From a virus: DNA of 64,000 bases. The stretch covers positions 1 to 64,000 of IMG/VR virus record IMGVR_UViG_3300042564_005059; one strand, written 5' to 3'. Position numbers and translations under genes: made by a program. Positions 1 to 64,000 of this stretch are shown one piece after another. How positions within the stretch are numbered: the first letter of the stretch is position 1; the number at the start of each line of letters is the position of its first letter. Under the pieces are notes generated by a model that was not told the origin of the DNA, made no database searches, and worked only from the letters and a program-made list of their open reading frames with translations.

Positions 1-1
1 A

Positions 2-187
2 AATGATGATGTGAATGTCATCGCGCCAATGTTTTGGGGTGACCATAAAAATAGCGATGGTTACTGGTCATGCGGTGATTCATTAATGTGTGGTTGGACA
101 TACTTGAACCGAGAAGGTGAACTTTATACCTATGAAAAATGTAAAGAATTAAAAACTGAATATGAAAACACCAAAGGATTATGGTGA
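2..187 (+). CDS. C-terminal fragment of an unknown protein (partial, 5' end outside window)
   Basis: An open frame enters at base 2 and runs 61 codons to a TGA at 185-187. The visible tail is rich in Trp, Tyr, Gly and Cys and contains the segment DGYWSCGDSLMCGW. It lies 19 bases ahead of, and co-directional with, the sugar operon, so it may belong to it, but I do not recognise the family. The start and most of the protein are missing. Confidence 0.55.
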   Translation, partial: NDDVNVIAPMFWGDHKNSDGYWSCGDSLMCGWTYLNREGELYTYEKCKELKTEYENTKGLW

Positions 188-206
188 AAAATAAATAAAC
201 TATCAC

Positions 207-920
207 ATGATTACATTATCAACAACAGTATATGAAAAAGATTTTAAATTTGTCCTTAATAAAGAAAGTTGGTTTTATAAATTCCAAAACCCTCTAGTGA
301 CTAAAAAAAACGTTATTATTAATAACATTAATAATATTGATGAATTTTTGGAGTTAAAGAAAACTTTCGAAAACGAATTTGAATTTTTTTATTCTAAAGA
401 ATTTATTGATGAAATTAATAAAACGTTTAATGTGGGTATAAACCCTGAGGAAAAGTCATATTATTATTCAGTACAACATTATACTAACGCCTTAGTTAAC
501 AACCAAAATAAATTTACATTTTATGTTGGACCTGATTGTGCAATATTTTCAAATGGGTTATCAGATTATTTCAATAATTCTATTAAATTATTAGAATCAA
601 ACCAAGACATTATATCAACAACTTTACCATGGGTTGAACCAGAAATGGCTGACAATGTAGGTAACCATGAACAAAATTTTTTTAATATTACTAAAAGAAA
701 TGAAAAATTTTATATGTCAAAAATTTTTAGCGACCAAGTGTATTTTATTAACACTGATAAAATAAAAAATTTTGATTTTACTATAACACAAAAATTACAC
801 TCAATACCAGAATATGGTATAAATGGGTTTGAATTTAGGTTAACAAACAATTTAATTCAAAACAACAATTATAGGGCGATTTATAAAGGCGAAGCTTATT
901 ATAAACACGAATCTTTTTAA
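207..920 (+). CDS. Putative glycosyltransferase-like protein
   Basis: 237 aa. Not firmly recognised. Alternating hydrophobic strands around residues 85-115 (FTFYVGPDCAIF) and Tyr/Phe-rich short strands resemble the GT-A-like proteins beside it. The function is inferred mainly from context: it is the first complete gene of a plus-strand run of glycosyltransferases and nucleotide-sugar enzymes. It starts at an ATG without a Shine-Dalgarno sequence, and a 31-base gap separates it from the next gene. It could instead be another sugar-modifying enzyme. Confidence 0.45.
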   Translation: MITLSTTVYEKDFKFVLNKESWFYKFQNPLVTKKNVIINNINNIDEFLELKKTFENEFEFFYSKEFIDEINKTFNVGINPEEKSYYYSVQHYTNALVNNQNKFTFYVGPDCAIFSNGLSDYFNNSIKLLESNQDIISTTLPWVEPEMADNVGNHEQNFFNITKRNEKFYMSKIFSDQVYFINTDKIKNFDFTITQKLHSIPEYGINGFEFRLTNNLIQNNNYRAIYKGEAYYKHESF

Positions 921-951
921 AAAATAATATAAACATAAAAACAAAAAAAAA

Positions 952-1806
952 ATGAGTAAAATATATGATTGTTTTAATTTTTTTAACGAATTAGACATAC
1001 TTGAAATTAGATTAAATACGTTATACGAATATGTTGACTATTTTGTTATAGTAGAATCAAATGTAACGCACTCTGGTGAACAAAAACCATTTTATTTTGA
1101 AGAAAACAAAGAAAGATTTTCAAAATTTTTAAACAAAATAATCTCATACAAAGTTTACGATACACCAACCGATTTTGTTAATTTAAAAATTAATGAAGAT
1201 AATACATTGATGTTAATTAATGGTTTCATTGAAAAACAAACCAATAGATTTAACAGAGCAACACAACCAGATTACGGTAGAGATTTCTTTCAAAAAGAAT
1301 GTGTTAGAAGACCATTGGTGAATTGTTCTGACGAAGATATTATAATCATATCCGACGCTGATGAAATTCCAAACCCTGAAACGTTAAAAAACCTTAAAAA
1401 TTTAGATTTAGAAAACACAATATATTCTTTAAATCAAACAACTTATTACTATTATTTAAATTTATTAAAACAAAGAGACTGGTACGGTTCTAGAATTTCG
1501 TTATATAAAAACATTAAAAACTTATCCTTTAATGAAGTCAGAGGTGATGAATCATTATCGAAAAAAATTGATAATGGTGGGTGGCATTTTAGTTTTCAAG
1601 GTGGTAAAGAAATGGTAAAAACAAAAATACAGTCTTATTCAGCTAGAGATTTAGCTAGCAACCATGTATTAAACCAATTAGGTAATAACATTGACAATAA
1701 TATTGACCCATTTTTTAGGGGTACTTTAACTCCTGTTAAAATAGATGACACATACCCAAATTATCTGTTAAATAATTTGGATAAATTTAAACATATGATA
1801 AAATAG
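952..1806 (+). CDS. Glycosyltransferase family 17 protein
   Basis: 284 aa. The N-terminus has the GT17 signature YDCFNFFNELDILEIRLN, followed by DYFVIVESNVTHSG and PFYF. GT17 includes the beta-1,4-N-acetylglucosaminyltransferase MGAT3. A later acidic motif (IIIISDADEIPNP, about residues 138-151) is the likely nucleotide-sugar/metal site. It probably transfers a sugar onto a glycan in the host cytoplasm; donor and acceptor cannot be read from sequence. It follows an A-rich leader and precedes another glycosyltransferase-like gene after 2 bases. Confidence 0.8.
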   Translation: MSKIYDCFNFFNELDILEIRLNTLYEYVDYFVIVESNVTHSGEQKPFYFEENKERFSKFLNKIISYKVYDTPTDFVNLKINEDNTLMLINGFIEKQTNRFNRATQPDYGRDFFQKECVRRPLVNCSDEDIIIISDADEIPNPETLKNLKNLDLENTIYSLNQTTYYYYLNLLKQRDWYGSRISLYKNIKNLSFNEVRGDESLSKKIDNGGWHFSFQGGKEMVKTKIQSYSARDLASNHVLNQLGNNIDNNIDPFFRGTLTPVKIDDTYPNYLLNNLDKFKHMIK

Positions 1807-1808
1807 TT

Positions 1809-2774
1809 ATGACAAAAAAATTAAAAATATTTTCATTCCCAGATAAAAACCCTGAATACTTACAATTACAAATTGATTCGTATAAAAAATATATGGATGA
1901 TGGGAACACTGAATTTATCGTGATAAACACATCAAACTCAAACGTTGAAACGATTAAAACAATATGTGAAACTAACGGGGTGCAGCACATACTGTACACT
2001 GGTAACAGAAATGTACCTTTCTCCAGATATTATGTAGAACAATTAAACTGGTTTAGAGATGAATTTCAATCTAAATCTAACGATTATTTCATGTTAATCC
2101 ATTCTGATATGTTTTTCATAAACTATGTGGATTATAAAAAAATGTTAACAAACAAAAAACTATATTTTACCCCTCAATATAGAGACACCCCAATACACAA
2201 AATAAAAGATGGTAATTTTAATTATTACTATATGTGGGACGGTGTTTTACTATACGATAATGAGTTTTTAAACAATAAAAATTTAACCAATTATTTTAAT
2301 TGGGATTATATTGTTGGTATTAGTGATGTTGGTGGGCAAACATACAAACTTCTAGAAAATATTGAAAAAACAGACTATGGTTTTATTGAAATGTGGAATT
2401 ATTACCACTGCAATAATAATAAACTTGAATTTGTTTTAAACGGTAATATAAACTATTCTTTTGATGTTAATGATAAAAAAATTATGGAAACAATACAAAT
2501 GGGTAATAGGTCGTTTCCATATGAAAATGAAAATTTAGATTACAACAACCATTTAGTTAGTAAAATTGTTAAATTGAAAGAAAAATTTGTGGACCCATAC
2601 AATTTTGAAAACCCGACGCATATTGACATCATTCAATTTTTAGATGAACCAATTGAAAATTCACCTATATTACATTTTAAATCTGGCAGTGGTTACCAAG
2701 GTTTTTACAACGAGTCCTATAGCATGCTAAAATTAGAGCAGATTAAAAAAATAATTTTTAGAGATGAAATATGA
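1809..2774 (+). CDS. Putative GT-A fold glycosyltransferase
   Basis: 321 aa. The N-terminus (KLKIFSFPDKNPEYLQLQID) and a central block YFMLIHSDMFF (around residues 94-104) look like a Rossmann-type donor fold with an acidic metal motif. It starts 2 bases after the GT17 stop and overlaps the glf start by 11 bases, indicating translational coupling. The exact family is not recognised; context favours glycan assembly. Confidence 0.55.
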   Translation: MTKKLKIFSFPDKNPEYLQLQIDSYKKYMDDGNTEFIVINTSNSNVETIKTICETNGVQHILYTGNRNVPFSRYYVEQLNWFRDEFQSKSNDYFMLIHSDMFFINYVDYKKMLTNKKLYFTPQYRDTPIHKIKDGNFNYYYMWDGVLLYDNEFLNNKNLTNYFNWDYIVGISDVGGQTYKLLENIEKTDYGFIEMWNYYHCNNNKLEFVLNGNINYSFDVNDKKIMETIQMGNRSFPYENENLDYNNHLVSKIVKLKEKFVDPYNFENPTHIDIIQFLDEPIENSPILHFKSGSGYQGFYNESYSMLKLEQIKKIIFRDEI

Positions 2775-3855
2775 TTTTTTAATTGTAGGTAGTGGTTTGT
2801 TTGGTTCTGTATTTGCTCATGAGGCTACTAAAGCTGGTAAAAAATGTTTAATAATAGAAAAAAGAAATCACATAGGTGGTAACTGTTATACTGAAAAGAT
2901 AGATAACATAAACATACATAAGTATGGGCCGCATATTTTTCACACAAATGATAAAAAAATATGGGACTGGATTCAACAGTTTGGTGAGTTTAACCAATAT
3001 AAACATTCACCAAAAGTTAATTATAAAGGTGAAATATATTCTTTCCCTATTAATCTATTAACGTTAAATAAACTATGGGGTGTTACAACACCAGAAGAAG
3101 CGATAGAAAAATTAGAAGAAGTTAAAATAAAATGCGACAACCCAAGAAATTTAGAAGACTGGATATTGTCACAAGTCGGTAATGATATATATGAAACGTT
3201 TATTAAGGGATATACTAAAAAACAATGGAACAAAGACCCTAAAGAGTTACCTAGTAGTATAATTAAAAGGTTGCCAATAAGAACAAATTATAATGACAAT
3301 TACTTTTTCGACAAATATCAAGGCATACCAATAGATGGTTATACTAATTTATTCAAAAATATGTTAAAAGGTATTGATATATTGGAAAATATTGATTATT
3401 TTAGTGAAAAGGATAAATGGGATTCTATGGCCAATAAAATTGTTTTTACGGGTAAAATAGATGAATTTTTTGATTATAAATTTGGGGAGTTAGAATATAG
3501 GTCATTAACATTTGTTGAAGAAAGACTCGAAACAGAGGATTATCAAGGTTGTTCAATTGTCAATTACACAGATTTAGAAACCCCTCAAACTAGGATAACA
3601 GAACATAAACATTTTGATGATGCGAAATCCGATTTTACGTGGATAACCAAAGAATACCCTAAAAATTATCAAAATGGTGATACACCGTATTACCCTATAA
3701 ACGATGATAAAAATAACGAATTATACAGAAAATATAAAGAACTTGCAGATTCAACACCAAATGTTATTTTTGGCGGTAGATTGTCTGAATACAAATATTA
3801 CGATATGCATCAGATAATAGCTTCTGCTTTAACAAAAGTAAAAAAACACATATAA
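2764..3855 (+). CDS. glf: UDP-galactopyranose mutase
   Basis: 363 aa, normal length for bacterial Glf. Flavoenzyme that interconverts UDP-galactopyranose and UDP-galactofuranose, making the donor for galactofuranose-containing glycans. The FAD-binding fingerprint VGSGLFGSVFAHEA lies at residues 8-21, followed by EKRNHIGGN and KYGPHIFHT, all characteristic of Glf. GYTKKQW and the C-terminal FGGRLSEYKYYDM are also family-typical. It overlaps the preceding gene by 11 bases and shares a TAATG stop/start with the next. In this operon it would feed one of the neighbouring transferases. Confidence 0.93.
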   Translation: MKYDFLIVGSGLFGSVFAHEATKAGKKCLIIEKRNHIGGNCYTEKIDNINIHKYGPHIFHTNDKKIWDWIQQFGEFNQYKHSPKVNYKGEIYSFPINLLTLNKLWGVTTPEEAIEKLEEVKIKCDNPRNLEDWILSQVGNDIYETFIKGYTKKQWNKDPKELPSSIIKRLPIRTNYNDNYFFDKYQGIPIDGYTNLFKNMLKGIDILENIDYFSEKDKWDSMANKIVFTGKIDEFFDYKFGELEYRSLTFVEERLETEDYQGCSIVNYTDLETPQTRITEHKHFDDAKSDFTWITKEYPKNYQNGDTPYYPINDDKNNELYRKYKELADSTPNVIFGGRLSEYKYYDMHQIIASALTKVKKHI

Positions 3856-4655
3856 TGAAAAAAATAATTGTAACCCCCGCTGGTAGAAAAAGATATTTAG
3901 AGATTCTACTTAAAAACTTAAATAAATGTCGAGATGAATTCGATGAATGGATTATTTGGGTTAACACTGATAATAAAGAAGATATTGATTATATTGAAGA
4001 ATTACCTAAATTATATGATTATATAAATTTACAATACTCTGAAATTCCAGTAGACCCAAACGGTAGTCACACCGCTACTATTTGTAAATTTTTCAAAAAA
4101 TGTATAGATGAAGATTCAGTTTACCTACGTTTAGATGACGACGTTGTGTTTATAGAAAAAGATTCTATAAAAAAATTATTTGATTTTAGGATTGAAAATG
4201 AACAATATTTTTTGGTTTTTGGGAATATTTTAAATAATGCGTTGATAACAAATCTATATCAACAGAGAAATATATTGACAAATTTACCGCCAGTAACTTA
4301 TAATTGTGAAGATGAAAATGGTTGGAGAAGCGGCAACTTTGCTATCGATTTGCATAATATATTTTTAAACAAAGCTTCTGAGAATAAAGCACAAGATTTT
4401 TTCATGGATAACTGGGAATTATCAAATTTTGAAAGATGTTCGATTAACGCTATTTCATGGTTAGGGAAAACTTTTAAAACATTTAACGGTGAAGTAGGTG
4501 ATGCTGAAGAAATCTGGTTATCAAGTGATAAACCTAAAGAATTAAACATGCCAAACATAATATTTGGTGAGTCTTTATTTAGCCATTACGCGTTTTCACC
4601 TCAAAGACCAATATTACAAAAAACTAACATATTAGAAAGATATTTAAAACTATAA
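3855..4655 (+). CDS. Putative glycosyltransferase (GT2-like)
   Basis: 266 aa. VYLRLDDDVVFIEKDSI (about residues 90-106) is a classic DxD metal/nucleotide-sugar motif followed by a strand, and the N-terminal strand IIVTPAGRKRYLEILLKNL is GT-A like. The start codon overlaps the glf stop (TAATG). The donor may be UDP-galactofuranose from glf upstream, but that is inference from adjacency. Confidence 0.65.
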   Translation: MKKIIVTPAGRKRYLEILLKNLNKCRDEFDEWIIWVNTDNKEDIDYIEELPKLYDYINLQYSEIPVDPNGSHTATICKFFKKCIDEDSVYLRLDDDVVFIEKDSIKKLFDFRIENEQYFLVFGNILNNALITNLYQQRNILTNLPPVTYNCEDENGWRSGNFAIDLHNIFLNKASENKAQDFFMDNWELSNFERCSINAISWLGKTFKTFNGEVGDAEEIWLSSDKPKELNMPNIIFGESLFSHYAFSPQRPILQKTNILERYLKL

Positions 4656-4657
4656 TT

Positions 4658-5251
4658 ATGACCAGAACAGAAATAATAAACGGATTAATTAAAAAAAATA
4701 ACTACACATCTTATTTAGAAATTGGTGTTAACACGCCAGCACAACCTGGATATAATTGGGTTGGGGTTGATGTACCCGTTAAACATGGTGTTGACCCTAA
4801 TGTAGATACAACATACAAAATGACCTCAGATGAATTTTTTGATAATCATATTTCCCAAAAATATGATATCGTATTTGTAGATGGGTTACATTTACGGGAA
4901 CAAGTATATCGAGACATAGTTAATTCTATCAATAACTTGAATGAAAATGGTGTTATTGTTGTCCATGATTGCAACCCAGTTACTGAAATAACTCAAAGAA
5001 GAGAGCGCGCGAGTGATGCATGGCATGGTGATGTGTGGAAAGCTATTGTACAATTAAGAATGGAAAACCCAGAATTGGAAATATTTACCGTAAACACTGA
5101 TGAAGGTTGTGGTATTATTAAAAAGGGTTCTCAAGAATTATTAAAAATTAATGATGGTGAAAATTGTTATGATTATAGTTTTTTAGAAAAAAATAGAGAA
5201 AAGGCGATAAATTTAATTTCAATAGAAGCGTTTAAAGAAAAATATTTATAA
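4658..5251 (+). CDS. Class I SAM-dependent methyltransferase (Methyltransf_24-like)
   Basis: 197 aa. YLEIGVN (residues 19-25) is motif I of a SAM-binding Rossmann fold, YDIVFVDGLHLREQVYRDI (about 69-87) is the acidic-loop/DGLH motif of the Methyltransf_24 type, and GVIVVHDCNPV follows. Within a sugar operon it most likely methylates a sugar or glycan hydroxyl, as many such enzymes do, though the substrate is not visible. It is coupled to gmd by a TAATG overlap. Confidence 0.75.
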   Translation: MTRTEIINGLIKKNNYTSYLEIGVNTPAQPGYNWVGVDVPVKHGVDPNVDTTYKMTSDEFFDNHISQKYDIVFVDGLHLREQVYRDIVNSINNLNENGVIVVHDCNPVTEITQRRERASDAWHGDVWKAIVQLRMENPELEIFTVNTDEGCGIIKKGSQELLKINDGENCYDYSFLEKNREKAINLISIEAFKEKYL

Positions 5252-6231
5252 TGAAAAATAAAATAGCTTTAATATTGGGTGCCAATGGACAAGACGCTTC
5301 TTATCTTGCTGAATTATTGATAGAAAAGGGGTATGTGGTACATGGTACTATTAGAAGAAATTCAGTACCAGAATCTCAAACTACTAGAATACAGCCTTTA
5401 AGAGACTCAAACCAAATAACATTACATTATATGGATTTAACAGACCCAATAAGTGTTGAGTCTATTATAAATGAATTAAAACCAGATGAAATTTATCATT
5501 TGGCGGCGCAAAGTCATGTCCAAATTAGTTTTGAATTACCAAAGTATACGCTAGATGTTAATTCTGGTGGAACCTTAGCTGTTTTAGAAGCTGTAAGAAA
5601 ATTTTCACCTAATTCTAAAGTATATCACGCTGCAACTTCTGAGATGTTCGGAAACCAATCAGACCAAGATTATTTCCAAAGAGAAACCACTAAAATGATT
5701 CCAGTATCACCATACGGTTGTAGTAAACTTTACGCTCACAGTCTTTGCCATAACTATAGAAACTCTTACAATATTTTTATAAGTTCTGGTATCTTATTTA
5801 ACCACGAGAGCCCTAGAAGAGGGATAAATTTTGTGACTAACAAAGTAGTACTTGAAGCGGTAAAGATTAAACTAGGGCTCTCTAATGAGCTTGTGCTGGG
5901 TAATCTAGATGCTATGAGAGATTGGGGTCACGCTAAGGACTATGTTGAAGGTATGTGGTTAATGTTACAACAAGAAAAACCAGATGATTATGTATTAGCG
6001 ACTGGTATGTCAAATAAAGTTAAAGATTTAGTTGACTATGTTTTTAATAAATTAGAATTAGATTCTGAAAAATATGTTAAATCAGATAAAAAATTTGAAA
6101 GAGCTGAAGAATTACATTATCTAAGAGGTGACGCAACTAAAGCTAAAACTAAATTGGGTTGGCAACCTAAATATACTTTCGAAAGTATGTTAGATGAAAT
6201 GATAGAATATTGGTTAAATAAATTAAGTTAA
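5251..6231 (+). CDS. gmd: GDP-mannose 4,6-dehydratase
   Basis: 326 aa, slightly shorter than bacterial Gmd. SDR-family enzyme that converts GDP-D-mannose to GDP-4-keto-6-deoxymannose. It has the NAD(P) motif LGANGQDASYLAELL at residues 8-22 (in place of the usual GITGQDGSYLAE), IYHLAAQSHV, the TSEMFGNQ Ser region and the catalytic YGCSK (YxxxK). The nucleotide-binding block RRGINFVTNK is present. It sits directly before GDP-fucose synthase, so the pair should make GDP-L-fucose from host GDP-mannose. Confidence 0.93.
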   Translation: MKNKIALILGANGQDASYLAELLIEKGYVVHGTIRRNSVPESQTTRIQPLRDSNQITLHYMDLTDPISVESIINELKPDEIYHLAAQSHVQISFELPKYTLDVNSGGTLAVLEAVRKFSPNSKVYHAATSEMFGNQSDQDYFQRETTKMIPVSPYGCSKLYAHSLCHNYRNSYNIFISSGILFNHESPRRGINFVTNKVVLEAVKIKLGLSNELVLGNLDAMRDWGHAKDYVEGMWLMLQQEKPDDYVLATGMSNKVKDLVDYVFNKLELDSEKYVKSDKKFERAEELHYLRGDATKAKTKLGWQPKYTFESMLDEMIEYWLNKLS

Positions 6232-6233
6232 TT

Positions 6234-7169
6234 ATGGGTAGATTGTTAGTAACAGGTTCCAACGGATTAGTTGGTTCACAATTCAAAGGAGATTTAATTG
6301 CGATTACATCTAAAGTTTGTGACCTTAGAGATAAAAAACAGACTGAAGACGTTTTTAATTTTTACACTAATATAGAAACACAAAAAGATTTTGCTGTTGA
6401 TAAAATTATTCATTGTGCGGCTAAAGTTGGGGGTGTTGGTGGTAACATGAAATACAAAGGTGATTTTTTTTACGATAACATCATGATTAACACCAATGTT
6501 ATTGAAGCAGCTAGAAAATATGGTGTTAAAAAGTTGGTAGCTTTTTTATCGACATGTGTGTTTCCTAACGATATTGAATATCCATTAACAGAATCTAAAA
6601 TTCATTTAGGACCACCACACAATTCAAATGATGCGTATGCTTATTCTAAAAGAATGTCAGAAGTTCAAATAAGAGCTTATAGAGAACAATATGGTTTAAA
6701 TTATACTTCGGTAATACCAACAAATATTTATGGTCCTAATGACAATTTTGACATTGAAAACGGACATGTTATACCTTCTTTGATTCACAAATGTTATTTG
6801 GCTAGAGAAAACGGTACCGATTTAAAAATTTGGGGTTCTGGTCAACCACTTAGAGAGTTTATATATTCTAAAGATGTCGCTGAATTAACTTTATGGGTTT
6901 TAGAAAATTATAACGAATCAGAACCAATCATTTTATCAACTTCAGAAGAAATTTCAATAAAAGATGTTGTTGGTGTTATCGTAGAAGCTATGAACTTTAA
7001 AGGTAATGTAATTTTTGATAAAACAAAACCAGATGGTCAATTTAGAAAACCTAGTGATAACTCAAAGTTAATGAGTTATTTACCAGATTTTAAATTTACA
7101 CCTTTTGATGTTGGTATAAAAGAAACTGTAGAATGGTTTGAGAAAAACTATCCCAATATAAAACAATAA
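6234..7169 (+). CDS. fcl: GDP-L-fucose synthase
   Basis: 311 aa, typical length. Epimerase-reductase completing GDP-L-fucose synthesis. Motifs: VTGSNGLVGSQF (NADP-binding), HCAAKVGGVGGN, FLSTCVFPN, YAYSKRMSEVQIRAY (YxxxK catalytic) and PTNIYGPNDNF. It begins 2 bases after gmd, which fits a coupled two-enzyme pathway. It is the last gene of the sugar-nucleotide set; a recurrent ATATTTATTA motif follows before phoH. Confidence 0.93.
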   Translation: MGRLLVTGSNGLVGSQFKGDLIAITSKVCDLRDKKQTEDVFNFYTNIETQKDFAVDKIIHCAAKVGGVGGNMKYKGDFFYDNIMINTNVIEAARKYGVKKLVAFLSTCVFPNDIEYPLTESKIHLGPPHNSNDAYAYSKRMSEVQIRAYREQYGLNYTSVIPTNIYGPNDNFDIENGHVIPSLIHKCYLARENGTDLKIWGSGQPLREFIYSKDVAELTLWVLENYNESEPIILSTSEEISIKDVVGVIVEAMNFKGNVIFDKTKPDGQFRKPSDNSKLMSYLPDFKFTPFDVGIKETVEWFEKNYPNIKQ

Positions 7170-7170
7170 G

Positions 7171-7180
7171 ATATTTATTA
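7171..7180 (+). promoter_or_regulatory. Recurrent ATATTTATnA motif upstream of phoH (putative late promoter)
   Basis: ATATTTATTA ends 11 bases before the PhoH start codon. The same word recurs upstream of about twenty genes in the window, always in gene orientation. Confidence 0.5.
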
Positions 7181-7191
7181 ATAAAAAACGT

Positions 7192-8073
7192 ATGCCTAGA
7201 AAAGTTACAACAACTCCAAAAAGTGGTACTACAAAAACCACTAGAGCAAAAAAATCAGTTTCACCAAAAGAACCAACTATTAATCTTAAACAAGATTTAT
7301 TATCTCAAATAAAAGTTGATTTAAAACACAAAAACGAAACACAAAAGAAGTTAACTCAATCAATCAAAAATGGTGATGTAACGGTATGTATAGGACCAGC
7401 TGGTACTGGTAAAACACTTCTTAGCGTGGCTGAAGCGTTATTGTTACTTAAAACAAATCCTGACAAATATCATGATATAAAATTAGTCAAATCAATTGTC
7501 CAATTGAAAGACGAAGATTTAGGTACGTTGCCAGGTGATGAGCGTGATAAATTAAAATTTATCATGATGTCATTTTTTGACGCGTTCTACAAATTGATTG
7601 GTGAAGAGTTGACAAATAAAATGTTAGATGCTGGTTATATTAAAATGGAAGTTTTTGGTTCTTTGAGAGGTAGGTCATTAGCCAACACCATTCTATTATT
7701 TGATGAATTTCAAAACGTAAACGATGGTAATGCTAAAACTTTCCTTACTCGTTTTTCTGAAGACACTAGAATAGTTTTATTAGGTGATACTAATCAAATA
7801 GACCTTAAAAAGAAAGAAGATAGTTCTTTAAGTGAACTAATTAAAATGATTAAAGATTTACCAGAAGAAGGTGTTTCAATAGTAGAATTTGTTGAAGATG
7901 AAATTGTTAGACACAGACTTACAAAGTATTTCGTAAGACTTTTTGAACATCCTAACTATAAAAAGAAACAACATTTTGTACCTGAACTTGATAAGGTAAT
8001 AAAAACACAACCTAGTGTTATTAATGAGGGTGGCTCGCCGTTTATTAGAAAAATTATTAATTTTTTTAAATAA
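7192..8073 (+). CDS. phoH: PhoH-like ATPase
   Basis: 293 aa. Walker A CIGPAGTGKTLLSVAEALLL (around residues 66-85) and Walker B TILLFDEFQNVN (about 165-176) are the PhoH arrangement, with RIVLLGDTNQIDL as sensor. PhoH-like proteins are P-loop NTPases widespread in T4-like and marine phages; bacterial PhoH2 is linked to RNA unwinding and cleavage, but the phage role is unsettled. A basic, Thr/Lys-rich N-terminal tail of about 30 residues precedes the core. Confidence 0.88.
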   Translation: MPRKVTTTPKSGTTKTTRAKKSVSPKEPTINLKQDLLSQIKVDLKHKNETQKKLTQSIKNGDVTVCIGPAGTGKTLLSVAEALLLLKTNPDKYHDIKLVKSIVQLKDEDLGTLPGDERDKLKFIMMSFFDAFYKLIGEELTNKMLDAGYIKMEVFGSLRGRSLANTILLFDEFQNVNDGNAKTFLTRFSEDTRIVLLGDTNQIDLKKKEDSSLSELIKMIKDLPEEGVSIVEFVEDEIVRHRLTKYFVRLFEHPNYKKKQHFVPELDKVIKTQPSVINEGGSPFIRKIINFFK

Positions 8074-8122
8074 AGAGTTATTTTTACTTTACTTATAGGT
8101 ATTTAGCCAGTAAATTTCGTTT

Positions 8123-8752
8123 ATGAAAATAGCTATTAGCATAAATGAGGTTTTACGAGATTATATTGGCCAATTCATTTATACTTATGAAAAATACATT
8201 GTACCAGAATTAGAAAAAGAAGGTAAAAAATATTCAGAAGTAGAAATTGAAGATGTAACCAGTTTTAATTTATTAGACCATTTTGAGTTTGGTGACATCA
8301 ACAGACTCAATACGTTTCTTTATAAAGAAGCACCTCTAGAAATTTTTGGTCACGCTGATTTGATGTCAGATGGGTTGATGATTCACTTTAATCGTTTTTT
8401 ATCAGACATAAAAGATGATGAAGAACATGAAATTGAATTAGTAAGTCGAGAAGTCGATAAAAGCATCCCATCAACCTTTTTCTTTTTATCTAAAACAGCA
8501 TGTTTAATTGATAAAATTAGATTTGTTAAGGACAATGAAGATGAATGGGGTGACGCCGATGTTTTAATCACATCAAACCCAATTTCGCTTTCAAAAAAAC
8601 CTAACAGTAAAATATCTGTTAAAATTAATTCATCGTATAATCATGATGTAAAAGGTGATTATGAACTAAATTCAATCTTAGAATTTATTAACGATGAAGA
8701 TTTAAGAAATAAAATTTTAAACACAAAAATCACTACTTATGAAGAACTATGA
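8123..8752 (+). CDS. HAD/5'-deoxynucleotidase-like protein lacking the catalytic Asp
   Basis: 209 aa. The layout resembles a phage HAD-type 5'(3')-deoxyribonucleotidase: an N-terminal strand ending in INEVLRD, a helical cap, then FFLSKTACLIDKIRF, DVLITSNPISLSKKP and KISVKINSSYNHDV. The nucleophile motif expected as DxDGVLRD is instead SINEVLRD, so both catalytic aspartates are missing. If the family call is right, this is a pseudoenzyme, perhaps structural or regulatory. It overlaps the next gene by 14 bases. Confidence 0.5.
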   Translation: MKIAISINEVLRDYIGQFIYTYEKYIVPELEKEGKKYSEVEIEDVTSFNLLDHFEFGDINRLNTFLYKEAPLEIFGHADLMSDGLMIHFNRFLSDIKDDEEHEIELVSREVDKSIPSTFFFLSKTACLIDKIRFVKDNEDEWGDADVLITSNPISLSKKPNSKISVKINSSYNHDVKGDYELNSILEFINDEDLRNKILNTKITTYEEL

Positions 8753-9110
8753 TAACCTGCTAGATTTTGGTGGTTCGGTATATTACTTTGACGTGGACAA
8801 GTTCACAGAAATTATTAAAATAGACCACCCAAACGGTAACTTCATTACCGAATCGGTAACCAAAGAAATTAAAGATGAAAAAGGTAAAACAATTACATCT
8901 GAAGTTGTAACAACAAAAAAAGAAAGAGAGATGTACATTCAACAAACAATGTATGAACTACTAAGAGAAATGATTGATATCGTTTTAAATGAAACAGATG
9001 AAATGGATGAAGAATTAGGTTCTGAAAGAGCCTTAGATAAAATGAGTATTTCATATAAAATAGCTTTTAACACACTAATACACTACGAAATACTAGTAGA
9101 GGTACAATAA
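8739..9110 (+). CDS. Hypothetical protein, coupled to the HAD-like gene
   Basis: 123 aa, not recognised. A short N-terminal strand (SVYYFDVDKFTEII) is followed by charged, mostly helical sequence with an acidic stretch near residues 84-97. The start lies inside the preceding gene in another frame (14-base overlap), suggesting coupled expression. No signal peptide or membrane segment is visible. Confidence 0.7.
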   Translation: MKNYDNLLDFGGSVYYFDVDKFTEIIKIDHPNGNFITESVTKEIKDEKGKTITSEVVTTKKEREMYIQQTMYELLREMIDIVLNETDEMDEELGSERALDKMSISYKIAFNTLIHYEILVEVQ

Positions 9111-9129
9111 TAATTAACAATAAAAAAAA

Positions 9130-10278
9130 ATGGAAGAAAATAAAAACCAAATTGAAAACCAAATTTCTCAATTAAAAGAAATTATCGGTAATTTAGAAAA
9201 TAAAAATTTTAAAATGTATTTTTTCACGTTGGATACCAAAGGTAACCCAACAGCAGGTATTGCTAACATTTACGAGCACGTAAAAATTCTTAACGAATTA
9301 GGTTACAACGCAAGTATCTTACACGAAAAAAACGATTATAAACTTAGAGGCGACGAAAACGGGCAAGGTGTTGCAGATTGGTTAGGCGAAGAATACGCAC
9401 AATTACCACACGCATCTATTGAAGGTCAAGAATTGATGATTACACCTTCAGATTTTATTATAATCCCAGAAATCTTCGCGAACATCATGGACCAAGTAAA
9501 AAGCTTCCCATGTAAAAAAATTGTACTATCACAAAGTTATGATTATTTATTAGAACTTTTACCTATTGGTAAAAAATGGGATTTTGATTTTGGATTTAAT
9601 GATGTTATTACAACTTCAAAAAAACAAGCAGATTATATCAAATCTCTTTTCCCTTCAATTATGACACACGTTGTTCCAGTGTCAATTCCTGAATATTTTA
9701 AACCTTCAGATAAACCTAAAACACCAGTTGTTGCTTTGTTAACTAGAAATGCTGGTGATGCAACAAAATTAGCTAAAGCGTTTTATTTACAATTCCCTAT
9801 TTACAAATGGGTGACTTTTAAAGAATTAAGAGGTTTTTCTAGAGAAAAATTCGCTAGAGAATTAGAAAAATGTTGTTTAGCTGTTTGGATTGATGACCAA
9901 GCTGGGTTTGGTACCTTCCCTTTAGAAGCTATTGAATGTAACACACCAGTAATTGGAAAAATACCTAATATGGTTCCAGAGTGGTTAGAAAGTGTAGATG
10001 AAAACGGTGATGTTTCAGTAAAAAATAATGGTGTTTGGACTAACACAACTTTAAACATACCTGAATTAATTGCAACTTACTTAAAAATATGGTTAGAAGA
10101 CGCGGTGCCAAGTGATTTATTAGAAGGTATGGCTGAATCTAAAGGTCTTTATACTTTAGAAAACCAAAAACAAGCAATTACTGATGTATATGGAGCTATT
10201 TTTGAAAATAGAACTTCAGAATTAAAAATAACTTTAGAGAGATTTGAAGACGCTCTAAAAGAAACTACAAACGCTTAA
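9130..10278 (+). CDS. Glycosyltransferase, GT4/GT-B type
   Basis: 382 aa. An N-terminal coiled segment (to about residue 25) precedes a GT-B like core. TLDTKGNPTAGIANIYEHVKIL matches the donor/acceptor loop of GT4 enzymes (split here as TLDTKGNPT and AGIANIYEHV), and QAGFGTFPLEAIECNTPVIG (about 257-276) is the typical E(x7)E nucleotide-sugar site. It forms a pair with a GT2-like enzyme immediately downstream (5-base gap). Being next to phage structural genes, it may glycosylate virion proteins or DNA, but the acceptor is unknown. Confidence 0.75.
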   Translation: MEENKNQIENQISQLKEIIGNLENKNFKMYFFTLDTKGNPTAGIANIYEHVKILNELGYNASILHEKNDYKLRGDENGQGVADWLGEEYAQLPHASIEGQELMITPSDFIIIPEIFANIMDQVKSFPCKKIVLSQSYDYLLELLPIGKKWDFDFGFNDVITTSKKQADYIKSLFPSIMTHVVPVSIPEYFKPSDKPKTPVVALLTRNAGDATKLAKAFYLQFPIYKWVTFKELRGFSREKFARELEKCCLAVWIDDQAGFGTFPLEAIECNTPVIGKIPNMVPEWLESVDENGDVSVKNNGVWTNTTLNIPELIATYLKIWLEDAVPSDLLEGMAESKGLYTLENQKQAITDVYGAIFENRTSELKITLERFEDALKETTNA

Positions 10279-10283
10279 TAAAA

Positions 10284-11078
10284 ATGGAAAATAAAAAAAC
10301 AGATATCTCGGTAATTTTACCAATTCACGAATTAGACGACGTGACTAAAAATTCATTATCTAACGCAATTAAAAGTGTTGAACTACAAATTGTTAGACCT
10401 GATGAACTTATCATCGTTACACCTAAAGGTGGCGATGTTTCAAAATATGTTAAAAATTTAGATTTTGGTGAAATTAAAGACATTGTAACTATTGTCGAAA
10501 ATGACGGTGAAACAGATTTTTGTTCACAAATTAACTTTGGTGTAGCTGCTGCTAAATCAGAATGGGTTTCTATCTTAGAATATGATGATGAATACGCTAA
10601 GATTTGGTTTAAAAACGCTGTTGAATACAGAGAAGCTCACCCTAATGTAGATTTATTCTTACCAATCGTTATCGATGTAGATTCTGAAGGTCGTTTTATT
10701 GGTTTTACAAACGAAGCTGTTTGGGCTAATAGTTTTTCAGATGAATTAGGTGTTTTAGATAACAACGCTTTGTTAGCTTATCAAAACTTTAACATTGATG
10801 GAATGGTGGTTAGAAAATCAACCTATGAAGATATGGGTAAACTTAAACCTAGTATCAAATTAACGTTTATTTATGAATTCTTGTTAAGATTAACATTTAA
10901 AGATGTTAGAATCATGACAGTACCAAAATTTGGGTATAAACACGTAAATCAAAGACCAAAATCTTTATTTTCTAGTTACAAAGAAACTATGAACCCAGCC
11001 GAAGCAAAATGGTGGCTACAAACAGCTAAAAAAGAATATTATTTTGCTAATGATAGAAAAATAACGTATGAAGTATAA
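10284..11078 (+). CDS. Glycosyltransferase, GT2/GT-A type
   Basis: 264 aa. ISVILPIHELDD at the N-terminus and WVSILEYDDEYAKIWF (about residues 94-109; EYDDEY is the metal-binding acidic motif) give a family 2 GT-A pattern. It follows a GT4-like enzyme after 5 bases and precedes the sigma-like gene by 9 bases, so it shares an operon with transcription and virion genes rather than with the first sugar cluster. Confidence 0.72.
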   Translation: MENKKTDISVILPIHELDDVTKNSLSNAIKSVELQIVRPDELIIVTPKGGDVSKYVKNLDFGEIKDIVTIVENDGETDFCSQINFGVAAAKSEWVSILEYDDEYAKIWFKNAVEYREAHPNVDLFLPIVIDVDSEGRFIGFTNEAVWANSFSDELGVLDNNALLAYQNFNIDGMVVRKSTYEDMGKLKPSIKLTFIYEFLLRLTFKDVRIMTVPKFGYKHVNQRPKSLFSSYKETMNPAEAKWWLQTAKKEYYFANDRKITYEV

Positions 11079-11087
11079 GAATGATAA

Positions 11088-11816
11088 ATGGCTACTAAAC
11101 GAGGACGCAAAAGAACAAATGAAATGTATTTTGGTCCCGAAGAAGAAGAAGCAGTTATCAGATTTTTAGAATCAGAAGATTCCAACGAAAGAAATTTAAT
11201 ATTCAATGAATGGTTAAAAGCCCCTTTGGATAAAATGATAGAAGCAATCATCAGGAGATATAAATTATATAGAAAGGGTGAAACTTATGAAGAACTTCAT
11301 AGTGACACCGTTTCTTTCTTGATGACGAAAGTACATAAATTTGAAGCTGGACGAGGTAAAAAAGCTTATTCATACTTCGGGACCATTAGTAAAAATTATA
11401 TATTAGGTTTATTAATCAAAGACGAAAAACACTTAAGACAAACATCATCTTACGAAGATATGATGACTGATTTTGAGGAACGCCAAGATTTAACTTATGT
11501 AATTGATAATGATAGTTTTGTTATGGATGATTTCATCTTAAACCTTATTGAAGGTATCAAAGAAGAAATGAACGACGAAAAACTACCACCAAAAAAGAAA
11601 CTAAACGAAAACGAAAAGAAAGTAGGTTTAGCCTTAATTTACATATTGGAAAATTGGGAATCTGCTTTTGAAGGTTTTGACGGTGGTTCAAAATATAATA
11701 AAAACTCTGTTTTAGAAACTATGAGAAATTACACAAATCTTTCAACCAAAGACATACGTATTGCGATGAAAAGATTTAAAGATTTGTATGAAATCTTAAC
11801 AAAACGAGGCTTGTAG
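11088..11816 (+). CDS. gp55: gp55-like late RNA polymerase sigma factor
   Basis: 242 aa. Residues about 45-115 have the layout of a minimal sigma region 2 as in T4 gp55: a helix ending MIEAIIRRYKLYR, then ELHSDTVSFLMTKVHKFE, a basic GRGKKAYSYFGTISKNYI and a charged helix. A basic N-terminal MATKRGRKR tail and an acidic C-terminal half follow. T4 gp55 directs host polymerase to late promoters together with gp33 and the sliding clamp. The repeated ATATTTATAA sites in this window are the obvious candidate targets. Family assignment is by pattern only. Confidence 0.62.
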   Translation: MATKRGRKRTNEMYFGPEEEEAVIRFLESEDSNERNLIFNEWLKAPLDKMIEAIIRRYKLYRKGETYEELHSDTVSFLMTKVHKFEAGRGKKAYSYFGTISKNYILGLLIKDEKHLRQTSSYEDMMTDFEERQDLTYVIDNDSFVMDDFILNLIEGIKEEMNDEKLPPKKKLNENEKKVGLALIYILENWESAFEGFDGGSKYNKNSVLETMRNYTNLSTKDIRIAMKRFKDLYEILTKRGL

Positions 11817-11826
11817 ATATTTATAA
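11817..11826 (+). promoter_or_regulatory. Recurrent ATATTTATAA motif (putative late promoter) before 11842 gene
   Basis: ATATTTATAA ends 15 bases before the ATG at 11842, within a short intergenic gap. Confidence 0.52.
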
Positions 11827-11841
11827 TAAAAACTAATAACA

Positions 11842-12225
11842 ATGCCTAGAAAAAGAAAACATGATGTTAAAGTAAACAATAACGAATCATTAGAAGGTCT
11901 TATGCAAGAAACTTATAATGACGCGTGTTTACAAATCAACGACGTTCAAAGAACAATCAACGAATTAACAACTGGTGTAAACCCAGATGGGGTTGATGAT
12001 TTGACTAAAATAGCAAAAGAAAAAGGTAACTTACTTAAAGTTAAAGATTCTGCAATAAGAGTAAAATTAGAAATTGCTAAATTACAAAGTGATATTATTA
12101 AGAATAGAGGGGATGCTAATGCCGCTATCGCTGAAAGAAGTGATGGAAAAGTATCTTTAGATGATTTCAAATCAATTAGAGAAATGTTTAAGAATAAACA
12201 CGACAACACAGAAACAGACGAATAA
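11842..12225 (+). CDS. Coiled-coil protein, possible small terminase or late co-activator
   Basis: 127 aa. A basic N-terminal PRKRKHD tail is followed by a helical central region (residues 20-90) with heptad-like spacing. The position after the sigma gene and before baseplate-like genes, and the size, would allow a gp16-like small terminase or a gp33-like co-activator, both of which are small and helical in T4. No diagnostic motif is visible, so the role is left open. Confidence 0.55.
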   Translation: MPRKRKHDVKVNNNESLEGLMQETYNDACLQINDVQRTINELTTGVNPDGVDDLTKIAKEKGNLLKVKDSAIRVKLEIAKLQSDIIKNRGDANAAIAERSDGKVSLDDFKSIREMFKNKHDNTETDE

Positions 12226-12230
12226 CCACG

Positions 12231-13652
12231 ATGAGTATCAAAGATAAAAAACAAAAAGTTTTTGGTGAAATTGCCGCTGCAAAAACAATGGTTTCTGGGT
12301 TACCAAAACTAAAAACAACTAATTCGTTCCCATCGGTAAACAATGGGAACGATATTATTTTGTTTTTAAGCGATTTGGTTAAATCTTTGGTGGGTCAAAA
12401 AGAATTTGTTAAGGTGATTGTTGAAACTTTAACAAAATATTTAGATAGAATTGAAAAAGATTTAAAACAAACAATAAAAACAGTTTTAAAAAGTATGGTT
12501 TCTTGTGGTCTAAACCCAAGTATCCCTAGTTTTTTAAAACCACCATCTGGTAACGGAGTGGTGATTAGTGTTGATAAAATAGATTTTTTTGACCAATTAA
12601 AAATAGACCCTAACACACCTGTCGGTGGTTTATTATATAATGATATAACATCACCATTAACTGATAGTAGTGATTTTAACACTTTTTTATATGGTGTTAT
12701 CCAAGACCCTGATGTAACACATACATGGCAAAATATTTTAGATGTTAAATTTGAACAAAACGGTACAGGAAATAACCCAAACAATTCATTAATCATAAAA
12801 GTTAATCCAAGTTATAATAATAAATCAATTAATCAATTAAACGATAATTATGTTGATTCATTAAATATAATTGGCGCGCAAAATATCATAAACAAAATTA
12901 TCGATATATTATTTGGTTCTATTACGGTTCAAACTCCTAAAACAAGAAAGCAATTAGAAAAAGAAACCGAGATAAATGATATTATAGATAGGTTAGCAAA
13001 TGCTGATGTTAATAGTGAAATAAATGATGATTATTTTACATTTACAAATTCAGAAATTGCTAGACAACAAGAAATTGCTAACAATAGAAAAAATGGTATA
13101 ATAAAATTAAAAACTAGCGTTTCGTTTAATGGGTCGATGCCAATTGAACAATTAACTAGTTTTACTGATGAATACAATCAAACATCAAGTTTAGTTGAAA
13201 AAAGAACAGTTATCACAAATTCTATAAACAACATGGCTGAAGACTTAGCGTCTCAAACACCAGACAATCAAGACAAACAAACTATCAAAATAAGTTTTGT
13301 TGGTGATATGATAAAAAGTTTAATCAAATCAATCGCTAATGTTGTTATTTCACCAAAAATTATTATAATATTTTTAATTAATTTTAAAATATTATATGGT
13401 GAAAACGCTGAATACACTGACGCTAAAGATTTTATAAAAAAGAACAGAAGTTTGTTCACAGCAATATTTAAAGAAGTTACTCAAATTATTGTTAAAGAAT
13501 TAATGGCGTATGCTATGAAAGAAGTGACTAGGTTAGCAGGTGAAGCAGCGTTAATTAAATTAATTGAAAAAACCCAAAATAGAAAACAACAATTATTAAG
13601 CCTAGTAGGTGTTTCACAAGAGGCTTTAAGAACAATAAAAGGTTTAATATAA
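12231..13652 (+). CDS. Probable virion (baseplate/tail) protein, unknown
   Basis: 473 aa, not recognised. It has an Asn/Ile-rich composition, long amphipathic N-terminal helices, and a hydrophobic stretch around residues 375-395 (SPKIIIIFLINFKILYG) followed by more helices. It sits in a run that includes a gp5-like hub, ending with a TAATG coupling to the next gene, so a structural role in the baseplate is the best guess. Confidence 0.6.
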   Translation: MSIKDKKQKVFGEIAAAKTMVSGLPKLKTTNSFPSVNNGNDIILFLSDLVKSLVGQKEFVKVIVETLTKYLDRIEKDLKQTIKTVLKSMVSCGLNPSIPSFLKPPSGNGVVISVDKIDFFDQLKIDPNTPVGGLLYNDITSPLTDSSDFNTFLYGVIQDPDVTHTWQNILDVKFEQNGTGNNPNNSLIIKVNPSYNNKSINQLNDNYVDSLNIIGAQNIINKIIDILFGSITVQTPKTRKQLEKETEINDIIDRLANADVNSEINDDYFTFTNSEIARQQEIANNRKNGIIKLKTSVSFNGSMPIEQLTSFTDEYNQTSSLVEKRTVITNSINNMAEDLASQTPDNQDKQTIKISFVGDMIKSLIKSIANVVISPKIIIIFLINFKILYGENAEYTDAKDFIKKNRSLFTAIFKEVTQIIVKELMAYAMKEVTRLAGEAALIKLIEKTQNRKQQLLSLVGVSQEALRTIKGLI

Positions 13653-14119
13653 TGAGTGACTTAGGTAAAAATGTAAAAGAAAAATTTTCAGAAACTGGAA
13701 TAAACAAAGAAAGTAATTTTAATTTAACATCAATATACGGTGTTTTAAATATGATTTTATCAGCATTTAAATTACCAGAAACACCAGTGGAACCATTACC
13801 ACCACCATTGATTATGGTTGGTAGTAATTTAAGAACAGGGCTTTCAAGTAAACAAATTGCTTCTAGAATTATCTCTAGACAATCAGAAGCTGGTTTAGTT
13901 GTTGGTGATGTTTTTGCTGACGGTCCAAACACTTCTGAAGCTATGTTAGCGATTCAATGTGAGGAAATAATAAATGCCATATTAACCGAAAGTGTTGTCA
14001 ATGTTGTCATCCCACCTGGAGTTGGTATAATGGGTGTGGGTATTGGAAACTTAGGTGCACCAGTATTAATACAAGGTGTTACAACAACTATGGGTATTGG
14101 TAATGGAATAATTAGATAA
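13652..14119 (+). CDS. Probable small baseplate protein, Gly-rich C-terminus
   Basis: 155 aa. The C-terminal third is dominated by glycine and beta-branched residues (PPGVGIMGVGIGNLGAPVLI), a pattern consistent with a small beta-rich virion part. It is coupled by a TAATG overlap to the upstream virion gene and lies 5 bases ahead of a 60-aa helical gene. No family is recognised. Confidence 0.55.
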   Translation: MSDLGKNVKEKFSETGINKESNFNLTSIYGVLNMILSAFKLPETPVEPLPPPLIMVGSNLRTGLSSKQIASRIISRQSEAGLVVGDVFADGPNTSEAMLAIQCEEIINAILTESVVNVVIPPGVGIMGVGIGNLGAPVLIQGVTTTMGIGNGIIR

Positions 14120-14123
14120 TATT

Positions 14124-14306
14124 ATGAATGAAGATTTAGAAGAAAAATCAAACAATGAAATCTTGTTTGAAATAAAACAAATGGAAGCTGATTATGAAGC
14201 TTTAAAATTAAAAATGGTTCAAGATTACGATAAATTAATCGAAATTGAAAAACGATTTGAAAGTGCTAATAAAATTATTTTAAAAAGACTTAAAAACGAA
14301 GCTTAA
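14124..14306 (+). CDS. Small coiled-coil protein
   Basis: 60 aa, almost wholly a charged helix (NNEILFEIKQMEADYEALKL). It fits snugly between two virion genes: 4 bases from the preceding stop, and sharing a TAATG with the gp5-like gene. It could be a chaperone or structural linker; no family is recognised. Confidence 0.6.
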   Translation: MNEDLEEKSNNEILFEIKQMEADYEALKLKMVQDYDKLIEIEKRFESANKIILKRLKNEA

Positions 14307-15307
14307 TGTTAGAAGGTAGTAATAGATTAACTAGAGGTGTAAAAAACAACGACAACGACCCATTAAATTTTCAATATTTAAAATTTGGTGAGGTTATGGC
14401 TGTTGATGACCCTTTGGGTTTAGATAGGGTTAAGGTTTGGATAAAAGGTTCAGTCACAACTGGTGGTGATGACGAGTTATTAGGTGAAGGTGTTAGTGGA
14501 TATGACGCTTTACCATGGTGTTTACCTTTATTACCAAAACACTTATCAATAAAACCTAAAGTGGGTGAAATGGTATTAATCTTTTTACTAAACAAACAAA
14601 AAGAAAGCGCTGACCGTTTATATATCGGTCCAATTATTTCTCAGTTAAATAAACTTAGTTTTGATTCTGCCAGAACAACTGCGTTGGCTGGGTTTACCTT
14701 TGGTCCAGTGGCACCAAACGTTACACCAGCTAATATTCCTGAATTAAAAGGTGTTTTCCCGAACCCAAACGATATTTCAATTCAAGGTAGATACAATACA
14801 GACATCACACAAAAAGATAATGAAATAGTTATTAGAGCTGGTAAATTTGTGGAGTCTCAAATCACACAAACAAACCCTTACCCTATTAAATTTAATACGG
14901 AAACTCAAGCTTATATTCAAATCAAAAACAAAGTTAATTTACCAAAATTAACTGAAACTGAAGTTTCTGATAGAGTAGGTAGCGTAACCAATATCGTATC
15001 AAATAAAATAAATTTTATAACTCATGGTGGTTCACCTAATTTTAACACTACAAATAACGTTGATTTAATATCAACAGATGAATTGGAAAAAATATTAACC
15101 ACCGCTCATCAATTACCATTTGGCGACGTGTTATTACAATACCTTATTTTACTTAAAGAAGCTTTCTTATCACACGTACATAACGGTAACGGTAAACCAC
15201 CAACTGATTTAACAATAGATGGTAATAAACAAGCTGTTTTTGAATTTCAAAAGAACGCTGCCAAACTTGAAGAAACTATGTTATCTAAAAACATTAGAAT
15301 CAATTAA
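14306..15307 (+). CDS. gp5: gp5-like baseplate hub protein (OB-fold), no lysozyme domain
   Basis: 333 aa. The N-terminal region has an OB-fold hub pattern as in T4 gp5: FGEVMAVDDPLGLDRVKVWI, then ALPWCLPLLPKHLSIKPKVG and EMVLIFLLNK (residues about 27-100). In T4 this domain sits at the base of the central spike. The lysozyme domain that T4 gp5 carries after the OB fold is not apparent, and the rest is a beta-rich C-terminal portion ending in a short helix. Translation is coupled by TAATG to the 60-aa gene upstream. Confidence 0.68.
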   Translation: MLEGSNRLTRGVKNNDNDPLNFQYLKFGEVMAVDDPLGLDRVKVWIKGSVTTGGDDELLGEGVSGYDALPWCLPLLPKHLSIKPKVGEMVLIFLLNKQKESADRLYIGPIISQLNKLSFDSARTTALAGFTFGPVAPNVTPANIPELKGVFPNPNDISIQGRYNTDITQKDNEIVIRAGKFVESQITQTNPYPIKFNTETQAYIQIKNKVNLPKLTETEVSDRVGSVTNIVSNKINFITHGGSPNFNTTNNVDLISTDELEKILTTAHQLPFGDVLLQYLILLKEAFLSHVHNGNGKPPTDLTIDGNKQAVFEFQKNAAKLEETMLSKNIRIN

Positions 15308-15324
15308 TTTTATTAAGTTTTGTG

Positions 15325-15334
15325 ATATTTATAA
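15325..15334 (+). promoter_or_regulatory. Recurrent ATATTTATAA motif (putative late promoter) before 15347 gene
   Basis: ATATTTATAA followed by an A-rich tract ends 12 bases before the ATG at 15347. Confidence 0.55.
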
Positions 15335-15346
15335 TAAAAACAAAAC

Positions 15347-16753
15347 ATGGTAATACGTACATATTTCGACAAAAATAATACTATAATCAGTAATACAATA
15401 GCAAACACAGGTTTAAATCCTGTTACTGAATTGTTTTATGGTGGTTATGATGGTATTGAAAAATATAGCAGATTTTTATTTCATTTTGATGAAACTAATT
15501 TAAAACAGTTGTACACTGGTGGTACTTATACTGATTTATCGAAATTAAAACATACGCTTAGACTTACAAACACTGCATCTTTTGATACTGGGTTATTAAA
15601 CGGTACTATGGCTGCCAAAGATAGAGCTACTTCGTTTGACTTAATACTCTTTAAAATAAACCAAGATTGGGATAACGGTGTTGGTTATGATTACGAAGTT
15701 CCAATATTAACTAGTGGTGATTACCTGTACTCAACAGGACCATCAAACTGGGTTAACCCAAAAACAGGTTTTAATTGGAGTGGTGGTACTGGTGTTTATT
15801 CTGGTTCACCTTCTAGTATCACAGTAACAACACAACATTTTGACAAGGGTAATGAAAATATTGAAATGGACATTACTGATTATGTTAATGGTGTGTTAAC
15901 TGGTAATACGAACTATGGTTTAGGGATTGCGTTTGCTAGAGGTTACGAACTTTTAAACACAACGGCACTTCAATATGTTGGTTTCTTTACTAACAACACG
16001 CAAACATTCTACGAACCATATATTGAAACAACTTATGAGAACCACATTAAAGACGATAGAAACAACTTTTTCTTAGATAAGAATAACAAACTATATCTTT
16101 ACGTAAATATTGGTGGAAATCCAACAAATTTAGACCAAATACCTAATGTAGATGTATACGATAGTAATGGTAATTTATTTAGCGCTTATACTTCTTCAGA
16201 TGTTAACCATGTTACGAAGGGTGTGTATAGTATTGATATAATTGTACCTACTAATAGTGGAAATGTAGAAACCATGTTTAATGATGTTTGGAAAAATGTT
16301 GTAATTAACGGAGTTTCTAGACCAGAATTATCATTAGATTTTGTAGTTAAATCCTCTTTTGAATATTATAATATAGGAACCAACGATATGTTACCTAAAA
16401 AAGTTGCTGTAAATATAAGCGGTATTAGAAACCAAGAGAACATATTAAGAGGTGACGTTAGAAGGGTTATTGTTTCTGCTAGAATACCATATACAGTAGA
16501 ACAAACACAATATATCGATAACTTACAATATAGATTATATGTAAAAGAAGGTGGTGCTGAATTAACAGTGATTGATTTTCAACCTGTAGAAATGGCCAAT
16601 AATTATTATTATTTCTTATTGGACACACCTAGTCTTATCCCTAACACATATTACTTAGATGTATTAGCAACATCAAATTTAGAAGTAACAACACTTAAAA
16701 ATGTTTGTCAATTTAATATTGTTAATCAAGTAGAATTAAGAAAAGGACAATAA
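15347..16753 (+). CDS. Probable tail/fibre structural protein with beta-sandwich domains
   Basis: 468 aa. The first half (KYSRFLFHFDETNLKQLY, then LKHTLRLTNTAS) resembles DNRLRE-type carbohydrate-binding-like beta-sandwich modules, and the second half looks like further immunoglobulin-like beta domains (SRPELSLDFVVKSSFEYYNI). It has its own ATATTTATAA motif and follows the hub gene, fitting a virion surface or tail protein. The binding target is unknown. Confidence 0.6.
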   Translation: MVIRTYFDKNNTIISNTIANTGLNPVTELFYGGYDGIEKYSRFLFHFDETNLKQLYTGGTYTDLSKLKHTLRLTNTASFDTGLLNGTMAAKDRATSFDLILFKINQDWDNGVGYDYEVPILTSGDYLYSTGPSNWVNPKTGFNWSGGTGVYSGSPSSITVTTQHFDKGNENIEMDITDYVNGVLTGNTNYGLGIAFARGYELLNTTALQYVGFFTNNTQTFYEPYIETTYENHIKDDRNNFFLDKNNKLYLYVNIGGNPTNLDQIPNVDVYDSNGNLFSAYTSSDVNHVTKGVYSIDIIVPTNSGNVETMFNDVWKNVVINGVSRPELSLDFVVKSSFEYYNIGTNDMLPKKVAVNISGIRNQENILRGDVRRVIVSARIPYTVEQTQYIDNLQYRLYVKEGGAELTVIDFQPVEMANNYYYFLLDTPSLIPNTYYLDVLATSNLEVTTLKNVCQFNIVNQVELRKGQ

Positions 16754-17091
16754 TGAAAAAATTTATAAAAAAATTACTAAGAGAGGAACTTATTGATGGT
16801 CAAGAAATGAATTCAGCGATGGAATCACTATGTAATAAAATGACTATAGGTTCATACACCGAAGCAATTAGATATGTAAAAGCTGCCACAAAAGATATGG
16901 ATGAAGCGACAAAGACAAAAGTAATGAAAAGAATTTACGCGCCTTTGAAAAATTTAAAAAACGAACAAATTGAAATTGATGGTGAAATAAAACAATATGG
17001 TATGTCTGGCGATTCAATGCCAGATGAAGCTGACACTTATTGGCATCAAATCCAATCAACATTATGTGAAATGGGTTCAGATTTTCAATAA
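16753..17091 (+). CDS. Leader (KKLLRE) protein 1, unknown function
   Basis: 112 aa. It begins MKKFIKKLLREELIDG, a basic amphipathic leader ending L-R-E that recurs at the ends of several unrelated proteins in this window. The remainder is a helical, acidic domain without recognised family. It is coupled by TAATG to the preceding virion gene, so it should be expressed late. I infer that the leader is a capsid-targeting tag cut after L-R-E by the gp21-like protease. Confidence 0.65.
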   Translation: MKKFIKKLLREELIDGQEMNSAMESLCNKMTIGSYTEAIRYVKAATKDMDEATKTKVMKRIYAPLKNLKNEQIEIDGEIKQYGMSGDSMPDEADTYWHQIQSTLCEMGSDFQ

Positions 17092-17095
17092 AAGT

Positions 17096-17127
17096 ATTGA
17101 CAAATAAAAAAAGTTTTACTATATTTA
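17096..17127 (+). promoter_or_regulatory. Bacteroidetes-type promoter of the zinc-ribbon gene
   Basis: The -33 box ATTG (17096-17099), a 20-base spacer and a -7 box TATATTTA (17120-17127, one mismatch to TAnnTTTG). Transcription would start about 17132-17134, giving a leader of about 100 bases. The -7 box is followed at once by the inverted-repeat arm at 17131-17145. Confidence 0.6.
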
Positions 17128-17130
17128 TAT

Positions 17131-17145
17131 TATATACGTTAACTC
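17131..17145 (+). repeat. Left arm of 15-bp perfect inverted repeat bracketing the zinc-ribbon gene
   Basis: TATATACGTTAACTC is the exact reverse complement of 18159-18173. It lies at or just after the predicted transcription start, so the mRNA 5' end could pair with its own 3' UTR. Confidence 0.8.
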
Positions 17146-17236
17146 ACGTATTGGTTTCGAGTCTTAAAGGCTTTAGAGTTGTCTAGGCAATAAAGAAATT
17201 GGTACAATAATAACAAAAATTAAAAGTTAATTAAAA

Positions 17237-18145
17237 ATGAAACAATTAAACTATGTGGCACCAAAAATGCCAACAGCAAACATTGCTGTGAACAAAAGTA
17301 GAGTTAAACTCTACAACAAACAAGGCGAAATGCCATCTTATTATTTACAAAAAGGGCAAGAGTTCCAGATTGAACTTTTCAATCCAACTACGGAATCAGT
17401 ACTTGCTAAAATTACACTTAACGGAAATGTTATCTCACAGGGTGGTCTTGTATTGAGCCCAGGTCAACGTGTATTCTTAGATAGATACTTAGACGTTGCC
17501 AAAAAATTCTTATTCGACACATACGAAGTAGCTAACACTCAAGAAGTGAAAGAAGCCATAGTAAACAATGGAGATTTCAAGGTTCAATTCTATAGAGAAT
17601 CAAAACCTAGACCAAGAAACCCAATATTAAGAATTGGTGGTACTAGAGATATTTGGGGTGGACCAAACTACGACCAAGGTATTATCCGTTACGATAACAC
17701 TAACACTGGTGGTTACGTTTATGGTTCAACTACACCAATATCTAACACCTTCACAACCACTAACACAATCATTGGGGGTAGTAGTAATTTATCAACTAGC
17801 GCGTTTTATAATTCAAGCGTACATGACGGTTCAGCAACGATGGATTGGATGCAAACTGAAAAAAGTGTTGAAACACCTTTAAATCTAACTAAAGGGGCTG
17901 CTAAGAAATCTAAATCAATTGAAACTGGTAGAGTTGAAGAAGGTTCTGATTCTGACCAAAAATTCAAAACAGTAAATAAAGATTTTGAATATTTTGCTTT
18001 TTATACTGTAGAAGCCAAATTACTTCCAGTATCTCAAAAAGTTAATACAGTTGAAGATATCAATGTAAAAAGATATTGCACAAACTGTGGTGCCAAATTA
18101 GGTAAAGGACACAAGTTCTGTGCTAGTTGCGGTACAAAAGCATAA
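17237..18145 (+). CDS. Zinc-ribbon protein, highly expressed candidate
   Basis: 302 aa. The N-terminal 120 residues are a beta-rich domain (FQIELFNPTTESVLAKITLN); residues about 130-200 are Gly/Thr/Asn-rich and low-complexity; the C-terminus is a short zinc ribbon (CTNCGAKLGKGHKFCASCG). It stands alone with its own host-type promoter, a leader of about 100 bases, and a shared terminator, unlike the packed neighbours. Zinc-ribbon tails often bind nucleic acid or protein, but no family is recognised and its job is unknown. Confidence 0.7.
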   Translation: MKQLNYVAPKMPTANIAVNKSRVKLYNKQGEMPSYYLQKGQEFQIELFNPTTESVLAKITLNGNVISQGGLVLSPGQRVFLDRYLDVAKKFLFDTYEVANTQEVKEAIVNNGDFKVQFYRESKPRPRNPILRIGGTRDIWGGPNYDQGIIRYDNTNTGGYVYGSTTPISNTFTTTNTIIGGSSNLSTSAFYNSSVHDGSATMDWMQTEKSVETPLNLTKGAAKKSKSIETGRVEEGSDSDQKFKTVNKDFEYFAFYTVEAKLLPVSQKVNTVEDINVKRYCTNCGAKLGKGHKFCASCGTKA

Positions 18146-18158
18146 TAAATAATTAATC

Positions 18159-18173
18159 GAGTTAACGTATATA
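18159..18173 (-). repeat. Right arm of 15-bp perfect inverted repeat
   Basis: GAGTTAACGTATATA, reverse complement of 17131-17145, located 13 bases after the zinc-ribbon stop and 2 bases before the terminator stem. Confidence 0.8.
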
Positions 18174-18174
18174 T

Positions 18175-18198
18175 AAAAAGGGCCATATGGCCCTTTTT
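18175..18198. terminator. Bidirectional intrinsic terminator
   Basis: AAAAAGGGCCAT/ATGGCCCTTTTT perfect hairpin between the convergent zinc-ribbon gene and the minus-strand 18198-18719 gene. Confidence 0.85.
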
Positions 18199-18719
18199 TA
18201 TTGTATTAATTTTGATTTTTTAAGCATATTAGGTGCCCATATACAACCAGAAGCTACATCCCACGTATAATACCAAAGCATTTCATGTCTAGCTTCATAA
18301 ATATATGGTACTATTTCTATACCACCATATTTTTCACTAACTCTTTTCCAATCAACATAATAATTATCAATAACATATTCTTCATTAAATAATTTTAAAT
18401 CTTCATAAGTATTAATTTTTAATAATCTACTATCATCAATATCCAAAAGAAATGCGTGGTCACGTTCCCATTGTGGCATTTCCATTCTTACCCAATCAAT
18501 CCATTCAGTACCTATAGAATACCATAATCCAAAAGGTTTAGCCATAGGTTTATCAGGTTGTTGTTCAGGTTTATATATTATCTTATCACCATCAACAGAA
18601 CCTCTAGCTTCCATCATAATTCTAGCATTAGGGTATTGGGTTCTAATTATTTCATAAATATCATCACTAACCTCGCTTAAAAGATTTTCTCGAAGTAATT
18701 GTTTAATCAAATTTTTCAT
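18198..18719 (-). CDS. Leader (KQLLRE) protein 2, W-rich unknown domain
   Basis: 173 aa. It starts MKNLIKQLLRENLLSE, matching the shared leader. The rest is a distinctive Trp/Tyr-rich domain: KPFGLWYSIGTEWIDWVRME, VDWKRVSEKYGGIEIVPY and WYYTWDVASGCIWAP. Repeated W and Y near conserved-looking D/G residues suggest an enzyme or toxin-like fold (an ADP-ribosyltransferase is one possibility), but I cannot assign it. It begins directly after the stop of the upstream nuclease gene in the same minus-strand operon. Confidence 0.6.
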   Translation of the reverse strand: MKNLIKQLLRENLLSEVSDDIYEIIRTQYPNARIMMEARGSVDGDKIIYKPEQQPDKPMAKPFGLWYSIGTEWIDWVRMEMPQWERDHAFLLDIDDSRLLKINTYEDLKLFNEEYVIDNYYVDWKRVSEKYGGIEIVPYIYEARHEMLWYYTWDVASGCIWAPNMLKKSKLIQ

Positions 18720-19364
18720 TTATTGTATTGTTAAATTCATTTTGTTCTTTTTGAATAATTCGTTTAAATCCTTTAAAGTAATAGTCACTATCAAACCATT
18801 AATATTTGAACCAACCCAACATTGTGTTTTACCGTTCATGAATAAAACCTTAAAAAATGCTGATGGTATAGGAATTCTAGATTTACCCATAAACCTTATG
18901 TTGTTTGGGTCGTATATAACACCAGTAATAATAACAACATCTTGTTTGTTATCAGATATTATGCGTTCAACATCTCCTTCCATCTGGGCCCATTTACCTC
19001 TGTTAAATCCAGCCAACTGTGGCGCTGCATTGAACAAGCTAAAAGACATATGGTTTAATTCGTTATCATAAGATGTAATGTGCGACGGTGTTAGATGACC
19101 AATATCATATCCAGTTTTCAAATATGCGTCTTTATAATATCTACCCTTATACGTATCTTGAAACCAACGATTATCACGCTCTTTATCAAGCTTTAGAAAG
19201 CTCGAATACTTTAAAACATGTTTAGATACCAAAGCACATGTATCTTTCGTTAAATACAACGTAATGTCCCCGTGAGGTATTATTAGTTTATTATCTGTTG
19301 TAACTGTTTGTGAAAACACGTTCATTGTCATGAACAATATTATTATTAAAAATATTTTTTTCAT
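18720..19364 (-). CDS. Secreted DNA/RNA non-specific endonuclease (beta-beta-alpha-metal type)
   Basis: About 214 aa from the ATG at 19364; an upstream in-frame TTG is less likely. An N-terminal signal peptide (KKIFLIIILFMTMNVFSQT) points to export. The core has YDIGHLTPSHI, corresponding to the DRGH catalytic motif of Endonuclease_NS with Ile for Arg, followed by SLFNAAPQLAGFNRGKW carrying the conserved Asn and the Q.....N.G.W pattern. It should cut DNA or RNA in the periplasm or outside the cell. It is flanked by two leader proteins in one operon. Confidence 0.78.
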   Translation of the reverse strand: MKKIFLIIILFMTMNVFSQTVTTDNKLIIPHGDITLYLTKDTCALVSKHVLKYSSFLKLDKERDNRWFQDTYKGRYYKDAYLKTGYDIGHLTPSHITSYDNELNHMSFSLFNAAPQLAGFNRGKWAQMEGDVERIISDNKQDVVIITGVIYDPNNIRFMGKSRIPIPSAFFKVLFMNGKTQCWVGSNINGLIVTITLKDLNELFKKNKMNLTIQ

Positions 19365-19365
19365 A

Positions 19366-20127
19366 TTAACCAAATACTACATCACCCATAACACATAATT
19401 GTAAAAATATATCAGCATCGTTTGCATCGTATTGCTCATCAAGTATATTTTCCCAAACATCTGGGTAATCTCTTTTTATTATTGTTATTGCTTCTAGAAT
19501 TGAATCCATATCTACTGTACCCAACAATCCATTATCTGAATGTGTTTCAGTATAATCATCTTCGTCATATTCTTCTTCAGCATCATAAAATTGAACATAA
19601 CCACCTTTAAGAATATACTCACCAATAAGTTCAGATAACGGCTCACCCATTTCATTGGCTTTATAGCTAACTTCTTTAGGTAAATGACGTATCTCATACC
19701 AATAGTTAGAACCTCCTTCTAAAGCGTCTACAAATAGGTTTATAATGTCTTCTTTACCAAAGGTTCTAGACTCTCTAGCTTTAACTATATCATCTTCATA
19801 TCTTTTCCATGATAAATAATTTCTAGCTATTTCATGATACACAGCTTTTCTATCTCTATTTTTAGCAGCATTAATTGTATTTTGTAATGCACTAATTTGG
19901 TCTTTAAAAGCTTTTGGAATCCATTCTTGGTTGGCAAATTTTGGGTCGCTTATTACCTTATTGTAATGGTCAAGTTGTTTTTTAGCTTTAACAGCGCTTT
20001 CAGTATCAGATAAAACAAACTCTTTATATCTTCTATCGATTTCTTTGCGTTCCTCTGGTGTTATGTTTGTAAAACCAGCGATGTCTTCTAAACTTTCTCT
20101 AATTAACTTTTTTATTAATTTTTTCAT
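19366..20127 (-). CDS. Leader (KKLIRE) protein 3, acidic unknown domain
   Basis: 253 aa from the ATG at 20127 (a longer upstream frame lacks support because the leader peptide and promoter motif mark this start). It begins MKKLIKKLIRESLEDIAGF, with I-R-E at residues 9-11. The remainder is helical and acidic, including a D/E-rich segment (DAEEEYDEDDYTE). No family is recognised. It is the first gene of a minus-strand operon with the nuclease and leader protein 2, and its ATG is only 2 bases after an ATATTTATAA motif. Confidence 0.65.
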   Translation of the reverse strand: MKKLIKKLIRESLEDIAGFTNITPEERKEIDRRYKEFVLSDTESAVKAKKQLDHYNKVISDPKFANQEWIPKAFKDQISALQNTINAAKNRDRKAVYHEIARNYLSWKRYEDDIVKARESRTFGKEDIINLFVDALEGGSNYWYEIRHLPKEVSYKANEMGEPLSELIGEYILKGGYVQFYDAEEEYDEDDYTETHSDNGLLGTVDMDSILEAITIIKRDYPDVWENILDEQYDANDADIFLQLCVMGDVVFG

Positions 20128-20129
20128 AC

Positions 20130-20139
20130 TTATAAATAT
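20130..20139 (-). promoter_or_regulatory. Recurrent ATATTTATAA motif directly abutting the 20127 start
   Basis: Minus-strand ATATTTATAA, 2 bases before the ATG; implies a very short or absent leader. Confidence 0.55.
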
Positions 20140-20170
20140 TTGCAAATTAATAAAAAAATTAGTATCTTTG
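20139..20170 (+). promoter_or_regulatory. Bacteroidetes-type promoter for a 35-aa gene
   Basis: TTTG (20139-20142), 20-base spacer, TATCTTTG (20163-20170): an exact match to the TTTG/TAnnTTTG consensus, 12 bases before an ATG. Confidence 0.75.
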
Positions 20171-20182
20171 TAAAAAAAAAAT

Positions 20183-20290
20183 ATGGAAAATAAAGAACTT
20201 TTAGAAAAAATTATTGAACTGGTTAAATCAACACCAAATGATACATTATTAGGCACTGCTATACGAGCTGAAATTAATAAATTATCATAA
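20183..20290 (+). CDS. 35-aa microprotein
   Basis: Reads MENKELLEKIIELVKSTPND and continues to end NKLS: a small amphipathic-helix protein. It has a textbook host-type promoter and a terminator immediately after its stop, so it is a complete tiny transcription unit between the leader operon and the capsid gene. No family is recognised; small early phage proteins of this kind often modify host proteins. Confidence 0.55.
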   Translation: MENKELLEKIIELVKSTPNDTLLGTAIRAEINKLS

Positions 20291-20293
20291 AAT

Positions 20294-20324
20294 AAAAAAG
20301 GCCACCGTTATGGTAGCCTTTTTT
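20294..20324. terminator. Bidirectional terminator between microprotein and capsid gene
   Basis: AAAAAGGCcACC gttat GGTaGCCTTTTTT hairpin with one internal mismatch, T-tracts on both strands. Confidence 0.8.
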
Positions 20325-20343
20325 AAGTTTATATAAGATTAGA

Positions 20344-22173
20344 TTATCTTAATTCATTGATGTTGAACGTTTGTACACCGTCAACTCTCAAGTGACCATA
20401 GAATCTGTTGTTAACCACTTTTTTAGCGTAACGAGTCATGATACCTTTCACTGGAGCGAAGTTGAATGGATTATACATTGTTGGAGTCAACTGTAATGGC
20501 ACATACGGAGCGTAGATGTATCCAGTATCCAATAATGATTTACCTTTGTGACCGATGATGATTGAGAATGCTGGTGCATATGGGTCACGATATACTTGAT
20601 ATCTACCACCTAATGAACCGATTCTTTCAATACCCATGTTGTATTGGTCTTGCTCAGGGTTAGCATCTGACACGTGGAAGTATTCTAAGTCGTCGAAGAT
20701 TGCAGAAATCTCTGAAGATACAACGATGAAGTTAGCACCACCTCTAAGTGTAGATTTATGGATTTGAGCTGAAATTTGGTTTAATTTAGTAATTAAAGTT
20801 TGGTTCCACTCTTTTTGAGTATATGGGCTCGCAGCAGAAGAAGCTTTTCTCCATCCATTGTAATCCCAACGTAATTGCCATGCAGCAGCTTTACGTAAAT
20901 CTCTAAGGATTTCACGGTCAATCTCAGCAGCAACTTGTTCTGATAACATTGCTGTTAATTCAGCTTCAGCATCGATGTTGTGGAATGCACTAACGTCTTG
21001 CGCTAACTCTGGAGACCATGTAGCTCTTAATTTTCTTTCTTCTACAGAAACAACAACTTCATCAAGTCTGAATGATACTTCACCCATTTCTGTTTCAAAC
21101 TCTAAACTAGCGTAAGAAGCATAAGCAGCAGTGAAAGCTGAGAATGATGAGAAAGTTGTAGCAGATGTACCAACATAACCGTCATAAGTAGCAGTACCAG
21201 CAGCAGCAGCACCAGTTCCAGCTGTTGTTCCAACTGGGTGTGATAAATCTAAATCTAACCAACAAACACCGTTACCGTCAGTTACTACGTTTGGACCAGT
21301 TACGATACCAACACCATATCTTTGAGTTACAAGTCTGAATGGAACATCTTGACCAGCAGTGATAACAGCGTTACCATCACGGTCTAAGAATGTAGCAGGT
21401 GCTACAACTTTTAATGAAGCTAAGAAAGATTCAGTATCCATTTGGTTACCATCTGGACCTGTTAATACTTCTCTAGTTGTACTAGGTGAAAATCCAGAAA
21501 TAGCAACGATTACATTTCTAACAGAACCGTCAGCAGCTGTAGGTAATACAGTACTAGCACCAGTTACAATTGAGAAAGTACCACCAGTAGTTAACGTATA
21601 AACTCTTACGTTTGGTGCGGTAATTGTGTTAATAGTAAGTGTACCTTTAGAGTTATCAAATAAACCATCGTTATAGAATAAATCGTATAAGTTTTTACCC
21701 ATCCATGGTGTTACAGCGCAACCATCAGTTGATTGAACACATGAAGGTAAACCATCGCGACCCATAGAAGTGTGAGCAGAAAAAGTTGGTCCATCTCCGT
21801 CATAATAATTACCTGGTTGACCTGAAGCGTTTACACGCTCAGAAGTTAACGGTACGAAGAAGAACAATTTACCAATTGGCATGTTCATAGCTTGTACAGA
21901 TACAACGTCATTAGCTAATAATTTAGAGAATACTCTACGAACGATTGGGAATACAACAGTTTCGAAAGAACCTGATGATGTAGCGTTAGTAGACTCAGTT
22001 AACAAGTTTGAAGCTTGGTTTTCATATAACTGAGCGATATTTTCTTTTACATGGCCTTTAAGTCCGTCTAAGAACCCTAAAGAATCCCATTTTTGTTGTG
22101 TTTCCAAACGGATAGCCTTCATGTGGTTTAATCCGATGTTACCAACTTGTCCTGAAGTCAATAAATGTGACAT
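20344..22173 (-). CDS. gp23: Major capsid protein (gp23-like)
   Basis: 609 aa, longer than T4 gp23 (521 aa). T4-like features include a helical N-terminal segment ending NLLTESTNATSSG, FPIVRRVFSKLLANDVVSVQ, RKLRATWSPELAQDVSAFHN, LSEQVAAEIDREILRDLRKA, and the C-terminal YAPYVPLQLTPTMYNPFNFA with GIMTRYAKKV. In T4, gp21 cleaves gp23 after an FLTE site at residue 65; here the equivalent L-T-E ends at Glu60. A long Gly/Ala/Thr-rich insert (about residues 170-330) accounts for the extra length and could form a surface domain. The terminator at 20294-20324 follows. Confidence 0.93.
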   Translation of the reverse strand: MSHLLTSGQVGNIGLNHMKAIRLETQQKWDSLGFLDGLKGHVKENIAQLYENQASNLLTESTNATSSGSFETVVFPIVRRVFSKLLANDVVSVQAMNMPIGKLFFFVPLTSERVNASGQPGNYYDGDGPTFSAHTSMGRDGLPSCVQSTDGCAVTPWMGKNLYDLFYNDGLFDNSKGTLTINTITAPNVRVYTLTTGGTFSIVTGASTVLPTAADGSVRNVIVAISGFSPSTTREVLTGPDGNQMDTESFLASLKVVAPATFLDRDGNAVITAGQDVPFRLVTQRYGVGIVTGPNVVTDGNGVCWLDLDLSHPVGTTAGTGAAAAGTATYDGYVGTSATTFSSFSAFTAAYASYASLEFETEMGEVSFRLDEVVVSVEERKLRATWSPELAQDVSAFHNIDAEAELTAMLSEQVAAEIDREILRDLRKAAAWQLRWDYNGWRKASSAASPYTQKEWNQTLITKLNQISAQIHKSTLRGGANFIVVSSEISAIFDDLEYFHVSDANPEQDQYNMGIERIGSLGGRYQVYRDPYAPAFSIIIGHKGKSLLDTGYIYAPYVPLQLTPTMYNPFNFAPVKGIMTRYAKKVVNNRFYGHLRVDGVQTFNINELR

Positions 22174-22203
22174 AGTTTTTTAAGTTTTTATTTTGTTTTA
22201 TTA

Positions 22204-23445
22204 TTATCTTTTTTCAACTCTGCTAATCAAATCCATGATTCTCTTTGTTGAAGGGTCTACATATGCAGTGTTTTCTACAATTTGTTTTGAAACACCACTA
22301 GTAGCTTCTTTAATTATTTTATTTTCTAAAGATTCTGAAATTGGTTTTCTATCTTCCAATTCATTCGCAATAGTTCTATAAAGTTTTTTTGATTCTTTAA
22401 GGTTAGTTACATCATCAAATCTTTTAAGGATTGAATCTTTTTCACCTTTTGTAGTTGAGTGCTCCATAAACAATTTAGTTACGTAAGTTAAATTGCTGTT
22501 GAAAACGACTGTTTCTACTAATTTAGTTCTAAACTCTTTAAGAGCTTTTCTAAATTCAACATTTTCAGCTTTAAGTTTAGTAGCTTCAGTTAATAAGCTA
22601 TTATATCTTTTAGCAGTTTCAGAAACTAATTTTTTTGCCATAACTGTTTCGTTTACACTTTCAGCTTTTGGTTTTGGTAAATGAGCAGCACCACTTTTTC
22701 TAGCACCTTGTCTACCAGCATAACCTCTAGTGTAACCTAAAGATTCTTCCAATTCTTCTTCATCTTCTTCAGATTCTTCTTCTTCAGATTCTTCTTCTTC
22801 TTCACCAGCTTCGAATTCGTCAGATTCTTCGTCTTCTTCAGACTCATCTTCGTCACCCATTTCGATTTCATAGTCAAAATCTTCTTCGTCACCTTCTTCA
22901 TCAGTGTCTTCGATGTTGATATCTAAATCTTCTTCATCATCACCTAACATATCGTCAGCTGGTTCTAATTCTAATTCATCTTCTTCGTCTTCACCACCCA
23001 TGTTGTCAGCACCGTTAAGTTTAACTACATATTCTCCTGGTTCGCTAATGTTTAAGCGTAATTCATCGCCAACAATTTCGATTTCATCATCACCACTCAT
23101 TTTTTTGTAAATAGCAATAACTTCATCATCTGATGCTCCAGTCATATCAAGTTCGTCTGATGATTCAATATCATCCATTCCCATTTCGTCTTCAAGACCT
23201 TCTTCGTCTTCAAAACCTCCAACTTCAATATCACCTTCTTCTTCGCTTGGCGCACCCATGTCATCCATTGGTCCACCTAAGTCTTCTTCTTCATAAGCCT
23301 CTTCTTCTAGAGACTCTTTCACAACACCGTTAATTTCTTCTTTCGCAACAGAACGAAGTATTTCTTTGGTATTGGCATTAAGAGCATTTTTGATATGGTT
23401 AATATCTAAAAGTGCTTCTTCAAGTATAGATTTTTTATCTGCCAT
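22204..23445 (-). CDS. gp22: Prohead core scaffold (gp22-like), acidic
   Basis: 413 aa. A helical N-terminal part (ILEEALLDINHIKNALN) leads to an extremely acidic central section (about residues 50-230, mostly D/E with Gly and Ser), then a helical, basic-acidic coiled-coil C-terminal region, the profile of a T4 gp22-type scaffold. Position between capsid and protease genes matches the T4 order. Several L/I-x-E steps would let the protease digest it during maturation. Confidence 0.82.
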   Translation of the reverse strand: MADKKSILEEALLDINHIKNALNANTKEILRSVAKEEINGVVKESLEEEAYEEEDLGGPMDDMGAPSEEEGDIEVGGFEDEEGLEDEMGMDDIESSDELDMTGASDDEVIAIYKKMSGDDEIEIVGDELRLNISEPGEYVVKLNGADNMGGEDEEDELELEPADDMLGDDEEDLDINIEDTDEEGDEEDFDYEIEMGDEDESEEDEESDEFEAGEEEEESEEEESEEDEEELEESLGYTRGYAGRQGARKSGAAHLPKPKAESVNETVMAKKLVSETAKRYNSLLTEATKLKAENVEFRKALKEFRTKLVETVVFNSNLTYVTKLFMEHSTTKGEKDSILKRFDDVTNLKESKKLYRTIANELEDRKPISESLENKIIKEATSGVSKQIVENTAYVDPSTKRIMDLISRVEKR

Positions 23446-23503
23446 TTGTTTTTTAATTAAGTTTTTTTTATTAAATTAATAACATGAGTTTGACCCCATT
23501 TGT

Positions 23504-23513
23504 TAATAAATAT
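23504..23513 (-). promoter_or_regulatory. Recurrent ATATTTATTA motif upstream of scaffold gene
   Basis: Minus-strand ATATTTATTA 58 bases before the scaffold ATG, inside a 120-base intergenic gap (23446-23565) that otherwise shows only AT-rich sequence. Confidence 0.42.
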
Positions 23514-23565
23514 GCGTGTTTTCAACAAAAATCAATTTTTGATTAAAAAAAATAAATAAATATTT

Positions 23566-24291
23566 TTATTCTAATAAAAATTTATCTAAGTTATCGTTAA
23601 AATTTTCTTTTATAATTGGTTTTTTAACTTCTACGTTTTCAACATAAGGTCTCATTTCTTCAGCACTACGACCAATCCATGCATCTGGTGTTGATGGAGC
23701 TGTGACCACATCCCAACAAATTATTTCAAAATCATCTTGCACAATTTGTTCACCGTTTTTACCTTCTTTTAATGAACCTACACCTCTAGAAGAAACACCA
23801 ATTTTAATTCTGTTTCTTAATAAATTTGCTACTTCATCACCTTTGGTTGATACGATACCGTAGTTTATAAATCCTGGTGTCATTAAGATTTCCATCTTAC
23901 CCATAAGTGTATGTCCTTCCCACCAAGTTTCAATAATATTGTGTGAAATTCTATCGCCAGCGATAATAGAAGATTCTGGGTGGTCTAATTCACCTACAGC
24001 TCTACGCTCTTTTATGGCTTGTTGGTATAATTTGTCTTGTGATTTTAGAATAGCTTCTGGGTATACTCTACCGTTACGGTTTAGGATTCCGTATTTTTGA
24101 AGCACTACATAAACAATCAAAGGTTCAACAATGGCTAATTTATTTCCAGTATCTAATTTTTTTATTTCGTTTATGAAAGGTTGGTTTCTAGGTTCATCAG
24201 GTGATATATAACCAGCGTCATGCTCTATAAGGCCACCCCAACCAGTTTCACCTCTTTTTAATATCTTAAAATTTTTATAATTTATATCCAT
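23566..24291 (-). CDS. gp21: Prohead core protease (gp21-like)
   Basis: 241 aa. Serine protease of the T4 gp21/herpes assemblin clan. VGELDHPE places the catalytic His at about residue 104, and IGVSSRGVGSL the nucleophilic Ser at about 167. The N-terminal NRNGRVYPEAIL and C-terminal TAPSTPDAWIG blocks are also family-typical. T4 gp21 cuts after (L/I)-x-E; this specificity is why the LRE leaders and the capsid LTE site matter here. It sits between scaffold and core genes and has an ATATTTATAT motif upstream. Confidence 0.9.
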   Translation of the reverse strand: MDINYKNFKILKRGETGWGGLIEHDAGYISPDEPRNQPFINEIKKLDTGNKLAIVEPLIVYVVLQKYGILNRNGRVYPEAILKSQDKLYQQAIKERRAVGELDHPESSIIAGDRISHNIIETWWEGHTLMGKMEILMTPGFINYGIVSTKGDEVANLLRNRIKIGVSSRGVGSLKEGKNGEQIVQDDFEIICWDVVTAPSTPDAWIGRSAEEMRPYVENVEVKKPIIKENFNDNLDKFLLE

Positions 24292-24308
24292 AGTTTAAAC
24301 TCTTATAG

Positions 24309-24318
24309 ATATAAATAT
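24309..24318 (-). promoter_or_regulatory. Recurrent ATATTTATAT motif upstream of protease gene
   Basis: Minus-strand ATATTTATAT ends 17 bases before the protease ATG at 24291. Confidence 0.48.
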
Positions 24319-24330
24319 GTTAATTAAATA

Positions 24331-24358
24331 AAAAAACCCAGCAACTGCTGGGTTTAAA
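24331..24358 (-). terminator. Intrinsic terminator of the 24364 gene
   Basis: AAACCCAGCA/TGCTGGGTTT stem with a T-tract in the minus direction, placed just after the 24364-24804 gene and before the protease gene. Confidence 0.85.
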
Positions 24359-24363
24359 TTTGA

Positions 24364-24804
24364 TTATTTTTTTTTATGGAATCTAAAGTCCTTATCTTCA
24401 TTAAATGTTCTATCTATTATTAAAGAAGAAACGTTGTTTAAATTTTGTTTCATTAATTCTGAATTTATGGAAATTTCACCATTTTGAAATAACGTTATTT
24501 CACAACTCATAAAACTCCTCTTCCCAAATTTAATACCAGATTCTCTTAAATCTAAATCAACAATAGTCTTATCTTTTAAAAAAATTGTTGATTTATCTGA
24601 AGATAAAAAATTATAAAGGTTTTGTCTAATTTTTTTATTAAGATTTTTTATAATCTTATTATAATCTTCTTCGTTTTCTGATAATGGTTCTAACCACGCT
24701 GTAATATTTACATATATTGATTTAGGGTTTTTATTATCTACACAACCGTAAGTTATGTTATAATTTTGTTGGTCTTGGACTTTAATTTGTTTACCTGATT
24801 TCAT
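24364..24804 (-). CDS. Hypothetical protein with its own early-type unit
   Basis: 146 aa, not recognised. Mixed alpha/beta sequence with SIYVNITAWLEPL and SFMSCEITLFQNGEI strands and a basic tail (FHKKK). It carries its own host-type promoter (24820-24851) and terminator (24331-24358), so it is an independent transcription unit inserted among late head genes, which suggests a different time of expression. Confidence 0.65.
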   Translation of the reverse strand: MKSGKQIKVQDQQNYNITYGCVDNKNPKSIYVNITAWLEPLSENEEDYNKIIKNLNKKIRQNLYNFLSSDKSTIFLKDKTIVDLDLRESGIKFGKRSFMSCEITLFQNGEISINSELMKQNLNNVSSLIIDRTFNEDKDFRFHKKK

Positions 24805-24819
24805 ATTCGTATTTTAATA

Positions 24820-24851
24820 CAAATATAATGAAACACCTGGTAAAAGTCAAT
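24820..24851 (-). promoter_or_regulatory. Bacteroidetes-type promoter
   Basis: On the minus strand: ATTG (24851-24848), 20-base spacer, TATATTTG (24827-24820), 15 bases before the ATG at 24804. Confidence 0.72.
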
Positions 24852-24859
24852 ACCACATC

Positions 24860-25201
24860 TTAATGCCCCATTTTACCCCAAATCGATATTATAATACCAA
24901 CAATAATTTGAATAAAAGACATAATAGCAATTGCAGCAACCCAACGATTTTTTTGTCTATATAATTCGTCTTTAGCTTCTTTCATTTGAGTTGGAGACCA
25001 AATTTCATTAACTTTTTGAATCCAATCGGTGTTTTGGTTAACAGATTTCTCAATACCCTTAACATCGTTTAATTTAAGATTCATCTCGTTTAGTCTACTA
25101 TCAAAATCAGTACGCATTTTTTCATGGTTCTCATTCAAACGCTCCAATTCTTTCAACACCAATTTACTATAATCAGCCCAAGTATCTTTATTTTCTGCCA
25201 T
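24860..25201 (-). CDS. Coiled-coil, tail-anchored membrane protein
   Basis: 113 aa. The first 75 residues form a heptad-rich helix (ELERLNENHEKMRTDFDSRL). The C-terminus is a single membrane segment (WVAAIAIMSFIQIIVGIIIS) followed by a short basic tail. This layout is like phage XhlA/haemolysin-type accessory lysis proteins or other tail-anchored membrane proteins; no catalytic motif is visible. It is the last gene of the 25449-24860 minus run. Confidence 0.6.
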   Translation of the reverse strand: MAENKDTWADYSKLVLKELERLNENHEKMRTDFDSRLNEMNLKLNDVKGIEKSVNQNTDWIQKVNEIWSPTQMKEAKDELYRQKNRWVAAIAIMSFIQIIVGIIISIWGKMGH

Positions 25202-25212
25202 TTTATTTTTAA

Positions 25213-25437
25213 TTAATTTTCGCTTATAATTGTTTTAATTTCTGAAAACATTTTTTCGTAATATTTTAATTTTGTTCTTTCCGTTTTTGAAGATAAAATA
25301 TCCTCAGTACCGTTTTTAATTGCGGTTCTCAATTTTTCAATAACACAGTCCCCAGATGGTTCTATATTACAAATTTCTTCTGTTAATTTTCTTAATTTTA
25401 AGATATTCTCACTTGGTGACATTTGAAACTCGCCCAT
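25213..25437 (-). CDS. Small helical protein
   Basis: 74 aa, charged helices with two cysteines (EICNIEPSGDCVIEKL). It lies between a core-like gene and a membrane protein in the same minus-strand run, with gaps of 11 bases on both sides. No family is recognised. Confidence 0.6.
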   Translation of the reverse strand: MGEFQMSPSENILKLRKLTEEICNIEPSGDCVIEKLRTAIKNGTEDILSSKTERTKLKYYEKMFSEIKTIISEN

Positions 25438-25448
25438 ACTTTTTATTT

Positions 25449-26231
25449 TTAGTTATCGTTATTTAAAGTTAATTTTAAACTAACTAATTTAGATATGTTT
25501 TTAGAAAAATCTTCATTTAACTCCACTTTGTCTCTTAATAATTTATCTTTAACACGTAACAATTTGTCTTTTGTTTCTAAATCCGATTCTGTTAATTTAT
25601 TATCAATTAAATCAATACATTCTCTAGATATTTTTGAATACACTTCTATTTTCTCTTCATCAGTAGATTCAATTAAAACAGTAATAACTTCTTTTTCAGT
25701 TTCAGTTATTGATTCACTATATTTCTCATTATATTTTTCAACAAGAATAGAACTTAACATACTATTTGGAACACCATAAGATTCTGTTACCACTTTTTCT
25801 TTATTTGCAAGAATGTAATCAACAATATCTGAAATAGCTTCAATTATAGTATCAATATTCTTAGGACTTCTTTCAGTAAAAATTAATTTAGAAATATCCT
25901 CATGTAACTTTTCAGTATCATTAGAAACCACAGAATTATCTTCAAATAAAATTGGTTTAGCTAACTTTAAATTAGCTTCTTGTAATTCTTTTTTTGAAAA
26001 TTGGTTTAATAAAGCTATATTTTCTTTAACAAATTCTGTAGCTTTTTCTCTATTAGATTCAATTTTATTTTCGATATTTTCGTAAACCAAAAATTGTGTT
26101 TTTAACGCTTTGTTTTCTCTAAGTGTTTTTATATATTTTTTGAAGAGTATCTTTTTAGATTCATCGTTTGAAACTATCCCTTCTGCAATTATTTCACTAA
26201 AAGCGTTTTTTATTTTTCCAAAATTTTGCAT
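25449..26231 (-). CDS. Prohead core/internal protein candidate with IAE leader
   Basis: 260 aa from the ATG at 26231; the upstream in-frame extension would run into the promoter-like motif and the portal stop. It starts MQNFGKIKNAFSEIIAEGIV: a helix ending I-A-E, the same kind of end as the T4 capsid-targeting sequence MKTYQEFIAE on internal proteins. The rest is a highly helical Glu/Lys-rich protein. Its place between portal and protease matches T4 small core genes (67/68), so an internal prohead core role is inferred. Confidence 0.6.
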   Translation of the reverse strand: MQNFGKIKNAFSEIIAEGIVSNDESKKILFKKYIKTLRENKALKTQFLVYENIENKIESNREKATEFVKENIALLNQFSKKELQEANLKLAKPILFEDNSVVSNDTEKLHEDISKLIFTERSPKNIDTIIEAISDIVDYILANKEKVVTESYGVPNSMLSSILVEKYNEKYSESITETEKEVITVLIESTDEEKIEVYSKISRECIDLIDNKLTESDLETKDKLLRVKDKLLRDKVELNEDFSKNISKLVSLKLTLNNDN

Positions 26232-26245
26232 AACTAATTTTTTAT

Positions 26246-26255
26246 TAATAAATAT
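26246..26255 (-). promoter_or_regulatory. Recurrent ATATTTATTA motif upstream of core gene
   Basis: Minus-strand ATATTTATTA ends 14 bases before the ATG at 26231. Confidence 0.5.
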
Positions 26256-26275
26256 GGTAGATTTAAGCAAAAAGC

Positions 26276-28345
26276 TTATTCATCTAACATTTTATTTATG
26301 TCATTTATCATATTATTAACATCTTCGTTAATCTTTACGTTTTTATCGTAAATTTTAACTCTAACATCATGTTCTTTGTCATTTTTTTTAACCGACTCTA
26401 CCAACACATCAACAAATCTTTTTTGATATTTTTCAGCCCTTACTTTTAATTGATTTTCTAATTTTATTTTTTGTTCACTTAAAAGTTTTTGTGTTTTATT
26501 TAATGATTCCGATAAAGCTTCTGGTGTTTCAGGTGTTGTACCAGCATCAGGTGTTGTCTCAGCTCCAGCCGCAGGTTCTTCTGCACCAGCTTCTGCTCCA
26601 AAATCTAAATCACCACCAGCTTCTGCGTCTTCACCACCAGCTTCTGCTCCAAAGTCTAAATCTTCACCACCTAGACCACCACCTCCGAAGCCGCCTCCAC
26701 CGCCGCCTCCAAAGCTACCACCTCCACCGCCGCCTTCAGCGCCAGCTTCATCACCACCTTGAGCACCTTTAAGAGCTGCTTGGTAATCACCATATATTTT
26801 ATCAACAGCGTCAAACATACCAGTATGTTTAATAACAGCTGATGTATTTTGTAATTCAGCGGATGCTGCTTTTTCCATTCGTTGTTCTAGTAAATCTTGT
26901 TTAATTTCATCGTCAGACCAACCCAATATATCTCTATGAGCTCTAGTCCATGACATAACACCAAATCCGTTACCAATATCAGATACAGAATCTTTAACTA
27001 GTGAAACTTTTACCTGCATATGTTCAACCTTAAGCATTTCAGCTTGTGTGGATGGGTTATTTAACGTAAGTGTAAAGTTATCTAAATCATCTTCAAAACC
27101 TAATAAGAATAAATGAATAATTGCTAATTTATTTAGTTCTTGTAACATAGATTGTTGAATACGGTTAATTGTTCTCGAAAAACGAATATCTTGTAAAGCA
27201 AGATTTTTACCCTCTCCAGTTGCTTCTTCGAAACCTAAAAATGGTTTCGGTACTCGCAACGCTGTAAATAAATTTCTCTGTAAGTATTCAATATCTGCAA
27301 TTTGGTCTAAGTTTGAAGCTCCAGGCAACGTATCAATTGGGTTAGGTGCGCTTTCATCCCTAACTGGGATAAAGAAATCTTGGTCATTAGAAAGCTGATT
27401 ATATCTTAAATCAATTTGACCAGTTTGAGGGTCAACAATTGGCATACGCTTAAATCTATCAGCAATAGCGTTTACATATTGTTCAACATCAGCGTCATCA
27501 ATGTTACCTACATATATTTTATAAACACGTCTTTCTGGTGCTCTAGTAACACGATATACAAGCATTGAATCTTCAGATAAGATAAGTTGTTTCCAAATAC
27601 GTCTAGCTTTCTCTAAAACACTGGTACCGTATGGTAAACGTCTGTCATCACCTAACAAACGAAAATGTGCAATTTGCCATGAATTAAATTCAACGTCTCG
27701 CCCTCTCCAGTAAAATTTAACTCTATCTCTATTTTCAGATTGGTCGTCAGAATATTCTCTACCGCTAACTAAATCATATAAACCAGCTTCTCTACGTTCT
27801 ATCTCGTAGTTAGGCATTTGTTTTGCGGAAATAATACCTTGTCTATCGTTGATATTCAAATAAACAAAATTATCACCGTATTTACAAGTATTTCTTGTCC
27901 ACATAGGTAATGTAGTATGTAAATCCAAACGGTTAAAGAATAAATCTTCAAGGATACCCTTAACACGCTTACTATCAGAATAAATGTTAAGAACTCTACC
28001 TCTGTCATTAACAGTAGTTGATTCTTCCATCATTACGTCTAAAGCGGCTGCGATTGTTGGGTAAAATTCCATGGCTTCAAAATCAGCGTAAGAACCAACA
28101 CGTGTAGTTTCGTAATTTATAGATTGTTGAAACAACCCATTTTCAACACGTTTCCAAGTACTTTGTAAATACTTGTTTTGTTGAGCTTGTAATTTTGCTG
28201 TTTCATATTCTTGTTTGCTAGTAGTTTTAAGCAATTCATTACCACCCAAATTAAATCTTTGTGTTGTTTGTTTTTGTGGTGGATTATAATCAGGGTTAAC
28301 AACTCTGTTTAATTTTTGAAATATTGTTAAATTATCTTTTGCCAT
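26276..28345 (-). CDS. gp20: Portal vertex protein (gp20-like)
   Basis: 689 aa, longer than T4 gp20 (524 aa). Portal hallmarks: EFYPTIAAALDVMMEESTT, MWTRNTCKYGDNFVYLNI, YRVTRAPERRVYKIYVGNID, FIPVRDESAPNPIDTLPGA and LRVPKPFLGFEEATG. The extra length is a C-terminal low-complexity section (about residues 535-600) of Gly runs and DFGAEAG-type acidic repeats, then a coiled-coil end. It forms the head entry ring through which DNA and any internal proteins pass. Confidence 0.92.
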   Translation of the reverse strand: MAKDNLTIFQKLNRVVNPDYNPPQKQTTQRFNLGGNELLKTTSKQEYETAKLQAQQNKYLQSTWKRVENGLFQQSINYETTRVGSYADFEAMEFYPTIAAALDVMMEESTTVNDRGRVLNIYSDSKRVKGILEDLFFNRLDLHTTLPMWTRNTCKYGDNFVYLNINDRQGIISAKQMPNYEIERREAGLYDLVSGREYSDDQSENRDRVKFYWRGRDVEFNSWQIAHFRLLGDDRRLPYGTSVLEKARRIWKQLILSEDSMLVYRVTRAPERRVYKIYVGNIDDADVEQYVNAIADRFKRMPIVDPQTGQIDLRYNQLSNDQDFFIPVRDESAPNPIDTLPGASNLDQIADIEYLQRNLFTALRVPKPFLGFEEATGEGKNLALQDIRFSRTINRIQQSMLQELNKLAIIHLFLLGFEDDLDNFTLTLNNPSTQAEMLKVEHMQVKVSLVKDSVSDIGNGFGVMSWTRAHRDILGWSDDEIKQDLLEQRMEKAASAELQNTSAVIKHTGMFDAVDKIYGDYQAALKGAQGGDEAGAEGGGGGGSFGGGGGGGFGGGGLGGEDLDFGAEAGGEDAEAGGDLDFGAEAGAEEPAAGAETTPDAGTTPETPEALSESLNKTQKLLSEQKIKLENQLKVRAEKYQKRFVDVLVESVKKNDKEHDVRVKIYDKNVKINEDVNNMINDINKMLDE
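26584..26662. repeat. In-frame direct repeat in portal gene
   Basis: Two 28-base copies (26584-26611 and 26635-26662) differing at one base, offset 51 bases (17 codons), encode the repeated DFGAEAG(G/A)E units; a GC-rich Gly-coding patch adjoins (about 26685-26765). Confidence 0.8.
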
Positions 28346-28394
28346 AGTATTTTTTATTTTAATATATTAAATTTATTGTAAAATTAAATAGTTA

Positions 28395-30170
28395 TTACCT
28401 CATATTTGCTGGTTTAGAAAATAACCACGAATATTGACCTCTAGGGTCTTGAACGTTTTTATAAGCTGGGTGGTTAGTGTTAACTACTTTTGTCACAACA
28501 CCAGTATTTTGGTCTCTTTCTGTTACGGTAGGTGAACTACTTGAAGTAGCTCCATTCAACCAACTATTTAAAATTGCTTTATTTTGTTTTTCTAGTCTTT
28601 CTAATTTTTTAAACGAATGTTCCATAACCCATAAACACATCGCTAACGACATAAGTAAATCATCATGATAACCTTCCATGTGGTCTGGTCTACCATTTTT
28701 ATAAATAAACGTTTTCATTTCAGAAACAAGTCTACTAGAACGAATTTTAACAGCGTTGGTTCTAATTTTATATTCTAAATTTGAAATCATAGGTAAACGA
28801 ACATTTGTGGCATGGAACCCTGGTATTTTATCCTTTTGATTATAACTAGTTAACTCTCTTTGTCTAGCTGATAATATTTTACCACTAGCATCATCATAAT
28901 GCAAACGCTTATAATTAAATTCCAACAATTTAAGAACAGTTGAAACACCCATACCTCCAGTTACATCGACAACAGTATATGCTTCATATAACTCACCGTA
29001 TTCTTCTGCTATTTGAGCTAATAAATCTGGTTGTATTTTACCTTGATATTCCATGACTTGTTCCATAGTAGTGAAATCAATTATAACTATCGTAGAACTA
29101 TCTTCACCATCACCTCTAGATACATCGACACCCATTATATATTGATGACCAGCTTGTGGTTCTTCCCAAATCCATATTTCATTTTCAAGACCCATAGTAA
29201 TCTTAGGTTCAATCACATTGTTTTTTTCATGAAAACCTATATATTCTTCACTAATTACATTACCCCCAGAACCTATAAATGAAACATCAAGCTCTTGAGC
29301 AATCATACGCGCATCATTGTTCATACCCATACACATTTGCTCGTACCATGTAGATGTAGGTTTCCACCCATCTTCAATCCTAGCTGTGTAAGACTCAAAT
29401 GAAAAATATAATTCTTTTTCTACATCGTCACCCTTAACCCACCTTAAATCTTTATTATAACGCAAATCCTCATACCATTTCATTTCAATGATATTAAAGT
29501 TGTTCTTTTTTGTTTTAGCTTGGTCGTAAGTTTTGAAATATAAAGAATCCATTCCGTTAGGTGTAGAAATAAGTGTTGCTCTACCCCCAGTACCTAATGC
29601 CGTAAGAGCGGCACCAAATACTTCGGCACCATTGTCAATATAGGCAGCCTCATCCATAATAAGAAACGTAGGTGTAAAACCACGCAAGGCATCTTTAGAT
29701 GTTGCAACTGCTTTAACACGACTACCATTAGGTAATCTAATTTCTTTTTTAGAATCAGTAAGGAAAATTGTTTTACCATCATTTTTAGGGTTTCCGTAGT
29801 ATTCGTGACCCCAAACCCATCTAGGTAATTGAGATAAAAAGTCTTTAATTTTAGCTAAAAACTCAAAAGCTAATTCTTGCTTATTAGCAATAATCAAAAC
29901 AGCTTCTGGGTTATCTTCATCAGCCCAACCAACTTTAATCGCCATATAAGCAGCGGTTGTAGTCGAAACCCCAGCTTGTCGAGGTTTAGTAACTAAATTA
30001 AATCTATGTTTTTCATATGCGCCTATAATTTCCTTTTGTCTAGGAAATAATTTAAAAGGAACAAACCCTTCTTGTGTTTTATCAAAAGTTTCTAAATAAT
30101 TCTCAATCGCATAAACTGGATTCATAAGACATTTAGAATACTCTTTAAATATTTCTTGTGCTGTTAGCAT
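28395..30170 (-). CDS. gp17: Terminase large subunit (gp17-like)
   Basis: 591 aa, close to T4 gp17 (610 aa). Packaging motor with N-terminal ATPase and C-terminal RNase H-like nuclease. Walker A-type loop TKPRQAGVSTTTAAY is at about residue 60, Walker B FLIMDEAAYID at about 168, coupling motif ATLISTPNG near 200, and nuclease motif IMGVDVSRGDGEDSSTIVII from about 343. The C-terminal MEGYHDDLLMSLAMCLWVM completes the nuclease site. An ATATTTATAA motif lies 16 bases upstream. Confidence 0.95.
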   Translation of the reverse strand: MLTAQEIFKEYSKCLMNPVYAIENYLETFDKTQEGFVPFKLFPRQKEIIGAYEKHRFNLVTKPRQAGVSTTTAAYMAIKVGWADEDNPEAVLIIANKQELAFEFLAKIKDFLSQLPRWVWGHEYYGNPKNDGKTIFLTDSKKEIRLPNGSRVKAVATSKDALRGFTPTFLIMDEAAYIDNGAEVFGAALTALGTGGRATLISTPNGMDSLYFKTYDQAKTKKNNFNIIEMKWYEDLRYNKDLRWVKGDDVEKELYFSFESYTARIEDGWKPTSTWYEQMCMGMNNDARMIAQELDVSFIGSGGNVISEEYIGFHEKNNVIEPKITMGLENEIWIWEEPQAGHQYIMGVDVSRGDGEDSSTIVIIDFTTMEQVMEYQGKIQPDLLAQIAEEYGELYEAYTVVDVTGGMGVSTVLKLLEFNYKRLHYDDASGKILSARQRELTSYNQKDKIPGFHATNVRLPMISNLEYKIRTNAVKIRSSRLVSEMKTFIYKNGRPDHMEGYHDDLLMSLAMCLWVMEHSFKKLERLEKQNKAILNSWLNGATSSSSPTVTERDQNTGVVTKVVNTNHPAYKNVQDPRGQYSWLFSKPANMR

Positions 30171-30186
30171 ATTTCTTCTTTTTATA

Positions 30187-30196
30187 TTATAAATAT
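30187..30196 (-). promoter_or_regulatory. Recurrent ATATTTATAA motif upstream of terminase gene
   Basis: Minus-strand ATATTTATAA ends 16 bases before the terminase ATG at 30170. Confidence 0.55.
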
Positions 30197-30231
30197 GCTG
30201 AAATCAAGTAAAATAAAGGTTTTAAAATAAA

Positions 30232-30252
30232 TAAGGGGCTAAAAGCCCCTTA
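30232..30252 (-). terminator. Intrinsic terminator after 30255 gene
   Basis: TAAGGGGCT/AGCCCCTTA hairpin with a 3-base loop and T-rich flank on the minus strand, between the 30255 gene and terminase. Confidence 0.75.
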
Positions 30253-30254
30253 TC

Positions 30255-31523
30255 TTAGAATAAATCATCACTATTGAAGACATCATCATCGTCCTCATCT
30301 AGTTCAATATCGTTACCAAACATTATTTCATCTAATGTGTAATAATCTTTATCTTCTTTAGAATTTAACTCATTCATAGCGTTATCAAATTCTTCTTCTT
30401 GTAGTTCTTGTTTAACACTACTCATAATTTCTTTTACCATTTTTTTACCCTTGTTTGTACCAGCTAAAATTTCTCTCATATTTTCATTGAATTCATTTAC
30501 TGGCATAGAAGCTAACTCCATGTACAATTGATGTTTTAAATTAAAATCGTCAGCATCAATACAATCTGTAAATCTATCCCACAATGCTGGTCCAATTCTC
30601 ATATCCCATGGTTCAGCTGATAAGAAATCTGCCTTATCAACAACATAATCACCTAACTTTTTATCTTTAGGTAAACCATGTGCTGATAACAATTCCATAA
30701 CACCTTTAACTAGTTCATGAATAAGTACTGGGAAAATCATAGCTTCAGCTTCAATAACAGCCTTAGGGTTATCAGCGGTTGGGAAGGTTACCTTAACAAC
30801 ACCACCACTGGTACCGTTATCCATCTTAGGTATAACATAATACATATAATCAGCCGCCGACATAACCTTTGAATAACGATTCAATAATCTTGGGTCCATG
30901 TTAGTTAATTCATCATCAACCATATGAAACATATGATTTGTTTTTTTCGCGGCACCTTGAATCATTGCGTTTAAAAATCTTCTTTTATAAATTTCACCTT
31001 TTGCGTTTACCATATCTTCATGGCTTTCAAATTGAAAATCATTAGATTTAGGTGTTGGGTGTTTTTTAGTACCCTCTAACGAAATCTTAGGTGACAAAGT
31101 AGCTCTTATTTCAACAATATCTTCTGGCATATCATACTCATCGCGAATCATTTTCTCAGCCAATTTTTCTAAGTTTTTTTTGTGTTTAGTTTCCAAAGCC
31201 ATTGTTTCGTGAACCATTGGCATCATTTGTGACATTAATTTAGTGTTATCAATTTCATCAACATCAAATGCGCGTTTATAACGGTTAACAACTTCACTGA
31301 AACGTTTACCCATTATCTTTTGTTCAAAGTTATTTTCATCACCCTCAGGTATAGCTGGGTGTTTACCTAACGAGTGTTTTCTTTCAGCTAATTCTTGTTC
31401 TAACTGTGGGTGCATTCTTTCTGTTATATTATCACCATAAACAACACCTTCATTTAATTTTGATTTGTTTCTGTTTAGTGATTTTAATAATGCTTGTTCA
31501 GCTATTTTTCTGTAATTGCTCAT
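30255..31523 (-). CDS. Conserved-looking head-region protein, unknown
   Basis: 422 aa, not recognised. Largely helical; a central segment IFPVLIHELVKGVMELLSAH contains HExxK, not the HExxH of zinc peptidases. The C-terminus is very acidic (DIELDEDDDDVF). The N-terminus, SNYRKIAEQALLKSLNRN up to L-N-E at residues 23-25, could be another protease-cut leader, but it is less similar to the LRE group. It lies in the head cluster next to terminase and ends at its own terminator. Confidence 0.6.
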   Translation of the reverse strand: MSNYRKIAEQALLKSLNRNKSKLNEGVVYGDNITERMHPQLEQELAERKHSLGKHPAIPEGDENNFEQKIMGKRFSEVVNRYKRAFDVDEIDNTKLMSQMMPMVHETMALETKHKKNLEKLAEKMIRDEYDMPEDIVEIRATLSPKISLEGTKKHPTPKSNDFQFESHEDMVNAKGEIYKRRFLNAMIQGAAKKTNHMFHMVDDELTNMDPRLLNRYSKVMSAADYMYYVIPKMDNGTSGGVVKVTFPTADNPKAVIEAEAMIFPVLIHELVKGVMELLSAHGLPKDKKLGDYVVDKADFLSAEPWDMRIGPALWDRFTDCIDADDFNLKHQLYMELASMPVNEFNENMREILAGTNKGKKMVKEIMSSVKQELQEEEFDNAMNELNSKEDKDYYTLDEIMFGNDIELDEDDDDVFNSDDLF

Positions 31524-31526
31524 ATA

Positions 31527-32471
31527 TTACTTTATGTCTTTTTTCTTTATAGTTTTTATTACTCTATTTTCCATAACTGGTTGCTGTTGTGGTTGTGAAC
31601 CAGTTTTAGCTAAATCTTTGATACCTTGGACTAACCCAGAAAGTCCATTTCTAGGAACTCCAATCATTTCAGCAAATGCAGCGATAACTTCTCTTTGTGC
31701 CAACTTGTTTGTTTTAATACTCTCTATGATAGTTGCTGGAATTCTTTTTTGAATAAGACCCATTAATTTTTTAGCTTTAATAGTCATTTCTTCATCACTT
31801 TCTTGGCCAGTCAATCCAACTTCACTTAACTCTTTTTTCTTAGGTGTACCAAACACTCTACCTTCAAAAAATTTTTTAAATTCATGTAACCCCATATATC
31901 TCTCATCTTCAAGCATAGTAGTAGCGGCCAATTCTGGAATTGTTTTAAATTTTTTAAATTTACCAGTTTTTTCGTTTACAATAAAATGTTTAAATTCACC
32001 TAAGTTAAGACTTTCAGGTTCAGTGCTTTTATTTTCACTTTCAGTTGTTAATTTTTCCATTTCAAGCATTGGTCTAGCTATTTTACTTTCAAATTCATCA
32101 ACATGGTAAATCATGTTACTTCCATCTTCATTTAATTCATCAAAACAATAAACACCCATGACTACATTTTTATCTGGTGTTATACCTCTTACCATTTGGT
32201 ATTTTTTATCACCAAGGTTAAACGGTTGAGCTATTTGTCCAGATTCAGCATCTTTTACATTTGATAAGTACTTTATCGTTGCTCTATCTTGAGGTTGAAT
32301 TACATTGTCAATTTCACCAACCAAAGCTGAAGATGCACTTTTAGCAGACGCTGCTTTATCAATAATAACAGTGTCGTCTTTTTTTAATTTATTAGTACCA
32401 GCCATTGTCTGAGCATCATTAGGTGATGCGACAATATATGTGGCTTCTTTTAATTTATTTTTTGTGTTCAT
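31527..32471 (-). CDS. Head-region protein, unknown
   Basis: 314 aa, not recognised. The start MNTKNKLKEATYIV has L-K-E at residues 7-9, followed by a mixed alpha/beta region and a C-terminal helical, basic end. It overlaps the upstream gene by 17 bases and is 4 bases from the next, so the run from the 820-aa gene to 30255 appears to be translationally linked. A structural or internal head role is inferred from position only. Confidence 0.55.
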   Translation of the reverse strand: MNTKNKLKEATYIVASPNDAQTMAGTNKLKKDDTVIIDKAASAKSASSALVGEIDNVIQPQDRATIKYLSNVKDAESGQIAQPFNLGDKKYQMVRGITPDKNVVMGVYCFDELNEDGSNMIYHVDEFESKIARPMLEMEKLTTESENKSTEPESLNLGEFKHFIVNEKTGKFKKFKTIPELAATTMLEDERYMGLHEFKKFFEGRVFGTPKKKELSEVGLTGQESDEEMTIKAKKLMGLIQKRIPATIIESIKTNKLAQREVIAAFAEMIGVPRNGLSGLVQGIKDLAKTGSQPQQQPVMENRVIKTIKKKDIK

Positions 32472-32868
32472 GTTTGTTTATATTATAATTCAATATTAGG
32501 TCTTTTTCGTATAATTTATCTTCAACTTCAGATAAATCTTCACCAAATTTAAAACAAATTCTTTTTTCTGGATACGTGTCATAATCGTCAATATTTTCCC
32601 AAGCCAAAGCAACTACACCATCAATAGCGTCCCAAACTGCAAATGTGTCACTATTTTGTATCACATCTAATTTTAGTTCAGATTCAAGTCTACCAACCTT
32701 TTTTATAAAAGAATCATGCGGTGGTTGTGGTCTTCCAGAAGCTGGGTATGTATCCCACTCATCACCATCTATATCTTCTGTAGTGTCAGAAAATATAAAT
32801 TCATAAAGGTAATCACCTTTATAATCTTTACCCACATAGTTCACATATATCAAATATAATTCTTCCAT
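32455..32868 (-). CDS. Hypothetical protein in head cluster
   Basis: 137 aa. A compact alpha/beta sequence (EELYLIYVNYVGKDYKGDYL, then DTFAVWDAIDGVVALAWENI) rich in Tyr, Trp and Asp. It shares its last base with the stop of the 820-aa gene upstream (TAATG coupling) and overlaps the downstream gene by 17 bases. No family is recognised. Confidence 0.6.
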   Translation of the reverse strand: MEELYLIYVNYVGKDYKGDYLYEFIFSDTTEDIDGDEWDTYPASGRPQPPHDSFIKKVGRLESELKLDVIQNSDTFAVWDAIDGVVALAWENIDDYDTYPEKRICFKFGEDLSEVEDKLYEKDLILNYNINKHEHKK

Positions 32869-35330
32869 TATTCTTCAGCTTTTGGGTCTGGTTGTGATTC
32901 TCTTTCTGGTAAGAAAGGTTTATTACGTCTAGACGGTTGAATCATAGGTGATTCTTTGGGTTTTGTTTTAGGTTCCGCTGGTAATACTAACGGTTCTTCA
33001 TAGTTAAAAGTTTCGTGTAATCTCATCTTAATTTCATTTTTATCAAATATACTAAAATTTTCTGATATATTCAACCCTTCACTAGTACTTTTTTTACCCC
33101 ACTTCTCACCCTTGCCTCTAGTACCACAAGATGATGGTGTTGGGCGACACGCTGGGTATTTTCTTTTCTCACCATCTTGTCTACCACATGGTTTACATTT
33201 TTTTCTACCAGTATCTGGGTTTTTTCTACATGTGTTGCAATCAACCCAACCACTAGAACCTTCACCACCTTTTCTAGAAAACCATCCATGAAGACCTTGT
33301 GATTTTTCTTTTGAGAAATCAGTTTTTTTAGCTTCATCTAATGAGTCTGTTTTAAATTGAATCAAATCTTCTTTATTTAAAATTTTAACTTCTATACTAT
33401 CTAACCCTAAACTTAAAGCTTTTTCCAATCTATGGGTTCCATCCAACATAGCAAATATTTTTCCATTTTCATTTTTTACAACAATAATTGGATATGATAA
33501 ATCTGCTTTATTTACCCTATCTTTTGTCTTTGTAGGGTCTTCTTGTCTACCACTAAAATCATAATTTATTTTTTTAGGGTCTATATTTTTTACTGGTAAA
33601 TTTTTGGCTAATTCAATAACATCACTAACTTTAAATTTTATTTTAAAATCACTACCATCTTCAAATTTTTCATTTGTGTCCCAAACACCAGCTATCTTAT
33701 CTATAGATTCATAAATTTTTAATTCACTTAAATCTTCTTTTTTATTATTAGGCTCAACAACATTAAATGAATTTATATTCTTTGGGTTACCGTATTCTGT
33801 ATTTATTTCTGGTTTTGTATATCCAAATTTACCATACACACCATTTGGTTTAAATAAATTATCATTGTAATTAAACAATTTTGGTGGTATTGTGTTACTA
33901 GTTCTAACATTCTTAGAAACACCTTGTGGTGTGTAAGCAAAATCAATAATAACACCATTAATCATTGGTACTATATGGTCTTCCCATTCACTATCAGAAA
34001 TATTATTTTCTTTTCTATATTGTTCACTCATTGGCATATAAACATAATCTGCTTTTATACCATTTTTCTTTGCCCAATTCAACATATCTCTAGTAAAAAA
34101 TGAACAATTACCTAAACTATTTTGAATATCATATTCTGTGTTTTTCATATATTGGTTTACAATACCACTGATTTTAGATATGTTTTCATTTACTGGTTTA
34201 GACTTGGTTTCTTCACCTTTTTGTCTTTTCTTTCTAGCATCACAATGAGCCTTTTGGCTAAAACCCCTAGGGTTATTACAGTCAATAGTTTTTTTGTAAT
34301 CATTAGACCATTTCTCTTCAATAACTTCATTTAAAGCATATCCAGAGTTTATTGACCACATACCATTTTTTGGTGGTGTTGTTGGTGGAATATAATCACT
34401 ATCTGGTCCTAACCTGCGAGCTAAACCCTTTTTAACCAAATCTTCCCACATGTTAAAACCATCATACTTACCTGTTTCTTTGTTATACAAGAAAATAAAA
34501 TCAGATGTGAATTTATCAAAATTATTTAAATTGTTTTTCAACCATTCATTAAAATTTTGATAAAATTTTCTCATTATACCCTTACCCTTATATTCTGGAT
34601 ATATTTCAACTTTTTGTATTTGTAAATTTTGATTTCCAGTTTCTTTGTCTTTATAAATAAAAGCAACAAATTTACCAACATTATTATTACCATCTAAAAT
34701 TTCAATAATAAATTGATTAGCACCTTCAGTACCCTTTGATAGTTTTAAAGTAAAGTTATCAAATCTTGCAATATTTTTTAGTTTATTCATAAAATCGATA
34801 ACATCTTTACCATAAATAAATCTACTTAAAGTATTTAAACTTCTAGTTAAAAATGTATCTACCTCTGCTTTTGGTTCTTGTGAAGTAATAACTTCATTAA
34901 CAGATTCGTTTGATTTGTTACCCCAATTTGCAGCACCAGCCTTACGACACTTAACAAGCGCGCCAGATGCATAAGCCGATGGCCATACATCATATCTAGC
35001 TCTAACCTTGTGATAACAAGCGTCTCTTTTAGCTTTCTTCTCACCTTCTTCAATTACTTCATCAAAATCAGTTTTTATAATTTCAACTTGTAATTCACCA
35101 GAACCCTTGATAACTCTATGAAAAGTGTCTTTAGGTATAAAGTATTCTTCACCAACGGTTAACTTTGTTGGTAATTCGTTGTCAAATTGTACCATCCAAT
35201 CGTTTTCATTTAGTGGTAAAACAACTCTATCTTCATGGTCTCTATGCCACACCAATTCACTCTCAGGTATATTATCTGAAAATGTGCGTCTTATAATATT
35301 TCCATTATTTGTTTCTGTATACGGTTTCAT
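32868..35330 (-). CDS. Multidomain protein, candidate virion polyprotein (cupin, GNAT-like, cysteine-protease-like, ParB-like, DUF5872-like)
   Basis: 820 aa. Modules in order: cupin-like (about 27-85, with WHRDHED and FIPKDTFHRV); a short KVRARYDVWPSAYASGALVK motif (109-128) known from T4-like cyanophage proteins; GNAT-like (about 215-300, VEIYPEYKGKGIMRKFY); SQKAHCDARKK motif (358-368); a papain/transglutaminase-like domain with plausible triad Cys409, His452, Asp463; a ParB-like domain (about 575-655, LDGTHRLEKALSLG); and a Cys-rich DUF5872-like domain (679-740, CKPCGRQ, YPACRPT). Modules are separated by L/I/V-x-E steps ending at Glu146, 335, 382, 541, 666, 757 and 773, which the gp21-like protease could cut. 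Domain calls are by motif; processing is inference. Confidence 0.65.
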   Translation of the reverse strand: MKPYTETNNGNIIRRTFSDNIPESELVWHRDHEDRVVLPLNENDWMVQFDNELPTKLTVGEEYFIPKDTFHRVIKGSGELQVEIIKTDFDEVIEEGEKKAKRDACYHKVRARYDVWPSAYASGALVKCRKAGAANWGNKSNESVNEVITSQEPKAEVDTFLTRSLNTLSRFIYGKDVIDFMNKLKNIARFDNFTLKLSKGTEGANQFIIEILDGNNNVGKFVAFIYKDKETGNQNLQIQKVEIYPEYKGKGIMRKFYQNFNEWLKNNLNNFDKFTSDFIFLYNKETGKYDGFNMWEDLVKKGLARRLGPDSDYIPPTTPPKNGMWSINSGYALNEVIEEKWSNDYKKTIDCNNPRGFSQKAHCDARKKRQKGEETKSKPVNENISKISGIVNQYMKNTEYDIQNSLGNCSFFTRDMLNWAKKNGIKADYVYMPMSEQYRKENNISDSEWEDHIVPMINGVIIDFAYTPQGVSKNVRTSNTIPPKLFNYNDNLFKPNGVYGKFGYTKPEINTEYGNPKNINSFNVVEPNNKKEDLSELKIYESIDKIAGVWDTNEKFEDGSDFKIKFKVSDVIELAKNLPVKNIDPKKINYDFSGRQEDPTKTKDRVNKADLSYPIIVVKNENGKIFAMLDGTHRLEKALSLGLDSIEVKILNKEDLIQFKTDSLDEAKKTDFSKEKSQGLHGWFSRKGGEGSSGWVDCNTCRKNPDTGRKKCKPCGRQDGEKRKYPACRPTPSSCGTRGKGEKWGKKSTSEGLNISENFSIFDKNEIKMRLHETFNYEEPLVLPAEPKTKPKESPMIQPSRRNKPFLPERESQPDPKAEE

Positions 35331-35331
35331 A

Positions 35332-35784
35332 TTACTTTTTATTTTTTTCTTGCCATTTATATGATACAGAATCTTCTTCTATAGGTCCACCCTTAGCCCA
35401 TGTTCTACAAGACCTAGCTGAGTGACATTTGAAGTGGTGCATCCAACAATAACCTAATCTACCATCATCGTCTGATATCGGACCTGGCATGCATTCATTC
35501 ATTCTAGGTGATATATCAAAAGCAACGCAATTACCACATTTTGATTTTTGAGCTGCTTCAACACTGGTATCCCAATGGTCAGCTATTTTTTCCCAAAAAT
35601 CAGCTGGTTCGTCAACATTTAATGGACCATATTGTATATGTTTTTCTTTTATCGCAGAATCTCTGTTATTAGTGTTTAACTCTAAATTTTGAGTAGCTTC
35701 TGGACAGTCCATTTCTGGTTTACCCAAAAGTTGTCTATTTTTTCTTTCAATTAATAGTTTTTTGTTTTTCTCTATTCTTCCCAT
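35332..35784 (-). CDS. Cys/His-rich small protein of cyanophage type
   Basis: 150 aa. The C-terminal half holds a dense Cys/His pattern: CGNCVAFDISPRM, CMPG, GYCWMHHFKCHSARSCRTWA, ending GGPI. Similar small proteins occur in T4-like cyanophages; the cysteine spacing could bind iron-sulfur or zinc, but which is not established. It starts with a basic helical tail. It lies one base before the 820-aa gene and after a modular head protein. Confidence 0.6.
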   Translation of the reverse strand: MGRIEKNKKLLIERKNRQLLGKPEMDCPEATQNLELNTNNRDSAIKEKHIQYGPLNVDEPADFWEKIADHWDTSVEAAQKSKCGNCVAFDISPRMNECMPGPISDDDGRLGYCWMHHFKCHSARSCRTWAKGGPIEEDSVSYKWQEKNKK

Positions 35785-35796
35785 GACTTGTATATT

Positions 35797-37356
35797 TTAC
35801 CACCAAGTACCACCACCAGATAAACCTAATAATTTAGCGTATCTTGGTAATCTACATGCCCAATACCCTGGTTTTGTTTTATCGTTTTTAGCTTTACAGT
35901 TGTGTCTGTCAGCAAACGCTTTTCTTGCTTTAGGGTCCTTCAACTTAACAGCTAAATTACCACCACCAGCTTTAGCACCAAAAGAAACTTTTTTAACTTT
36001 ACCAGTCTTAGGGTTTCTAACATAAACAAAGAATTTTTTAGAACCACCTCTTTTAGGTTTACCTAACTCTACTTTTTTACCTTGATACTCCGCTTCATTA
36101 ATTGTTTCAATTTCAAAGTCTTCAAAAATAGTGTTTAATTTAACTTTACCTTCATTAACCATAACAAAACCATTGTCATAATCTTCAACTATAAATTGGT
36201 CGTTTTCGTTTAAACTAATCAACCCTTTTTCATTTAAAGTTTTAACTTCTTTTAACAATGATTGGAATTTTTCTGAACCATATCTAAAAATAGATTCACC
36301 CAATGCTATTTCATTTGTTAAATGATAAGCCAAGTCTTTTGATACTTCAATAGGTTTATTTAATTTCATAGGTTGAGTCCATTTTGAATAATCCATTTCT
36401 TCACCAGAATCTTCATGTCTGTCATTTAAAGCACCTTCAGCAAAATGATAAACTTCTTCAACATCATCAGCCGATGTGGCAATATGGTCTAACGCCCATC
36501 CATGACCATCTGATAATAAAGCATCTAATGAATTTTTATCCATATTTAATAATTCAGATGCAGCGTGAACAAGCGTTTTAAGGTTCTGCCAAAACATGTA
36601 ATTATTTGATTCACCTATGTTTTCATTAACACGCACGCAATTTGGAACTTCTTTTCCGTTTTTTTCTTTCATACCAACTTGTTTATATCCTTTCCAACAT
36701 GAGTTCATTTCATCTAATATATCATTTGAACCTGGTTGAAACATGTTATTCTTTTTTGGGTTATCTAAAAATAAATCTTCTCTTTCGTATATTTTAAAAC
36801 TATCTTCTTGCACTGGTTCTTCATCAGATGAAAAATCAAATTCATCAGCATTACCACCCCCGTTATCATCTCCACCGAAAGAATCATCTCCACCATCGGC
36901 ATTATCTTGATTGTTGTTATCAAAATCTTGTGTTTCATCTTCTCCAGACTTGTTTATTTTTTTAATAATATCGTTTTTATCCTCCTCATCCATTTGAGCA
37001 GTATGTGTTGCTGAAATAACTGAATTAATCGCAAATTTTTCTAATTCAAAATCTGGTTGACCATTATCCTTAGCAAATTGTCTAAGTGATTGTCCTAACT
37101 TACCACTCAATTGCTCAATAAATTTTTTAGGGTCTGTTTCTTCATCAGCATCAACACCAGCATCAAAAGGTTCTTTTTCAAATGACATATCACTTGATGG
37201 GTCTTCTGCTGGTGCACCACCCATAGGGTCTTCTGCTGGCATTTCTTCACCACCAAAATCGCCAAAACCAGCGTCATTAGCTGGTTCTGTCATAGGTTCA
37301 GCTGGAGCAGGCGCAGGAACGGCAGGAGCCGCTGGCGCTGGATTGTCCAACTTCAA
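35797..37356 (-). CDS. Modular head-region protein, lacks a good start (likely -1 frameshift product)
   Basis: 519 aa if begun at the TTG at 37356; no well-placed ATG exists near the 5' end. Order: Pro/Ala-rich acidic N-terminus, helical segment, Asp/Gly-rich linker, a NSCWKGYKQVGMKEKNGKEV block with VPNC, helical middle, and a C-terminal domain (about 415-519: KKVELGKPKRGGSKKFFVY, GGGTWW) familiar from T4-like cyanophages. The same frame extends upstream through TEGKKYKLKLDN to a T10 run, where it would join the preceding gene by a -1 shift. Possible L/I/V-x-E cut steps occur (VNE, INE). Confidence 0.62.
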   Translation of the reverse strand: MKLDNPAPAAPAVPAPAPAEPMTEPANDAGFGDFGGEEMPAEDPMGGAPAEDPSSDMSFEKEPFDAGVDADEETDPKKFIEQLSGKLGQSLRQFAKDNGQPDFELEKFAINSVISATHTAQMDEEDKNDIIKKINKSGEDETQDFDNNNQDNADGGDDSFGGDDNGGGNADEFDFSSDEEPVQEDSFKIYEREDLFLDNPKKNNMFQPGSNDILDEMNSCWKGYKQVGMKEKNGKEVPNCVRVNENIGESNNYMFWQNLKTLVHAASELLNMDKNSLDALLSDGHGWALDHIATSADDVEEVYHFAEGALNDRHEDSGEEMDYSKWTQPMKLNKPIEVSKDLAYHLTNEIALGESIFRYGSEKFQSLLKEVKTLNEKGLISLNENDQFIVEDYDNGFVMVNEGKVKLNTIFEDFEIETINEAEYQGKKVELGKPKRGGSKKFFVYVRNPKTGKVKKVSFGAKAGGGNLAVKLKDPKARKAFADRHNCKAKNDKTKPGYWACRLPRYAKLLGLSGGGTWW

Positions 37357-37376
37357 TTTGTATTTTTTACCTTCAG

Positions 37377-38480
37377 TTAAAGTTTTTTTTTTAAATCAGC
37401 AATAGCTTCTTGAATTTCTTCGATAGTCATTTCTTCATCTAAATCAACACCTCTACCTTTTAAGATATCAGCTCTAGTTACTTTACCATCACCTGTTAAA
37501 TCTGGAAAATCATCAGCTTCATCAACTGGATGACCCATTTTATTTAACATAAATTTAGTCCCAGCTTCAATTTTTCTTTTAGCAAATCGCATAACGTCTT
37601 TACCAGCATCGCCTAATAATTCAATAAATTCAGCTGCTGTCATATTATCCAATCTATCCATTAACTCATCTGTTGAATTATCTTCACCTTCAAAATTTTC
37701 GTTGGTTTTTTTCTTTTTAAGAATTTTAAAGTCTTCACCATCAATCTTACCATTTTTGTTAGCATCGATTTTTGATTGTTTACCTTTTAATTCTTCTTTG
37801 ATACCTTTTTCTTTTTTAACGTCTCTAACACATGCTTCGTATTTTTCTTTGTCTTTACGACCAACACTAGCAGTACAGATAGCCCATGGGTTATCTTTAG
37901 ATTCTTCTTCATCTAAGTCTTCAGTTTCATTCAACATAGCGTCAATAGCTAACTCATACTCATTAAGAGTTACTTCTTCCATTTCATCTATGGCTTTTTT
38001 GTCAGCAACATTGTCACCACCTTCTTCTTTAGCTTTACAGTCTAAATCTTTACCTTTGGTATCGGTAATGTGTTTAGTAGCTTCTTTAGCAGCGCCTTCT
38101 GATATTAATTTATCATCAACAAATACATTAAATGTATTAACAATATCGTAAGACTCACAAATAGAGTTAAATCTTAAGTTTAAATGTTTAGTAGCTTTAG
38201 CGTATGATGGGTAAGCTTCTTGTTTTTTATTTTGTAAACCACCAATATACTTAAAATCTTCAACAGTTAAATTTGAAGTTTTATCAGATACTTTGATATA
38301 ATATTCGTGATTTTCTCTAACAATACCGTATGACTTACCATCTGGTCCAAGTTTTGTTAACTCAACTGTTGAGCGAGATAAACCCTCGTTAATAGGTGTA
38401 ACACCCATAAGTTGTCTCATACGTTCGTTAATTTCGTTACCTTTAAGACCTATTGGATTAATTTTAAAATTTTTGTCCAT
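37377..38480 (-). CDS. Modular head-region protein with two EF-hand-like loops
   Basis: 367 aa. N-terminal helical region with I-N-E at about residues 30-32, then a PWAICTASVGRKDKEKYEAC block (seen in T4-like cyanophage proteins), an EF-hand/dockerin-like loop DANKNGKIDGEDF, a helical part, and a second loop DLTGDGKVTRADIL near the C-terminus. Both loops could bind calcium. The frame ends at ADLKKKL just after a homopolymer run of ten bases (37383-37392); a -1 slip there would fuse it to the 519-aa frame downstream. Confidence 0.65.
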   Translation of the reverse strand: MDKNFKINPIGLKGNEINERMRQLMGVTPINEGLSRSTVELTKLGPDGKSYGIVRENHEYYIKVSDKTSNLTVEDFKYIGGLQNKKQEAYPSYAKATKHLNLRFNSICESYDIVNTFNVFVDDKLISEGAAKEATKHITDTKGKDLDCKAKEEGGDNVADKKAIDEMEEVTLNEYELAIDAMLNETEDLDEEESKDNPWAICTASVGRKDKEKYEACVRDVKKEKGIKEELKGKQSKIDANKNGKIDGEDFKILKKKKTNENFEGEDNSTDELMDRLDNMTAAEFIELLGDAGKDVMRFAKRKIEAGTKFMLNKMGHPVDEADDFPDLTGDGKVTRADILKGRGVDLDEEMTIEEIQEAIADLKKKL

Positions 38481-38519
38481 AGTTTTATTTTTTCTTTTGT
38501 TTTATTAAATTATTTTTTT

Positions 38520-38765
38520 TTATGGTAAATTAGGCGAACCTAAATATACGTTCTGATTATCGCCTAATAAAAAACAACCAGAACCACCACTTATGGTTCT
38601 TATTGTTATAGTAATTGACGATGACGCCCCAACACTAACAGAAATACCATTAATTGTTGCAGTACAACCAGCTGAACCACCATATATTGTAGTATACGTG
38701 TGAGCTGTTGTATTTGCAGATAATGCGGGTACTATTATACTATATACATCGTTATTTCTTGGCAT
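38520..38765 (-). CDS. Small beta-rich protein, paralogue of 40340 gene
   Basis: 81 aa. Strand-rich with TTIYGGSAGCTATINGISVS and TISGGSGCFLLGD. The same template occurs in the 40340-40702 protein (DGGPTGCNININGVNVQ and TVSGGAGCYLYGD). A virion decoration or fibre-associated role is inferred from its place after fibre-like genes and before the head cluster. Confidence 0.55.
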   Translation of the reverse strand: MPRNNDVYSIIVPALSANTTAHTYTTIYGGSAGCTATINGISVSVGASSSITITIRTISGGSGCFLLGDNQNVYLGSPNLP

Positions 38766-38779
38766 AATTTTTCTTTTAC

Positions 38780-38789
38780 TTATAAATAT
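38780..38789 (-). promoter_or_regulatory. Recurrent ATATTTATAA motif upstream of 38765
   Basis: Minus-strand ATATTTATAA ends 14 bases before the ATG at 38765. Confidence 0.55.
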
Positions 38790-38828
38790 AATTATTTTTT
38801 CATTTATTCTAATATTATTAAAAATATA

Positions 38829-39125
38829 TTAGAATCCGTAAAAACCATGAACTGGGTTTTTAGGGAATATTTCTGTGTCACCAAAATTAAAATCAATTTC
38901 GCTTAACACATCGTAATGATAACCATCAATGTATGTTGGTGGTGTTACCTCATTACCTTCATTATCATAAACACCATCAGTTAAAGTTATTAAACCAATG
39001 GCAACAACTGCACATACACCTTCACCATAAACTAAACCGTCATTAGTGTTAATGTAAATACCCTTGTTAATAAAATCAGCCATAGCTGATTCACTATTTT
39101 CATATTTTAATTTATATGCTTTCAT
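38829..39125 (-). CDS. Small fibre-associated protein
   Basis: 98 aa, begins KAYKLKYENSESAMADFINK and contains VCAVVAIGLITLTDG and GYHYDVLSEIDFNFG. Small proteins of this kind often follow fibre genes, where they may act as chaperones or tips, but this is inference from position. One base separates it from the 402-aa fibre-like gene. Confidence 0.58.
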   Translation of the reverse strand: MKAYKLKYENSESAMADFINKGIYINTNDGLVYGEGVCAVVAIGLITLTDGVYDNEGNEVTPPTYIDGYHYDVLSEIDFNFGDTEIFPKNPVHGFYGF

Positions 39126-39126
39126 A

Positions 39127-40335
39127 TTATATATTTGTTAAAGATATTGCTTCTTCATCAGTTAATGGTATTGGAAATATAGCCATTGTTTTTATATATT
39201 TAGGAATGTCCGTACCATTACCAACTAAATAATTTAATGATGTAGAACCAGAAAAAGCCGAATTAGTTACTACTTTAGACCCATTGGTAAACACATTTAA
39301 ATTAGTACCATCCCAAGTCATTACCGCACTTAAAGTGTCGGCGCTTGTGGTTAATAGTGTTGTTGGTGTACTATTTAGAACTTTAACTAATCTTAACCTA
39401 GCACTCGTACCATCATTTACAAAACGTATTGAATCACCAGTAGCTGACGACCCAGAATTGGTTCCAACCCAAATAGCACCACCAGTAGCGACTCTATGTT
39501 GTGCTATGTTATTATTTATTTTTAAATACCATGACCCACCAGCTGCACCACCTGTAAAACCACTAATAACATCTACTATTGATTCAGTTGCTTTAGTTAT
39601 AGTAGAACCAGTAGTTTTAATATAAGATTCTGGTCTTAATGTAACTGTATTTGCAGAAGCGGCACCAGTACCGTTAGTTACCAGCATAATTGCGCTTACT
39701 TCAACCGCAGTATCTTCGTTTGTTGTTTGTTTAATAGGACCATAACTAGTACTAGCTCCATTAGATGTTCTAGTAGCACTACAATACCATAAATTGTTTC
39801 CTAAATATGTTTTGCTAATACTAGCTATACCAGCTGTATTTTGCATACTAACATATATATCGCTGCCACCACCAGAACCAAACCTAACTTCTTGACCGTC
39901 CGTTCTTTTAGCTATAAAACTCATAGTTAGTGAATTACCAGCGGCAATCGAAGCTGCATTATAATATGTTGCTTGTATTGAATTACCAGTAAATGTTACT
40001 TTACCATTTAAACCAATACCCCAATCATTTGCACTAAAAGTGACACCACTAATAGTACCTGCTACTGGTGTTGTAGATGGTTCTGAATCTCTAAATAGAT
40101 TTGTTCTTTGTGGTTCTAATAAAATAGTTGGACATCCACCAGAAAAATCGTAGTTTAATCTAGGTATGTTAGTACCCATAATTTCATATTGTCCCGTAGA
40201 ATTTATTCTAGTTGCACCACTAGCCCTTGTAAAACTAAAATCACCACTACCATTTTCTGGAATGATACTATAAATTTTTGATGTTTTATAAGCGTTAGGT
40301 GTTAATAACAACGTTGCTTTATCTAATATGCTCAT
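39127..40335 (-). CDS. Fibre or receptor-binding-type protein with concanavalin/LamG-like C-terminus
   Basis: 402 aa. The N-terminal module (SFTRASGATRINSTGQYEIM, then NIPRLNYDFSGGCPTILLEP and QRTNLF) is the widespread phage module that precedes lectin-like folds. The middle and C-terminal parts are beta-rich (GSWYLKINNNIAQHRV and LSAVMTWDGTNLNVFTNGSK), consistent with LamG/concanavalin-like glycan-binding domains. It would sit on the virion and bind the host surface. It is flanked by the two small paralogues. Confidence 0.7.
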   Translation of the reverse strand: MSILDKATLLLTPNAYKTSKIYSIIPENGSGDFSFTRASGATRINSTGQYEIMGTNIPRLNYDFSGGCPTILLEPQRTNLFRDSEPSTTPVAGTISGVTFSANDWGIGLNGKVTFTGNSIQATYYNAASIAAGNSLTMSFIAKRTDGQEVRFGSGGGSDIYVSMQNTAGIASISKTYLGNNLWYCSATRTSNGASTSYGPIKQTTNEDTAVEVSAIMLVTNGTGAASANTVTLRPESYIKTTGSTITKATESIVDVISGFTGGAAGGSWYLKINNNIAQHRVATGGAIWVGTNSGSSATGDSIRFVNDGTSARLRLVKVLNSTPTTLLTTSADTLSAVMTWDGTNLNVFTNGSKVVTNSAFSGSTSLNYLVGNGTDIPKYIKTMAIFPIPLTDEEAISLTNI

Positions 40336-40339
40336 ATAA

Positions 40340-40702
40340 TTAAATATTATTTAAATCTGTTAAAATTGTTGTAAGACATGTCTCTGATTCAAAAGTACCC
40401 TCATCTGAAGAAACTCTATTTTTAAACGCGTCTACCATTATTTGAATTGGGTTTGAGATAAAAGGTGTGTTAATACCACCACTAACGTCAGGGTAATCAC
40501 CATATAAATAACATCCAGCACCGCCACTAACGGTTCTAACTAAAATTTCAATAGTAGAACCACTACCCATTTGTACATTAACGCCGTTTATGTTTATATT
40601 ACAACCCGTTGGCCCTCCATCAACACTAGTATAGACTAAATCATATAAACCAGCGTATTGTGCTGGTATTATAAAATTACTTATATCGTTATTTATTGCC
40701 AT
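40340..40702 (-). CDS. Small beta-rich protein, paralogue of 38520 gene
   Basis: 120 aa. It shares the GGPTGCNININGV/VSGGAGCYLYGD template with the 81-aa gene on the other side of the fibre gene and adds a 40-residue helical C-terminus (PIQIMVDAFKNRVSSDEGTF). An ATATTTATAA motif precedes it by 11 bases. Confidence 0.55.
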   Translation of the reverse strand: MAINNDISNFIIPAQYAGLYDLVYTSVDGGPTGCNININGVNVQMGSGSTIEILVRTVSGGAGCYLYGDYPDVSGGINTPFISNPIQIMVDAFKNRVSSDEGTFESETCLTTILTDLNNI

Positions 40703-40713
40703 TATACTTTTTA

Positions 40714-40723
40714 TTATAAATAT
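40714..40723 (-). promoter_or_regulatory. Recurrent ATATTTATAA motif upstream of 40702
   Basis: Minus-strand ATATTTATAA ends 11 bases before the ATG at 40702. Confidence 0.55.
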
Positions 40724-40733
40724 TGCTTAAAAC

Positions 40734-40760
40734 AAAAAAGCATCCGAAGATGCTTTTATT
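40734..40760 (-). terminator. Intrinsic terminator after 40761 gene
   Basis: AAAAGCATC CGAA GATGCTTTT hairpin directly after the minus-strand 40761-41261 gene. Confidence 0.85.
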
Positions 40761-41261
40761 TTATTGTTTTTGATGTTTATTTATAACATTATAAACACTA
40801 CCTAAGAGTTTTTTGTGTTTATCGCTCATTTTTGTAATCGTTGTTTCAGTATTTATAGTTTTAGTTTTATGTGTTTCAACAACTTCTGGTCTATAAGCTG
40901 CAACAACTATAGTATCGTTAGTCACAATAGAATGGTGTTGTTTAATAACTTTAGGTTCTGTTTTAGAACTCATAGTTGTTTTTTTTACTATCTCTGGCTC
41001 CAACCCATCAAGACTATCAAGCATTTTTTTTATCACCATAAAATCTTTTTGTTTCTGGTTATTATCAGAAACCAATTGATTATTCAATGACAACGTTTCA
41101 GTATAGTTTTTAATCAAAACGTTATACTGGTTAGCTAATCCACTACAATCATCAGTTGACATATAAGCTGTTGCAACTGATGATAATGTGGATAAGATTA
41201 CAACAACCAAAAAGGCTTGAAATCTATGTGCTGGTTTAAGATTTTTAATTGCTTCAAACAT
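40761..41261 (-). CDS. Membrane-anchored periplasmic protein, possible spanin-like role
   Basis: 166 aa. A single membrane segment near the N-terminus (FQAFLVVVILSTLSSVATAY, residues 14-33) is followed by a long helix-prone, Lys/Thr-rich periplasmic part with one Cys just after the membrane (DDCSGL). The layout fits an inner-membrane spanin or other N-anchored lysis or exclusion protein, but no family is recognised. It has an ATATTTATTTA motif upstream and a strong terminator after it. Confidence 0.5.
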   Translation of the reverse strand: MFEAIKNLKPAHRFQAFLVVVILSTLSSVATAYMSTDDCSGLANQYNVLIKNYTETLSLNNQLVSDNNQKQKDFMVIKKMLDSLDGLEPEIVKKTTMSSKTEPKVIKQHHSIVTNDTIVVAAYRPEVVETHKTKTINTETTITKMSDKHKKLLGSVYNVINKHQKQ

Positions 41262-41273
41262 GGTACTATTTTA

Positions 41274-41284
41274 TAAATAAATAT
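41274..41284 (-). promoter_or_regulatory. ATATTTATTTA variant of the recurrent motif upstream of 41261
   Basis: Minus-strand ATATTTATTTA, 12 bases before the ATG at 41261, just beyond the thyA stop. Confidence 0.4.
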
Positions 41285-41288
41285 CGTG

Positions 41289-42530
41289 CTAGTTGGACAA
41301 AGGTGCTTTAATTGTTGGATGTGATTGATAATTTTCTACTTGAAAATTAACCTCTCCATTTATAGCTTCATCAAATCCTTTATGTTCTAAGTTTGCTAAA
41401 AATATTGGGTTCATAACTAATTTTGGCAACGGAAAGGGTTCTCTTGTTCGCTTAGGTAATTTAGAAATGTATTCCATTCTAGGCTCATGCTTTAAAGCAT
41501 CCATACCTGATTGTTGTAAATGTTCTAATATTTCCTCTTCAGTAAATTCTCTACCAATCTGTTCTTTAGCTTGTTCGATATGATTTGAATATAAATGAAC
41601 ATCACCTAAATTTCCAATCAACTGGTCAGGAACCATGTTAACTTCTTTTGCAATTATTTCCAATAACAATCCATAAGAAGCAATGTTGAATGGTAAACCT
41701 AAGAATGTATCTACTGAACGTTGATTCCACATTAAAGAGATTGCTCGTCTTGGAATGGTATTATCCATATCAACGGTTTCTCTAATTATATTTTGACCTA
41801 TACCACCAACATCTTCGTAACCAGCTAATTTCATTCTTTCCTTCTCACTTAACTCTCTTGTATAAACTTGAAATCCATAATGACAAGGTGGAAGCACCAT
41901 TTGGTCCAGTTCCGAACAATTCCAAGCATTTACCATTAATCGTCTTGAGTCTGGATTTGCTTTAAGGTCGTTGATTAGGTTTGTGATTTGGTCTATTGGA
42001 TGTTCTTTACTCAATCCAGCTCCCAATACCATTCCGTGTTTATATCCTTCCCAACTTCTCCATTGTTTACCGTAAATTGGACCTAATTCACCCCACTTCT
42101 TAGCAAACTCATCATCTGTTTTGATTTTGTTGATGAATTCTTCTTGTGTTAATAATTCACTTAAATCCAATTTGACACTATCCTTCCAATGGTCTGGTAT
42201 GTCTGTTTCAACAACATTTTTATTATGGTTTTTGTAATTTTCAGTACAATTATTCAAATAAAATTTGTAGCAGTCCCCATCCCAAATGTGACAATTATTA
42301 TCAACCAAATACTTAATATTTGTATCACCACGAAGGAACCAAAGAAGTTCTGTTACGATTGTTTTGAATGGCATCTTCTTTGTAGTCAAGAGTGGAAACC
42401 CATCTTTCATATTGTGACGTATCTGTCTTCCGAATACTGAGATTGTTCCACCATTTCTTGTTTCTTTCTTAACACCATTCTCTAAAATATCTTTTAAGAG
42501 GTTTTGATAATCTAAATCTAATTTATTCAT
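41289..42530 (-). CDS. thyA: Thymidylate synthase
   Basis: 413 aa from the ATG at 42530, where the family-typical MNKLDLDYQNLLKDILENG begins. Makes dTMP from dUMP with methylene-tetrahydrofolate. Motifs: FPLLTTKKMPFKTIVTELLW, GPIYGKQWRSW, SRRLMVNAWN, catalytic Cys in LPPCHYGFQ, RRAISLMWNQRSVDTFLGLP and LGDVHLYSNH. It is longer than the usual 264-316 aa owing to two inserts (around residues 80-140 and after the catalytic Cys). The start overlaps the GIY-YIG endonuclease stop by 8 bases. Confidence 0.95.
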   Translation of the reverse strand: MNKLDLDYQNLLKDILENGVKKETRNGGTISVFGRQIRHNMKDGFPLLTTKKMPFKTIVTELLWFLRGDTNIKYLVDNNCHIWDGDCYKFYLNNCTENYKNHNKNVVETDIPDHWKDSVKLDLSELLTQEEFINKIKTDDEFAKKWGELGPIYGKQWRSWEGYKHGMVLGAGLSKEHPIDQITNLINDLKANPDSRRLMVNAWNCSELDQMVLPPCHYGFQVYTRELSEKERMKLAGYEDVGGIGQNIIRETVDMDNTIPRRAISLMWNQRSVDTFLGLPFNIASYGLLLEIIAKEVNMVPDQLIGNLGDVHLYSNHIEQAKEQIGREFTEEEILEHLQQSGMDALKHEPRMEYISKLPKRTREPFPLPKLVMNPIFLANLEHKGFDEAINGEVNFQVENYQSHPTIKAPLSN

Positions 42531-43380
42531 TTTCTTTAATTTTATATTTCCATTTGTATCCACCAGCAGTTTCTTGTTTACCTTTACAAACAGCGTTTAT
42601 GTTATATATTTTTAATTCTTTTTCAACTTTAGTAATACTTTCCCAAGTTTTAATAAAATTACCATCTAAATCAAGTTGGTTAACTTCTTTTCTTCTTTTT
42701 GAAGGTCCTGTTGATATACCCTTTTTTATCTGAGATAGTTTTTCTGAAAACCCTTTTGGTTTTGGTTTTCTCATTTTGTCTTTAGTTTCTTCTGATAATT
42801 TTTTACCTATCCTAGCTTTTGATATTCTTTCTTTAGTTTCTTCTGTGTGTTTCCAACCATTTTCTAATTTATATTGTTGATACTGGGAAATTTTTAATCT
42901 CCATTCTTCATATCTTTTATCAGCCTCAACTTTACCATATTTTTCAAGCCAAATATTATATCGACCATTTTTTGTTAATTTAGTACCTTCCTTACCTATT
43001 CTTCTTATTTTTTCAATTTGAATAGATTTACGTCTATCGGCATCTTCTTTTCCATACTTAATAACCCAGTAATTATAAATTCCGTTTTTGACTATATCGT
43101 GACCTATTTTCCTATCACCTTCTTTACTCCCATCACTTATGTTATACCCTATTGTTCTATCAATACTATTACACTGTAATATCCAAAAAACCTCACGTTC
43201 ATTAAGATGATACTCATCTTTACATTCTTCTAGTATTTCTTTTGTGAAATTTTCTTTACCATATTTTTTTATTGCTAATTTTAATAGTTTACCACTACCG
43301 TAATAGTTTGGGTTATTATTTCTATCTTGACCGATATAGATTTTACCATTAAGTAAATTTGTTGTTTTGTAGATAATCAT
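42523..43380 (-). CDS. GIY-YIG homing endonuclease with NUMOD modules
   Basis: 285 aa. The N-terminal GIY-YIG-like module (IIYKTTNLLNGKIYIGQ, residues 2-18, then NYYGSG) is followed by repeated GKEDADRRKS-type segments, NUMOD3 helices (HTEETKERISKARIGKKLSE) and a C-terminal NUMOD1 DNA-binding motif (VNQLDLDGNFIKTWESITKV). This is the architecture of free-standing or intronic phage homing enzymes such as I-TevI, which resides in the T4 td (thymidylate synthase) gene. It ends within the thyA start. An ATATTTATAA motif lies 13 bases upstream. Confidence 0.88.
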   Translation of the reverse strand: MIIYKTTNLLNGKIYIGQDRNNNPNYYGSGKLLKLAIKKYGKENFTKEILEECKDEYHLNEREVFWILQCNSIDRTIGYNISDGSKEGDRKIGHDIVKNGIYNYWVIKYGKEDADRRKSIQIEKIRRIGKEGTKLTKNGRYNIWLEKYGKVEADKRYEEWRLKISQYQQYKLENGWKHTEETKERISKARIGKKLSEETKDKMRKPKPKGFSEKLSQIKKGISTGPSKRRKEVNQLDLDGNFIKTWESITKVEKELKIYNINAVCKGKQETAGGYKWKYKIKENE

Positions 43381-43393
43381 AATTGTTGTTTTA

Positions 43394-43403
43394 TTATAAA
43401 TAT
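43394..43403 (-). promoter_or_regulatory. Recurrent ATATTTATAA motif upstream of homing endonuclease 2
   Basis: Minus-strand ATATTTATAA ends 13 bases before the ATG at 43380. Confidence 0.5.
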
Positions 43404-43443
43404 CTACTGTTTTACTTTTCTACTCAGTTATTATCTAATTTTT

Positions 43444-43809
43444 TTACTCCGTTATTAAAAAGAAAGTAAAATCGCTATCAACTAAGTTTTCTAAATTACC
43501 ATAAGTAGCATACCATCCAGAAGAATCGTTAAACACAATGTATATGTAATTTTTATCGTCAAATATTTGATAATATAAACTATATTCAGTATTTGGTTGA
43601 AATTCCCAAGACATATCTGCTCTAGATTTCGTACATAAAACTTTACCTAATAAAACAACTTCCCGTTCTATAACTTCATCAACAAACTTTATCTTACAAG
43701 TCGTTCCAGTACGGTCTTTTTTTTCTACTCCGTTATCCAAGATATCTTGTAGAAGGTCTGTGTATTGTTTATCTAAGGTGTTACCCTTTATCGCATTTAT
43801 TTTTTCCAT
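43444..43809 (-). CDS. Thymidylate synthase N-terminal fragment fused to an unrelated tail
   Basis: 121 aa. Residues about 12-38 (LDKQYTDLLQDILDNGVEKK, then DRTGT) are a clear ThyA N-terminus, and then the sequence departs into a beta-rich domain (WEFQPNTEYSLYYQIFDDKN) unlike ThyA. It lies between two GIY-YIG genes upstream of the intact thyA, so it looks like a co-opted relic of a homing event. It could still be expressed as a small protein. Confidence 0.6.
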   Translation of the reverse strand: MEKINAIKGNTLDKQYTDLLQDILDNGVEKKDRTGTTCKIKFVDEVIEREVVLLGKVLCTKSRADMSWEFQPNTEYSLYYQIFDDKNYIYIVFNDSSGWYATYGNLENLVDSDFTFFLITE

Positions 43810-44341
43810 GGTTTCTGGTTATAACTGTTTTTGTTGTATAAACCCCACATATTTCACATGTAGAATAATTTGTTTCTTTATTTTTTGGTTTTTTTAAAGC
43901 TTTTTTATGTTCTTCACTTAATGGAACACCTTTTTTTGTTTTTGAAATAGAATTAGCCCTTTTTTGTATTCTTGCTGGTGAATCTTTTTGATTACTTCTT
44001 GCAACACTTAGTTTTTTCTTGTGTTCTTCACTAAAAATAACACCTTTCTTAAAACCACCAGTATTACCACCATCACCTTGTTCTGGTATTAAATTAGCAA
44101 ATTCTTTATTTTTAACAACGTCCCATAATTCAGAATAATATAGCCCCATTTTTTTTAATTCATCTTTATCATCGGTTTCAAATAATATAGTTGTTTTTAT
44201 TTCTGATGTTGAAATGTTATGGGCGTTTAAATGTCGTTTCCATACTGTACCACTACCTTTATATTTGTATGGGTCTGTATTAACACATTTACCTAAATAT
44301 TTTAATCCTAATGGTGATTCTTTTAAATATAATATTATCAT
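43781..44341 (-). CDS. GIY-YIG/NUMOD3 homing endonuclease (Seg-like)
   Basis: 186 aa from the ATG at 44341. N-terminal degenerate GIY-YIG start (MIILYLKESPLGLKYLGKC, then KYKGSG), an acidic helical middle with YYSELWDVVKNKEFANLIPE, two NUMOD3-like helices (FSEEHKKKLSVARSNQKDS and LSEEHKKALKKPKN) and a Cys-containing tail (STCEICGVYTTKTV). Its 3' end overlaps the ThyA-fragment gene by 29 bases. A TGATAAATAT-type motif is 12 bases upstream. Confidence 0.8.
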   Translation of the reverse strand: MIILYLKESPLGLKYLGKCVNTDPYKYKGSGTVWKRHLNAHNISTSEIKTTILFETDDKDELKKMGLYYSELWDVVKNKEFANLIPEQGDGGNTGGFKKGVIFSEEHKKKLSVARSNQKDSPARIQKRANSISKTKKGVPLSEEHKKALKKPKNKETNYSTCEICGVYTTKTVITRNHGKNKCDKG

Positions 44342-44353
44342 TTTTATTTTTAT

Positions 44354-44363
44354 TGATAAATAT
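44354..44363 (-). promoter_or_regulatory. ATATTTATCA variant of the recurrent motif
   Basis: Minus-strand ATATTTATCA ends 12 bases before the ATG at 44341. Confidence 0.45.
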
Positions 44364-44364
44364 A

Positions 44365-44394
44365 TCAAAAAACTCCATTATCTAATTTATTCAT
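44365..44394 (-). pseudogene. Nine-codon thyA 5' relic (MNKLDNGVF, stop)
   Basis: Its first 15 bases are identical to the first 15 bases of the intact thyA (ATGAATAAATTAGAT); it then jumps to an NGV-like codon set and stops. It lies directly upstream of homing endonuclease 1, so it is probably a footprint of the same homing process that left the 121-aa ThyA fragment. Confidence 0.5.
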
Positions 44395-44575
44395 AGTTAT
44401 CTTTTTCTATTTTTCTTCCAAAATTTTCTTTAGCCCAGCTTTTCATTTTTTGCATGGATTCATCACCTTCCTCAAATTCGTATATGTCCATTTCATCACA
44501 TAACGAACAAACCTCATAAAAATTGTCTAACAACTTTTGTAATTTTTTCTTGCTAATAGTTACTGTTTTACTCAT
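44387..44575 (-). CDS. Small acidic helical protein
   Basis: 62 aa, starts SKTVTISKKKLQKLLDNFYE, then an acidic region with two Cys (VCSLCDEMD). Its start overlaps the upstream gene by 8 bases, as expected for a packed early gene run from 46255 to here. No family is recognised. Confidence 0.6.
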   Translation of the reverse strand: MSKTVTISKKKLQKLLDNFYEVCSLCDEMDIYEFEEGDESMQKMKSWAKENFGRKIEKDNYE

Positions 44576-45116
44576 TTTTTTTACTTATATATTGAAATAA
44601 TATCATTAGTGCTATATCCCACTTAGACGAGAAATCATCGTCTTCAACCATTTTTTTATCAAATTCCTCTTTGGTTAATAATTCTTTAGGTTTTGGTGGT
44701 TGACATTCGTTATTCTTACTAAACGTACCATTATAAAACATTGGGTGGATATATCTTGCGGTCTCCATAGAATGTTCAGCTTCATAAAATTTATATACAA
44801 AATTCATAGCCTCATCCATATATTCACATTCTTTATAGTATTCATCGGTTTCTAAACTTAAAAACGCGTCAATATCTTCTTGCCTTGGTTTAGCGTTTTC
44901 ATGTTCTTTTTCGAAATTATAGGTTTTCCCATAGCTAGTTGTAATTTCTTTCTCACCTTCAAAAAAATTAATCAATTGTTGTTTAGTACAGGACTCAACT
45001 ATAAAGCCATGGTCATCGGTTATTAGGAAAATGTTAGCTGTTGGAATGTGATATGCTTTAAGCACATCACCCTCAAAATTTAACAACCCTAAACTTTTGT
45101 AATCTTTGTTTTTCAT
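44568..45116 (-). CDS. Hypothetical protein
   Basis: 182 aa, not recognised. It has an N-terminal alpha/beta part (AYHIPTANIFLITDDHGFIV) and an acidic helical C-terminus. One base is shared with the upstream gene start/stop (TAATG type) and 8 bases with the downstream gene, so it is part of the coupled run transcribed from the promoter at 46272-46303. Confidence 0.65.
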   Translation of the reverse strand: MKNKDYKSLGLLNFEGDVLKAYHIPTANIFLITDDHGFIVESCTKQQLINFFEGEKEITTSYGKTYNFEKEHENAKPRQEDIDAFLSLETDEYYKECEYMDEAMNFVYKFYEAEHSMETARYIHPMFYNGTFSKNNECQPPKPKELLTKEEFDKKMVEDDDFSSKWDIALMILFQYISKKNE

Positions 45117-45541
45117 TATCTTCTAATTAAAATGTATTTGTAATTTTTTTGTGACTTTTCAACAATTTCTGGTTCAAAAACTTGTCTAACATTTTCATAA
45201 ACTTTTCGATTGAAAGCATAATTGGTTAGTTTAACTTGAGCCATTCGTACATACTCACCATCACAATCTCTATGAACTATTTTACCATCAACTGTTGGGT
45301 AGAAATAAACCATACCGCCCTTACCTTGAGTGTTTGTAACTAAATCTCTATAATTACCTCTAAATGTAAATATTTGTATGGGTTTAGAGTTCATCACAAC
45401 TCTACTAACTTTATGTAATGAAAATGGGTCGTAATTACTAACTTCATCAAGTTCAAAATGCATAAACATTGGCGAATCTACAATACCAATAAAAGGACAT
45501 CTTTCGACATCCTTTATTGTTGTTTGGTTTGTAATTTCCAT
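45116..45541 (-). CDS. Hypothetical protein
   Basis: 141 aa. Strand-rich protein with CPFIGIVDSPMFMHFELDEV, IFTFRGNYRDLV and GGMVYFYPTVDGKIVHRDC. No family is recognised; it is coupled in the minus-strand early-type run. Confidence 0.65.
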   Translation of the reverse strand: MEITNQTTIKDVERCPFIGIVDSPMFMHFELDEVSNYDPFSLHKVSRVVMNSKPIQIFTFRGNYRDLVTNTQGKGGMVYFYPTVDGKIVHRDCDGEYVRMAQVKLTNYAFNRKVYENVRQVFEPEIVEKSQKNYKYILIRR

Positions 45542-45543
45542 AG

Positions 45544-46011
45544 TTAGTCGTTAACTATAGAAGCAGCAGCTGATGCTGTTATTTTTTCATAGTCATCCAT
45601 AGCTGACTTCATTTTAGCATACAACGCTGGGTCGATACTTTCAGTTTTTTCGTAATAAACAGAAACTGCATTGATAGCTGTTATCATTGAATTTGTAACA
45701 AGTTGCACTTTTATTTTTTTCTCAGCGTCTTTTAATTCGGTTACTTCCAATAAGATTGCACTAGGGTCAACTTTATCCATTTTTTCAAAGTCATGTTTTT
45801 TAATATGAGAATTAAAAATAACCCCTTGACTATCTGCTAATTCAAAACGAGTGTAGTCGGTTTCAGAAACGTTTGAGTATCTGTATTGACCACCGTTGTT
45901 AAAAATAATTGTTAGGTCTTTTGAAGTTTTATCATACGTCGATGCGCAGATATTAGAAGAACTATAAATAGCCTTAGTTACATTGTTGTTTTCTTGTTTT
46001 TTTAAAAGCAT
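45544..46011 (-). CDS. KTSC-domain protein
   Basis: 155 aa. Residues about 17-70 match a KTSC domain: SSNICASTYDKTSKDLTIIF, NGGQYRYSNVSETDYTRFEL, then ADSQGVIFNSHIKK. KTSC domains occur in phage and bacterial proteins, sometimes fused to lysyl-tRNA synthetases; their function is not established. A helical C-terminus of about 80 residues follows. It is the second gene after the divergent promoter region. Confidence 0.78.
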   Translation of the reverse strand: MLLKKQENNNVTKAIYSSSNICASTYDKTSKDLTIIFNNGGQYRYSNVSETDYTRFELADSQGVIFNSHIKKHDFEKMDKVDPSAILLEVTELKDAEKKIKVQLVTNSMITAINAVSVYYEKTESIDPALYAKMKSAMDDYEKITASAAASIVND

Positions 46012-46033
46012 AATTTGTTTTATTTAATAATTG

Positions 46034-46255
46034 TTATTTTGCATGTGTTTTATAAGAATCAATATCTTTTAGTTGGAAAATTTTGCCAGTACTAGTAAGG
46101 GTGTGGTTTAACTCATCTTTTTCGTCTAAGATTACTATTATATAATCACCTGTAATCATAAGACCACAATCATCGAATGTAATGTTTGTTCTACCATCCC
46201 CGCCAGTTTTAACCAGTAATTCAACTTTTCCAAATTTAGGTGCTGTAGGTATCAT
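46034..46255 (-). CDS. Small beta-rich protein
   Basis: 73 aa, strands such as GKVELLVKTGGDGRTNITFD and GDYIIVILDE. First gene of a minus-strand run; its ATG is 16 bases after the host-type -7 box. No family is recognised. Confidence 0.65.
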   Translation of the reverse strand: MIPTAPKFGKVELLVKTGGDGRTNITFDDCGLMITGDYIIVILDEKDELNHTLTSTGKIFQLKDIDSYKTHAK

Positions 46256-46271
46256 AATTTTTTGTTTTGTA

Positions 46272-46303
46272 CAAATATACTAATAATTTTCTAAACAATC
46301 AAT
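46272..46303 (-). promoter_or_regulatory. Bacteroidetes-type promoter, minus strand
   Basis: ATTG (46303-46300), 20-base spacer, TATATTTG (46279-46272), reading into 46255. Back-to-back with the plus-strand promoter at 46304. Confidence 0.75.
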
Positions 46304-46334
46304 ATTGCTATTTAAAAATAATTTCGTATATTTG
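46304..46334 (+). promoter_or_regulatory. Bacteroidetes-type promoter, plus strand (clpC-like gene)
   Basis: ATTG (46304-46307), 19-base spacer, TATATTTG (46327-46334), 18 bases before the ATG at 46353. Its -33 box abuts that of the divergent promoter. Confidence 0.75.
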
Positions 46335-46352
46335 CAAAAAAAGAAATAACCG

Positions 46353-48854
46353 ATGGATAGAAGAATAGACCCAAAAGTTAAAATTATCATGAATCAAGCC
46401 ATTAGAGAAGCTAAAGACCATGATGATAATAAAATTAAACCAGAACATGTGATTCTATCTATGATGATAGACAACGATAACGAATGTGTTAGAGCGTTAA
46501 ATATTATGAATGTGGATACTTTTGATGTATACGACAAAGTATCTGATTTTGTTAGAAAAAATGACTTGACCCCTAGAATAGGTACAAACAGAAAAAGTCT
46601 ACCATTTTCTGATGAAATGAAAGTTATAATCAAAAACTTAGACAAACATTGTGATAAACTAAATGATACCTACATAGATACGACACATGTAATGCTTAGT
46701 ATTTTAGACTCTAAATTACCGTTAATTAAAATGTTATCTGAAATTGGTATAACATACAACAAATTTTTAAAAACCGTTACAAATATGGACAAATTCGAAC
46801 ACAAAAACAGTGCTTTTAGCAATGATGAAAATGATGAAAACGAATCTTTTAGAAAACCTAAAAACAAAGATTCAAAAACAAAAACACCAGTTTTAGATAA
46901 TTTCTGTAGAGATATCTCTAAGGCTGTTGAAAACGAACAAGTGGACCCAGTGGTTGGTAGAGAAATTGAGATAAAACGTGTATCTCAAATTTTATCTAGA
47001 AGAAAGAAAAACAATCCAGTCCTTATTGGTGAACCTGGTGTTGGAAAAACTGCCATAGTAGAGGGACTTGCCCAACTTATTTTTGAGGGTAACGCTCCAA
47101 GAACATTAACAGGTAAAAAAATATACATGTTAGATTTAGCTTCAATTGTTGCTGGTACAAAATATCGTGGACAATTTGAAGAGAGAATGAAAGCCATATT
47201 AGAAGAATGTAAAGCCAATCCAGACATTGTATTGTTCATTGATGAATTACATACAATCGTAGGCGCTGGAAACTCAAGCGGTTCTTTAGACGCATCTAAT
47301 ATTTTCAAACCAGCTTTGGCTAGAGGTGAAATACAAATCATTGGTGCTACAACACTTGATGAATATCGAGAAAACATTGAAAAAGACGGTGCGTTAACTA
47401 GACGTTTTCAACAAGTTCTAGTTGAAGAACCAACCTTAGAGCAAACTAAAACTATTTTGATGAACATCAAAGAGAAGTATGAAAAACATCACAAAGTTAA
47501 ATATACTGAAGAAGCAATAGAAGAATGCGTTAAATTATCAGCTAGATACATTATGGATAGAGCAATGCCAGACAAAGCTATCGATGTTTTGGATGAAGCT
47601 GGAGCTACCACTAATATTTCAGTTGAAAAACCTGATGCTATTAAAGAACTTGAGGAAGAGAAAAAACTTATAAACGAGAAAAAAGCAGAAGTTGTAAAAA
47701 AACAACAATATGAAGAAGCTGCAAAACTTCGCGACAAAGAAAAAGAAATTACCGATAGTTTAGAAAAAGCTATGGTTGATTGGCAAACAAGTCTAGATGT
47801 TAAAGTAACTGAAGTTGGTGTTGATTTAATCTCTGAGGTTGTTTCTATGATGACTGGTATTCCACTTAACAAAATTTCAACTCAAGAAAGTAAACGTCTT
47901 ATGAATATGGACAAAGAATTGAGTGGTAAAGTAATCGGTCAAGACGATGCTGTTGTTAAGGTTGTTAAGGCAATCAAACGTAATAGAATTGGTATCAAAG
48001 ATAAAAACAAACCTGTTGGTTCATTTATTTTCTTAGGCCCTACAGGTGTTGGTAAAACACTTCTTGCTAAATTGCTAGCCGAACATGTTTATGGTGATGC
48101 TGATGCTCTTGTTAGAGTTGATATGTCAGAATACATGGAGAAACACTCTGTGTCTAGATTGGTTGGTCCACCACCAGGTTACGTTGGTTATGACCAAGGT
48201 GGTCAGTTAACTGAAAAAGTTAGACGTAAACCACACTGTGTAATCTTATTTGATGAGATTGAAAAAGCTCACGATGATGTGTTTAACTTATTGTTACAAT
48301 TACTTGATGAAGGTCATTTAACTGATGGTCTTGGACGTAAGGTTAACTTTAAAAATGCTCTTATCATTATGACATCTAACATCGGTGTTAAAGAGGCAAA
48401 CTCTTTTGGTAAGACTATGGGGTTTGATACTGGTTCAACAGCTTTTAATGAAGAAGCTAAATCTAGAGCAATCATTGATAAAGCACTTAAAAAGAAATTT
48501 AAACCAGAATTTCTTAACCGTATAGACGAAGCTATCATTTTCAATTCTCTTTCAAAAGAAAATATTAGAGAAATTATCAATGTTGAGATTAAACACTTAG
48601 AAAGTCGTTTAGCTGAATTGAAATTTAAGTTAGATATTTCTGATAGCGCTCTAGATTTTATAGCAAAAGAAGGTTATGATGAAGAGTATGGGGCTAGACC
48701 ACTAAACAGAGCGATTCAACATTATGTTGAAGATTTAGTAGCCGATGAAATTCTTACTGAAGTGTTTGAGGAAGGTGATACAATCAAGATTGTTTATTCT
48801 AAAGAACAAGAAAGTCTTGTAATAGAAAAACCTAAAAAAACAAAAAAATCGTAA
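46353..48854 (+). CDS. clpC: ClpC/ClpA-type AAA+ unfoldase
   Basis: 833 aa, ClpC-like size. Order: Clp N-domain (about 1-150), AAA1 with Walker A GEPGVGKTAIVEG (about 227) and Walker B VLFIDELHTIVGAG, a short coiled linker with UVR-like sequence (KQQYEEAAKLRDKEKEITDS, about 447-466), and AAA2 with GPTGVGKTLLAKLLAEHV (about 561) and a Walker B ending LFDEIEKAH. The ClpP-docking position of ClpC proteins (xGF before the RPEFxNRIDE stretch) reads MGF at about 688-690, so it may dock host ClpP rather than work as a ClpB-type disaggregase. Own early-type promoter and a terminator follow. Confidence 0.9.
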   Translation: MDRRIDPKVKIIMNQAIREAKDHDDNKIKPEHVILSMMIDNDNECVRALNIMNVDTFDVYDKVSDFVRKNDLTPRIGTNRKSLPFSDEMKVIIKNLDKHCDKLNDTYIDTTHVMLSILDSKLPLIKMLSEIGITYNKFLKTVTNMDKFEHKNSAFSNDENDENESFRKPKNKDSKTKTPVLDNFCRDISKAVENEQVDPVVGREIEIKRVSQILSRRKKNNPVLIGEPGVGKTAIVEGLAQLIFEGNAPRTLTGKKIYMLDLASIVAGTKYRGQFEERMKAILEECKANPDIVLFIDELHTIVGAGNSSGSLDASNIFKPALARGEIQIIGATTLDEYRENIEKDGALTRRFQQVLVEEPTLEQTKTILMNIKEKYEKHHKVKYTEEAIEECVKLSARYIMDRAMPDKAIDVLDEAGATTNISVEKPDAIKELEEEKKLINEKKAEVVKKQQYEEAAKLRDKEKEITDSLEKAMVDWQTSLDVKVTEVGVDLISEVVSMMTGIPLNKISTQESKRLMNMDKELSGKVIGQDDAVVKVVKAIKRNRIGIKDKNKPVGSFIFLGPTGVGKTLLAKLLAEHVYGDADALVRVDMSEYMEKHSVSRLVGPPPGYVGYDQGGQLTEKVRRKPHCVILFDEIEKAHDDVFNLLLQLLDEGHLTDGLGRKVNFKNALIIMTSNIGVKEANSFGKTMGFDTGSTAFNEEAKSRAIIDKALKKKFKPEFLNRIDEAIIFNSLSKENIREIINVEIKHLESRLAELKFKLDISDSALDFIAKEGYDEEYGARPLNRAIQHYVEDLVADEILTEVFEEGDTIKIVYSKEQESLVIEKPKKTKKS

Positions 48855-48862
48855 TTTTAATT

Positions 48863-48890
48863 AAACCCACAAATTTTGTGGGTTTTTTTT
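48863..48890. terminator. Intrinsic terminator after ClpC-like gene
   Basis: AAACCCACAAA/TTTGTGGGTTT hairpin followed by a T8 tract. Confidence 0.9.
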
Positions 48891-48900
48891 ATATTTATAT
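48891..48900 (+). promoter_or_regulatory. Recurrent ATATTTATAT motif abutting the 48903 start
   Basis: ATATTTATAT ends 2 bases before the ATG; it begins inside the T-tract of the terminator. Confidence 0.5.
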
Positions 48901-48902
48901 GT

Positions 48903-49670
48903 ATGATAGAAAAAGAATTATTAGAAAAATATGGTGAATACTTAGACCAATTAGATATATACGAAACTAACACTAGTTTAAAACTATCTATGATTAAAGT
49001 TAAACCAGAATACAGATATCAAAAAAGTAATTACGGTAACAATCTTAAAATTGGTACAAAAGTAATGACCGATTTAGTTAAATACGCGGATGATAATAAT
49101 AAAATAGTAACCTTAACTCCAGATAATATTGATGGTGTTAACGTGAACACACTCATTCAATTTTATAAAAAATTTAGATTCAAAATGAATACTGGATATA
49201 GTAAAAACTATGAGTATCGTGATACAATGATTCGTTTACCAAAAAGAGAAGGTATGAAAGAAAATTTTAAACCAATGATTAAAAGCCTTCTTAGAGAAGG
49301 TTTAATGACCAAAGATGAAGATGATGTGTTAAACATATCAGACTTTGTTAACTTTGCTAAGAAGTTATTGAGTATAGATGATGATGTAAAAGTTGAGTTA
49401 GCGTTTGAAAAAACACCAGACCTTAAAACAACTGCTTACTACCACAATAGTGACCGTAGGGTTAAAGTTTATGTTAAAGACAGAGCTAAGATAGATATTA
49501 TGCGTTCAATCGCTCACGAGCTTGTACACCACAAACAAAATTTAGATGGCCGTTTAACTGATACAGAAAAAGATGGTGCTGATGGAAGTCCAATTGAAAA
49601 TGAAGCCAATTCGTTGGCTGGGATAATAATGAGAAAATGGGGTAGATTACACCCAGAAGATTATGTATAA
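48903..49670 (+). CDS. GNAT-like domain, LRE leader and zinc metallopeptidase in one protein
   Basis: 255 aa from the ATG at 48903 (the frame is open further upstream but runs into the terminator). Residues 1-115 look like a GNAT acetyltransferase (LSMIKVKPEY, GTKVMTDLVKYAD, FYKKFRF). Residues about 118-133 are a complete leader (MKENFKPMIKSLLREGLM) in the middle, starting with Met. Residues 140-255 are a gluzincin-like peptidase: HELVH at 205-209 with a downstream IENEAN (Glu ligand). A cut after L-R-E132 would separate the two enzymes; alternatively internal initiation at Met118 would give the leader-tagged peptidase alone. Confidence 0.7.
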   Translation: MIEKELLEKYGEYLDQLDIYETNTSLKLSMIKVKPEYRYQKSNYGNNLKIGTKVMTDLVKYADDNNKIVTLTPDNIDGVNVNTLIQFYKKFRFKMNTGYSKNYEYRDTMIRLPKREGMKENFKPMIKSLLREGLMTKDEDDVLNISDFVNFAKKLLSIDDDVKVELAFEKTPDLKTTAYYHNSDRRVKVYVKDRAKIDIMRSIAHELVHHKQNLDGRLTDTEKDGADGSPIENEANSLAGIIMRKWGRLHPEDYV

Positions 49671-50508
49671 CACTAAGATATTATTAAGAGAAGAAATCGC
49701 TTTAAACGATAAAAAAATGTTATTGTCAGAACATTCCTTGATGATGATTCAAAATTCATCATATGTTAAAAATGTGTTGGGTATTGACACAACGTTAAAT
49801 GAAAATTATCCTCTAGGTATTAGAAAATTAATAATTGAACAACAAATTATTATTGAAAATCTTTTAGATTCGATAAACGGTTATTTGGGTAATTTGGTAC
49901 AAAAGGGTAAAGAAAAATCTTTAAATTTTATAAAATCAGTAAAAAATTTAAAAGAATTAGCTATCTTATTTAAAGATATTTTGTTGGACCCTGAATTAAT
50001 GAATGAAGCAATTAAAAATGTTAAAAAATCATTAACCGAACAATTAAATAATTTTAAAAATAATATAAATAAAATATTAACCAACACAAAAGTTACTATT
50101 CAAAATTTTACGGATAAACTACAAACGTTTTTAAATAACGTTTTAACTTATTCTAATGATGTGTTAAACAAAGACGGTTGGGTACCATTTTTAACTATGT
50201 TGGGGTTAGCTGTATTATTAACTTGGGTCAACAGAAAATGGTTAGAAGTCATTTTAAACAATATAACTGAAGGATTAAAAAAAATAGATGGTGTTGTTAA
50301 TTTATTTAATAGTCTAAAAGACTTGATAAAAACAGCTGTATCAAATCTAGGTATTGAAAATATATTTGCATGGTTCACTAGTTTAGGAACTGAAACATCT
50401 GGTATCGGTATTATATTTACAATATCTGAAATTATATTGATAATATCTGAAATACTAATGCCAACAGTACAAACAATAACAACAAGATTTAATTTACAAA
50501 AAACATAA
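49663..50508 (+). CDS. Leader (ILLRE) protein, membrane-active candidate
   Basis: 281 aa. It starts MYNTKILLREEIALNDKK, with L-R-E at residues 7-9. The rest is long helices (LNNFKNNINKILTNTKVTI) plus a hydrophobic segment WVPFLTMLGLAVLLTWVNRK (about residues 168-187) and a second hydrophobic C-terminal run (IGIIFTISEIILIISEILM). It overlaps the peptidase gene by 8 bases. A role in membrane insertion or penetration is a guess from the hydrophobic segments. Confidence 0.55.
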   Translation: MYNTKILLREEIALNDKKMLLSEHSLMMIQNSSYVKNVLGIDTTLNENYPLGIRKLIIEQQIIIENLLDSINGYLGNLVQKGKEKSLNFIKSVKNLKELAILFKDILLDPELMNEAIKNVKKSLTEQLNNFKNNINKILTNTKVTIQNFTDKLQTFLNNVLTYSNDVLNKDGWVPFLTMLGLAVLLTWVNRKWLEVILNNITEGLKKIDGVVNLFNSLKDLIKTAVSNLGIENIFAWFTSLGTETSGIGIIFTISEIILIISEILMPTVQTITTRFNLQKT

Positions 50509-50510
50509 TT

Positions 50511-51719
50511 ATGAAAAATACAATCAAAGGTGGTAAATCAGATAACATGTCACTACAAGACATTGCCAACAAATTTGATGTATCTGTTGAAAAAATACAA
50601 GCGCAATTAAAAAAAGGGGTTAAAATTGAATCGGAGCATACTGACAATAAAGAAAAAGCAAAAGAAATTGCTATGGACCATATATCTGAATTTCCAGACT
50701 ATTATGATAGACTTGAAAAAATGGAAAAAGGTGCGAATAAAAAATGGGAAAATGGTAAAGAAAAAACTAATGAAGGTATAAAAAAATCTATAGCCGCAGC
50801 CTCATTAGGTTTAAGTTTAATGGGCAACCCCCAAATAACCAAAGGCGCAGACATAACGCCAATCAGTCAAACACAAACACAAAAAGTTTTAGCTCAAGTA
50901 AATTTTGCATCCTCTCAACCAATAGATAACCCAGATTTAGATTTAGTTCATGGCGCCTTAGGTTCAAATAGATTACAAGACGATTTTGAAAAAAGAGTTG
51001 AAGACGAATTGAAAAACCAAGTAAAAAACGGTAATAAACCAGATGTCGCTAACATACAAGTAAGAACATATATACAAGGTGATAAAATCATAACAAAAGC
51101 GTCATGCGACATTGTCCAATCTGTAGATGGGATAGCTTATACACATTTTACAACTAGAGGTTCTATTGGTTCTAATTATGTTCAAAGACATGATAAACAA
51201 ATAAATGGTTTGATTAATAAATTAGAAAATCATTATGGTGGTGTAGCTAAACAAGTTGGCAATTCAATTGAAATTTCATTTAAACTATATGGTAGTACCA
51301 TATCTTATAAACAAAGTTTTTTTGTTGCATCTGATGATAAAAATGCAATAAAAAATCAAGACTTACAACAAATTACTGGTACTGATATTAATAATTTAAG
51401 AGACAAATTAAATACCGAAACAAAAAACATTTCTGTCGATATTAATTCTATTAGTGTAGATATGAAAAATTATAAAGTATCATATAAAACTGGTGACGTT
51501 GAGATACATAAAATTTCTTTATTGTTTGATGATTCTGGTAATTTAGATGATAGGTTAAAAACGATAAAAGCTAAAAACCCAACATTTAAAGAAATAAAAA
51601 GAGGTAAAATAAATAATTTGGATTGGGCTATAAGTGTAATACCTTATGAAGAAATAAAAATGAACGAGTCTCAAAAAAAATTAATTAAAAAACTTATTAG
51701 AGAAAACTTAGGTTTTTAA
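50511..51719 (+). CDS. DUF5661-like protein with C-terminal KKLIRE tag
   Basis: 402 aa. Residues about 13-72 match the DUF5661 type (SLQDIANKFDVSVEKIQAQL, then VKIESEHTD and DHISEFPDYYDRLEKME). Next come a short Ala/Leu-rich segment (KKSIAAASLGLSLMG, about 91-105) and a beta-rich middle of unknown fold. The C-terminus is ESQKKLIKKLIRENLGF: the same tag as the N-terminal leaders but at the other end, with I-R-E followed by only four residues. It follows the ILLRE gene after 2 bases. Confidence 0.62.
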   Translation: MKNTIKGGKSDNMSLQDIANKFDVSVEKIQAQLKKGVKIESEHTDNKEKAKEIAMDHISEFPDYYDRLEKMEKGANKKWENGKEKTNEGIKKSIAAASLGLSLMGNPQITKGADITPISQTQTQKVLAQVNFASSQPIDNPDLDLVHGALGSNRLQDDFEKRVEDELKNQVKNGNKPDVANIQVRTYIQGDKIITKASCDIVQSVDGIAYTHFTTRGSIGSNYVQRHDKQINGLINKLENHYGGVAKQVGNSIEISFKLYGSTISYKQSFFVASDDKNAIKNQDLQQITGTDINNLRDKLNTETKNISVDINSISVDMKNYKVSYKTGDVEIHKISLLFDDSGNLDDRLKTIKAKNPTFKEIKRGKINNLDWAISVIPYEEIKMNESQKKLIKKLIRENLGF

Positions 51720-52127
51720 ACCAATATATTCGTGACTATAACAAACTCGTCTATTATCCGCAAAATGATTGTTATACACGTTCTCATGTTTAACATCGGT
51801 TCTTAATTTTTTGTTCTTGCTGGTAGGTTTCCATAGCTGTGATTTCTCCCTATATTTTCCCATGCGCGGGTGCGCAGTTCTAGAAAAATATCTATGACCT
51901 TCATTTAAGTGGATTTGCGCTATTATATCTGAAAAACGAACACCTATACCCATCCCTTGAAAATCTGGCAATACAACCGTCCTATGACCCCTCCACGCGT
52001 TTTTAATTGTACCGCTAGGCATAGTTATGGCCGCGCCAAAAGCAACAACATTTCCATCCCAGATTCCAACATAAAATCTTGCCGCTTTATTTACCTTTGA
52101 ATCTAAATAGTGATGGTCGCCAAACAT
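51708..52127 (-). CDS. GNAT acetyltransferase half of an ABC-GNAT fusion (shifted frame)
   Basis: 139 aa if started at the ATG at 52127. WDGNVVAFGAAITMPSG, HRTVVLPDFQGMGIGVRFSD (acetyl-CoA loop Q-x-x-G-x-G) and FSRTAHPRMGKYREK define a GNAT fold. Upstream of the ATG the same frame stays open through RPEIKLNVYRTNHDSWR, the linker expected between the ABC and acetyltransferase parts of COG2401-type proteins, back to the T9 run at 52182-52190. So this is probably the second half of a single protein, reached by a -1 slip, or split by an indel. Confidence 0.72.
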   Translation of the reverse strand: MFGDHHYLDSKVNKAARFYVGIWDGNVVAFGAAITMPSGTIKNAWRGHRTVVLPDFQGMGIGVRFSDIIAQIHLNEGHRYFSRTAHPRMGKYREKSQLWKPTSKNKKLRTDVKHENVYNNHFADNRRVCYSHEYIGLKT

Positions 52128-52792
52128 TCTCCAACTATCATGGTTTGTGCGATATACGTTAAGTTTGATTTCTGGTCGGGCAAAAAAAAACCGTCGATTA
52201 GCTCACCACTATCTGTATCAATTACCCAATCAGGTTCAAGCCATTCTAATATATCCCTATGACACGTTGACAATACAACATTCTGGATACCATTATCCTT
52301 AACATATCTAGATAAAGATACGCTAGCAGCCTTAGCAACATTTCTGTCAACAACACTAGTGTATTCATCAATTACAGAATTAGATTTTATTTTTCTAGCT
52401 AAATCAGCTCTAAACTTTTCACCGTTGGATAAAACATGATAAGGTTTATACCATGAAGGTACAGAATTAAGACCAACTGAACTTAGTTTTTTTATACCGT
52501 CTTCTGGTGAATCAAAATGTGATATGATTGATTTTTCTGGATTCCATTCTGGTGATTGCTCTAAACCAAAATGTTTTAACATAGTTGATTTACCACTACC
52601 ACTAGACCCAACGATAACACCTATTTTAAATTCTTTTGGTAATGTTTTAGGTAATTCCCATGGATAAAATTTTGAAGTACCATCAAAAATACAATCAAAA
52701 GCAATTTCACTAGCTGAAATATATTCATCTCTTATTACACATGATGTTAATGGTGTTTGAGTTTTTACCATTTTTTCGATAACTTTTTGCAT
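52103..52792 (-). CDS. ABC-type ATPase half of an ABC-GNAT fusion
   Basis: 229 aa as it stands. Walker A VGSSGSGKSTMLKHFGL, signature-like LSNGEKFRADLARKI, Walker B SVIDEYTSVVDR and H-loop STCHRDILEW identify an ABC ATPase without membrane domain. After the T9 tract the frame continues for about 25 non-matching residues (GFFLPDQKSNLTYIAQTMIV) before stopping, while the -1 frame gives the natural linker and GNAT domain. COG2401 describes ABC ATPases fused to an acetyltransferase; the function is unknown. Confidence 0.75.
   Translation of the reverse strand: MQKVIEKMVKTQTPLTSCVIRDEYISASEIAFDCIFDGTSKFYPWELPKTLPKEFKIGVIVGSSGSGKSTMLKHFGLEQSPEWNPEKSIISHFDSPEDGIKKLSSVGLNSVPSWYKPYHVLSNGEKFRADLARKIKSNSVIDEYTSVVDRNVAKAASVSLSRYVKDNGIQNVVLSTCHRDILEWLEPDWVIDTDSGELIDGFFLPDQKSNLTYIAQTMIVGECLATITI
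52182..52190 (-). other. T9 slippery run: putative -1 frameshift (or indel) site
   Basis: On the minus strand GG-T9-GCC. Reading one T twice joins the ABC frame to the GNAT frame exactly (GCC CGA CCA codons). T TTT TTT is a permitted -1 slippery heptamer; a one-base homopolymer error would look the same. Confidence 0.6.
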
Positions 52793-52804
52793 AAAACCTT
52801 TTTA

Positions 52805-52814
52805 AGATAAATAT
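52805..52814 (-). promoter_or_regulatory. ATATTTATCT variant of the recurrent motif upstream of ABC gene
   Basis: Minus-strand ATATTTATCT ends 12 bases before the ATG at 52792. Confidence 0.45.
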
Positions 52815-52833
52815 ATCAATAAGTATAAAAAAC

Positions 52834-52871
52834 AAAAGACCAGAACATATATGTTCCAGTCTTATTTTTTT
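52834..52871 (-). terminator. Intrinsic terminator after 52892 gene
   Basis: AAGAC..GAACAT/ATGTTC..GTCTT stem with a 2-nt internal mismatch; on the minus strand the stem is followed by CTTTTGTTTTTTATAC. Downstream of the minus-strand 52892 gene. Confidence 0.65.
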
Positions 52872-52891
52872 TTAATTTAGATAGTTTTTAA

Positions 52892-53095
52892 TTATCTACC
52901 TTCAGTAAGTCTTCTAACAGCTTTTTCTAATTTAGCAATTTTTGCTTCCATTAATTTGCTTGACTCACTTTGTTTTTTAGCTTGTTCATTAATCCACTCT
53001 TGTTTTTTTACAGCAACAGCTTCATTAACAATGTTGTCGATTAAATCAACAAGGTGAGATTCTTTGATTTTAACAGTTTTTTTAGTGTTTGACAT
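52892..53095 (-). CDS. Small coiled-coil protein
   Basis: 67 aa, nearly all helix: KKTVKIKESHLVDLIDNIVN then EAVAVKK and a Lys/Gln/Glu-rich coil ending RRLTEGR. It has a V-N-E step after its first helix (residues 23-25). Own ATATTTATTA motif and terminator. No family is recognised; small helical phage proteins with this start may be core or internal proteins. Confidence 0.6.
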   Translation of the reverse strand: MSNTKKTVKIKESHLVDLIDNIVNEAVAVKKQEWINEQAKKQSESSKLMEAKIAKLEKAVRRLTEGR

Positions 53096-53127
53096 GTCTA
53101 TTTGGTTTAAAATAAAATCTTATTTAC

Positions 53128-53137
53128 TAATAAATAT
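53128..53137 (-). promoter_or_regulatory. Recurrent ATATTTATTA motif upstream of 53095
   Basis: Minus-strand ATATTTATTA 32 bases before the ATG at 53095. Confidence 0.45.
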
Positions 53138-53156
53138 ATCAAAAAATAAAAAAAAA

Positions 53157-53318
53157 CTATTTTACCCCAATAAAAATATCAACATCATAGATATTTAACA
53201 AATCTTCTGTGTTAATTTTTTTAATTTCAGCAAATAATTCTGCTGCTGTTGTTTGGTTATCAGCGTTAATTGTGTTAATAACTTCACCATTTTTAGTTTT
53301 TAATGCGTAACGAGCCAT
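53157..53318 (-). CDS. 53-aa protein
   Basis: Reads MARYALKTKNGEVINTINAD and ends DVDIFIGVK. A compact alpha/beta sequence that starts at an ATG with a host-type promoter upstream (53335-53366). Its existence is supported by clean codon structure in a gap of about 280 bases; function unknown. Confidence 0.6.
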   Translation of the reverse strand: MARYALKTKNGEVINTINADNQTTAAELFAEIKKINTEDLLNIYDVDIFIGVK

Positions 53319-53334
53319 AAGATTTCTTTTTATG

Positions 53335-53366
53335 TAAATATACTAACATTTATGTGAAAAAACAAA
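53335..53366 (-). promoter_or_regulatory. Bacteroidetes-type promoter (one mismatch)
   Basis: Minus strand: TTTG (53366-53363), 20-base spacer, TATATTTA (53342-53335). Confidence 0.5.
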
Positions 53367-53379
53367 TAATAATATAAAT

Positions 53380-53910
53380 TTAACATTTTCTGTCAGCCGC
53401 TGTTGAGGCTGCCCATGCTTCTGGTTTTATTTTAAATTCATAACCCATACCTAAAATGTAACCAACTGCTGACTGCAAAGCTTTATTTGAGTCGTGTTTT
53501 GGGTTTGGATTAATATCCGCGTGAATTTCCAAAGGGATTTCATATAAATCTAATAACTCAGCAACTTGTGTTGCTACTTCAATTGATTTCCCTACCTCAA
53601 AAACCATTCTTTCGTTTACTAATTCTTTATCTCTTAATCTAGCATCGTCACCTTTTTTCATGAAATCGTGTGTATAAGTTGAAGCTATAATCATACCACC
53701 ACGACCAACGATAACACCACCACCTAAATCTTCACTAGTTGAAATAAGTATAACGGTAGCAAACTTATAAAGTGTTTTGCTTAGTTTTTGTGAATCAGTT
53801 CCAATTGAAACTTTAAGCATTTTGTTTTTTTCTAACTGTTCGTCAAATAATTTTTCCAAGTAATCTACTAAACTTTCTTCAATTAACTTGCCATTTCTTT
53901 TCCATTCCAT
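53380..53910 (-). CDS. YkuK/DUF458-type RNase H-like protein
   Basis: 176 aa. VSIGTDSQKLSKTLYKFATV near residue 34 gives the first acidic motif; EIHADINPNPKHDSNKALQS (about 128-147) and GYEFKIKPEAWAAS with terminal AADRKC complete the YkuK/DUF458 pattern, which has an RNase H-like fold. Acid residues that could bind metal (D39, D132) are present. The role in B. subtilis relatives is unsettled; here it could be a nuclease. The T-rich hairpin at 53938-53965 belongs to the gene upstream. Confidence 0.72.
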   Translation of the reverse strand: MEWKRNGKLIEESLVDYLEKLFDEQLEKNKMLKVSIGTDSQKLSKTLYKFATVILISTSEDLGGGVIVGRGGMIIASTYTHDFMKKGDDARLRDKELVNERMVFEVGKSIEVATQVAELLDLYEIPLEIHADINPNPKHDSNKALQSAVGYILGMGYEFKIKPEAWAASTAADRKC

Positions 53911-53937
53911 AACATTTATTTTTTATGTGTTATAATA

Positions 53938-53965
53938 AATAAGGCCCCATTAATGGAGCCTTATT
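53938..53965. terminator. Intrinsic terminator after 53969 gene
   Basis: AATAAGGC..CCATTAATGG..GCCTTATT hairpin followed by a T-rich sequence. Confidence 0.75.
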
Positions 53966-53968
53966 ATT

Positions 53969-55363
53969 TTAATTAAAATTAGTTGTTGGTAACAACTCTT
54001 TTAGTTTTTTATAATTTTCATCTCCTATATCGTTTTTATCAACAACTATGCGATATAACGAACCACCTTTTGATTTATCTAAATTAGAAATCTCATTAGG
54101 TATCGATTTAATATTGTTTCCTTTTAAATTTAAAAACTCTAAATTCTTTAAACTACCAATCTCACTTGGCAAAGAAATTAATTTATTATTTGCTAACACT
54201 AACATAGATAATTTAGTTAACTCACCAACAGAAGGGTCTAACTCTTGTAATTTAGCACCAGTAATAATTATCTGGTCCAAATTTTTAAATTTAGAAACAT
54301 TTGGGATTCTAGGTATTTCTCGGTCCATAAATTTAATAATAGGTGTATCTTCTTCCAATAATTCAAATAATGATTCGGCAAAACCAAATTTTAATAAATA
54401 ATCTAAATACGTATTTTGTTTTACTGTTTTTTTATTCTTAGCTAAAACTAACAACTCTTCTTTAAAAAAATTTGCTACTCCTTCACTTTCAGCCATAACG
54501 TTTTCAAAAATTGTAACGTTTTGACTATTTTTTCTATCTTTTAATTGGTTTGTCTCAAAATGAACTTGAAAAATTTCATCTGACTCCCCACTAAAAAATT
54601 TGTTGTTTATGATAACATATAACTTAGATTTTTTACCATCTGGTGTTTTGTATGATTCTGTATAACTTTTAAACATACCATTACCTTCCCTAGCTGTACA
54701 CCAGTTAGCGTGTTTTGCAAACACAACTGAAGCGTCTAAAGTCAAAGGAACATAAACTGTAAATTTTCTGTCTTTAACAGGAATATACGCTTTACCTAAA
54801 TCTACATACTTCATAATGGTTCTTTCAATTACACTAGCATCTCTTTCAATGAACGGGTCAACCGAATCAAATAATTGTGAAAGAGATTTGTATTGGTTAA
54901 TATCAGTAGGGTCCGTTATACCTTTCAATGAATAGCTACCAAGACATAAATCTTTAAATTTTTTCTTTCTTTTGTTATCTTCAAATAACTTTAAATACAT
55001 CTCAGCTTGAGGTAAATCTTCACCAACTAACCTAATACCATAAACTTGTGATTTAACATCTTTCATAAAACGAGAAAACATGTTAAGCATCCACTGAACA
55101 TACATCTTATTTTTAGTTGGGTCAGCAGCAATCATTTCAGAAAAAACATCCATACAAACACTAACTTTCTTAATGATACGGTCTTTGTTGTTTACCTTTG
55201 ATGAAACCAACGCAATTACATTTTGCTCATAATAAACTGTCTGAACTTCATAGTTTTCTTTTTCAAAACCACTAATCTTTTTTTGAAGTTCATCTGAAGA
55301 ACAATCAAAAACATCAAATGTTTCAGCTAAAAACACTAATCTATCCGTTAAACCTTTTTCCAT
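53969..55363 (-). CDS. WC-motif domain protein with C-terminal leucine-rich repeats
   Basis: 464 aa. A helical N-terminal region, then a domain with YVPLTLDASVVFAKHANWCT (W221-C222) and KKSKLYVIINNKFF, similar in layout to the WCIT domain of the 61608 gene, and finally four or so leucine-rich repeats (LTKLSMLVLANNKLISLPSE and LKNLEFLNLKGNNIKSIPNE; residues about 355-440). LRRs are protein-binding surfaces and are unusual in phage proteins. Own host-type promoter, hence probably early expression. Biochemical role unknown. Confidence 0.65.
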   Translation of the reverse strand: MEKGLTDRLVFLAETFDVFDCSSDELQKKISGFEKENYEVQTVYYEQNVIALVSSKVNNKDRIIKKVSVCMDVFSEMIAADPTKNKMYVQWMLNMFSRFMKDVKSQVYGIRLVGEDLPQAEMYLKLFEDNKRKKKFKDLCLGSYSLKGITDPTDINQYKSLSQLFDSVDPFIERDASVIERTIMKYVDLGKAYIPVKDRKFTVYVPLTLDASVVFAKHANWCTAREGNGMFKSYTESYKTPDGKKSKLYVIINNKFFSGESDEIFQVHFETNQLKDRKNSQNVTIFENVMAESEGVANFFKEELLVLAKNKKTVKQNTYLDYLLKFGFAESLFELLEEDTPIIKFMDREIPRIPNVSKFKNLDQIIITGAKLQELDPSVGELTKLSMLVLANNKLISLPSEIGSLKNLEFLNLKGNNIKSIPNEISNLDKSKGGSLYRIVVDKNDIGDENYKKLKELLPTTNFN

Positions 55364-55380
55364 ATTTATACTTTAATATA

Positions 55381-55412
55381 CAAACATACTAAAAATAATT
55401 GAATAAAGCAAT
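55381..55412 (-). promoter_or_regulatory. Bacteroidetes-type promoter
   Basis: Minus strand: ATTG (55412-55409), 20-base spacer, TATGTTTG (55388-55381), 17 bases before the ATG at 55363. Confidence 0.72.
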
Positions 55413-55415
55413 AAT

Positions 55416-55754
55416 TTAAAAAAATTTTTTAAAAAAATCATCTTCTAAGTATTCCTCAACCCTTCTCTTTAAAAACCAAATCATCCCATCAACTGTATCT
55501 GAATGTCTTTGTATTAAGTCTAAGATAATTTCATTTGGGTTTTCACCATCTGTCATTCTATACTTAATCTCTTTTAAAACATTATTGTGCCCTTGATTTA
55601 GTAAGCTATCTATAATTAACCCATAAGTTTCCCACTTTATTTCGTCCTCTTCGTTTAAATCATTTAATAAACAATTAACGTGCTCGTAATACAATTTGTC
55701 TAACCTAGTTCTCTTAGTTTGACATGTAGTATTTAAAAAAATATTAACGCCCAT
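55416..55754 (-). CDS. Small helical protein, paralogue of 55900 gene
   Basis: 112 aa from the ATG at 55754. Shares a LKEIKYRMTDGENPNEIILD block with LKELQYKLTDNSNPKDMCIE in the next gene. The C-terminus ends in a basic/aromatic tail (DDFFKKFF). An ATATTTATAA motif sits 30 bases upstream. No family is recognised. Confidence 0.6.
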   Translation of the reverse strand: MGVNIFLNTTCQTKRTRLDKLYYEHVNCLLNDLNEEDEIKWETYGLIIDSLLNQGHNNVLKEIKYRMTDGENPNEIILDLIQRHSDTVDGMIWFLKRRVEEYLEDDFFKKFF

Positions 55755-55784
55755 CAACCTACAAAATTTAAAAATGTTATTTAA

Positions 55785-55794
55785 TTATAAATAT
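55785..55794 (-). promoter_or_regulatory. Recurrent ATATTTATAA motif upstream of 55754
   Basis: Minus-strand ATATTTATAA in the 144-base gap 55755-55899; the rest of the gap is AT-rich with no other feature seen. Confidence 0.5.
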
Positions 55795-55899
55795 CTTAAA
55801 CATTACAGTTAGACCTAACAATAGAAATTATCTATTAAAAAATATTTAGATTATAACATATTGAAAATCAATACGTTACATAAAATATTGATAACCAAA

Positions 55900-56223
55900 T
55901 CAATACAGATTTTTTATCTTTTCATAGAGTCTTTTTAGCTCTGGAGACATGTCTTTTATATCAGAAATAACTTCTATACACATGTCTTTTGGGTTTGAGT
56001 TATCGGTTAATTTATATTGTAGTTCTTTTAATTTTAAAGTATTTTTTATACTGTTTTTTAATTCTAAAACTACTTGATTGTAAGTTGCCCAAGCTTCTTT
56101 TACTATTGTTGAACCAGTGATTAAATTTTCAGTCAAAACTTCTTCGTATTTGTGTTCTAGATACGTTTCAAATTCACCGTAGTGTTCTCTTAATATTTTT
56201 CGTATTTTAGGCTTGAGGTCCAT
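55900..56223 (-). CDS. Leader (RKILRE) protein, paralogue of 55416 gene
   Basis: 107 aa. Starts MDLKPKIRKILREHYGEFET, with L-R-E at residues 11-13, then an all-helical domain sharing the L-T-D-(N/G)-x-NP block with the 55416 protein. The paralogue lacks the leader, which suggests the tag is an add-on. It lies 2 bases after the 56226 gene in the same direction. Confidence 0.6.
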   Translation of the reverse strand: MDLKPKIRKILREHYGEFETYLEHKYEEVLTENLITGSTIVKEAWATYNQVVLELKNSIKNTLKLKELQYKLTDNSNPKDMCIEVISDIKDMSPELKRLYEKIKNLY

Positions 56224-56225
56224 AA

Positions 56226-56567
56226 CTATCGCATAGGTACATGTTTAGATAACATATTATCCTCACTAATTTTACCAGAAACCCAATCTTTTATAACTTG
56301 TTGGGTGAATGATTCACTAAGACCGTATTTATAAAGCATGTATTCATAAAGTTGTTTAGCTGAGATTAACTCTTCATCAGCGTTAACTTTAAACATTGTT
56401 TTACCAAAATACTCACCACCCTCGCGAACATAATTTTCAGTTGGGGTGTAGTTTGCATTTAAAAAGTCTTTCATTTCTTTTACCATTCTAGCATGCATAG
56501 TGTTTTCAGCCAAAATAGATTTAACTTTATTAAATTGCGATTCCGTAATTATTAATTTTGTTTTCAT
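56226..56567 (-). CDS. Small helical protein with ILAE-ending N-terminus
   Basis: 113 aa from the ATG at 56567, directly after a motif that ends 2 bases before it. It opens KTKLIITESQFNKVKSILAE, a helix ending L-A-E at residues 19-21, similar in kind to the T4 capsid-targeting end (IAE) though not to the KKLLRE leaders. The body is helical with basic and acidic patches. No family is recognised. Confidence 0.6.
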   Translation of the reverse strand: MKTKLIITESQFNKVKSILAENTMHARMVKEMKDFLNANYTPTENYVREGGEYFGKTMFKVNADEELISAKQLYEYMLYKYGLSESFTQQVIKDWVSGKISEDNMLSKHVPMR

Positions 56568-56569
56568 AC

Positions 56570-56579
56570 TTATAAATAT
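56570..56579 (-). promoter_or_regulatory. Recurrent ATATTTATAA motif abutting the 56567 start
   Basis: Minus-strand ATATTTATAA, 2 bases before the ATG, identical arrangement (then AGT, read as AG plus start) to that at 20130-20139. Confidence 0.55.
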
Positions 56580-56590
56580 TTTATAAAACA

Positions 56591-56618
56591 AAAAAGGTTC
56601 GGAAAACCGAACCTTTTT
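56591..56618. terminator. Intrinsic terminator after thioredoxin gene
   Basis: AAAAAGGTTCGG AAAA CCGAACCTTTTT perfect hairpin between the minus-strand trxA and the 56567 gene. Confidence 0.9.
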
Positions 56619-56637
56619 AACATAACATAACTAAAAA

Positions 56638-56955
56638 TTACAACAACCCATCAATGATTGTTTGAAATTCTGATTTCGATGCAACACCAACTTTTCTAGT
56701 TTGTTCTTCACCATCTTTAAAGATTACAACAGTAGGGATACCTCTAACACCATATTTTACTGCTAAAGATTGATTTTCTTCAACATTAATTTTTGCTACA
56801 GTAACATCTTTATCAGCGTTATCGGTATTTAATTCATCAATAATCGGCCCAAGCATTCTACAAGGTCCGCACCATGGTGCCCAGAAATCTAAAACTGTTA
56901 TCTTTTTTGTTTTCAACGCCTCTTCAACGTTATTTTCATTTAATTCTAAAGCCAT
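56638..56955 (-). CDS. trxA: Thioredoxin
   Basis: 105 aa, normal length. VLDFWAPWCGPCRMLGPIID carries the active-site WCGPC at residues 28-32, and the cis-Pro loop RGIPTVVIFKDGEE follows. It would act as a disulfide reductant in the host cytoplasm, for example for ribonucleotide reductase; T7 uses host thioredoxin as a polymerase factor, but no such link is visible here. It has its own ATATTTATAA motif and terminator. Confidence 0.95.
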   Translation of the reverse strand: MALELNENNVEEALKTKKITVLDFWAPWCGPCRMLGPIIDELNTDNADKDVTVAKINVEENQSLAVKYGVRGIPTVVIFKDGEEQTRKVGVASKSEFQTIIDGLL

Positions 56956-56982
56956 TTACTTATTTTTAAAAATTTGTTATAG

Positions 56983-56992
56983 TTATAAATAT
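56983..56992 (-). promoter_or_regulatory. Recurrent ATATTTATAA motif upstream of trxA
   Basis: Minus-strand ATATTTATAA 27 bases before the trxA ATG. Confidence 0.5.
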
Positions 56993-57014
56993 AATTTTAA
57001 ATACCCAAAAATAA

Positions 57015-57269
57015 ATGTCAGACGAAATAATTTTATACAAATTTTTACATTACGAATTAATTGACGAACACCCAGCTATTTACTTATATTGTGTTGGTCA
57101 AAAAAGAAGTCGTAAGACAGCTATTGACATAGTTATTAAAATAGTTGCAGAAATATTTTGTCCTCCGTATACTATTGAATTTATCACTAAAACTGTGATT
57201 AAATTTATGGAATTTAAAAAAATAGAATATAATGAAGGTAAAATAAAACCAATACCTATTTATCAATAA
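57015..57269 (+). CDS. Hypothetical small protein
   Basis: 84 aa, with YELIDEHPAIYLYCVGQKRS and a helical hydrophobic part AIDIVIKIVAEIFCPPYTIE. It converges on the 57256 gene with a 14-base overlap at the 3' ends. No family is recognised; no promoter is clear. Confidence 0.5.
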   Translation: MSDEIILYKFLHYELIDEHPAIYLYCVGQKRSRKTAIDIVIKIVAEIFCPPYTIEFITKTVIKFMEFKKIEYNEGKIKPIPIYQ

Positions 57270-57576
57270 ACAATAACGGATAGTTAGTTTCCATTGTTTT
57301 TAAATACTTGTAATAATCACCAAACCCTTCAACATCTAAATTAAAATAATAATTTATATAATCCCAAATATTCAAAGGTTTTAACCCATAAATTAATTCA
57401 ATTTCATCTATTATATCACAAATAAAAATTTTTTCTTTTTGTGATAACGTATTTGAATTAACAGAAAAACTCATTTTTTTACAAAAACTAGAATAAGTCA
57501 TGTAATTAGTTTTTTTAAATTGCTCATATGTTTTTTCAGCAATAGATAAAATTATGTAATTATCAATCTTAGACAT
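57256..57576 (-). CDS. Hypothetical protein with early-type promoter
   Basis: 106 aa, helical, Tyr/Phe/Asn-rich (KTYEQFKKTNYMTYSSFCKK). A clear host-type promoter precedes it. It converges on the 57015 gene. No family is recognised. Confidence 0.6.
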   Translation of the reverse strand: MSKIDNYIILSIAEKTYEQFKKTNYMTYSSFCKKMSFSVNSNTLSQKEKIFICDIIDEIELIYGLKPLNIWDYINYYFNLDVEGFGDYYKYLKTMETNYPLLFIDK

Positions 57577-57588
57577 TATTTTTTTTTA

Positions 57589-57620
57589 CAAAGATACTAC
57601 TTATTACCCAATTAAACAAT
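57589..57620 (-). promoter_or_regulatory. Bacteroidetes-type promoter
   Basis: Minus strand: ATTG (57620-57617), 20-base spacer, TATCTTTG (57596-57589), 12 bases before the ATG at 57576. Overlaps the plus-strand ATATTTATAA motif for 57638. Confidence 0.72.
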
Positions 57621-57628
57621 ATTTATAA
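57619..57628 (+). promoter_or_regulatory. Recurrent ATATTTATAA motif upstream of 57638
   Basis: ATATTTATAA ends 9 bases before the ATG; overlaps the -33 box of the divergent minus-strand promoter by 2 bases. Confidence 0.52.
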
Positions 57629-57637
57629 TTAAAAAAT

Positions 57638-57883
57638 ATGATAACAGAAAAAGATTTAGAATTAATCCAAAAGTATTTAAATAGAAACTACGCGGTACAA
57701 AGGGTAAAATACAATGGTAAATTTAAAAGAGCTATCATATTTGATAATGGAAAAACCTATATGCTATCAAATCAAAACGATAAAATTTATTTAAAAAAAG
57801 AAATGATATCAACATTAGAAATTGTATTTGGTTTTAACAACTTAGAAACAACTAATTTAATCTCACAATATCTTAAATTTTAA
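57638..57883 (+). CDS. Small basic protein
   Basis: 81 aa, ITEKDLELIQKYLNRNYAVQ then RVKYNGKFKRAIIFDNGKTY. Alpha/beta, basic first half. Divergent from the 57576 gene. No family is recognised. Confidence 0.58.
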   Translation: MITEKDLELIQKYLNRNYAVQRVKYNGKFKRAIIFDNGKTYMLSNQNDKIYLKKEMISTLEIVFGFNNLETTNLISQYLKF

Positions 57884-57915
57884 TTTGACTTATTAAAATA
57901 TTTTACTTATTATTG
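57884..57915 (+). promoter_or_regulatory. Bacteroidetes-type promoter (one mismatch)
   Basis: TTTG (57884-57887), 20-base spacer, TATTATTG (57908-57915), 10 bases before the ATG at 57926. Confidence 0.5.
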
Positions 57916-57925
57916 TATAAAAGAT

Positions 57926-58378
57926 ATGGCAAATTTAAATTTTATTAAAGATTTAAAATTAGGTAACGAAGGTGAAGAAATACTTACTGAATACTTAATT
58001 ACAAAAGGTTCAACATTTGTTGATTCAAATAAAGATAATCGTTATGACGTCAAAATGTCTAATAACAATAAAGAAATAACTTACGAAGTTAAAACCGATG
58101 TAAAATGTGCACCACTGTTTGATACTGGTAACATTTTTATAGAATTTCAATCTAGAGGTAAAATTTCTGGAATTAGTGTAACACAAGCCGATTGGTTTGT
58201 GACTTATTTTTTATACTTAGGTGAATTATGGTTTATTAAATCAAAAGACTTAAAAGAACTCATAAAAAAACATGATTTCCCAAAATTTTATAACGCTGGT
58301 GATATCGGTAGCGAAACTCATGGTTACCTAATAAAAAGAAAAGATTTCAAACAATATTTTCATGTCCGTAAAATCTAA
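57926..58378 (+). CDS. PD-(D/E)XK nuclease, resolvase-like
   Basis: 150 aa. LGNEGEEILTEYLITKG, then D41 in RYDVKM and E54-V-K56 in YEVKTD give the PD-(D/E)XK active site; GNIFIEFQSRGKISGISVTQ follows, as in small phage resolvase-like or Vsr-like nucleases. It probably cleaves branched or damaged DNA during replication, recombination or packaging; the substrate is not visible. It is coupled by a 17-base overlap to an HNH-like gene. Confidence 0.78.
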   Translation: MANLNFIKDLKLGNEGEEILTEYLITKGSTFVDSNKDNRYDVKMSNNNKEITYEVKTDVKCAPLFDTGNIFIEFQSRGKISGISVTQADWFVTYFLYLGELWFIKSKDLKELIKKHDFPKFYNAGDIGSETHGYLIKRKDFKQYFHVRKI

Positions 58379-59006
58379 CCCAAAACTAACAATAGAACTT
58401 GTCCCTAAGACTTGTCACTTCTCCAATGTGAGAACATGCCTGTCAACCTCTGATTGGGATAAAATAAGAAAAATATCCTACGCAAACGCAAACAATAAAT
58501 GTGAAATTTGTGGTGACACTGGTAAAAACCAAGGATACAACCATAACGTAGAATGTCATGAAATATGGCAATACGATGAAGAAACTCTTACCCAAAAACT
58601 AACTGGCCTTATTTCGTTGTGCCCAAAGTGTCATATGGTTAAACACATCGGTAGGTCAATCGCAATCGGTAAAGTAGATATTTGTTACAGACAATTGGCC
58701 AAGGTTAACAAATGGACTCAATCACAAATTCAAAAACACATTGTCGAATCGTTTGATAAACATAAACTACTTTCTAAACATCAATGGATATTAGATATAT
58801 CAATGCTTTCACAGGAACCATATAACATAGACTTGTCTGGGTTCAAAGAAAGAATCTTCGAAAATACAATACCAAAAAAGAAGAAGAAAAAGAAAACAAC
58901 TGACGATAAACCCAAAAAGAAAAAAATACACCCAAAAGCTAAAATAAACAATGTGCTTAAGGCTGCCAAGTCTTCTAAGTCCAAAAGACCACCAAAAAAA
59001 GGTTAA
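58362..59006 (+). CDS. HNH-like endonuclease with basic tail
   Basis: 214 aa. CEICGDTGKNQGYNHNVECH, then EIW and LTGLISLCPKCHMVKHIGRS form an HNH/zinc-binding core with two CxxC pairs. The last 50 residues are Lys/Pro-rich (KKKKKKKTTDDKPKKKKIHP), likely non-specific DNA binding. Overlap with the PD-(D/E)XK gene suggests joint action on DNA. A homing role is possible, but no interrupted target is apparent. Confidence 0.7.
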   Translation: MSVKSNPKLTIELVPKTCHFSNVRTCLSTSDWDKIRKISYANANNKCEICGDTGKNQGYNHNVECHEIWQYDEETLTQKLTGLISLCPKCHMVKHIGRSIAIGKVDICYRQLAKVNKWTQSQIQKHIVESFDKHKLLSKHQWILDISMLSQEPYNIDLSGFKERIFENTIPKKKKKKKTTDDKPKKKKIHPKAKINNVLKAAKSSKSKRPPKKG

Positions 59007-59344
59007 ATCCCTTTTTTTAATTTATCCATAAATCTTTTCATCACCTCGTTATCAACTGTCATCAGTTTGTATTTCTCTGTTCTGTCACCAGTAATAGCAT
59101 CCCATGATATAAAACACTCAGGGCATTGGAAATGTGTGTTCATTCCTTCCCATGCTTGTGATTCAGTAGGTTCAATCTTGATTAGTTTGCTTATGTGTTT
59201 TTGGTTTTCCGATGACCAACCATAAACTTCTCTAGCTGTTTTTTCTGGAACAAGATTTATTGCTTCACCCTTATCCCAAGATGCTTTGCATTCTGGACAC
59301 TCACCACAATAATTTTTTTCGTCAATAATGTATTTTTCTACCAT
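59003..59344 (-). CDS. Zinc-finger-like small protein
   Basis: 113 aa. Two CxxC pairs (CGECPECKASW at residues 13-23 and CPECFISW further on) suggest a split zinc ribbon. Convergent with the HNH gene, overlapping by 4 bases. No family is recognised. Confidence 0.6.
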   Translation of the reverse strand: MVEKYIIDEKNYCGECPECKASWDKGEAINLVPEKTAREVYGWSSENQKHISKLIKIEPTESQAWEGMNTHFQCPECFISWDAITGDRTEKYKLMTVDNEVMKRFMDKLKKGI

Positions 59345-59370
59345 AATTTACTTTTTTACTATAATACTAA

Positions 59371-59380
59371 ATATTTATGA
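59371..59380 (+). promoter_or_regulatory. ATATTTATGA variant of the recurrent motif upstream of 59396
   Basis: ATATTTATGA ends 15 bases before the ATG at 59396. Confidence 0.48.
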
Positions 59381-59395
59381 TAAAATACACGTTAA

Positions 59396-60250
59396 ATGAA
59401 ATTATTTTTCAAAAAAAATATCATAATAGAAAACTATAACCTTACCCCAGCATCAGAAAAACTTGATGAATTGGAAGAGGCTGCAAACGCATTGGGAGAT
59501 ACTATCACCAAAGATTTAAAAATCCCAAAAGAAGTTCTAGATAGTTTTCAATTGAAACCTTCACTTAACCCAGAATTCTGGGATAAAGAAGAATTAAGAA
59601 AAGATATCAGCGACCAGCTTATGCTTATAGCACAAGAATTTTTTGATGGATTAAAAAGCCCAGAAAATCTTGTAATTAAAGATGTAATATTCACTGGAAG
59701 TCTAGCCAACTATAATTGGTCTAAATACTCAGACGTTGACTTACATGTAATTGTAGATTTTGAAACCGTTGACACCGATGAAGAATTTATAAAACAACTA
59801 TTCGATTCATATAAAAACCTTTGGAACAACAACCATAACATAACTATCAAAGGGTATGACGTAGAATTGTATTTACAGGACATTAGAGAAACTCTTTCAG
59901 CTAACGCGGTATATTCTGTCAAAAGAAATAAATGGCTCCTTAAACCTGAAAAAGAGAAATTTAAACTAAATAGAAACATAATCAAAAAGAAAGCGTTAAC
60001 TTTTATCGATAAACTTAAAGATGTAAAAAAAGTATACGCGGAAGAAGAATATCAAAAAGCACTTGACAAATCACAAGAACTAAAAGATAAAATAAAAAAA
60101 TATCGTAAGAGTGGATTAGAAAGCGGTGGTGAGTTCTCACTAGAAAACCTAGTCTTTAAGGTACTTAGAAGAACACCATTTATGGAAGTCTTAAATGACA
60201 TAAACTCTAAGTCATACGACCAAATAATGTCGTTAAAAGAAAACATATAA
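59396..60250 (+). CDS. Nucleotidyltransferase-fold protein
   Basis: 284 aa. FTGSLANYNWSKYSDVDLHV (about residues 99-118) is a GSx(n)SDxDL active site of DNA polymerase-beta-type nucleotidyltransferases, and DVELYLQD supplies a third acidic residue. It transfers a nucleotide to an unknown target. The N-terminus KLFFKKNIIIENYNL has I-I-E at residues 9-11 and a basic lead-in, reminiscent of the leaders. It ends at a shared terminator. Confidence 0.75.
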   Translation: MKLFFKKNIIIENYNLTPASEKLDELEEAANALGDTITKDLKIPKEVLDSFQLKPSLNPEFWDKEELRKDISDQLMLIAQEFFDGLKSPENLVIKDVIFTGSLANYNWSKYSDVDLHVIVDFETVDTDEEFIKQLFDSYKNLWNNNHNITIKGYDVELYLQDIRETLSANAVYSVKRNKWLLKPEKEKFKLNRNIIKKKALTFIDKLKDVKKVYAEEEYQKALDKSQELKDKIKKYRKSGLESGGEFSLENLVFKVLRRTPFMEVLNDINSKSYDQIMSLKENI

Positions 60251-60278
60251 AAAAAAGGGACTCTAAGAGTCCCTTTGT
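60251..60278. terminator. Bidirectional intrinsic terminator
   Basis: AAAGGGACTC TAA GAGTCCCTTT hairpin between convergent nucleotidyltransferase and PcfJ-like genes. Confidence 0.9.
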
Positions 60279-60280
60279 TA

Positions 60281-61516
60281 TTAAAACGGTAATTCATTTC
60301 TTTCTATTTCTTGAAACACGGAATTAATACTTTGATTCTGTTTTTTTAAATATGATTCATATTCATTAAAATCATATTTATTGTTAAAGGCTTCAATGTA
60401 ATTTTTAACAGTATCATCTAACTCTTTTGGTGCGGAACAATTTCTTAACCCTCTAAGTTGACCATAAAATAGTTTTTTATTTTTTTCGTAAGAGTTCATA
60501 TAATCCACTCTATAATTAACTTCAAGTGTGTAACCGCTAACTTGATAAATCCCACAATTACCATTTGATACCGAATTACCATAACCAGCAACACAATGGT
60601 CTTGTCTATGTCCTTCCTCAATCAATTCATGGTTGGTTCTAAGTAAATTATATCCAGTGAAATTTTCAAAATCTTCAAATATCCTATGAGGTTTTAATTG
60701 AATTACTGGTTCGAATTCAAGCATTATTTTTCTTAATTCTTTAGCCCATGCATCGTGCTCAAGTTTAATTCTTTTTTCAGACCAAGAACAATTTACCTTT
60801 CTATCCAACTTAATCGCCATTTCAATAGTATCCCTAAATAAATGGTTTTTAAAATGTTCTATCTTTAAATTTTCAACGTTTATCAAAAATGGCCTAATTC
60901 GCTTCCAATCAAATTTTGTAATATAAGCATTACTATTATATATTTGACCTACTTGGTTATAATCTTCAGTTAAAACCTTTATAACTGATGTTGGTACTTT
61001 ATACATGTGTTTTAGGATTTTATCAGCGTTGAATAACTTATAAGTCATAACGCTTGACAATGAAATGTTATGACAAAATCTGTTCTCTTTTATGTTTCTA
61101 AGCCATGTAAACTTCTTGTTTAAGAAATCTAAAGCAAAACTAAAATGAGCACTAATATCAGTATACATTGCATGCTTAAGACTAGTACCAATTTTAAAAT
61201 ATAATTTTTTGTTTTTGTAGATTAATGATTTTATTTTAGTTTCTCTAGAATAAATCTTGTTTGTTTTGGTCATACTAAATCTTTTTCTAAAACAGCAAAT
61301 CTCAAAACTACCATCTGTTCTCTCAAAACAAACATCGCGTTCAATAGAACAATCTGGATTGCTGTTAAAAAATAACACACGAGCCTTATAAGGGTCTTTT
61401 TTATAAGCGTCTAACAACCAATCTAATTTTTGAGATTTAATTTCTCGAAACAAAGTGTATTGTTTCAATTCACCCTTTTCTTCCAGAACTTTTTCTTTGT
61501 TAATTTGTCTTCCCAT
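60281..61516 (-). CDS. PcfJ-like protein
   Basis: 411 aa. The C-terminal third has ELIEEGHRQDHCVAGYGNSV, GNCGIYQVSGYTLEVNYRVD and FYGQLRGLRNCSAPKELDD, the pattern of PcfJ-like proteins (HCVxxY then a strand and Q-R/L-G-x-x-N). PcfJ homologues are common on plasmids and phages and have no established activity. The N-terminal part is basic and helical. It is an isolated unit with a host-type promoter. Confidence 0.75.
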   Translation of the reverse strand: MGRQINKEKVLEEKGELKQYTLFREIKSQKLDWLLDAYKKDPYKARVLFFNSNPDCSIERDVCFERTDGSFEICCFRKRFSMTKTNKIYSRETKIKSLIYKNKKLYFKIGTSLKHAMYTDISAHFSFALDFLNKKFTWLRNIKENRFCHNISLSSVMTYKLFNADKILKHMYKVPTSVIKVLTEDYNQVGQIYNSNAYITKFDWKRIRPFLINVENLKIEHFKNHLFRDTIEMAIKLDRKVNCSWSEKRIKLEHDAWAKELRKIMLEFEPVIQLKPHRIFEDFENFTGYNLLRTNHELIEEGHRQDHCVAGYGNSVSNGNCGIYQVSGYTLEVNYRVDYMNSYEKNKKLFYGQLRGLRNCSAPKELDDTVKNYIEAFNNKYDFNEYESYLKKQNQSINSVFQEIERNELPF

Positions 61517-61542
61517 TATTTATGTTTTTAGTTATGTTTTGC

Positions 61543-61573
61543 AAATATACTAATTATTTTATTTTAATACAAA
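61543..61573 (-). promoter_or_regulatory. Bacteroidetes-type promoter
   Basis: Minus strand: TTTG (61573-61570), 19-base spacer, TATATTTG (61550-61543), upstream of the PcfJ-like gene. Confidence 0.7.
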
Positions 61574-61574
61574 T

Positions 61575-61607
61575 AAAAATGCTCACAAATTGTGAGCATT
61601 TATTTAT
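61575..61607 (-). terminator. Intrinsic terminator after 61608 gene
   Basis: AAATGCTCACAA/TTGTGAGCATTT hairpin, T-rich flanks on both strands; directly after the 61608 stop. Confidence 0.85.
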
Positions 61608-63788
61608 TTACATTCTATCTAAGATATAATCTTTATCATCTGGTATGTACTTGTCAATAATTGGTTCCATATAAGGATACAACTCTTTTTTGTATAAGAT
61701 ACTAACCATATCATATTTATCCAATTGTCTAAGTACAGAATCTGGTAAGTATTGAATTACCTTAGGAACTGATTTAATCAAATCAATAATATAATTCATT
61801 CCAATCTTATGATATAACTGACGAGCAAGTATTGGTTTACTATATATCATACTGTATATTCTATACTCACCCATAGCGTCAAGACGCTCCTCAGGTATAT
61901 AGTTTAAGGTTTTTGGGTTTTTCACTATAATGTCTTTTAAATCATAATCAGCTAGCATGTCTATTTTATCACCTAAGTATTTAAACAATGTTGGTTGTTG
62001 TATTAACAATTTTTCTAAATCGTAGCTACTAGTAATAAATCTTAACAATTCTGGTTTATAAACAAAAGCCTTACCTTTACCATCGTATAAAAGAGAAAAT
62101 CTAAGTTTTTTAAATTCCTCTTCAGTGTCTATTGTGATATATTTATCCCTAATTAAAAAAGGTAATATTTCAGTAAATTGTAATCTTTCTAACAATTCTT
62201 GTTTTCTTTCTTCTGGTAAAGAATCAAGTATCACTTTATAAAGTTTTGGGTTAACTTCTAACATATTAGCCAATTGCCAATCTTGTATTTCTTTAAAATT
62301 ATCTAACCTAACTAAGTATTTAGTTAAATCAGGGTTGGTGTTTATTAAGATTTGTATTTGATACTTTGAAAATTTATTTAAGTTTTCTTTAACTTCTGGG
62401 TTTTTAATAATACTAGGGTCAACAACTAACCCTAAAAATGCGTCATATTCATTAGAAAAATCATATCTGTTTGCATTTATTTTAGCCTCTGGTAATATTT
62501 TTTTAATTAGGGTAACTTCATCGTAGTCTAATAGTTTTTCATTAATACCACTATTCCAATTATCATTCGCCCCATTGTTGTGACCATTTATTCTTAACAT
62601 CATGTACTTTTTAAGAGCATCTGGTGTCATAAATTGATAAAAAACATCCTCAAGTACCTTGTTGCTATCAATCTTTAATTTTATAATACGATTTATTTGA
62701 GATGGTGATAACACTTCCTCATATAATTTTGTGTCGTAATATAAATTCACAAAATACCCAGCCTCAATAAGACTATCCATAGTTTCTTTTCTTAGACTCT
62801 TTAATTGCTCTAAGTTAAATGCCATTCTATTTGCTGCTAAATCTCTAATAAAATCACCAGAGGTAATAGGCGAACCGTTTATAACCAATTTTCCAGTATA
62901 TCTATCTATAAGTTCTTGTAAGTCATCAGCAATAAAATTATCTTTAAGCTTATCCAACAATTCAGAATACTGACGTTCGTCATCAGTAATCTCTCTATAT
63001 GGGAAATATTCTTCAAGCCCTTGTAAATTAGGTAACTGTTGCTCTATATCATACCAAGACATTGCGTCACGTTGACCACCACTTCTTTCACCAGTGTTGC
63101 TTCTATCAGCAATAGCATACGCATCACGACCACCATAATTCAATATAACCAACTTGTGCTCATCACCATTAACATTCTTTTGCAACACAAAATAAGGTGT
63201 GGCACCATAGCTAAGTCTATACGTGTTATAATAATTAGCATCAGCTTTGGTTATACACCAAGTTTCACCCATACCATATCTTACACATTTAGCCTTGGTA
63301 TCAGTGTTTAATATAAGGACTTCGTCATCCTCATACATTATATCCTCTTGATTAGGTTTGTATATCGTAGCACCAGTACTAACTTCCTCATCTGAAATCC
63401 AACGATTGTTGTTAACCAAATCGACTAGTGTTTTCTCTAAGTCTTTAAATGAAAATGGTCTTGCTGCGTCACCCATAGAAACTATGTTGTTTATATAAGC
63501 ATCTAAGTATTTTTTGGCTAAATCTTTGTTATCTGGAAAATCCTTGGTTTTTATCATTTCTTTCAATATTCCATCATACCATTTGTTAAATGTTTGCTCA
63601 AATTGTTCTTTGGTTTTATATTGCATGATGTCGCCGAAGAATGACCTAAACAAAAAAGCAATACCCAATTTGTTTATCATATCATCAGAAGAATCGTTAA
63701 ATCTTTTTGTTATGGGTTCAATAACCCTTTTGCCATAAAATTCAACAACCAACGATTCTCTAAGTAATTTTTTTATTATACTATTCAT
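61608..63788 (-). CDS. Leader (IIKKLLRE) protein, large, with WC-motif domain
   Basis: 726 aa from the ATG at 63788 (the longer frame overlaps the preceding gene). It starts MNSIIKKLLRESLVVEFYGK, with L-R-E at residues 9-11. Residues about 150-240 hold a WC-motif domain: TDTKAKCVRYGMGETWCITK (W177-C178), then YFVLQKNVNGDEHKLVILNY. The remaining 450 residues are helical with repeated leucine/aspartate-rich units (for example DNFKEIQDWQLANMLEVNPK), possibly a helical repeat scaffold. The size and tag make it the largest candidate internal protein of the window. Confidence 0.65.
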   Translation of the reverse strand: MNSIIKKLLRESLVVEFYGKRVIEPITKRFNDSSDDMINKLGIAFLFRSFFGDIMQYKTKEQFEQTFNKWYDGILKEMIKTKDFPDNKDLAKKYLDAYINNIVSMGDAARPFSFKDLEKTLVDLVNNNRWISDEEVSTGATIYKPNQEDIMYEDDEVLILNTDTKAKCVRYGMGETWCITKADANYYNTYRLSYGATPYFVLQKNVNGDEHKLVILNYGGRDAYAIADRSNTGERSGGQRDAMSWYDIEQQLPNLQGLEEYFPYREITDDERQYSELLDKLKDNFIADDLQELIDRYTGKLVINGSPITSGDFIRDLAANRMAFNLEQLKSLRKETMDSLIEAGYFVNLYYDTKLYEEVLSPSQINRIIKLKIDSNKVLEDVFYQFMTPDALKKYMMLRINGHNNGANDNWNSGINEKLLDYDEVTLIKKILPEAKINANRYDFSNEYDAFLGLVVDPSIIKNPEVKENLNKFSKYQIQILINTNPDLTKYLVRLDNFKEIQDWQLANMLEVNPKLYKVILDSLPEERKQELLERLQFTEILPFLIRDKYITIDTEEEFKKLRFSLLYDGKGKAFVYKPELLRFITSSYDLEKLLIQQPTLFKYLGDKIDMLADYDLKDIIVKNPKTLNYIPEERLDAMGEYRIYSMIYSKPILARQLYHKIGMNYIIDLIKSVPKVIQYLPDSVLRQLDKYDMVSILYKKELYPYMEPIIDKYIPDDKDYILDRM

Positions 63789-63790
63789 AA

Positions 63791-64000
63791 TTATACATTT
63801 CCAATTCCAAGCCATTTAGACTTTAATTTATCATTTATCCACTCATGACCACCACCAGTTATCTTAACCGCTCTATCAACTATCAACTGTCTAAAAGGTG
63901 CTTTACCTTCTTCTGACCAATAAGACTTATTGGTTTCTTTAAAAAATGGTTTAACTTCATTCTTATCAGCAACTCTACATGGGCCATTGCAAATTACATA
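63791..64000 (-). CDS. C-terminal end of a hypothetical protein (partial, start outside window)
   Basis: 69 residues visible, ending WLGIGNV and then a TAA at 63793-63791. Contains YVICNGPCRVADKNEVKPFF and TGGGHEWINDKLKSKW. It lies 2 bases ahead of, and co-directional with, the 726-aa leader protein. Family not recognised. Confidence 0.6.
   Translation of the reverse strand, partial: YVICNGPCRVADKNEVKPFFKETNKSYWSEEGKAPFRQLIVDRAVKITGGGHEWINDKLKSKWLGIGNV

What the first reader, a model, noticed from the sequence alone, without database searches (positions are those of the whole stretch)
16753..63788. A shared KKLIKKLLRE-type peptide on unrelated proteins: candidate capsid-targeting and cleavage tag for injected cargo
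The same short basic amphipathic peptide ending in L/I-R-E heads proteins at 16753 (KKFIKKLLRE), 18719 (KNLIKQLLRE), 20127 (KKLIKKLIRE), 49663 (YNTKILLRE), 56223 (KIRKILRE) and 63788 (SIIKKLLRE). It is internal in the 48903 product (MIKSLLRE) and C-terminal in the 50511 product (KKLIKKLIRE). The bodies share no obvious homology: W-rich domain, acidic domain, metallopeptidase, helical and WC-motif proteins. Established knowledge: T4 gp21 cuts after (L/I)-x-E and removes N-terminal targeting peptides from internal head proteins such as IPI-III and Alt. This phage has a gp21-like protease and an L-T-E site in its capsid protein. Inference: the tag loads and releases a diverse internal protein cargo.
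Basis: partly seen in the sequence, partly recalled or inferred. Interest (0 to 1): 0.88.

Follow-up and report, generated by a model that had tools for sequence, protein, structure and literature searches.

The report
Cleavable phage-head cargo address tag
A large T4-like phage stamps one short peptide, ending where its own head-maturation protease should cut, on about twenty otherwise unrelated proteins, which most likely sends them into the virus head so that they are injected into the next host with the DNA; related phages swap these tags and cargoes like cassettes.

Summary
All eight window sites exist. The 95-kb contig has 12 strong copies, and a closely related 306-kb contig has the tag in 19 of 367 ORFs (0.2 expected by shuffling). 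Copies are N-terminal, C-terminal and internal, on bodies without detectable homology. They share peptide, not upstream DNA.

(1) One cargo, found in 37 contigs and phage immuto, keeps [LI]xE in 25 of 26 distinct leaders although the leaders are of several unrelated types. (2) For the W-rich cargo, an early [LI]xE occurs in 10/11 proteins from contigs with an S77 (gp21-type) protease and 10/36 without (p=3e-4). (3) A blind leader search recovers T4's known IPII/IPIII MKTYQEFIAE signal and finds similar families in relatives; three phages without detectable S77 show none. (4) Cargoes are fused or swapped at the tag, with an xE site before it and LRE at its end.

So it works like T4's capsid-targeting sequence, but as a recombining cassette and polyprotein address system. 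Packaging, cleavage and injection are inferred; no proteomics exists here. New variant of a known kind.

The parts
16753..17091 (+). tagged ORF, 112 aa; N-terminal tag MKKFIKKLLRE|E at 16753-16785
   Evidence: no Pfam/PHROG match
18198..18719 (-). tagged ORF, 173 aa, W-rich domain, tag MKNLIKQLLRE|N at 18687-18719; body is a candidate divergent ADP-ribosyltransferase
   Evidence: phrog_8582; 72 viral relatives; AF2 pLDDT 92 with leader helix at 66-75; weak ART-fold hits
19366..20127 (-). tagged ORF, 253 aa, tag MKKLIKKLIRE|S at 20095-20127
   Evidence: phrog_2355 on the C-terminal half
48903..49670 (+). two-domain ORF: GNAT-like half, internal tag FKPMIKSLLRE|G at 49266-49298 preceded by GMKE|, then metallopeptidase-like half with HELVHHKQ
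   Evidence: the two halves have separate homologues
49663..50508 (+). tagged ORF, 281 aa with hydrophobic segments; shorter tag MYNTKILLRE|E at 49663-49692 (weakest copy; no such gene at the same locus of G001)
50511..51719 (+). DUF5661 protein, C-terminal tag QKKLIKKLIRE|NLGF at 51672-51704 preceded by MNE|S (LKE|S in G001)
   Evidence: PF18905 8.7e-15; immuto homologue has an N-terminal leader instead
55900..56223 (-). tagged ORF, 107 aa, tag MDLKPKIRKILRE|H at 56185-56223
61608..63788 (-). tagged ORF, 726 aa, WC-motif domain, tag MNSIIKKLLRE|S at 63756-63788
   Evidence: 68-72% identical homologues with MKNIVKQLL(R/K)E leader
63791..64000 (-). 3' part of tagged ORF 63791-64393 (MKNIIKKLLRE|Q), which starts outside the window; fused behind the 65926-type body through an internal tag in L010
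23566..24291 (-). S77 prohead protease (gp21 type), the predicted cutter; possible C-terminal self-cleavage site IIKE|N
   Evidence: PF03420 6.5e-25, phrog_207 7.6e-39
20344..22173 (-). Gp23-type major capsid protein; predicted propeptide site LLTE|S at residues 57-60 (21994-22005)
   Evidence: PF07068 4e-71
22204..23445 (-). acidic scaffold (gp22-like) candidate between protease and capsid genes; weak similarity (27%) to the immuto gene in the same position
   Evidence: no family match, assigned by position
26276..28345 (-). T4-type portal (gp20)
   Evidence: PF07230 5.8e-74
56226..56567 (-). ORF with a leader of another family, MKTKLIITE|SQFNKVKSILAE|N
   Evidence: its G001 counterpart clusters with two further G001 proteins
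59396..60250 (+). nucleotidyltransferase-like ORF with leader MKLFFKKNIIIE|N (single instance, not in a cluster)
   Evidence: PF01909 2e-4, phrog_36119 1.7e-46 from residue 50
25449..26231 (-). head-module ORF starting MQNFGKIKNAFSEIIAE|G (compare T4 FIAE|A)

Best explanation
The peptide is a capsid-targeting propeptide that works like the T4 CTS. A short basic amphipathic helix carries internal (ejection) proteins into the assembling prohead; the phage's S77 protease then cuts after the (L/I)-x-E at its end, or on both sides when the tag is internal or C-terminal, and frees the mature cargo, which is packed with the DNA and injected. Because address and cutting signal lie in one short module, cargoes (metallopeptidase-like, GNAT-like, ART-like, kinase-like, CCA-adding enzyme, polynucleotide kinase-phosphodiesterase, DUF5661) recombine behind, before and between tags. 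Shown here: the tag, its modularity, conservation of the site, its association with S77, and the T4-type head genes. Inferred: binding to the prohead core, cleavage, packaging, injection, and cargo action in the host.
For: Tag in 19 of 367 ORFs versus 0.2 expected; T4-type protease, portal and capsid protein with LLTE|S in the capsid propeptide region. Leader swap on a conserved body in 37 viral contigs plus immuto: 25 of 26 distinct leaders keep [LI]xE. Metallopeptidase junctions LLRE|ALGVP, IISE|ALGVP, KSFE|AVGVP. Early [LI]xE in 10/11 S77+ versus 10/36 S77- contigs, p=3e-4; N-terminal extension 11/11 versus 11/36, p=4e-5; relatives in actinobacteriophages start at the domain itself. [LI]xE at residues 6-15 enriched over shuffles in G001, immuto, G004, G009 (z 3.9-5.0) and T4 (2.2), not in phi14:2, phiST, FCL-2 (-0.2 to -1.0). 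Blind leader clustering recovers T4 IPII/IPIII and finds new families. Fused cargoes ...INE|SKVRVKNMLRE|N... and ...INE|SKIVIKNILRE|N.... Syntenic slot with the same 13-aa tag but different bodies. Shared peptide without shared upstream DNA. None of 24 homologues of immuto replication, metabolic, head-shell and tail genes carries the tag.
Against: No virion proteomics or cleavage assay for any of these phages. Some cargo enzymes (CCA-adding enzyme, PNK/CPD) could equally act in the producing cell. The tag is unlike T4 MKTYQEFIAE except for the terminal (L/I)xE. Capsid sites in relatives read VxE rather than [LI]xE (LVSE, IVSE, LVVE). G011, without detectable S77 or Gp23, also shows [LI]xE enrichment (z 3.7) and has its own leader families with a different site, so the S77 link is not exclusive. 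One S77+ relative (L162) has no early [LI]xE. Several S77- contigs are fragments, and contigs are related to each other, so the Fisher p-values are only indicative. Gene starts are first-ATG calls.
Confidence: 0.82

Rival explanations
1. The peptide is an uncleaved docking helix that binds cargo to a phage or host structure (shell, scaffold, tail, membrane); the terminal L-R-E belongs to the binding face and is not a protease site.
For: Amphipathic basic helix predicted with intermediate confidence; tag also at extreme C-termini.
Against: The helix sequence is replaced between lineages while [LI]xE is kept; the Glu aligns at the leader/body junction; a second xE site precedes internal and C-terminal tags; association with S77.
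Confidence: 0.1
2. The tag directs proteins somewhere other than the head (inner membrane, replication compartment, secretion) and the (L/I)xE pattern is incidental to a helical leader.
For: Basic amphipathic N-termini are typical of membrane-targeting peptides (general knowledge); cargo enzymes could act in the producing cell; the 49663 product has hydrophobic segments.
Against: Enrichment of [LI]xE, not of [LI]xD/Q/N, [FV]xE or [AST]xE, at residues 5-14; S77 association; recovery of the T4 internal-protein leader by the same blind method; internal and C-terminal use.
Confidence: 0.06
3. Shared DNA rather than shared function: a recombination hot spot, a promoter-linked repeat, or N-termini left by gene duplication.
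For: CTTAGAGA is repeated in most copies of the tag, so the module probably spreads by recombination.
Against: Upstream DNA is unrelated (38% identity over 40 nt) and synonymous codons vary; C-terminal and internal copies exist; unrelated leaders on one body keep the site.
Confidence: 0.02

Closest known systems
T4 capsid-targeting sequence (CTS) of internal proteins IPI-III and Alt, cut by gp21
   Same: Short N-terminal leader ending in (L/I)xE on proteins of a phage with S77 protease and Gp23 capsid; several different proteins share one leader; an ART-like cargo would parallel Alt (PMC9958956, PMC5694885; IPII/IPIII recovered)
   Different: Different leader sequence; about 19 cargoes instead of a handful; internal and C-terminal copies with a site on both sides; several leader families in one phage; leaders exchanged between phages on the same cargo
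Head-protein propeptides of giant phages SPN3US, phiKZ, 201phi2-1
   Same: Internal head/ejection proteins with propeptides removed by the prohead protease, several sites within one propeptide (PMC5694885, PMC10052503)
   Different: Most of those propeptides exceed 100 residues and the site motif differs; no short peptide shared across cargoes was described in the passages read
P1 DarB N-terminal capsid-targeting signal
   Same: An N-terminal segment (30 residues sufficient) directs a protein or a reporter into the head (PMC9024508)
   Different: No consensus among the Dar N-termini was reported there; P1 is described there as having no separate scaffold
Polyvalent proteins (Iyer, Burroughs, Aravind 2017)
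   Same: Virion-packaged multi-domain proteins mixing peptidase, ART and nucleic-acid-acting domains (PMC5512222); one protein with another leader family matches ART-PolyVal weakly (0.0028, below cut-off)
   Different: Here the domains are mostly separate proteins, or are joined through a tag with predicted cut sites, so they would be separated in the head

Membership tests
T4-type capsid-targeting leader on internal head proteins | short leader (about 10-20 aa) shared by several otherwise unrelated proteins | tested here: met
T4-type capsid-targeting leader on internal head proteins | leader ends in a (L/I)-x-E prohead-protease site conserved independently of the rest | tested here: met
   (one S77+ exception, L162)
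T4-type capsid-targeting leader on internal head proteins | phage encodes S77 protease and Gp23-type capsid protein with a matching propeptide site | tested here: met
T4-type capsid-targeting leader on internal head proteins | the protease cuts at the site | not testable with these tools
   needs N-terminal or semi-tryptic proteomics
T4-type capsid-targeting leader on internal head proteins | tagged protein is inside the virion and the leader suffices to bring in a foreign protein | not testable with these tools
   needs proteomics and a reporter fusion
T4-type capsid-targeting leader on internal head proteins | sequence similarity to T4 MKTYQEFIAE | tested here: not met
   only the terminal (L/I)xE is shared; hence called a new variant that works like it, not the same family
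Polyvalent proteins | domains of that repertoire in the tagged proteins | tested here: inconclusive
   significant CCA-adding, AAA_33/CPD and DUF5661 matches; ART assignments weak; peptidase and GNAT by motif only

The most novel reading that the evidence does not exclude
Large T4-like phages, at least one of them infecting Flavobacterium, use a general recombining address-and-cut code: interchangeable short leaders, each lineage with its own families, mark a fast-changing arsenal of injected enzymes, including tRNA-repair enzymes, and the same module serves as a double-cut linker that turns fused cargoes into polyproteins processed inside the head. The code would let injected effectors be listed from sequence alone.
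Probability: 0.6. Interest if true: 0.87.

Novelty: new variant of a known kind. Interest (0 to 1): 0.78.

Why it matters
If true, the proteins that such phages inject at the first moment of infection, most of them without any annotation, can be read off from a short leader plus (L/I)xE. That would predict dozens of candidate host-takeover and counter-defence enzymes (peptidase-like, ADP-ribosyltransferase-like, kinase-like, acetyltransferase-like, tRNA repair) in uncultured phages, explain how such arsenals are exchanged, and offer an addressing peptide for protein packaging. It makes the open question of what is inside large phage heads testable with one proteomics run on an existing isolate.

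Tried and rejected
Chance or Lys/Leu composition: rejected. Promoter or DNA repeat: rejected. Contig G011 as a no-S77 negative control: first looked so, but blind clustering shows that it has its own leaders with a different site, so it is not a clean negative. [LI]xE alone is a poor single-gene predictor: exonuclease, DnaG and endolysin homologues have one early by chance; leader family plus site is needed. AF2 of the fused 733-aa cargo failed (pLDDT 33). No solved-structure sequence match for the W-rich family and no Pfam family for it. The Baltic Flavobacterium phage paper (PMC7077304) does not name immuto and no virion mass spectrometry was found in it. Literature searches found no earlier description of these leaders; only open-licence papers were searchable.
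Full report
What is there. The window is part of a 95,427-bp IMG/VR virus record. It has a T4-type head module: Gp23 capsid protein at 20344-22173 (PF07068, 4e-71), S77 prohead protease at 23566-24291 (PF03420, 6.5e-25), gp20-type portal at 26276-28345 (PF07230, 5.8e-74) and terminase at 28395-30170. The capsid protein has LLTE|S at residues 57-60, near where T4 gp23 loses its 65-residue N-terminus (PMC9958956). A weight matrix over the 95 kb gives 12 copies at 23-33 bits and then nothing until 14.5. A 306,463-bp contig, G001, is a longer close relative (its 18198-type product is 99% identical; genome read); it has the tag in 19 of 367 ORFs at 16 bits or more, whereas 20 shuffled proteomes yielded 4 windows in all.

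Shared peptide, unrelated bodies. Ungapped comparison of N-termini, after removing pairs with homologous bodies, groups the tagged proteins of G001, while windows at residues 51-75 give no pair in that genome. The DNA 40 nt upstream is 38% identical between copies and the tag DNA 69%, with varied codons for the invariant Ile, Leu and Glu, though CTTAGAGA recurs. This points to selection on the peptide, with probable spread by recombination.

Leader swapping keeps the cut site. The 67561-67890 product has relatives in 37 viral contigs and in Flavobacterium phage immuto. The body (from FAKNRLAGAEK) is 48-100% identical, the leaders fall into about seven types (MKHTIKQLLRE|N, MIKLLQLLTE|A, MKVQELKQLINE|E, MKIIITE|S, MIKLKDILSE|A, MKLENLLYE|Q...), and 25 of 26 distinct leaders contain [LI]xE. 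The exception, MIKLLQLLTRGEE, differs from the common leader as a local frameshift would. In one further contig, L037, the body is fused behind another domain through KKFNE|A. A metallopeptidase-like cargo has LLRE|ALGVP (G001), IISE|ALGVP (L045) and KSFE|AVGVP (G011); the CCA-adding enzyme has ILRE|G in G001 and VFLE|N in G011, with bodies 38% identical from residues 25 and 21 on.

Association with the protease. The W-rich domain of the 18198 product occurs in 72 viral contigs and in actinobacteriophages, where the protein starts at the domain without a leader. After removing duplicates and S77-negative contigs under 30 kb, [LI]xE within 26 residues is found in 10 of 11 proteins from contigs with S77 and in 10 of 36 without (Fisher p=3e-4), and an N-terminal extension in 11/11 versus 11/36 (p=4e-5). 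Several S77-negative positives look like fragments of T4-like phages, which works against the association; relatedness of the contigs works in its favour, so the p-values are indicative.

Specificity and controls. In the proteins of the loci, [LI]xE peaks at residues 5-14 (25% against about 7%), while [LI]xD, [LI]xQ, [LI]xN, [FV]xE and [AST]xE do not; [LI]xK shows a lesser rise (homologues not collapsed). Against per-protein shuffles z is 4.9 (G001), 4.0 (immuto), 5.0 (G004), 3.9 (G009), 2.2 (T4), and -0.2, -0.8, -1.0 in Cellulophaga phages phi14:2 and phiST and Flavobacterium phage FCL-2, in which no S77 was found. The blind clustering recovers the T4 internal-protein leader MKTYQEFIAEA (two adjacent T4 genes at 65.4-66.4 kb) and finds FDLKKFLVENKLT, RMQKLAGIITES and MKKSQLRxII in immuto, KRMQKLAGLITE(A/S) and variants on seven proteins of G004, and KxNIKKANLLxEQRYL and IIxTE(S/T)Q in G001. 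G011 (344 kb; no S77 or Gp23 detected) has nine proteins with M(R/K)xIK(L/M)(Y/F)EEF-type leaders: either another protease with another site, or an undetected relative.

Tags between cargoes. In L010 one 733-aa protein joins the 65926-type body and the 63791-type body through INE|SKVRVKNMLRE|N; in L011 the same first body is joined to the W-rich domain through INE|SKIVIKNILRE|N. In G000 the first body ends with LNE|SKAFIKNMLRE|NFK, as if the second cargo had been lost. The C-terminal tag of the DUF5661 protein follows LKE|S (G001) or MNE|S (G000), and the internal tag between the GNAT-like and peptidase-like halves follows MKE|. The slot after the 67894-type gene holds different proteins: 258 aa in G000, an unrelated 162 aa in L011 (similarity only over the 13-residue tag), no tagged gene in G001, and a DUF5661 protein with its own leader in immuto.

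Cargo. Significant matches: CCA-adding enzyme (PF01743, 2.2e-37), AAA_33 plus tRNA-ligase phosphodiesterase (2e-9, 3.4e-6), DUF5661 (8.7e-15). By motif only: metallopeptidases (HELVHH, HELTHW, HELKHA), GNAT-like and kinase-like bodies. The AF2 model of the W-rich protein is confident (mean pLDDT 92), with the leader as a helix 2-13 at 66-75 and a break at 14-18; its best PDB hits are ART folds but weak (probability 0.25), with one ART-PolyVal hit at 0.89 among viral models: a candidate, not an assignment. Injected peptidases and ARTs belong to the repertoire proposed for polyvalent proteins (PMC5512222); tRNA-repair enzymes would fit early counter-defence (inference).

Conclusion. It works like the T4 CTS, which is established for T4 and known there to carry foreign proteins (as cited in PMC5694885 and PMC9024508). 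The leader sequence itself is not that of T4, so it is filed as a new variant. Cleavage, packaging and injection were not shown for any of these phages.

Noticed in passing
41289-44368 (-): Thymidylate synthase gene (41289-42563) with a GIY-YIG-like homing-endonuclease ORF (42523-43380), a truncated thyA-like ORF (43444-43809) and another endonuclease-like ORF (43781-44368): probable homing-endonuclease invasion with partial duplication.
   Followed up: no
207-7169 (+): Run of glycosyltransferase-like and nucleotide-sugar genes (UDP-galactopyranose mutase-like, GDP-mannose dehydratase-like, epimerase-like), judged by eye.
   Followed up: no
46353-48854 (+): Large Clp/ClpB-type AAA ATPase-like ORF directly upstream of the tagged cluster.
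   Followed up: no
64448-65899 of the 95-kb record (L001:4448-5899): Possible ArdC-like protein with a HEITHELLHQ motif (no Pfam match) and a degenerate C-terminal tag IKE|SLRKKLFI, conserved as IKE|SIRKRFIP in L011.
   Followed up: partly
G001 226610-226774 and 278534-278647: Two small extra Gp23 (PF07068) matches away from the capsid gene, one in an ORF starting MKKYIVKYLTENYF: fragments or minor capsid-like proteins.
   Followed up: no
G011 (344-kb contig, loci L067-L084): Phage contig with no detectable S77 or Gp23 but its own leader families (MRYIKLYEEF, MKHLRRFNE, FLxEA) on many proteins, suggesting another protease specificity.
   Followed up: partly
37377-38480 (-): Head-region protein with a dockerin/EF-hand-like calcium motif (PF00404 4.3e-6).
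   Followed up: no

Follow-up and report, generated by a model that had tools for sequence, protein, structure and literature searches.

The window analysed in this work, a stretch of 64,000 nucleotides, belongs to a virus record of 95,427 bases and contains a minus-strand block of genes of a T4-type head operon. The open reading frame of interest, which the original prediction had located at 32868-35330 while omitting the strand, runs on the minus strand from ATG to stop and encodes a protein of 820 aa, whose computed mass is 94.3 kDa rather than the 92 kDa stated previously. The genes for TerL, the portal protein, the S77 protease and Gp23 lie downstream of it in the same operon, and the genome encodes with S77 a candidate for the gp21-type cutting enzyme which the original prediction implied. 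The Gp23 of the window has a likely cleavage step, LLTE60/S, at the place where T4 gp23 reads FLTE65/A. The genes which are relevant for this work are listed below.

20344..22173, minus strand: major capsid protein Gp23 (PF07068, E=4e-71, and sequence), with the likely cleavage step of its own
23566..24291, minus strand: prohead core protease, S77, gp21 type (PF03420, E=6.5e-25); the candidate cutting enzyme
26276..28345, minus strand: portal protein Gp20 (PF07230, E=5.8e-74)
28395..30170, minus strand: terminase large subunit TerL (PF03237, phrog_2); synteny anchor, downstream and in the same direction
32868..35330, minus strand: whole ORF of the 820-aa candidate head-cargo polyprotein; full-length relatives in loci L001 (100%) and L002 (87%)
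35797..37356, minus strand: neighbouring 519-aa protein of similar style, with YMFWQNLKT and KVELGKP modules and the steps VNE and INE

Modules of the 820-aa protein

The division of the 820-aa protein into modules, beginning from its N-terminus, is as follows.

35055..35330, minus strand: cupin-like N-terminal module, residues 1-92; stand-alone homologues in L091, L094, L103 and L104
34893..35054, minus strand: DACYHKV basic/Cys motif, residues 93-146, ending at the steps SNE142 / VNE146 (PHROG 727/38880)
34326..34892, minus strand: GNAT acetyltransferase-like module, residues 147-335, ending at the step LNE335 (Pfam, Foldseek)
34185..34325, minus strand: NNPRGFSQKAHC motif module, residues 336-382, with I-E-E/KWS internally and VNE382 at its end
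33708..34184, minus strand: Cys-His-Asp hydrolase-like module, residues 383-541 (C409, H452, D463), ending at IYE541
33333..33707, minus strand: ParB/sulfiredoxin-fold module, residues 542-666, ending at LDE666 (Foldseek, PHROG)
33060..33332, minus strand: DUF5872-like LHGWF...YPACRPTP module, residues 667-757, ending at ISE757 (72 viral loci)
32871..33059, minus strand: C-terminal module, residues 758-820, with the helix NEIKMRLHE/TF, which resembles an N-terminal tag, and a proline-rich tail

The residues C409, H452 and D463, as well as E146, E335, E382, E541, E666 and E757, which were named in the original prediction, are all present at these positions. The module identities that it proposed differ in how far they are borne out. 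For the GNAT module, the isolated sequence gave a Pfam match with E = 0.003, and a low-confidence model matched aminoglycoside acetyltransferases (AAC(3)/GNAT) with a Foldseek probability of 1.00. The ParB identity is likewise upheld, by PHROG ParB-like matches and by Foldseek probabilities of 1.00 to Srx, ParB and Noc; the Foldseek values come from a shorter model of the Cys and ParB modules (mean pLDDT 67.9), which identified the ParB/Srx fold only, and a profile search of PDB sequences with the same two modules gave no match. The cupin-like and DUF5872-like labels hold through homologues only, viz. a Cupin_2 match in Pfam (E=0.013) for the stand-alone homologue in L103, which makes the cupin label weakly supported, and a PF19197 match at 1.8e-5, just under the cut-off, for a shorter homologue. 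The module described as cysteine-protease-like has its C409/H452/D463 set invariant in 6 homologues, among which is one with just 30% identity. However, its Foldseek matches to the thiol-protease domain of a Pasteurella toxin (0.23) and to NAT (0.28) are not significant and, due to this, "hydrolase-like" is the furthest that its label can go. The two short cyanophage-type motifs could be identified as DACYHKV..., which is found in 366 phage records, and NNPKGFSQKAHC. The term "multi-enzyme" requires qualification, as the DACYHKV, NNPKGFSQ and C-terminal parts are short basic, Cys-rich or linker-like, and not all of the modules are demonstrable enzymes. A model of the full-length protein, based on a 15-row alignment, is of low confidence (mean pLDDT 41.6); it places a helix at residues 764-774 in the C-terminal module and provides no basis for judging the exposure of the steps.

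A search of viral contigs identified 19 loci. In the closest relatives both ends of the protein are retained, i.e. cupin/DACYHKV at the N-terminus and LHGWF with the C-terminal part, and it is the middle of the protein which differs between them: L008 has nothing there, L009 unrelated sequence that includes a ParB-like motif, L010, L012 and L013 another segment, L005 and L006 the NNPRGF and Cys modules without the GNAT block, L003 the GNAT, NNPRGF and Cys modules, and L001 and L002 all of the modules, while in L004 the GNAT module is present with the cupin-like module only. One example of such a difference can be followed at the DNA level in L008, which is 99.2% identical to the window over 24874-33337, lacks 33338-34905, and is then about 90% identical again, so that the missing block is the entire GNAT-to-ParB stretch. 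In comparison with ten relatives, the breakpoints are grouped at residues 142-146 (seen in L006, L008-L010, L012-L014 and L016), 335-337, 541-543 and 664-666 (in nine relatives), and the left edge at 142 corresponds to SNE142, located four residues ahead of VNE146. The boundaries in the original prediction are thus real: deletions or replacements in relatives begin or end at, or no more than about four residues from, those at 146, 335, 541 and 666, and for those at 382 and 757 the flanking modules occur apart in other loci. The modules are also encoded by homologous phages as separate genes or in other orders and combinations (L018, L025, L027, L029, L048, L053 and L091-L104), as the original prediction had proposed to check; the Cys and ParB modules form a separate gene in L029/L038, and the ParB module is found in L018/L026 in a separate gene starting with MKYLKTYKLFE/SIDK. 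A candidate intein in L017/L056 gave no Pfam match, and the label "intein-like" comes from the sequence pattern only. In these sequence comparisons, the exchange of modules at the steps, which is frequent among the relatives, is the most telling feature of the protein, and it was absent from the original prediction.

Hydrophobic-x-Glu steps and the head protease

In phage T4, gp21 cleaves after L/I-x-E, and CTS peptides of about 10 residues target the cargo (PMC9026906). The original prediction considered the boundaries of the 820-aa protein to be (L/I)-x-E steps of this kind, which is correct for four of the six (335, 541, 666 and 757), while the V-N-E steps at 146 and 382 fall outside the strict T4 pattern; the motif at the joints is hydrophobic-x-E, where P3 may be V, M or F besides L or I. 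This is a weak motif. The 820 aa include 23 [LIVMF]-x-E steps, roughly as their composition predicts, so that 10% and 19% of all positions fall within two and four residues of a step, respectively, and several of the steps are seen inside predicted domains (e.g. VIE573 and FNE262). With this many steps in the protein, and this share of positions within four residues of one, six coincidences picked by eye prove nothing, and the counting of steps was rejected as evidence. Since the step coincidences alone are uninformative, it is the tests on homologues which carry the polyprotein claim.

For these tests, the non-redundant contexts upstream of a module (less than 40% identity over 20 residues) were aligned. 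Against a background of [LIVMF]xE at other upstream offsets of about 2-3%, this step lies exactly before the LHGWF module in 18 of the 28 contexts and within one residue of that place in 22 of them. A hydrophobic-x-E is found immediately before KWS in the module KWSxKYKxSIDC (the NNPRGF module) in 12/12 contexts and directly before the GNAT module in 2/2, the ParB module is preceded by [LIV]xE in all five of its contexts (IYE/S, LNE/S, VKE/S, LFE/S and LQE/S), and [LIM]xE/AEY stands in front of the KVxLGKP module in most contexts. For DACYHKV, the step is present in 9/19 contexts at the chosen anchor, where the background is higher (7%). What remains constant at the joints are the Glu at P1 and the hydrophobic residue at P3, while P2 and all of the upstream sequence vary. 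The residues found at P2 (D, N, Y, H, E and K) are for the most part encoded by NAN and, due to this, the variants of a joint are close to each other at the DNA level.

The S77 protease was found in 17 of 18 module-bearing records versus none of 14 control genomes. Further information is provided by the KGRKSY module of the cyanophage relatives, which is absent from the 820-aa protein. In 10 of the 12 T4-like phages with S77 the sequence at this joint is GGLNE/KGRKSY. In the remaining two, SQK stands at that place, but slightly earlier, directly before DWQK, a step of LKE or MNE is found. In contrast, in 11 phages in which no S77 is detectable (viz. T7-like cyanophages, pelagiphages, LMM01 and C75C1) the module is preceded by GLTA, GLNA, GMTA, GLTK or GMTK, with E in none of the 11. 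The association of this Glu with the presence of S77 is significant when ancestry is ignored (Fisher p = 7e-5); as the phages with S77 are all T4-like, the comparison is confounded by ancestry. The step is also absent in the DACYHKV genes of the roseophages CRP-902 and CRP-7, which have no S77.

The hydrophobic-x-Glu motif also ends a short sequence, (M)Kxx[IL]KKLLRE, that is a candidate targeting peptide. This sequence or close variants of it open nine ORFs of the genome and close one more, and the pattern has zero internal occurrences in 29,350 residues. Exact DNA patterns for it gave matches in five related records, and the reversed control gave none. A Pfam scan of the tagged genes for known effectors gave weak DUF matches only. 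In the fusions L050, L053, L061, L069 and L073, the sequence MK(D/N)LI(T/A/K)QKLHE, Met included, is located inside the protein before the YMFF module, and in two separate L048 genes with the same YMFF module a close variant of the tag is the N-terminus. The occurrence of Met-bearing copies of the tag at internal positions suggests that the polyproteins arose by fusion of tagged cargo genes. In the 820-aa protein, no CTS is recognisable at the N-terminus (MKPYTETNNG) and there is no hydrophobic-x-E among the first 20 residues (MKPYTETNNGNIIRRTFSDN); its C-terminal module contains IKMRLHE/T, and the relatives have IKNILRE/S or IKNMLRE/T.

A probable prohead-core cargo polyprotein and the rival explanations

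The 820-aa protein is probably a prohead-core cargo polyprotein of a T4-like phage, cut by the S77/gp21-type protease into swappable modules. A long protein of this kind would be made late and would co-assemble into the prohead core, perhaps being targeted there, although this is a guess, by the C-terminal amphipathic helix (I/L)Kxx(L)xE, which is like the N-terminal tags of the genome. During the maturation of the head, the S77 protease would cleave C-terminally of the Glu in each hydrophobic-x-Glu step that separates two modules. The products would be the cupin-like part with DACYHKV, the GNAT, the Cys-hydrolase-like and ParB/Srx-fold domains, and segments that are basic and rich in Cys. The freed modules would remain with the DNA and be ejected into the host and, since each joint would carry its own cut step, modules could be added, lost or swapped. 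The sequences show the gene, its modules and their exchange at the joints, the conserved step before unrelated modules, the protease gene and the association of the step with that protease across phages, and the literature adds the virion proteins of relatives in the matching gene slot; that this protein is packaged, cut and ejected, and that its modules are active as enzymes, is what we infer.

If the protein is not cut, then the whole chain would be packaged and ejected intact as a tethered set of domains, similar to the N4 virion RNA polymerase. GNAT, peptidase and ParB domains are known from polyvalent proteins of phages, in which up to 50 domain combinations occur, and the N4 vRNAP is packaged unprocessed (PMC5512222). 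However, an uncut chain leaves unexplained both the hydrophobic-x-Glu before unrelated modules and the missing Glu in phages without S77, and this explanation appears unlikely. The steps could also be scars of gene fusion or recombination, i.e. leaders ending in LxE from a time when each module was a gene of its own, retained through descent or through homology in recombination whether or not they are cut, and the internal tag copies with Met, the breakpoints at a nearly identical nucleotide in many relatives and the mostly NAN codons at P2 are all in accordance with this. However, the Glu at P1 and the hydrophobic residue at P3 are kept while P2 and the upstream sequence vary, which suggests selection on the motif; further, these leaders resemble cleavable targeting peptides, so that scars of this kind would still be cut. 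We consider it quite improbable that the steps are scars of this origin. That the Cys-His-Asp module itself cuts the chain could be proposed from the invariance of its C/H/D set in homologues, but its fold is not significantly protease-like, and self-cleavage by this module was rejected, as L008-L010, L012-L014 and L016, which are without the module, retain the steps; the probability left to it is negligible.

Lastly, the 820-aa protein may not be a virion component, but a late cytoplasmic protein of several domains that is merely located in the head operon, and a GNAT or Srx fold could indeed act in the cell. This is very unlikely in view of the relatives that occupy the matching slot, which are reported from CsCl-purified virions, and of the related modules and neighbours that begin with T4-type capsid targeting peptides. 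SSM2_109 of S-SM2, which has a build like that of the 820-aa protein, lies directly upstream of gp17. S-SCSM1_29, which contains DACYHKV and DUF5872-type modules with steps, is located just upstream of TerL and is labelled as a virion protein, a label that presumably reflects an MS result. The sequence of S-CREM1_179 starts with MKTYNDFITE/ followed by a module, close to the CTS of T4 IPIII, MKTYQEFIAE, and S-SCSM1_30 likewise has a start of the T4 targeting type. In S-SCSM1, 45 virion proteins were identified by MS of CsCl-purified phage (PMC9602691), and in S-CREM2 MS detected gp136 with 8 unique peptides and gp137 with only 4, both encoded between the genes of the small and the large terminase subunit (PMC10665884). 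The former has the N-terminus MQTFSMFFSE/D, and the latter has two segments in common with SSM2_109.

Relation to known systems and significance

The reading of the 820-aa protein as a cut prohead-core polyprotein places it close to several known systems, of which the T4 proteins Alt and IPI-III are also prohead-core cargo with a short hydrophobic-x-Glu step, an S77 protease and a conserved signal that is followed by cargo of varying kind (PMC9026906). However, the T4 cargo proteins are encoded by separate genes and have terminal propeptides only, whereas the 820-aa protein has many modules with a step at each joint and no N-terminal CTS; due to the absence of an N-terminal targeting peptide, it should not be filed as a T4 internal protein. 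The polyvalent proteins of phages and conjugative elements (Iyer et al. 2017, PMC5512222) are similar in being mosaic late-gene products with several effector-like domains including ParB and GNAT, and in the 820-aa protein GNAT-like and ParB/Srx-fold domains also occur together in one head-operon protein. However, they are described as intact or as self-processed by their own metallopeptidase, and the passages considered mention no prohead-protease steps at joints (PMC5512222). In the 820-aa protein no match to a metallopeptidase domain was found, and its ParB/Srx fold is a candidate for the DdrB-like ParB among the hub domains of the polyvalent network.

The polyprotein organisation, which the original prediction regarded as unusual, is not unique to this phage and is shared by the cyanophage T4-GC119 proteins (S-SM2 SSM2_109 and S-SCSM1_29, in the gp16-gp17 slot), which resemble the 820-aa protein in their DACYHKV and DUF5872-type modules, their joints and their location upstream of TerL. 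They differ from it in having no GNAT, Cys or ParB modules and in ending with a KGRKSY...RAWNC module. In giant phages, the prohead proteases use a different motif. The ejection proteins of phiKZ and SPN3US are similar in that many proteins inside the head are trimmed after Glu by a diverged relative of gp21 (PMC9026906), but this is mainly a removal of propeptides, whereas in the 820-aa protein several modules would be released. The best reading is that the 820-aa protein works like the T4 delivery of internal proteins combined with the architecture of polyvalent proteins. No description of protease steps between the cargo modules of phage head polyproteins was found in the open-access papers searched.

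The injection of proteins alongside the DNA is known in phages, where most of the proteins concerned are targeted separately. The modules described here are carried by some 370-550 phage records, mostly of cyanophages, and freshwater and marine T4-like phages may well possess a general cargo system in which targeting peptides and head-protease steps serve as standard connectors. Almost any small effector could then be plugged into a head-delivered polyprotein and freed separately in the capsid, and phages that are otherwise nearly identical would trade sets of effectors at these connectors. If this is true, it would explain the fast variation of injected proteins in T4-like phages of uncultured hosts and, in addition, a sequence rule consisting of a hydrophobic-x-Glu joint and a targeting helix would pick out head cargo from the thousands of proteins annotated as "hypothetical".

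A peptide shared by putative cargo proteins

The peptide (M)Kxx[IL]KKLLRE is common to the N-termini of nine ORFs of this genome, and a C-terminal copy is present in one ORF (50511-51719); no internal copies were found in the ORFs of this genome. This peptide is a candidate capsid-targeting peptide of putative cargo proteins.

ORFs with (M)Kxx[IL]KKLLRE
16753-17091
18198-18719
19366-20256
50511-51719, C-terminal copy
55900-56223
61608-63815
63791-69304 (same genome, G000 numbering), further ORFs

Other genes around the head and tail genes

A DNA/RNA non-specific endonuclease (18720-19373; PF01223, 6e-29), whose N-terminus is signal-peptide-like, adjoins the capsid gene, and a ClpA/B-type AAA+ ATPase of 833 aa (46353-48854, plus strand; phrog_4871) is located near the head genes. 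The gene of a tail-like protein adjoins a pair of small paralogues showing 45% identity (38520-38765 and 40340-40702).

Thymidylate synthase region
41289-42563, thymidylate synthase
42523-43380, homing endonuclease ORF
43444-43809, second, N-terminal-like piece of the thymidylate synthase gene

The homing endonuclease ORF and the second piece suggest that the thymidylate synthase gene (41289-43809) is an intron-containing or split gene.

Interrupted and possibly fused sequences in related phages

In three related phage loci, the short DACYHKV motif is interrupted by an intein-like insertion.

Intein-like insertions in DACYHKV
L017, 689-3259, residues ~130-407
L056, 2033-4498
L053, 2-913

The L017 insertion starts with CVPEDTSKALTRDGW and ends with TITGN, followed by Ser; Pfam gave no match for the insertions of L017 and L056. 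Further, KKKTYEEFVSE, resembling a T4 capsid targeting sequence, is located mid-protein in S-RIM14 (L120, 1273-1743), a further sign that capsid-targeted genes have fused.
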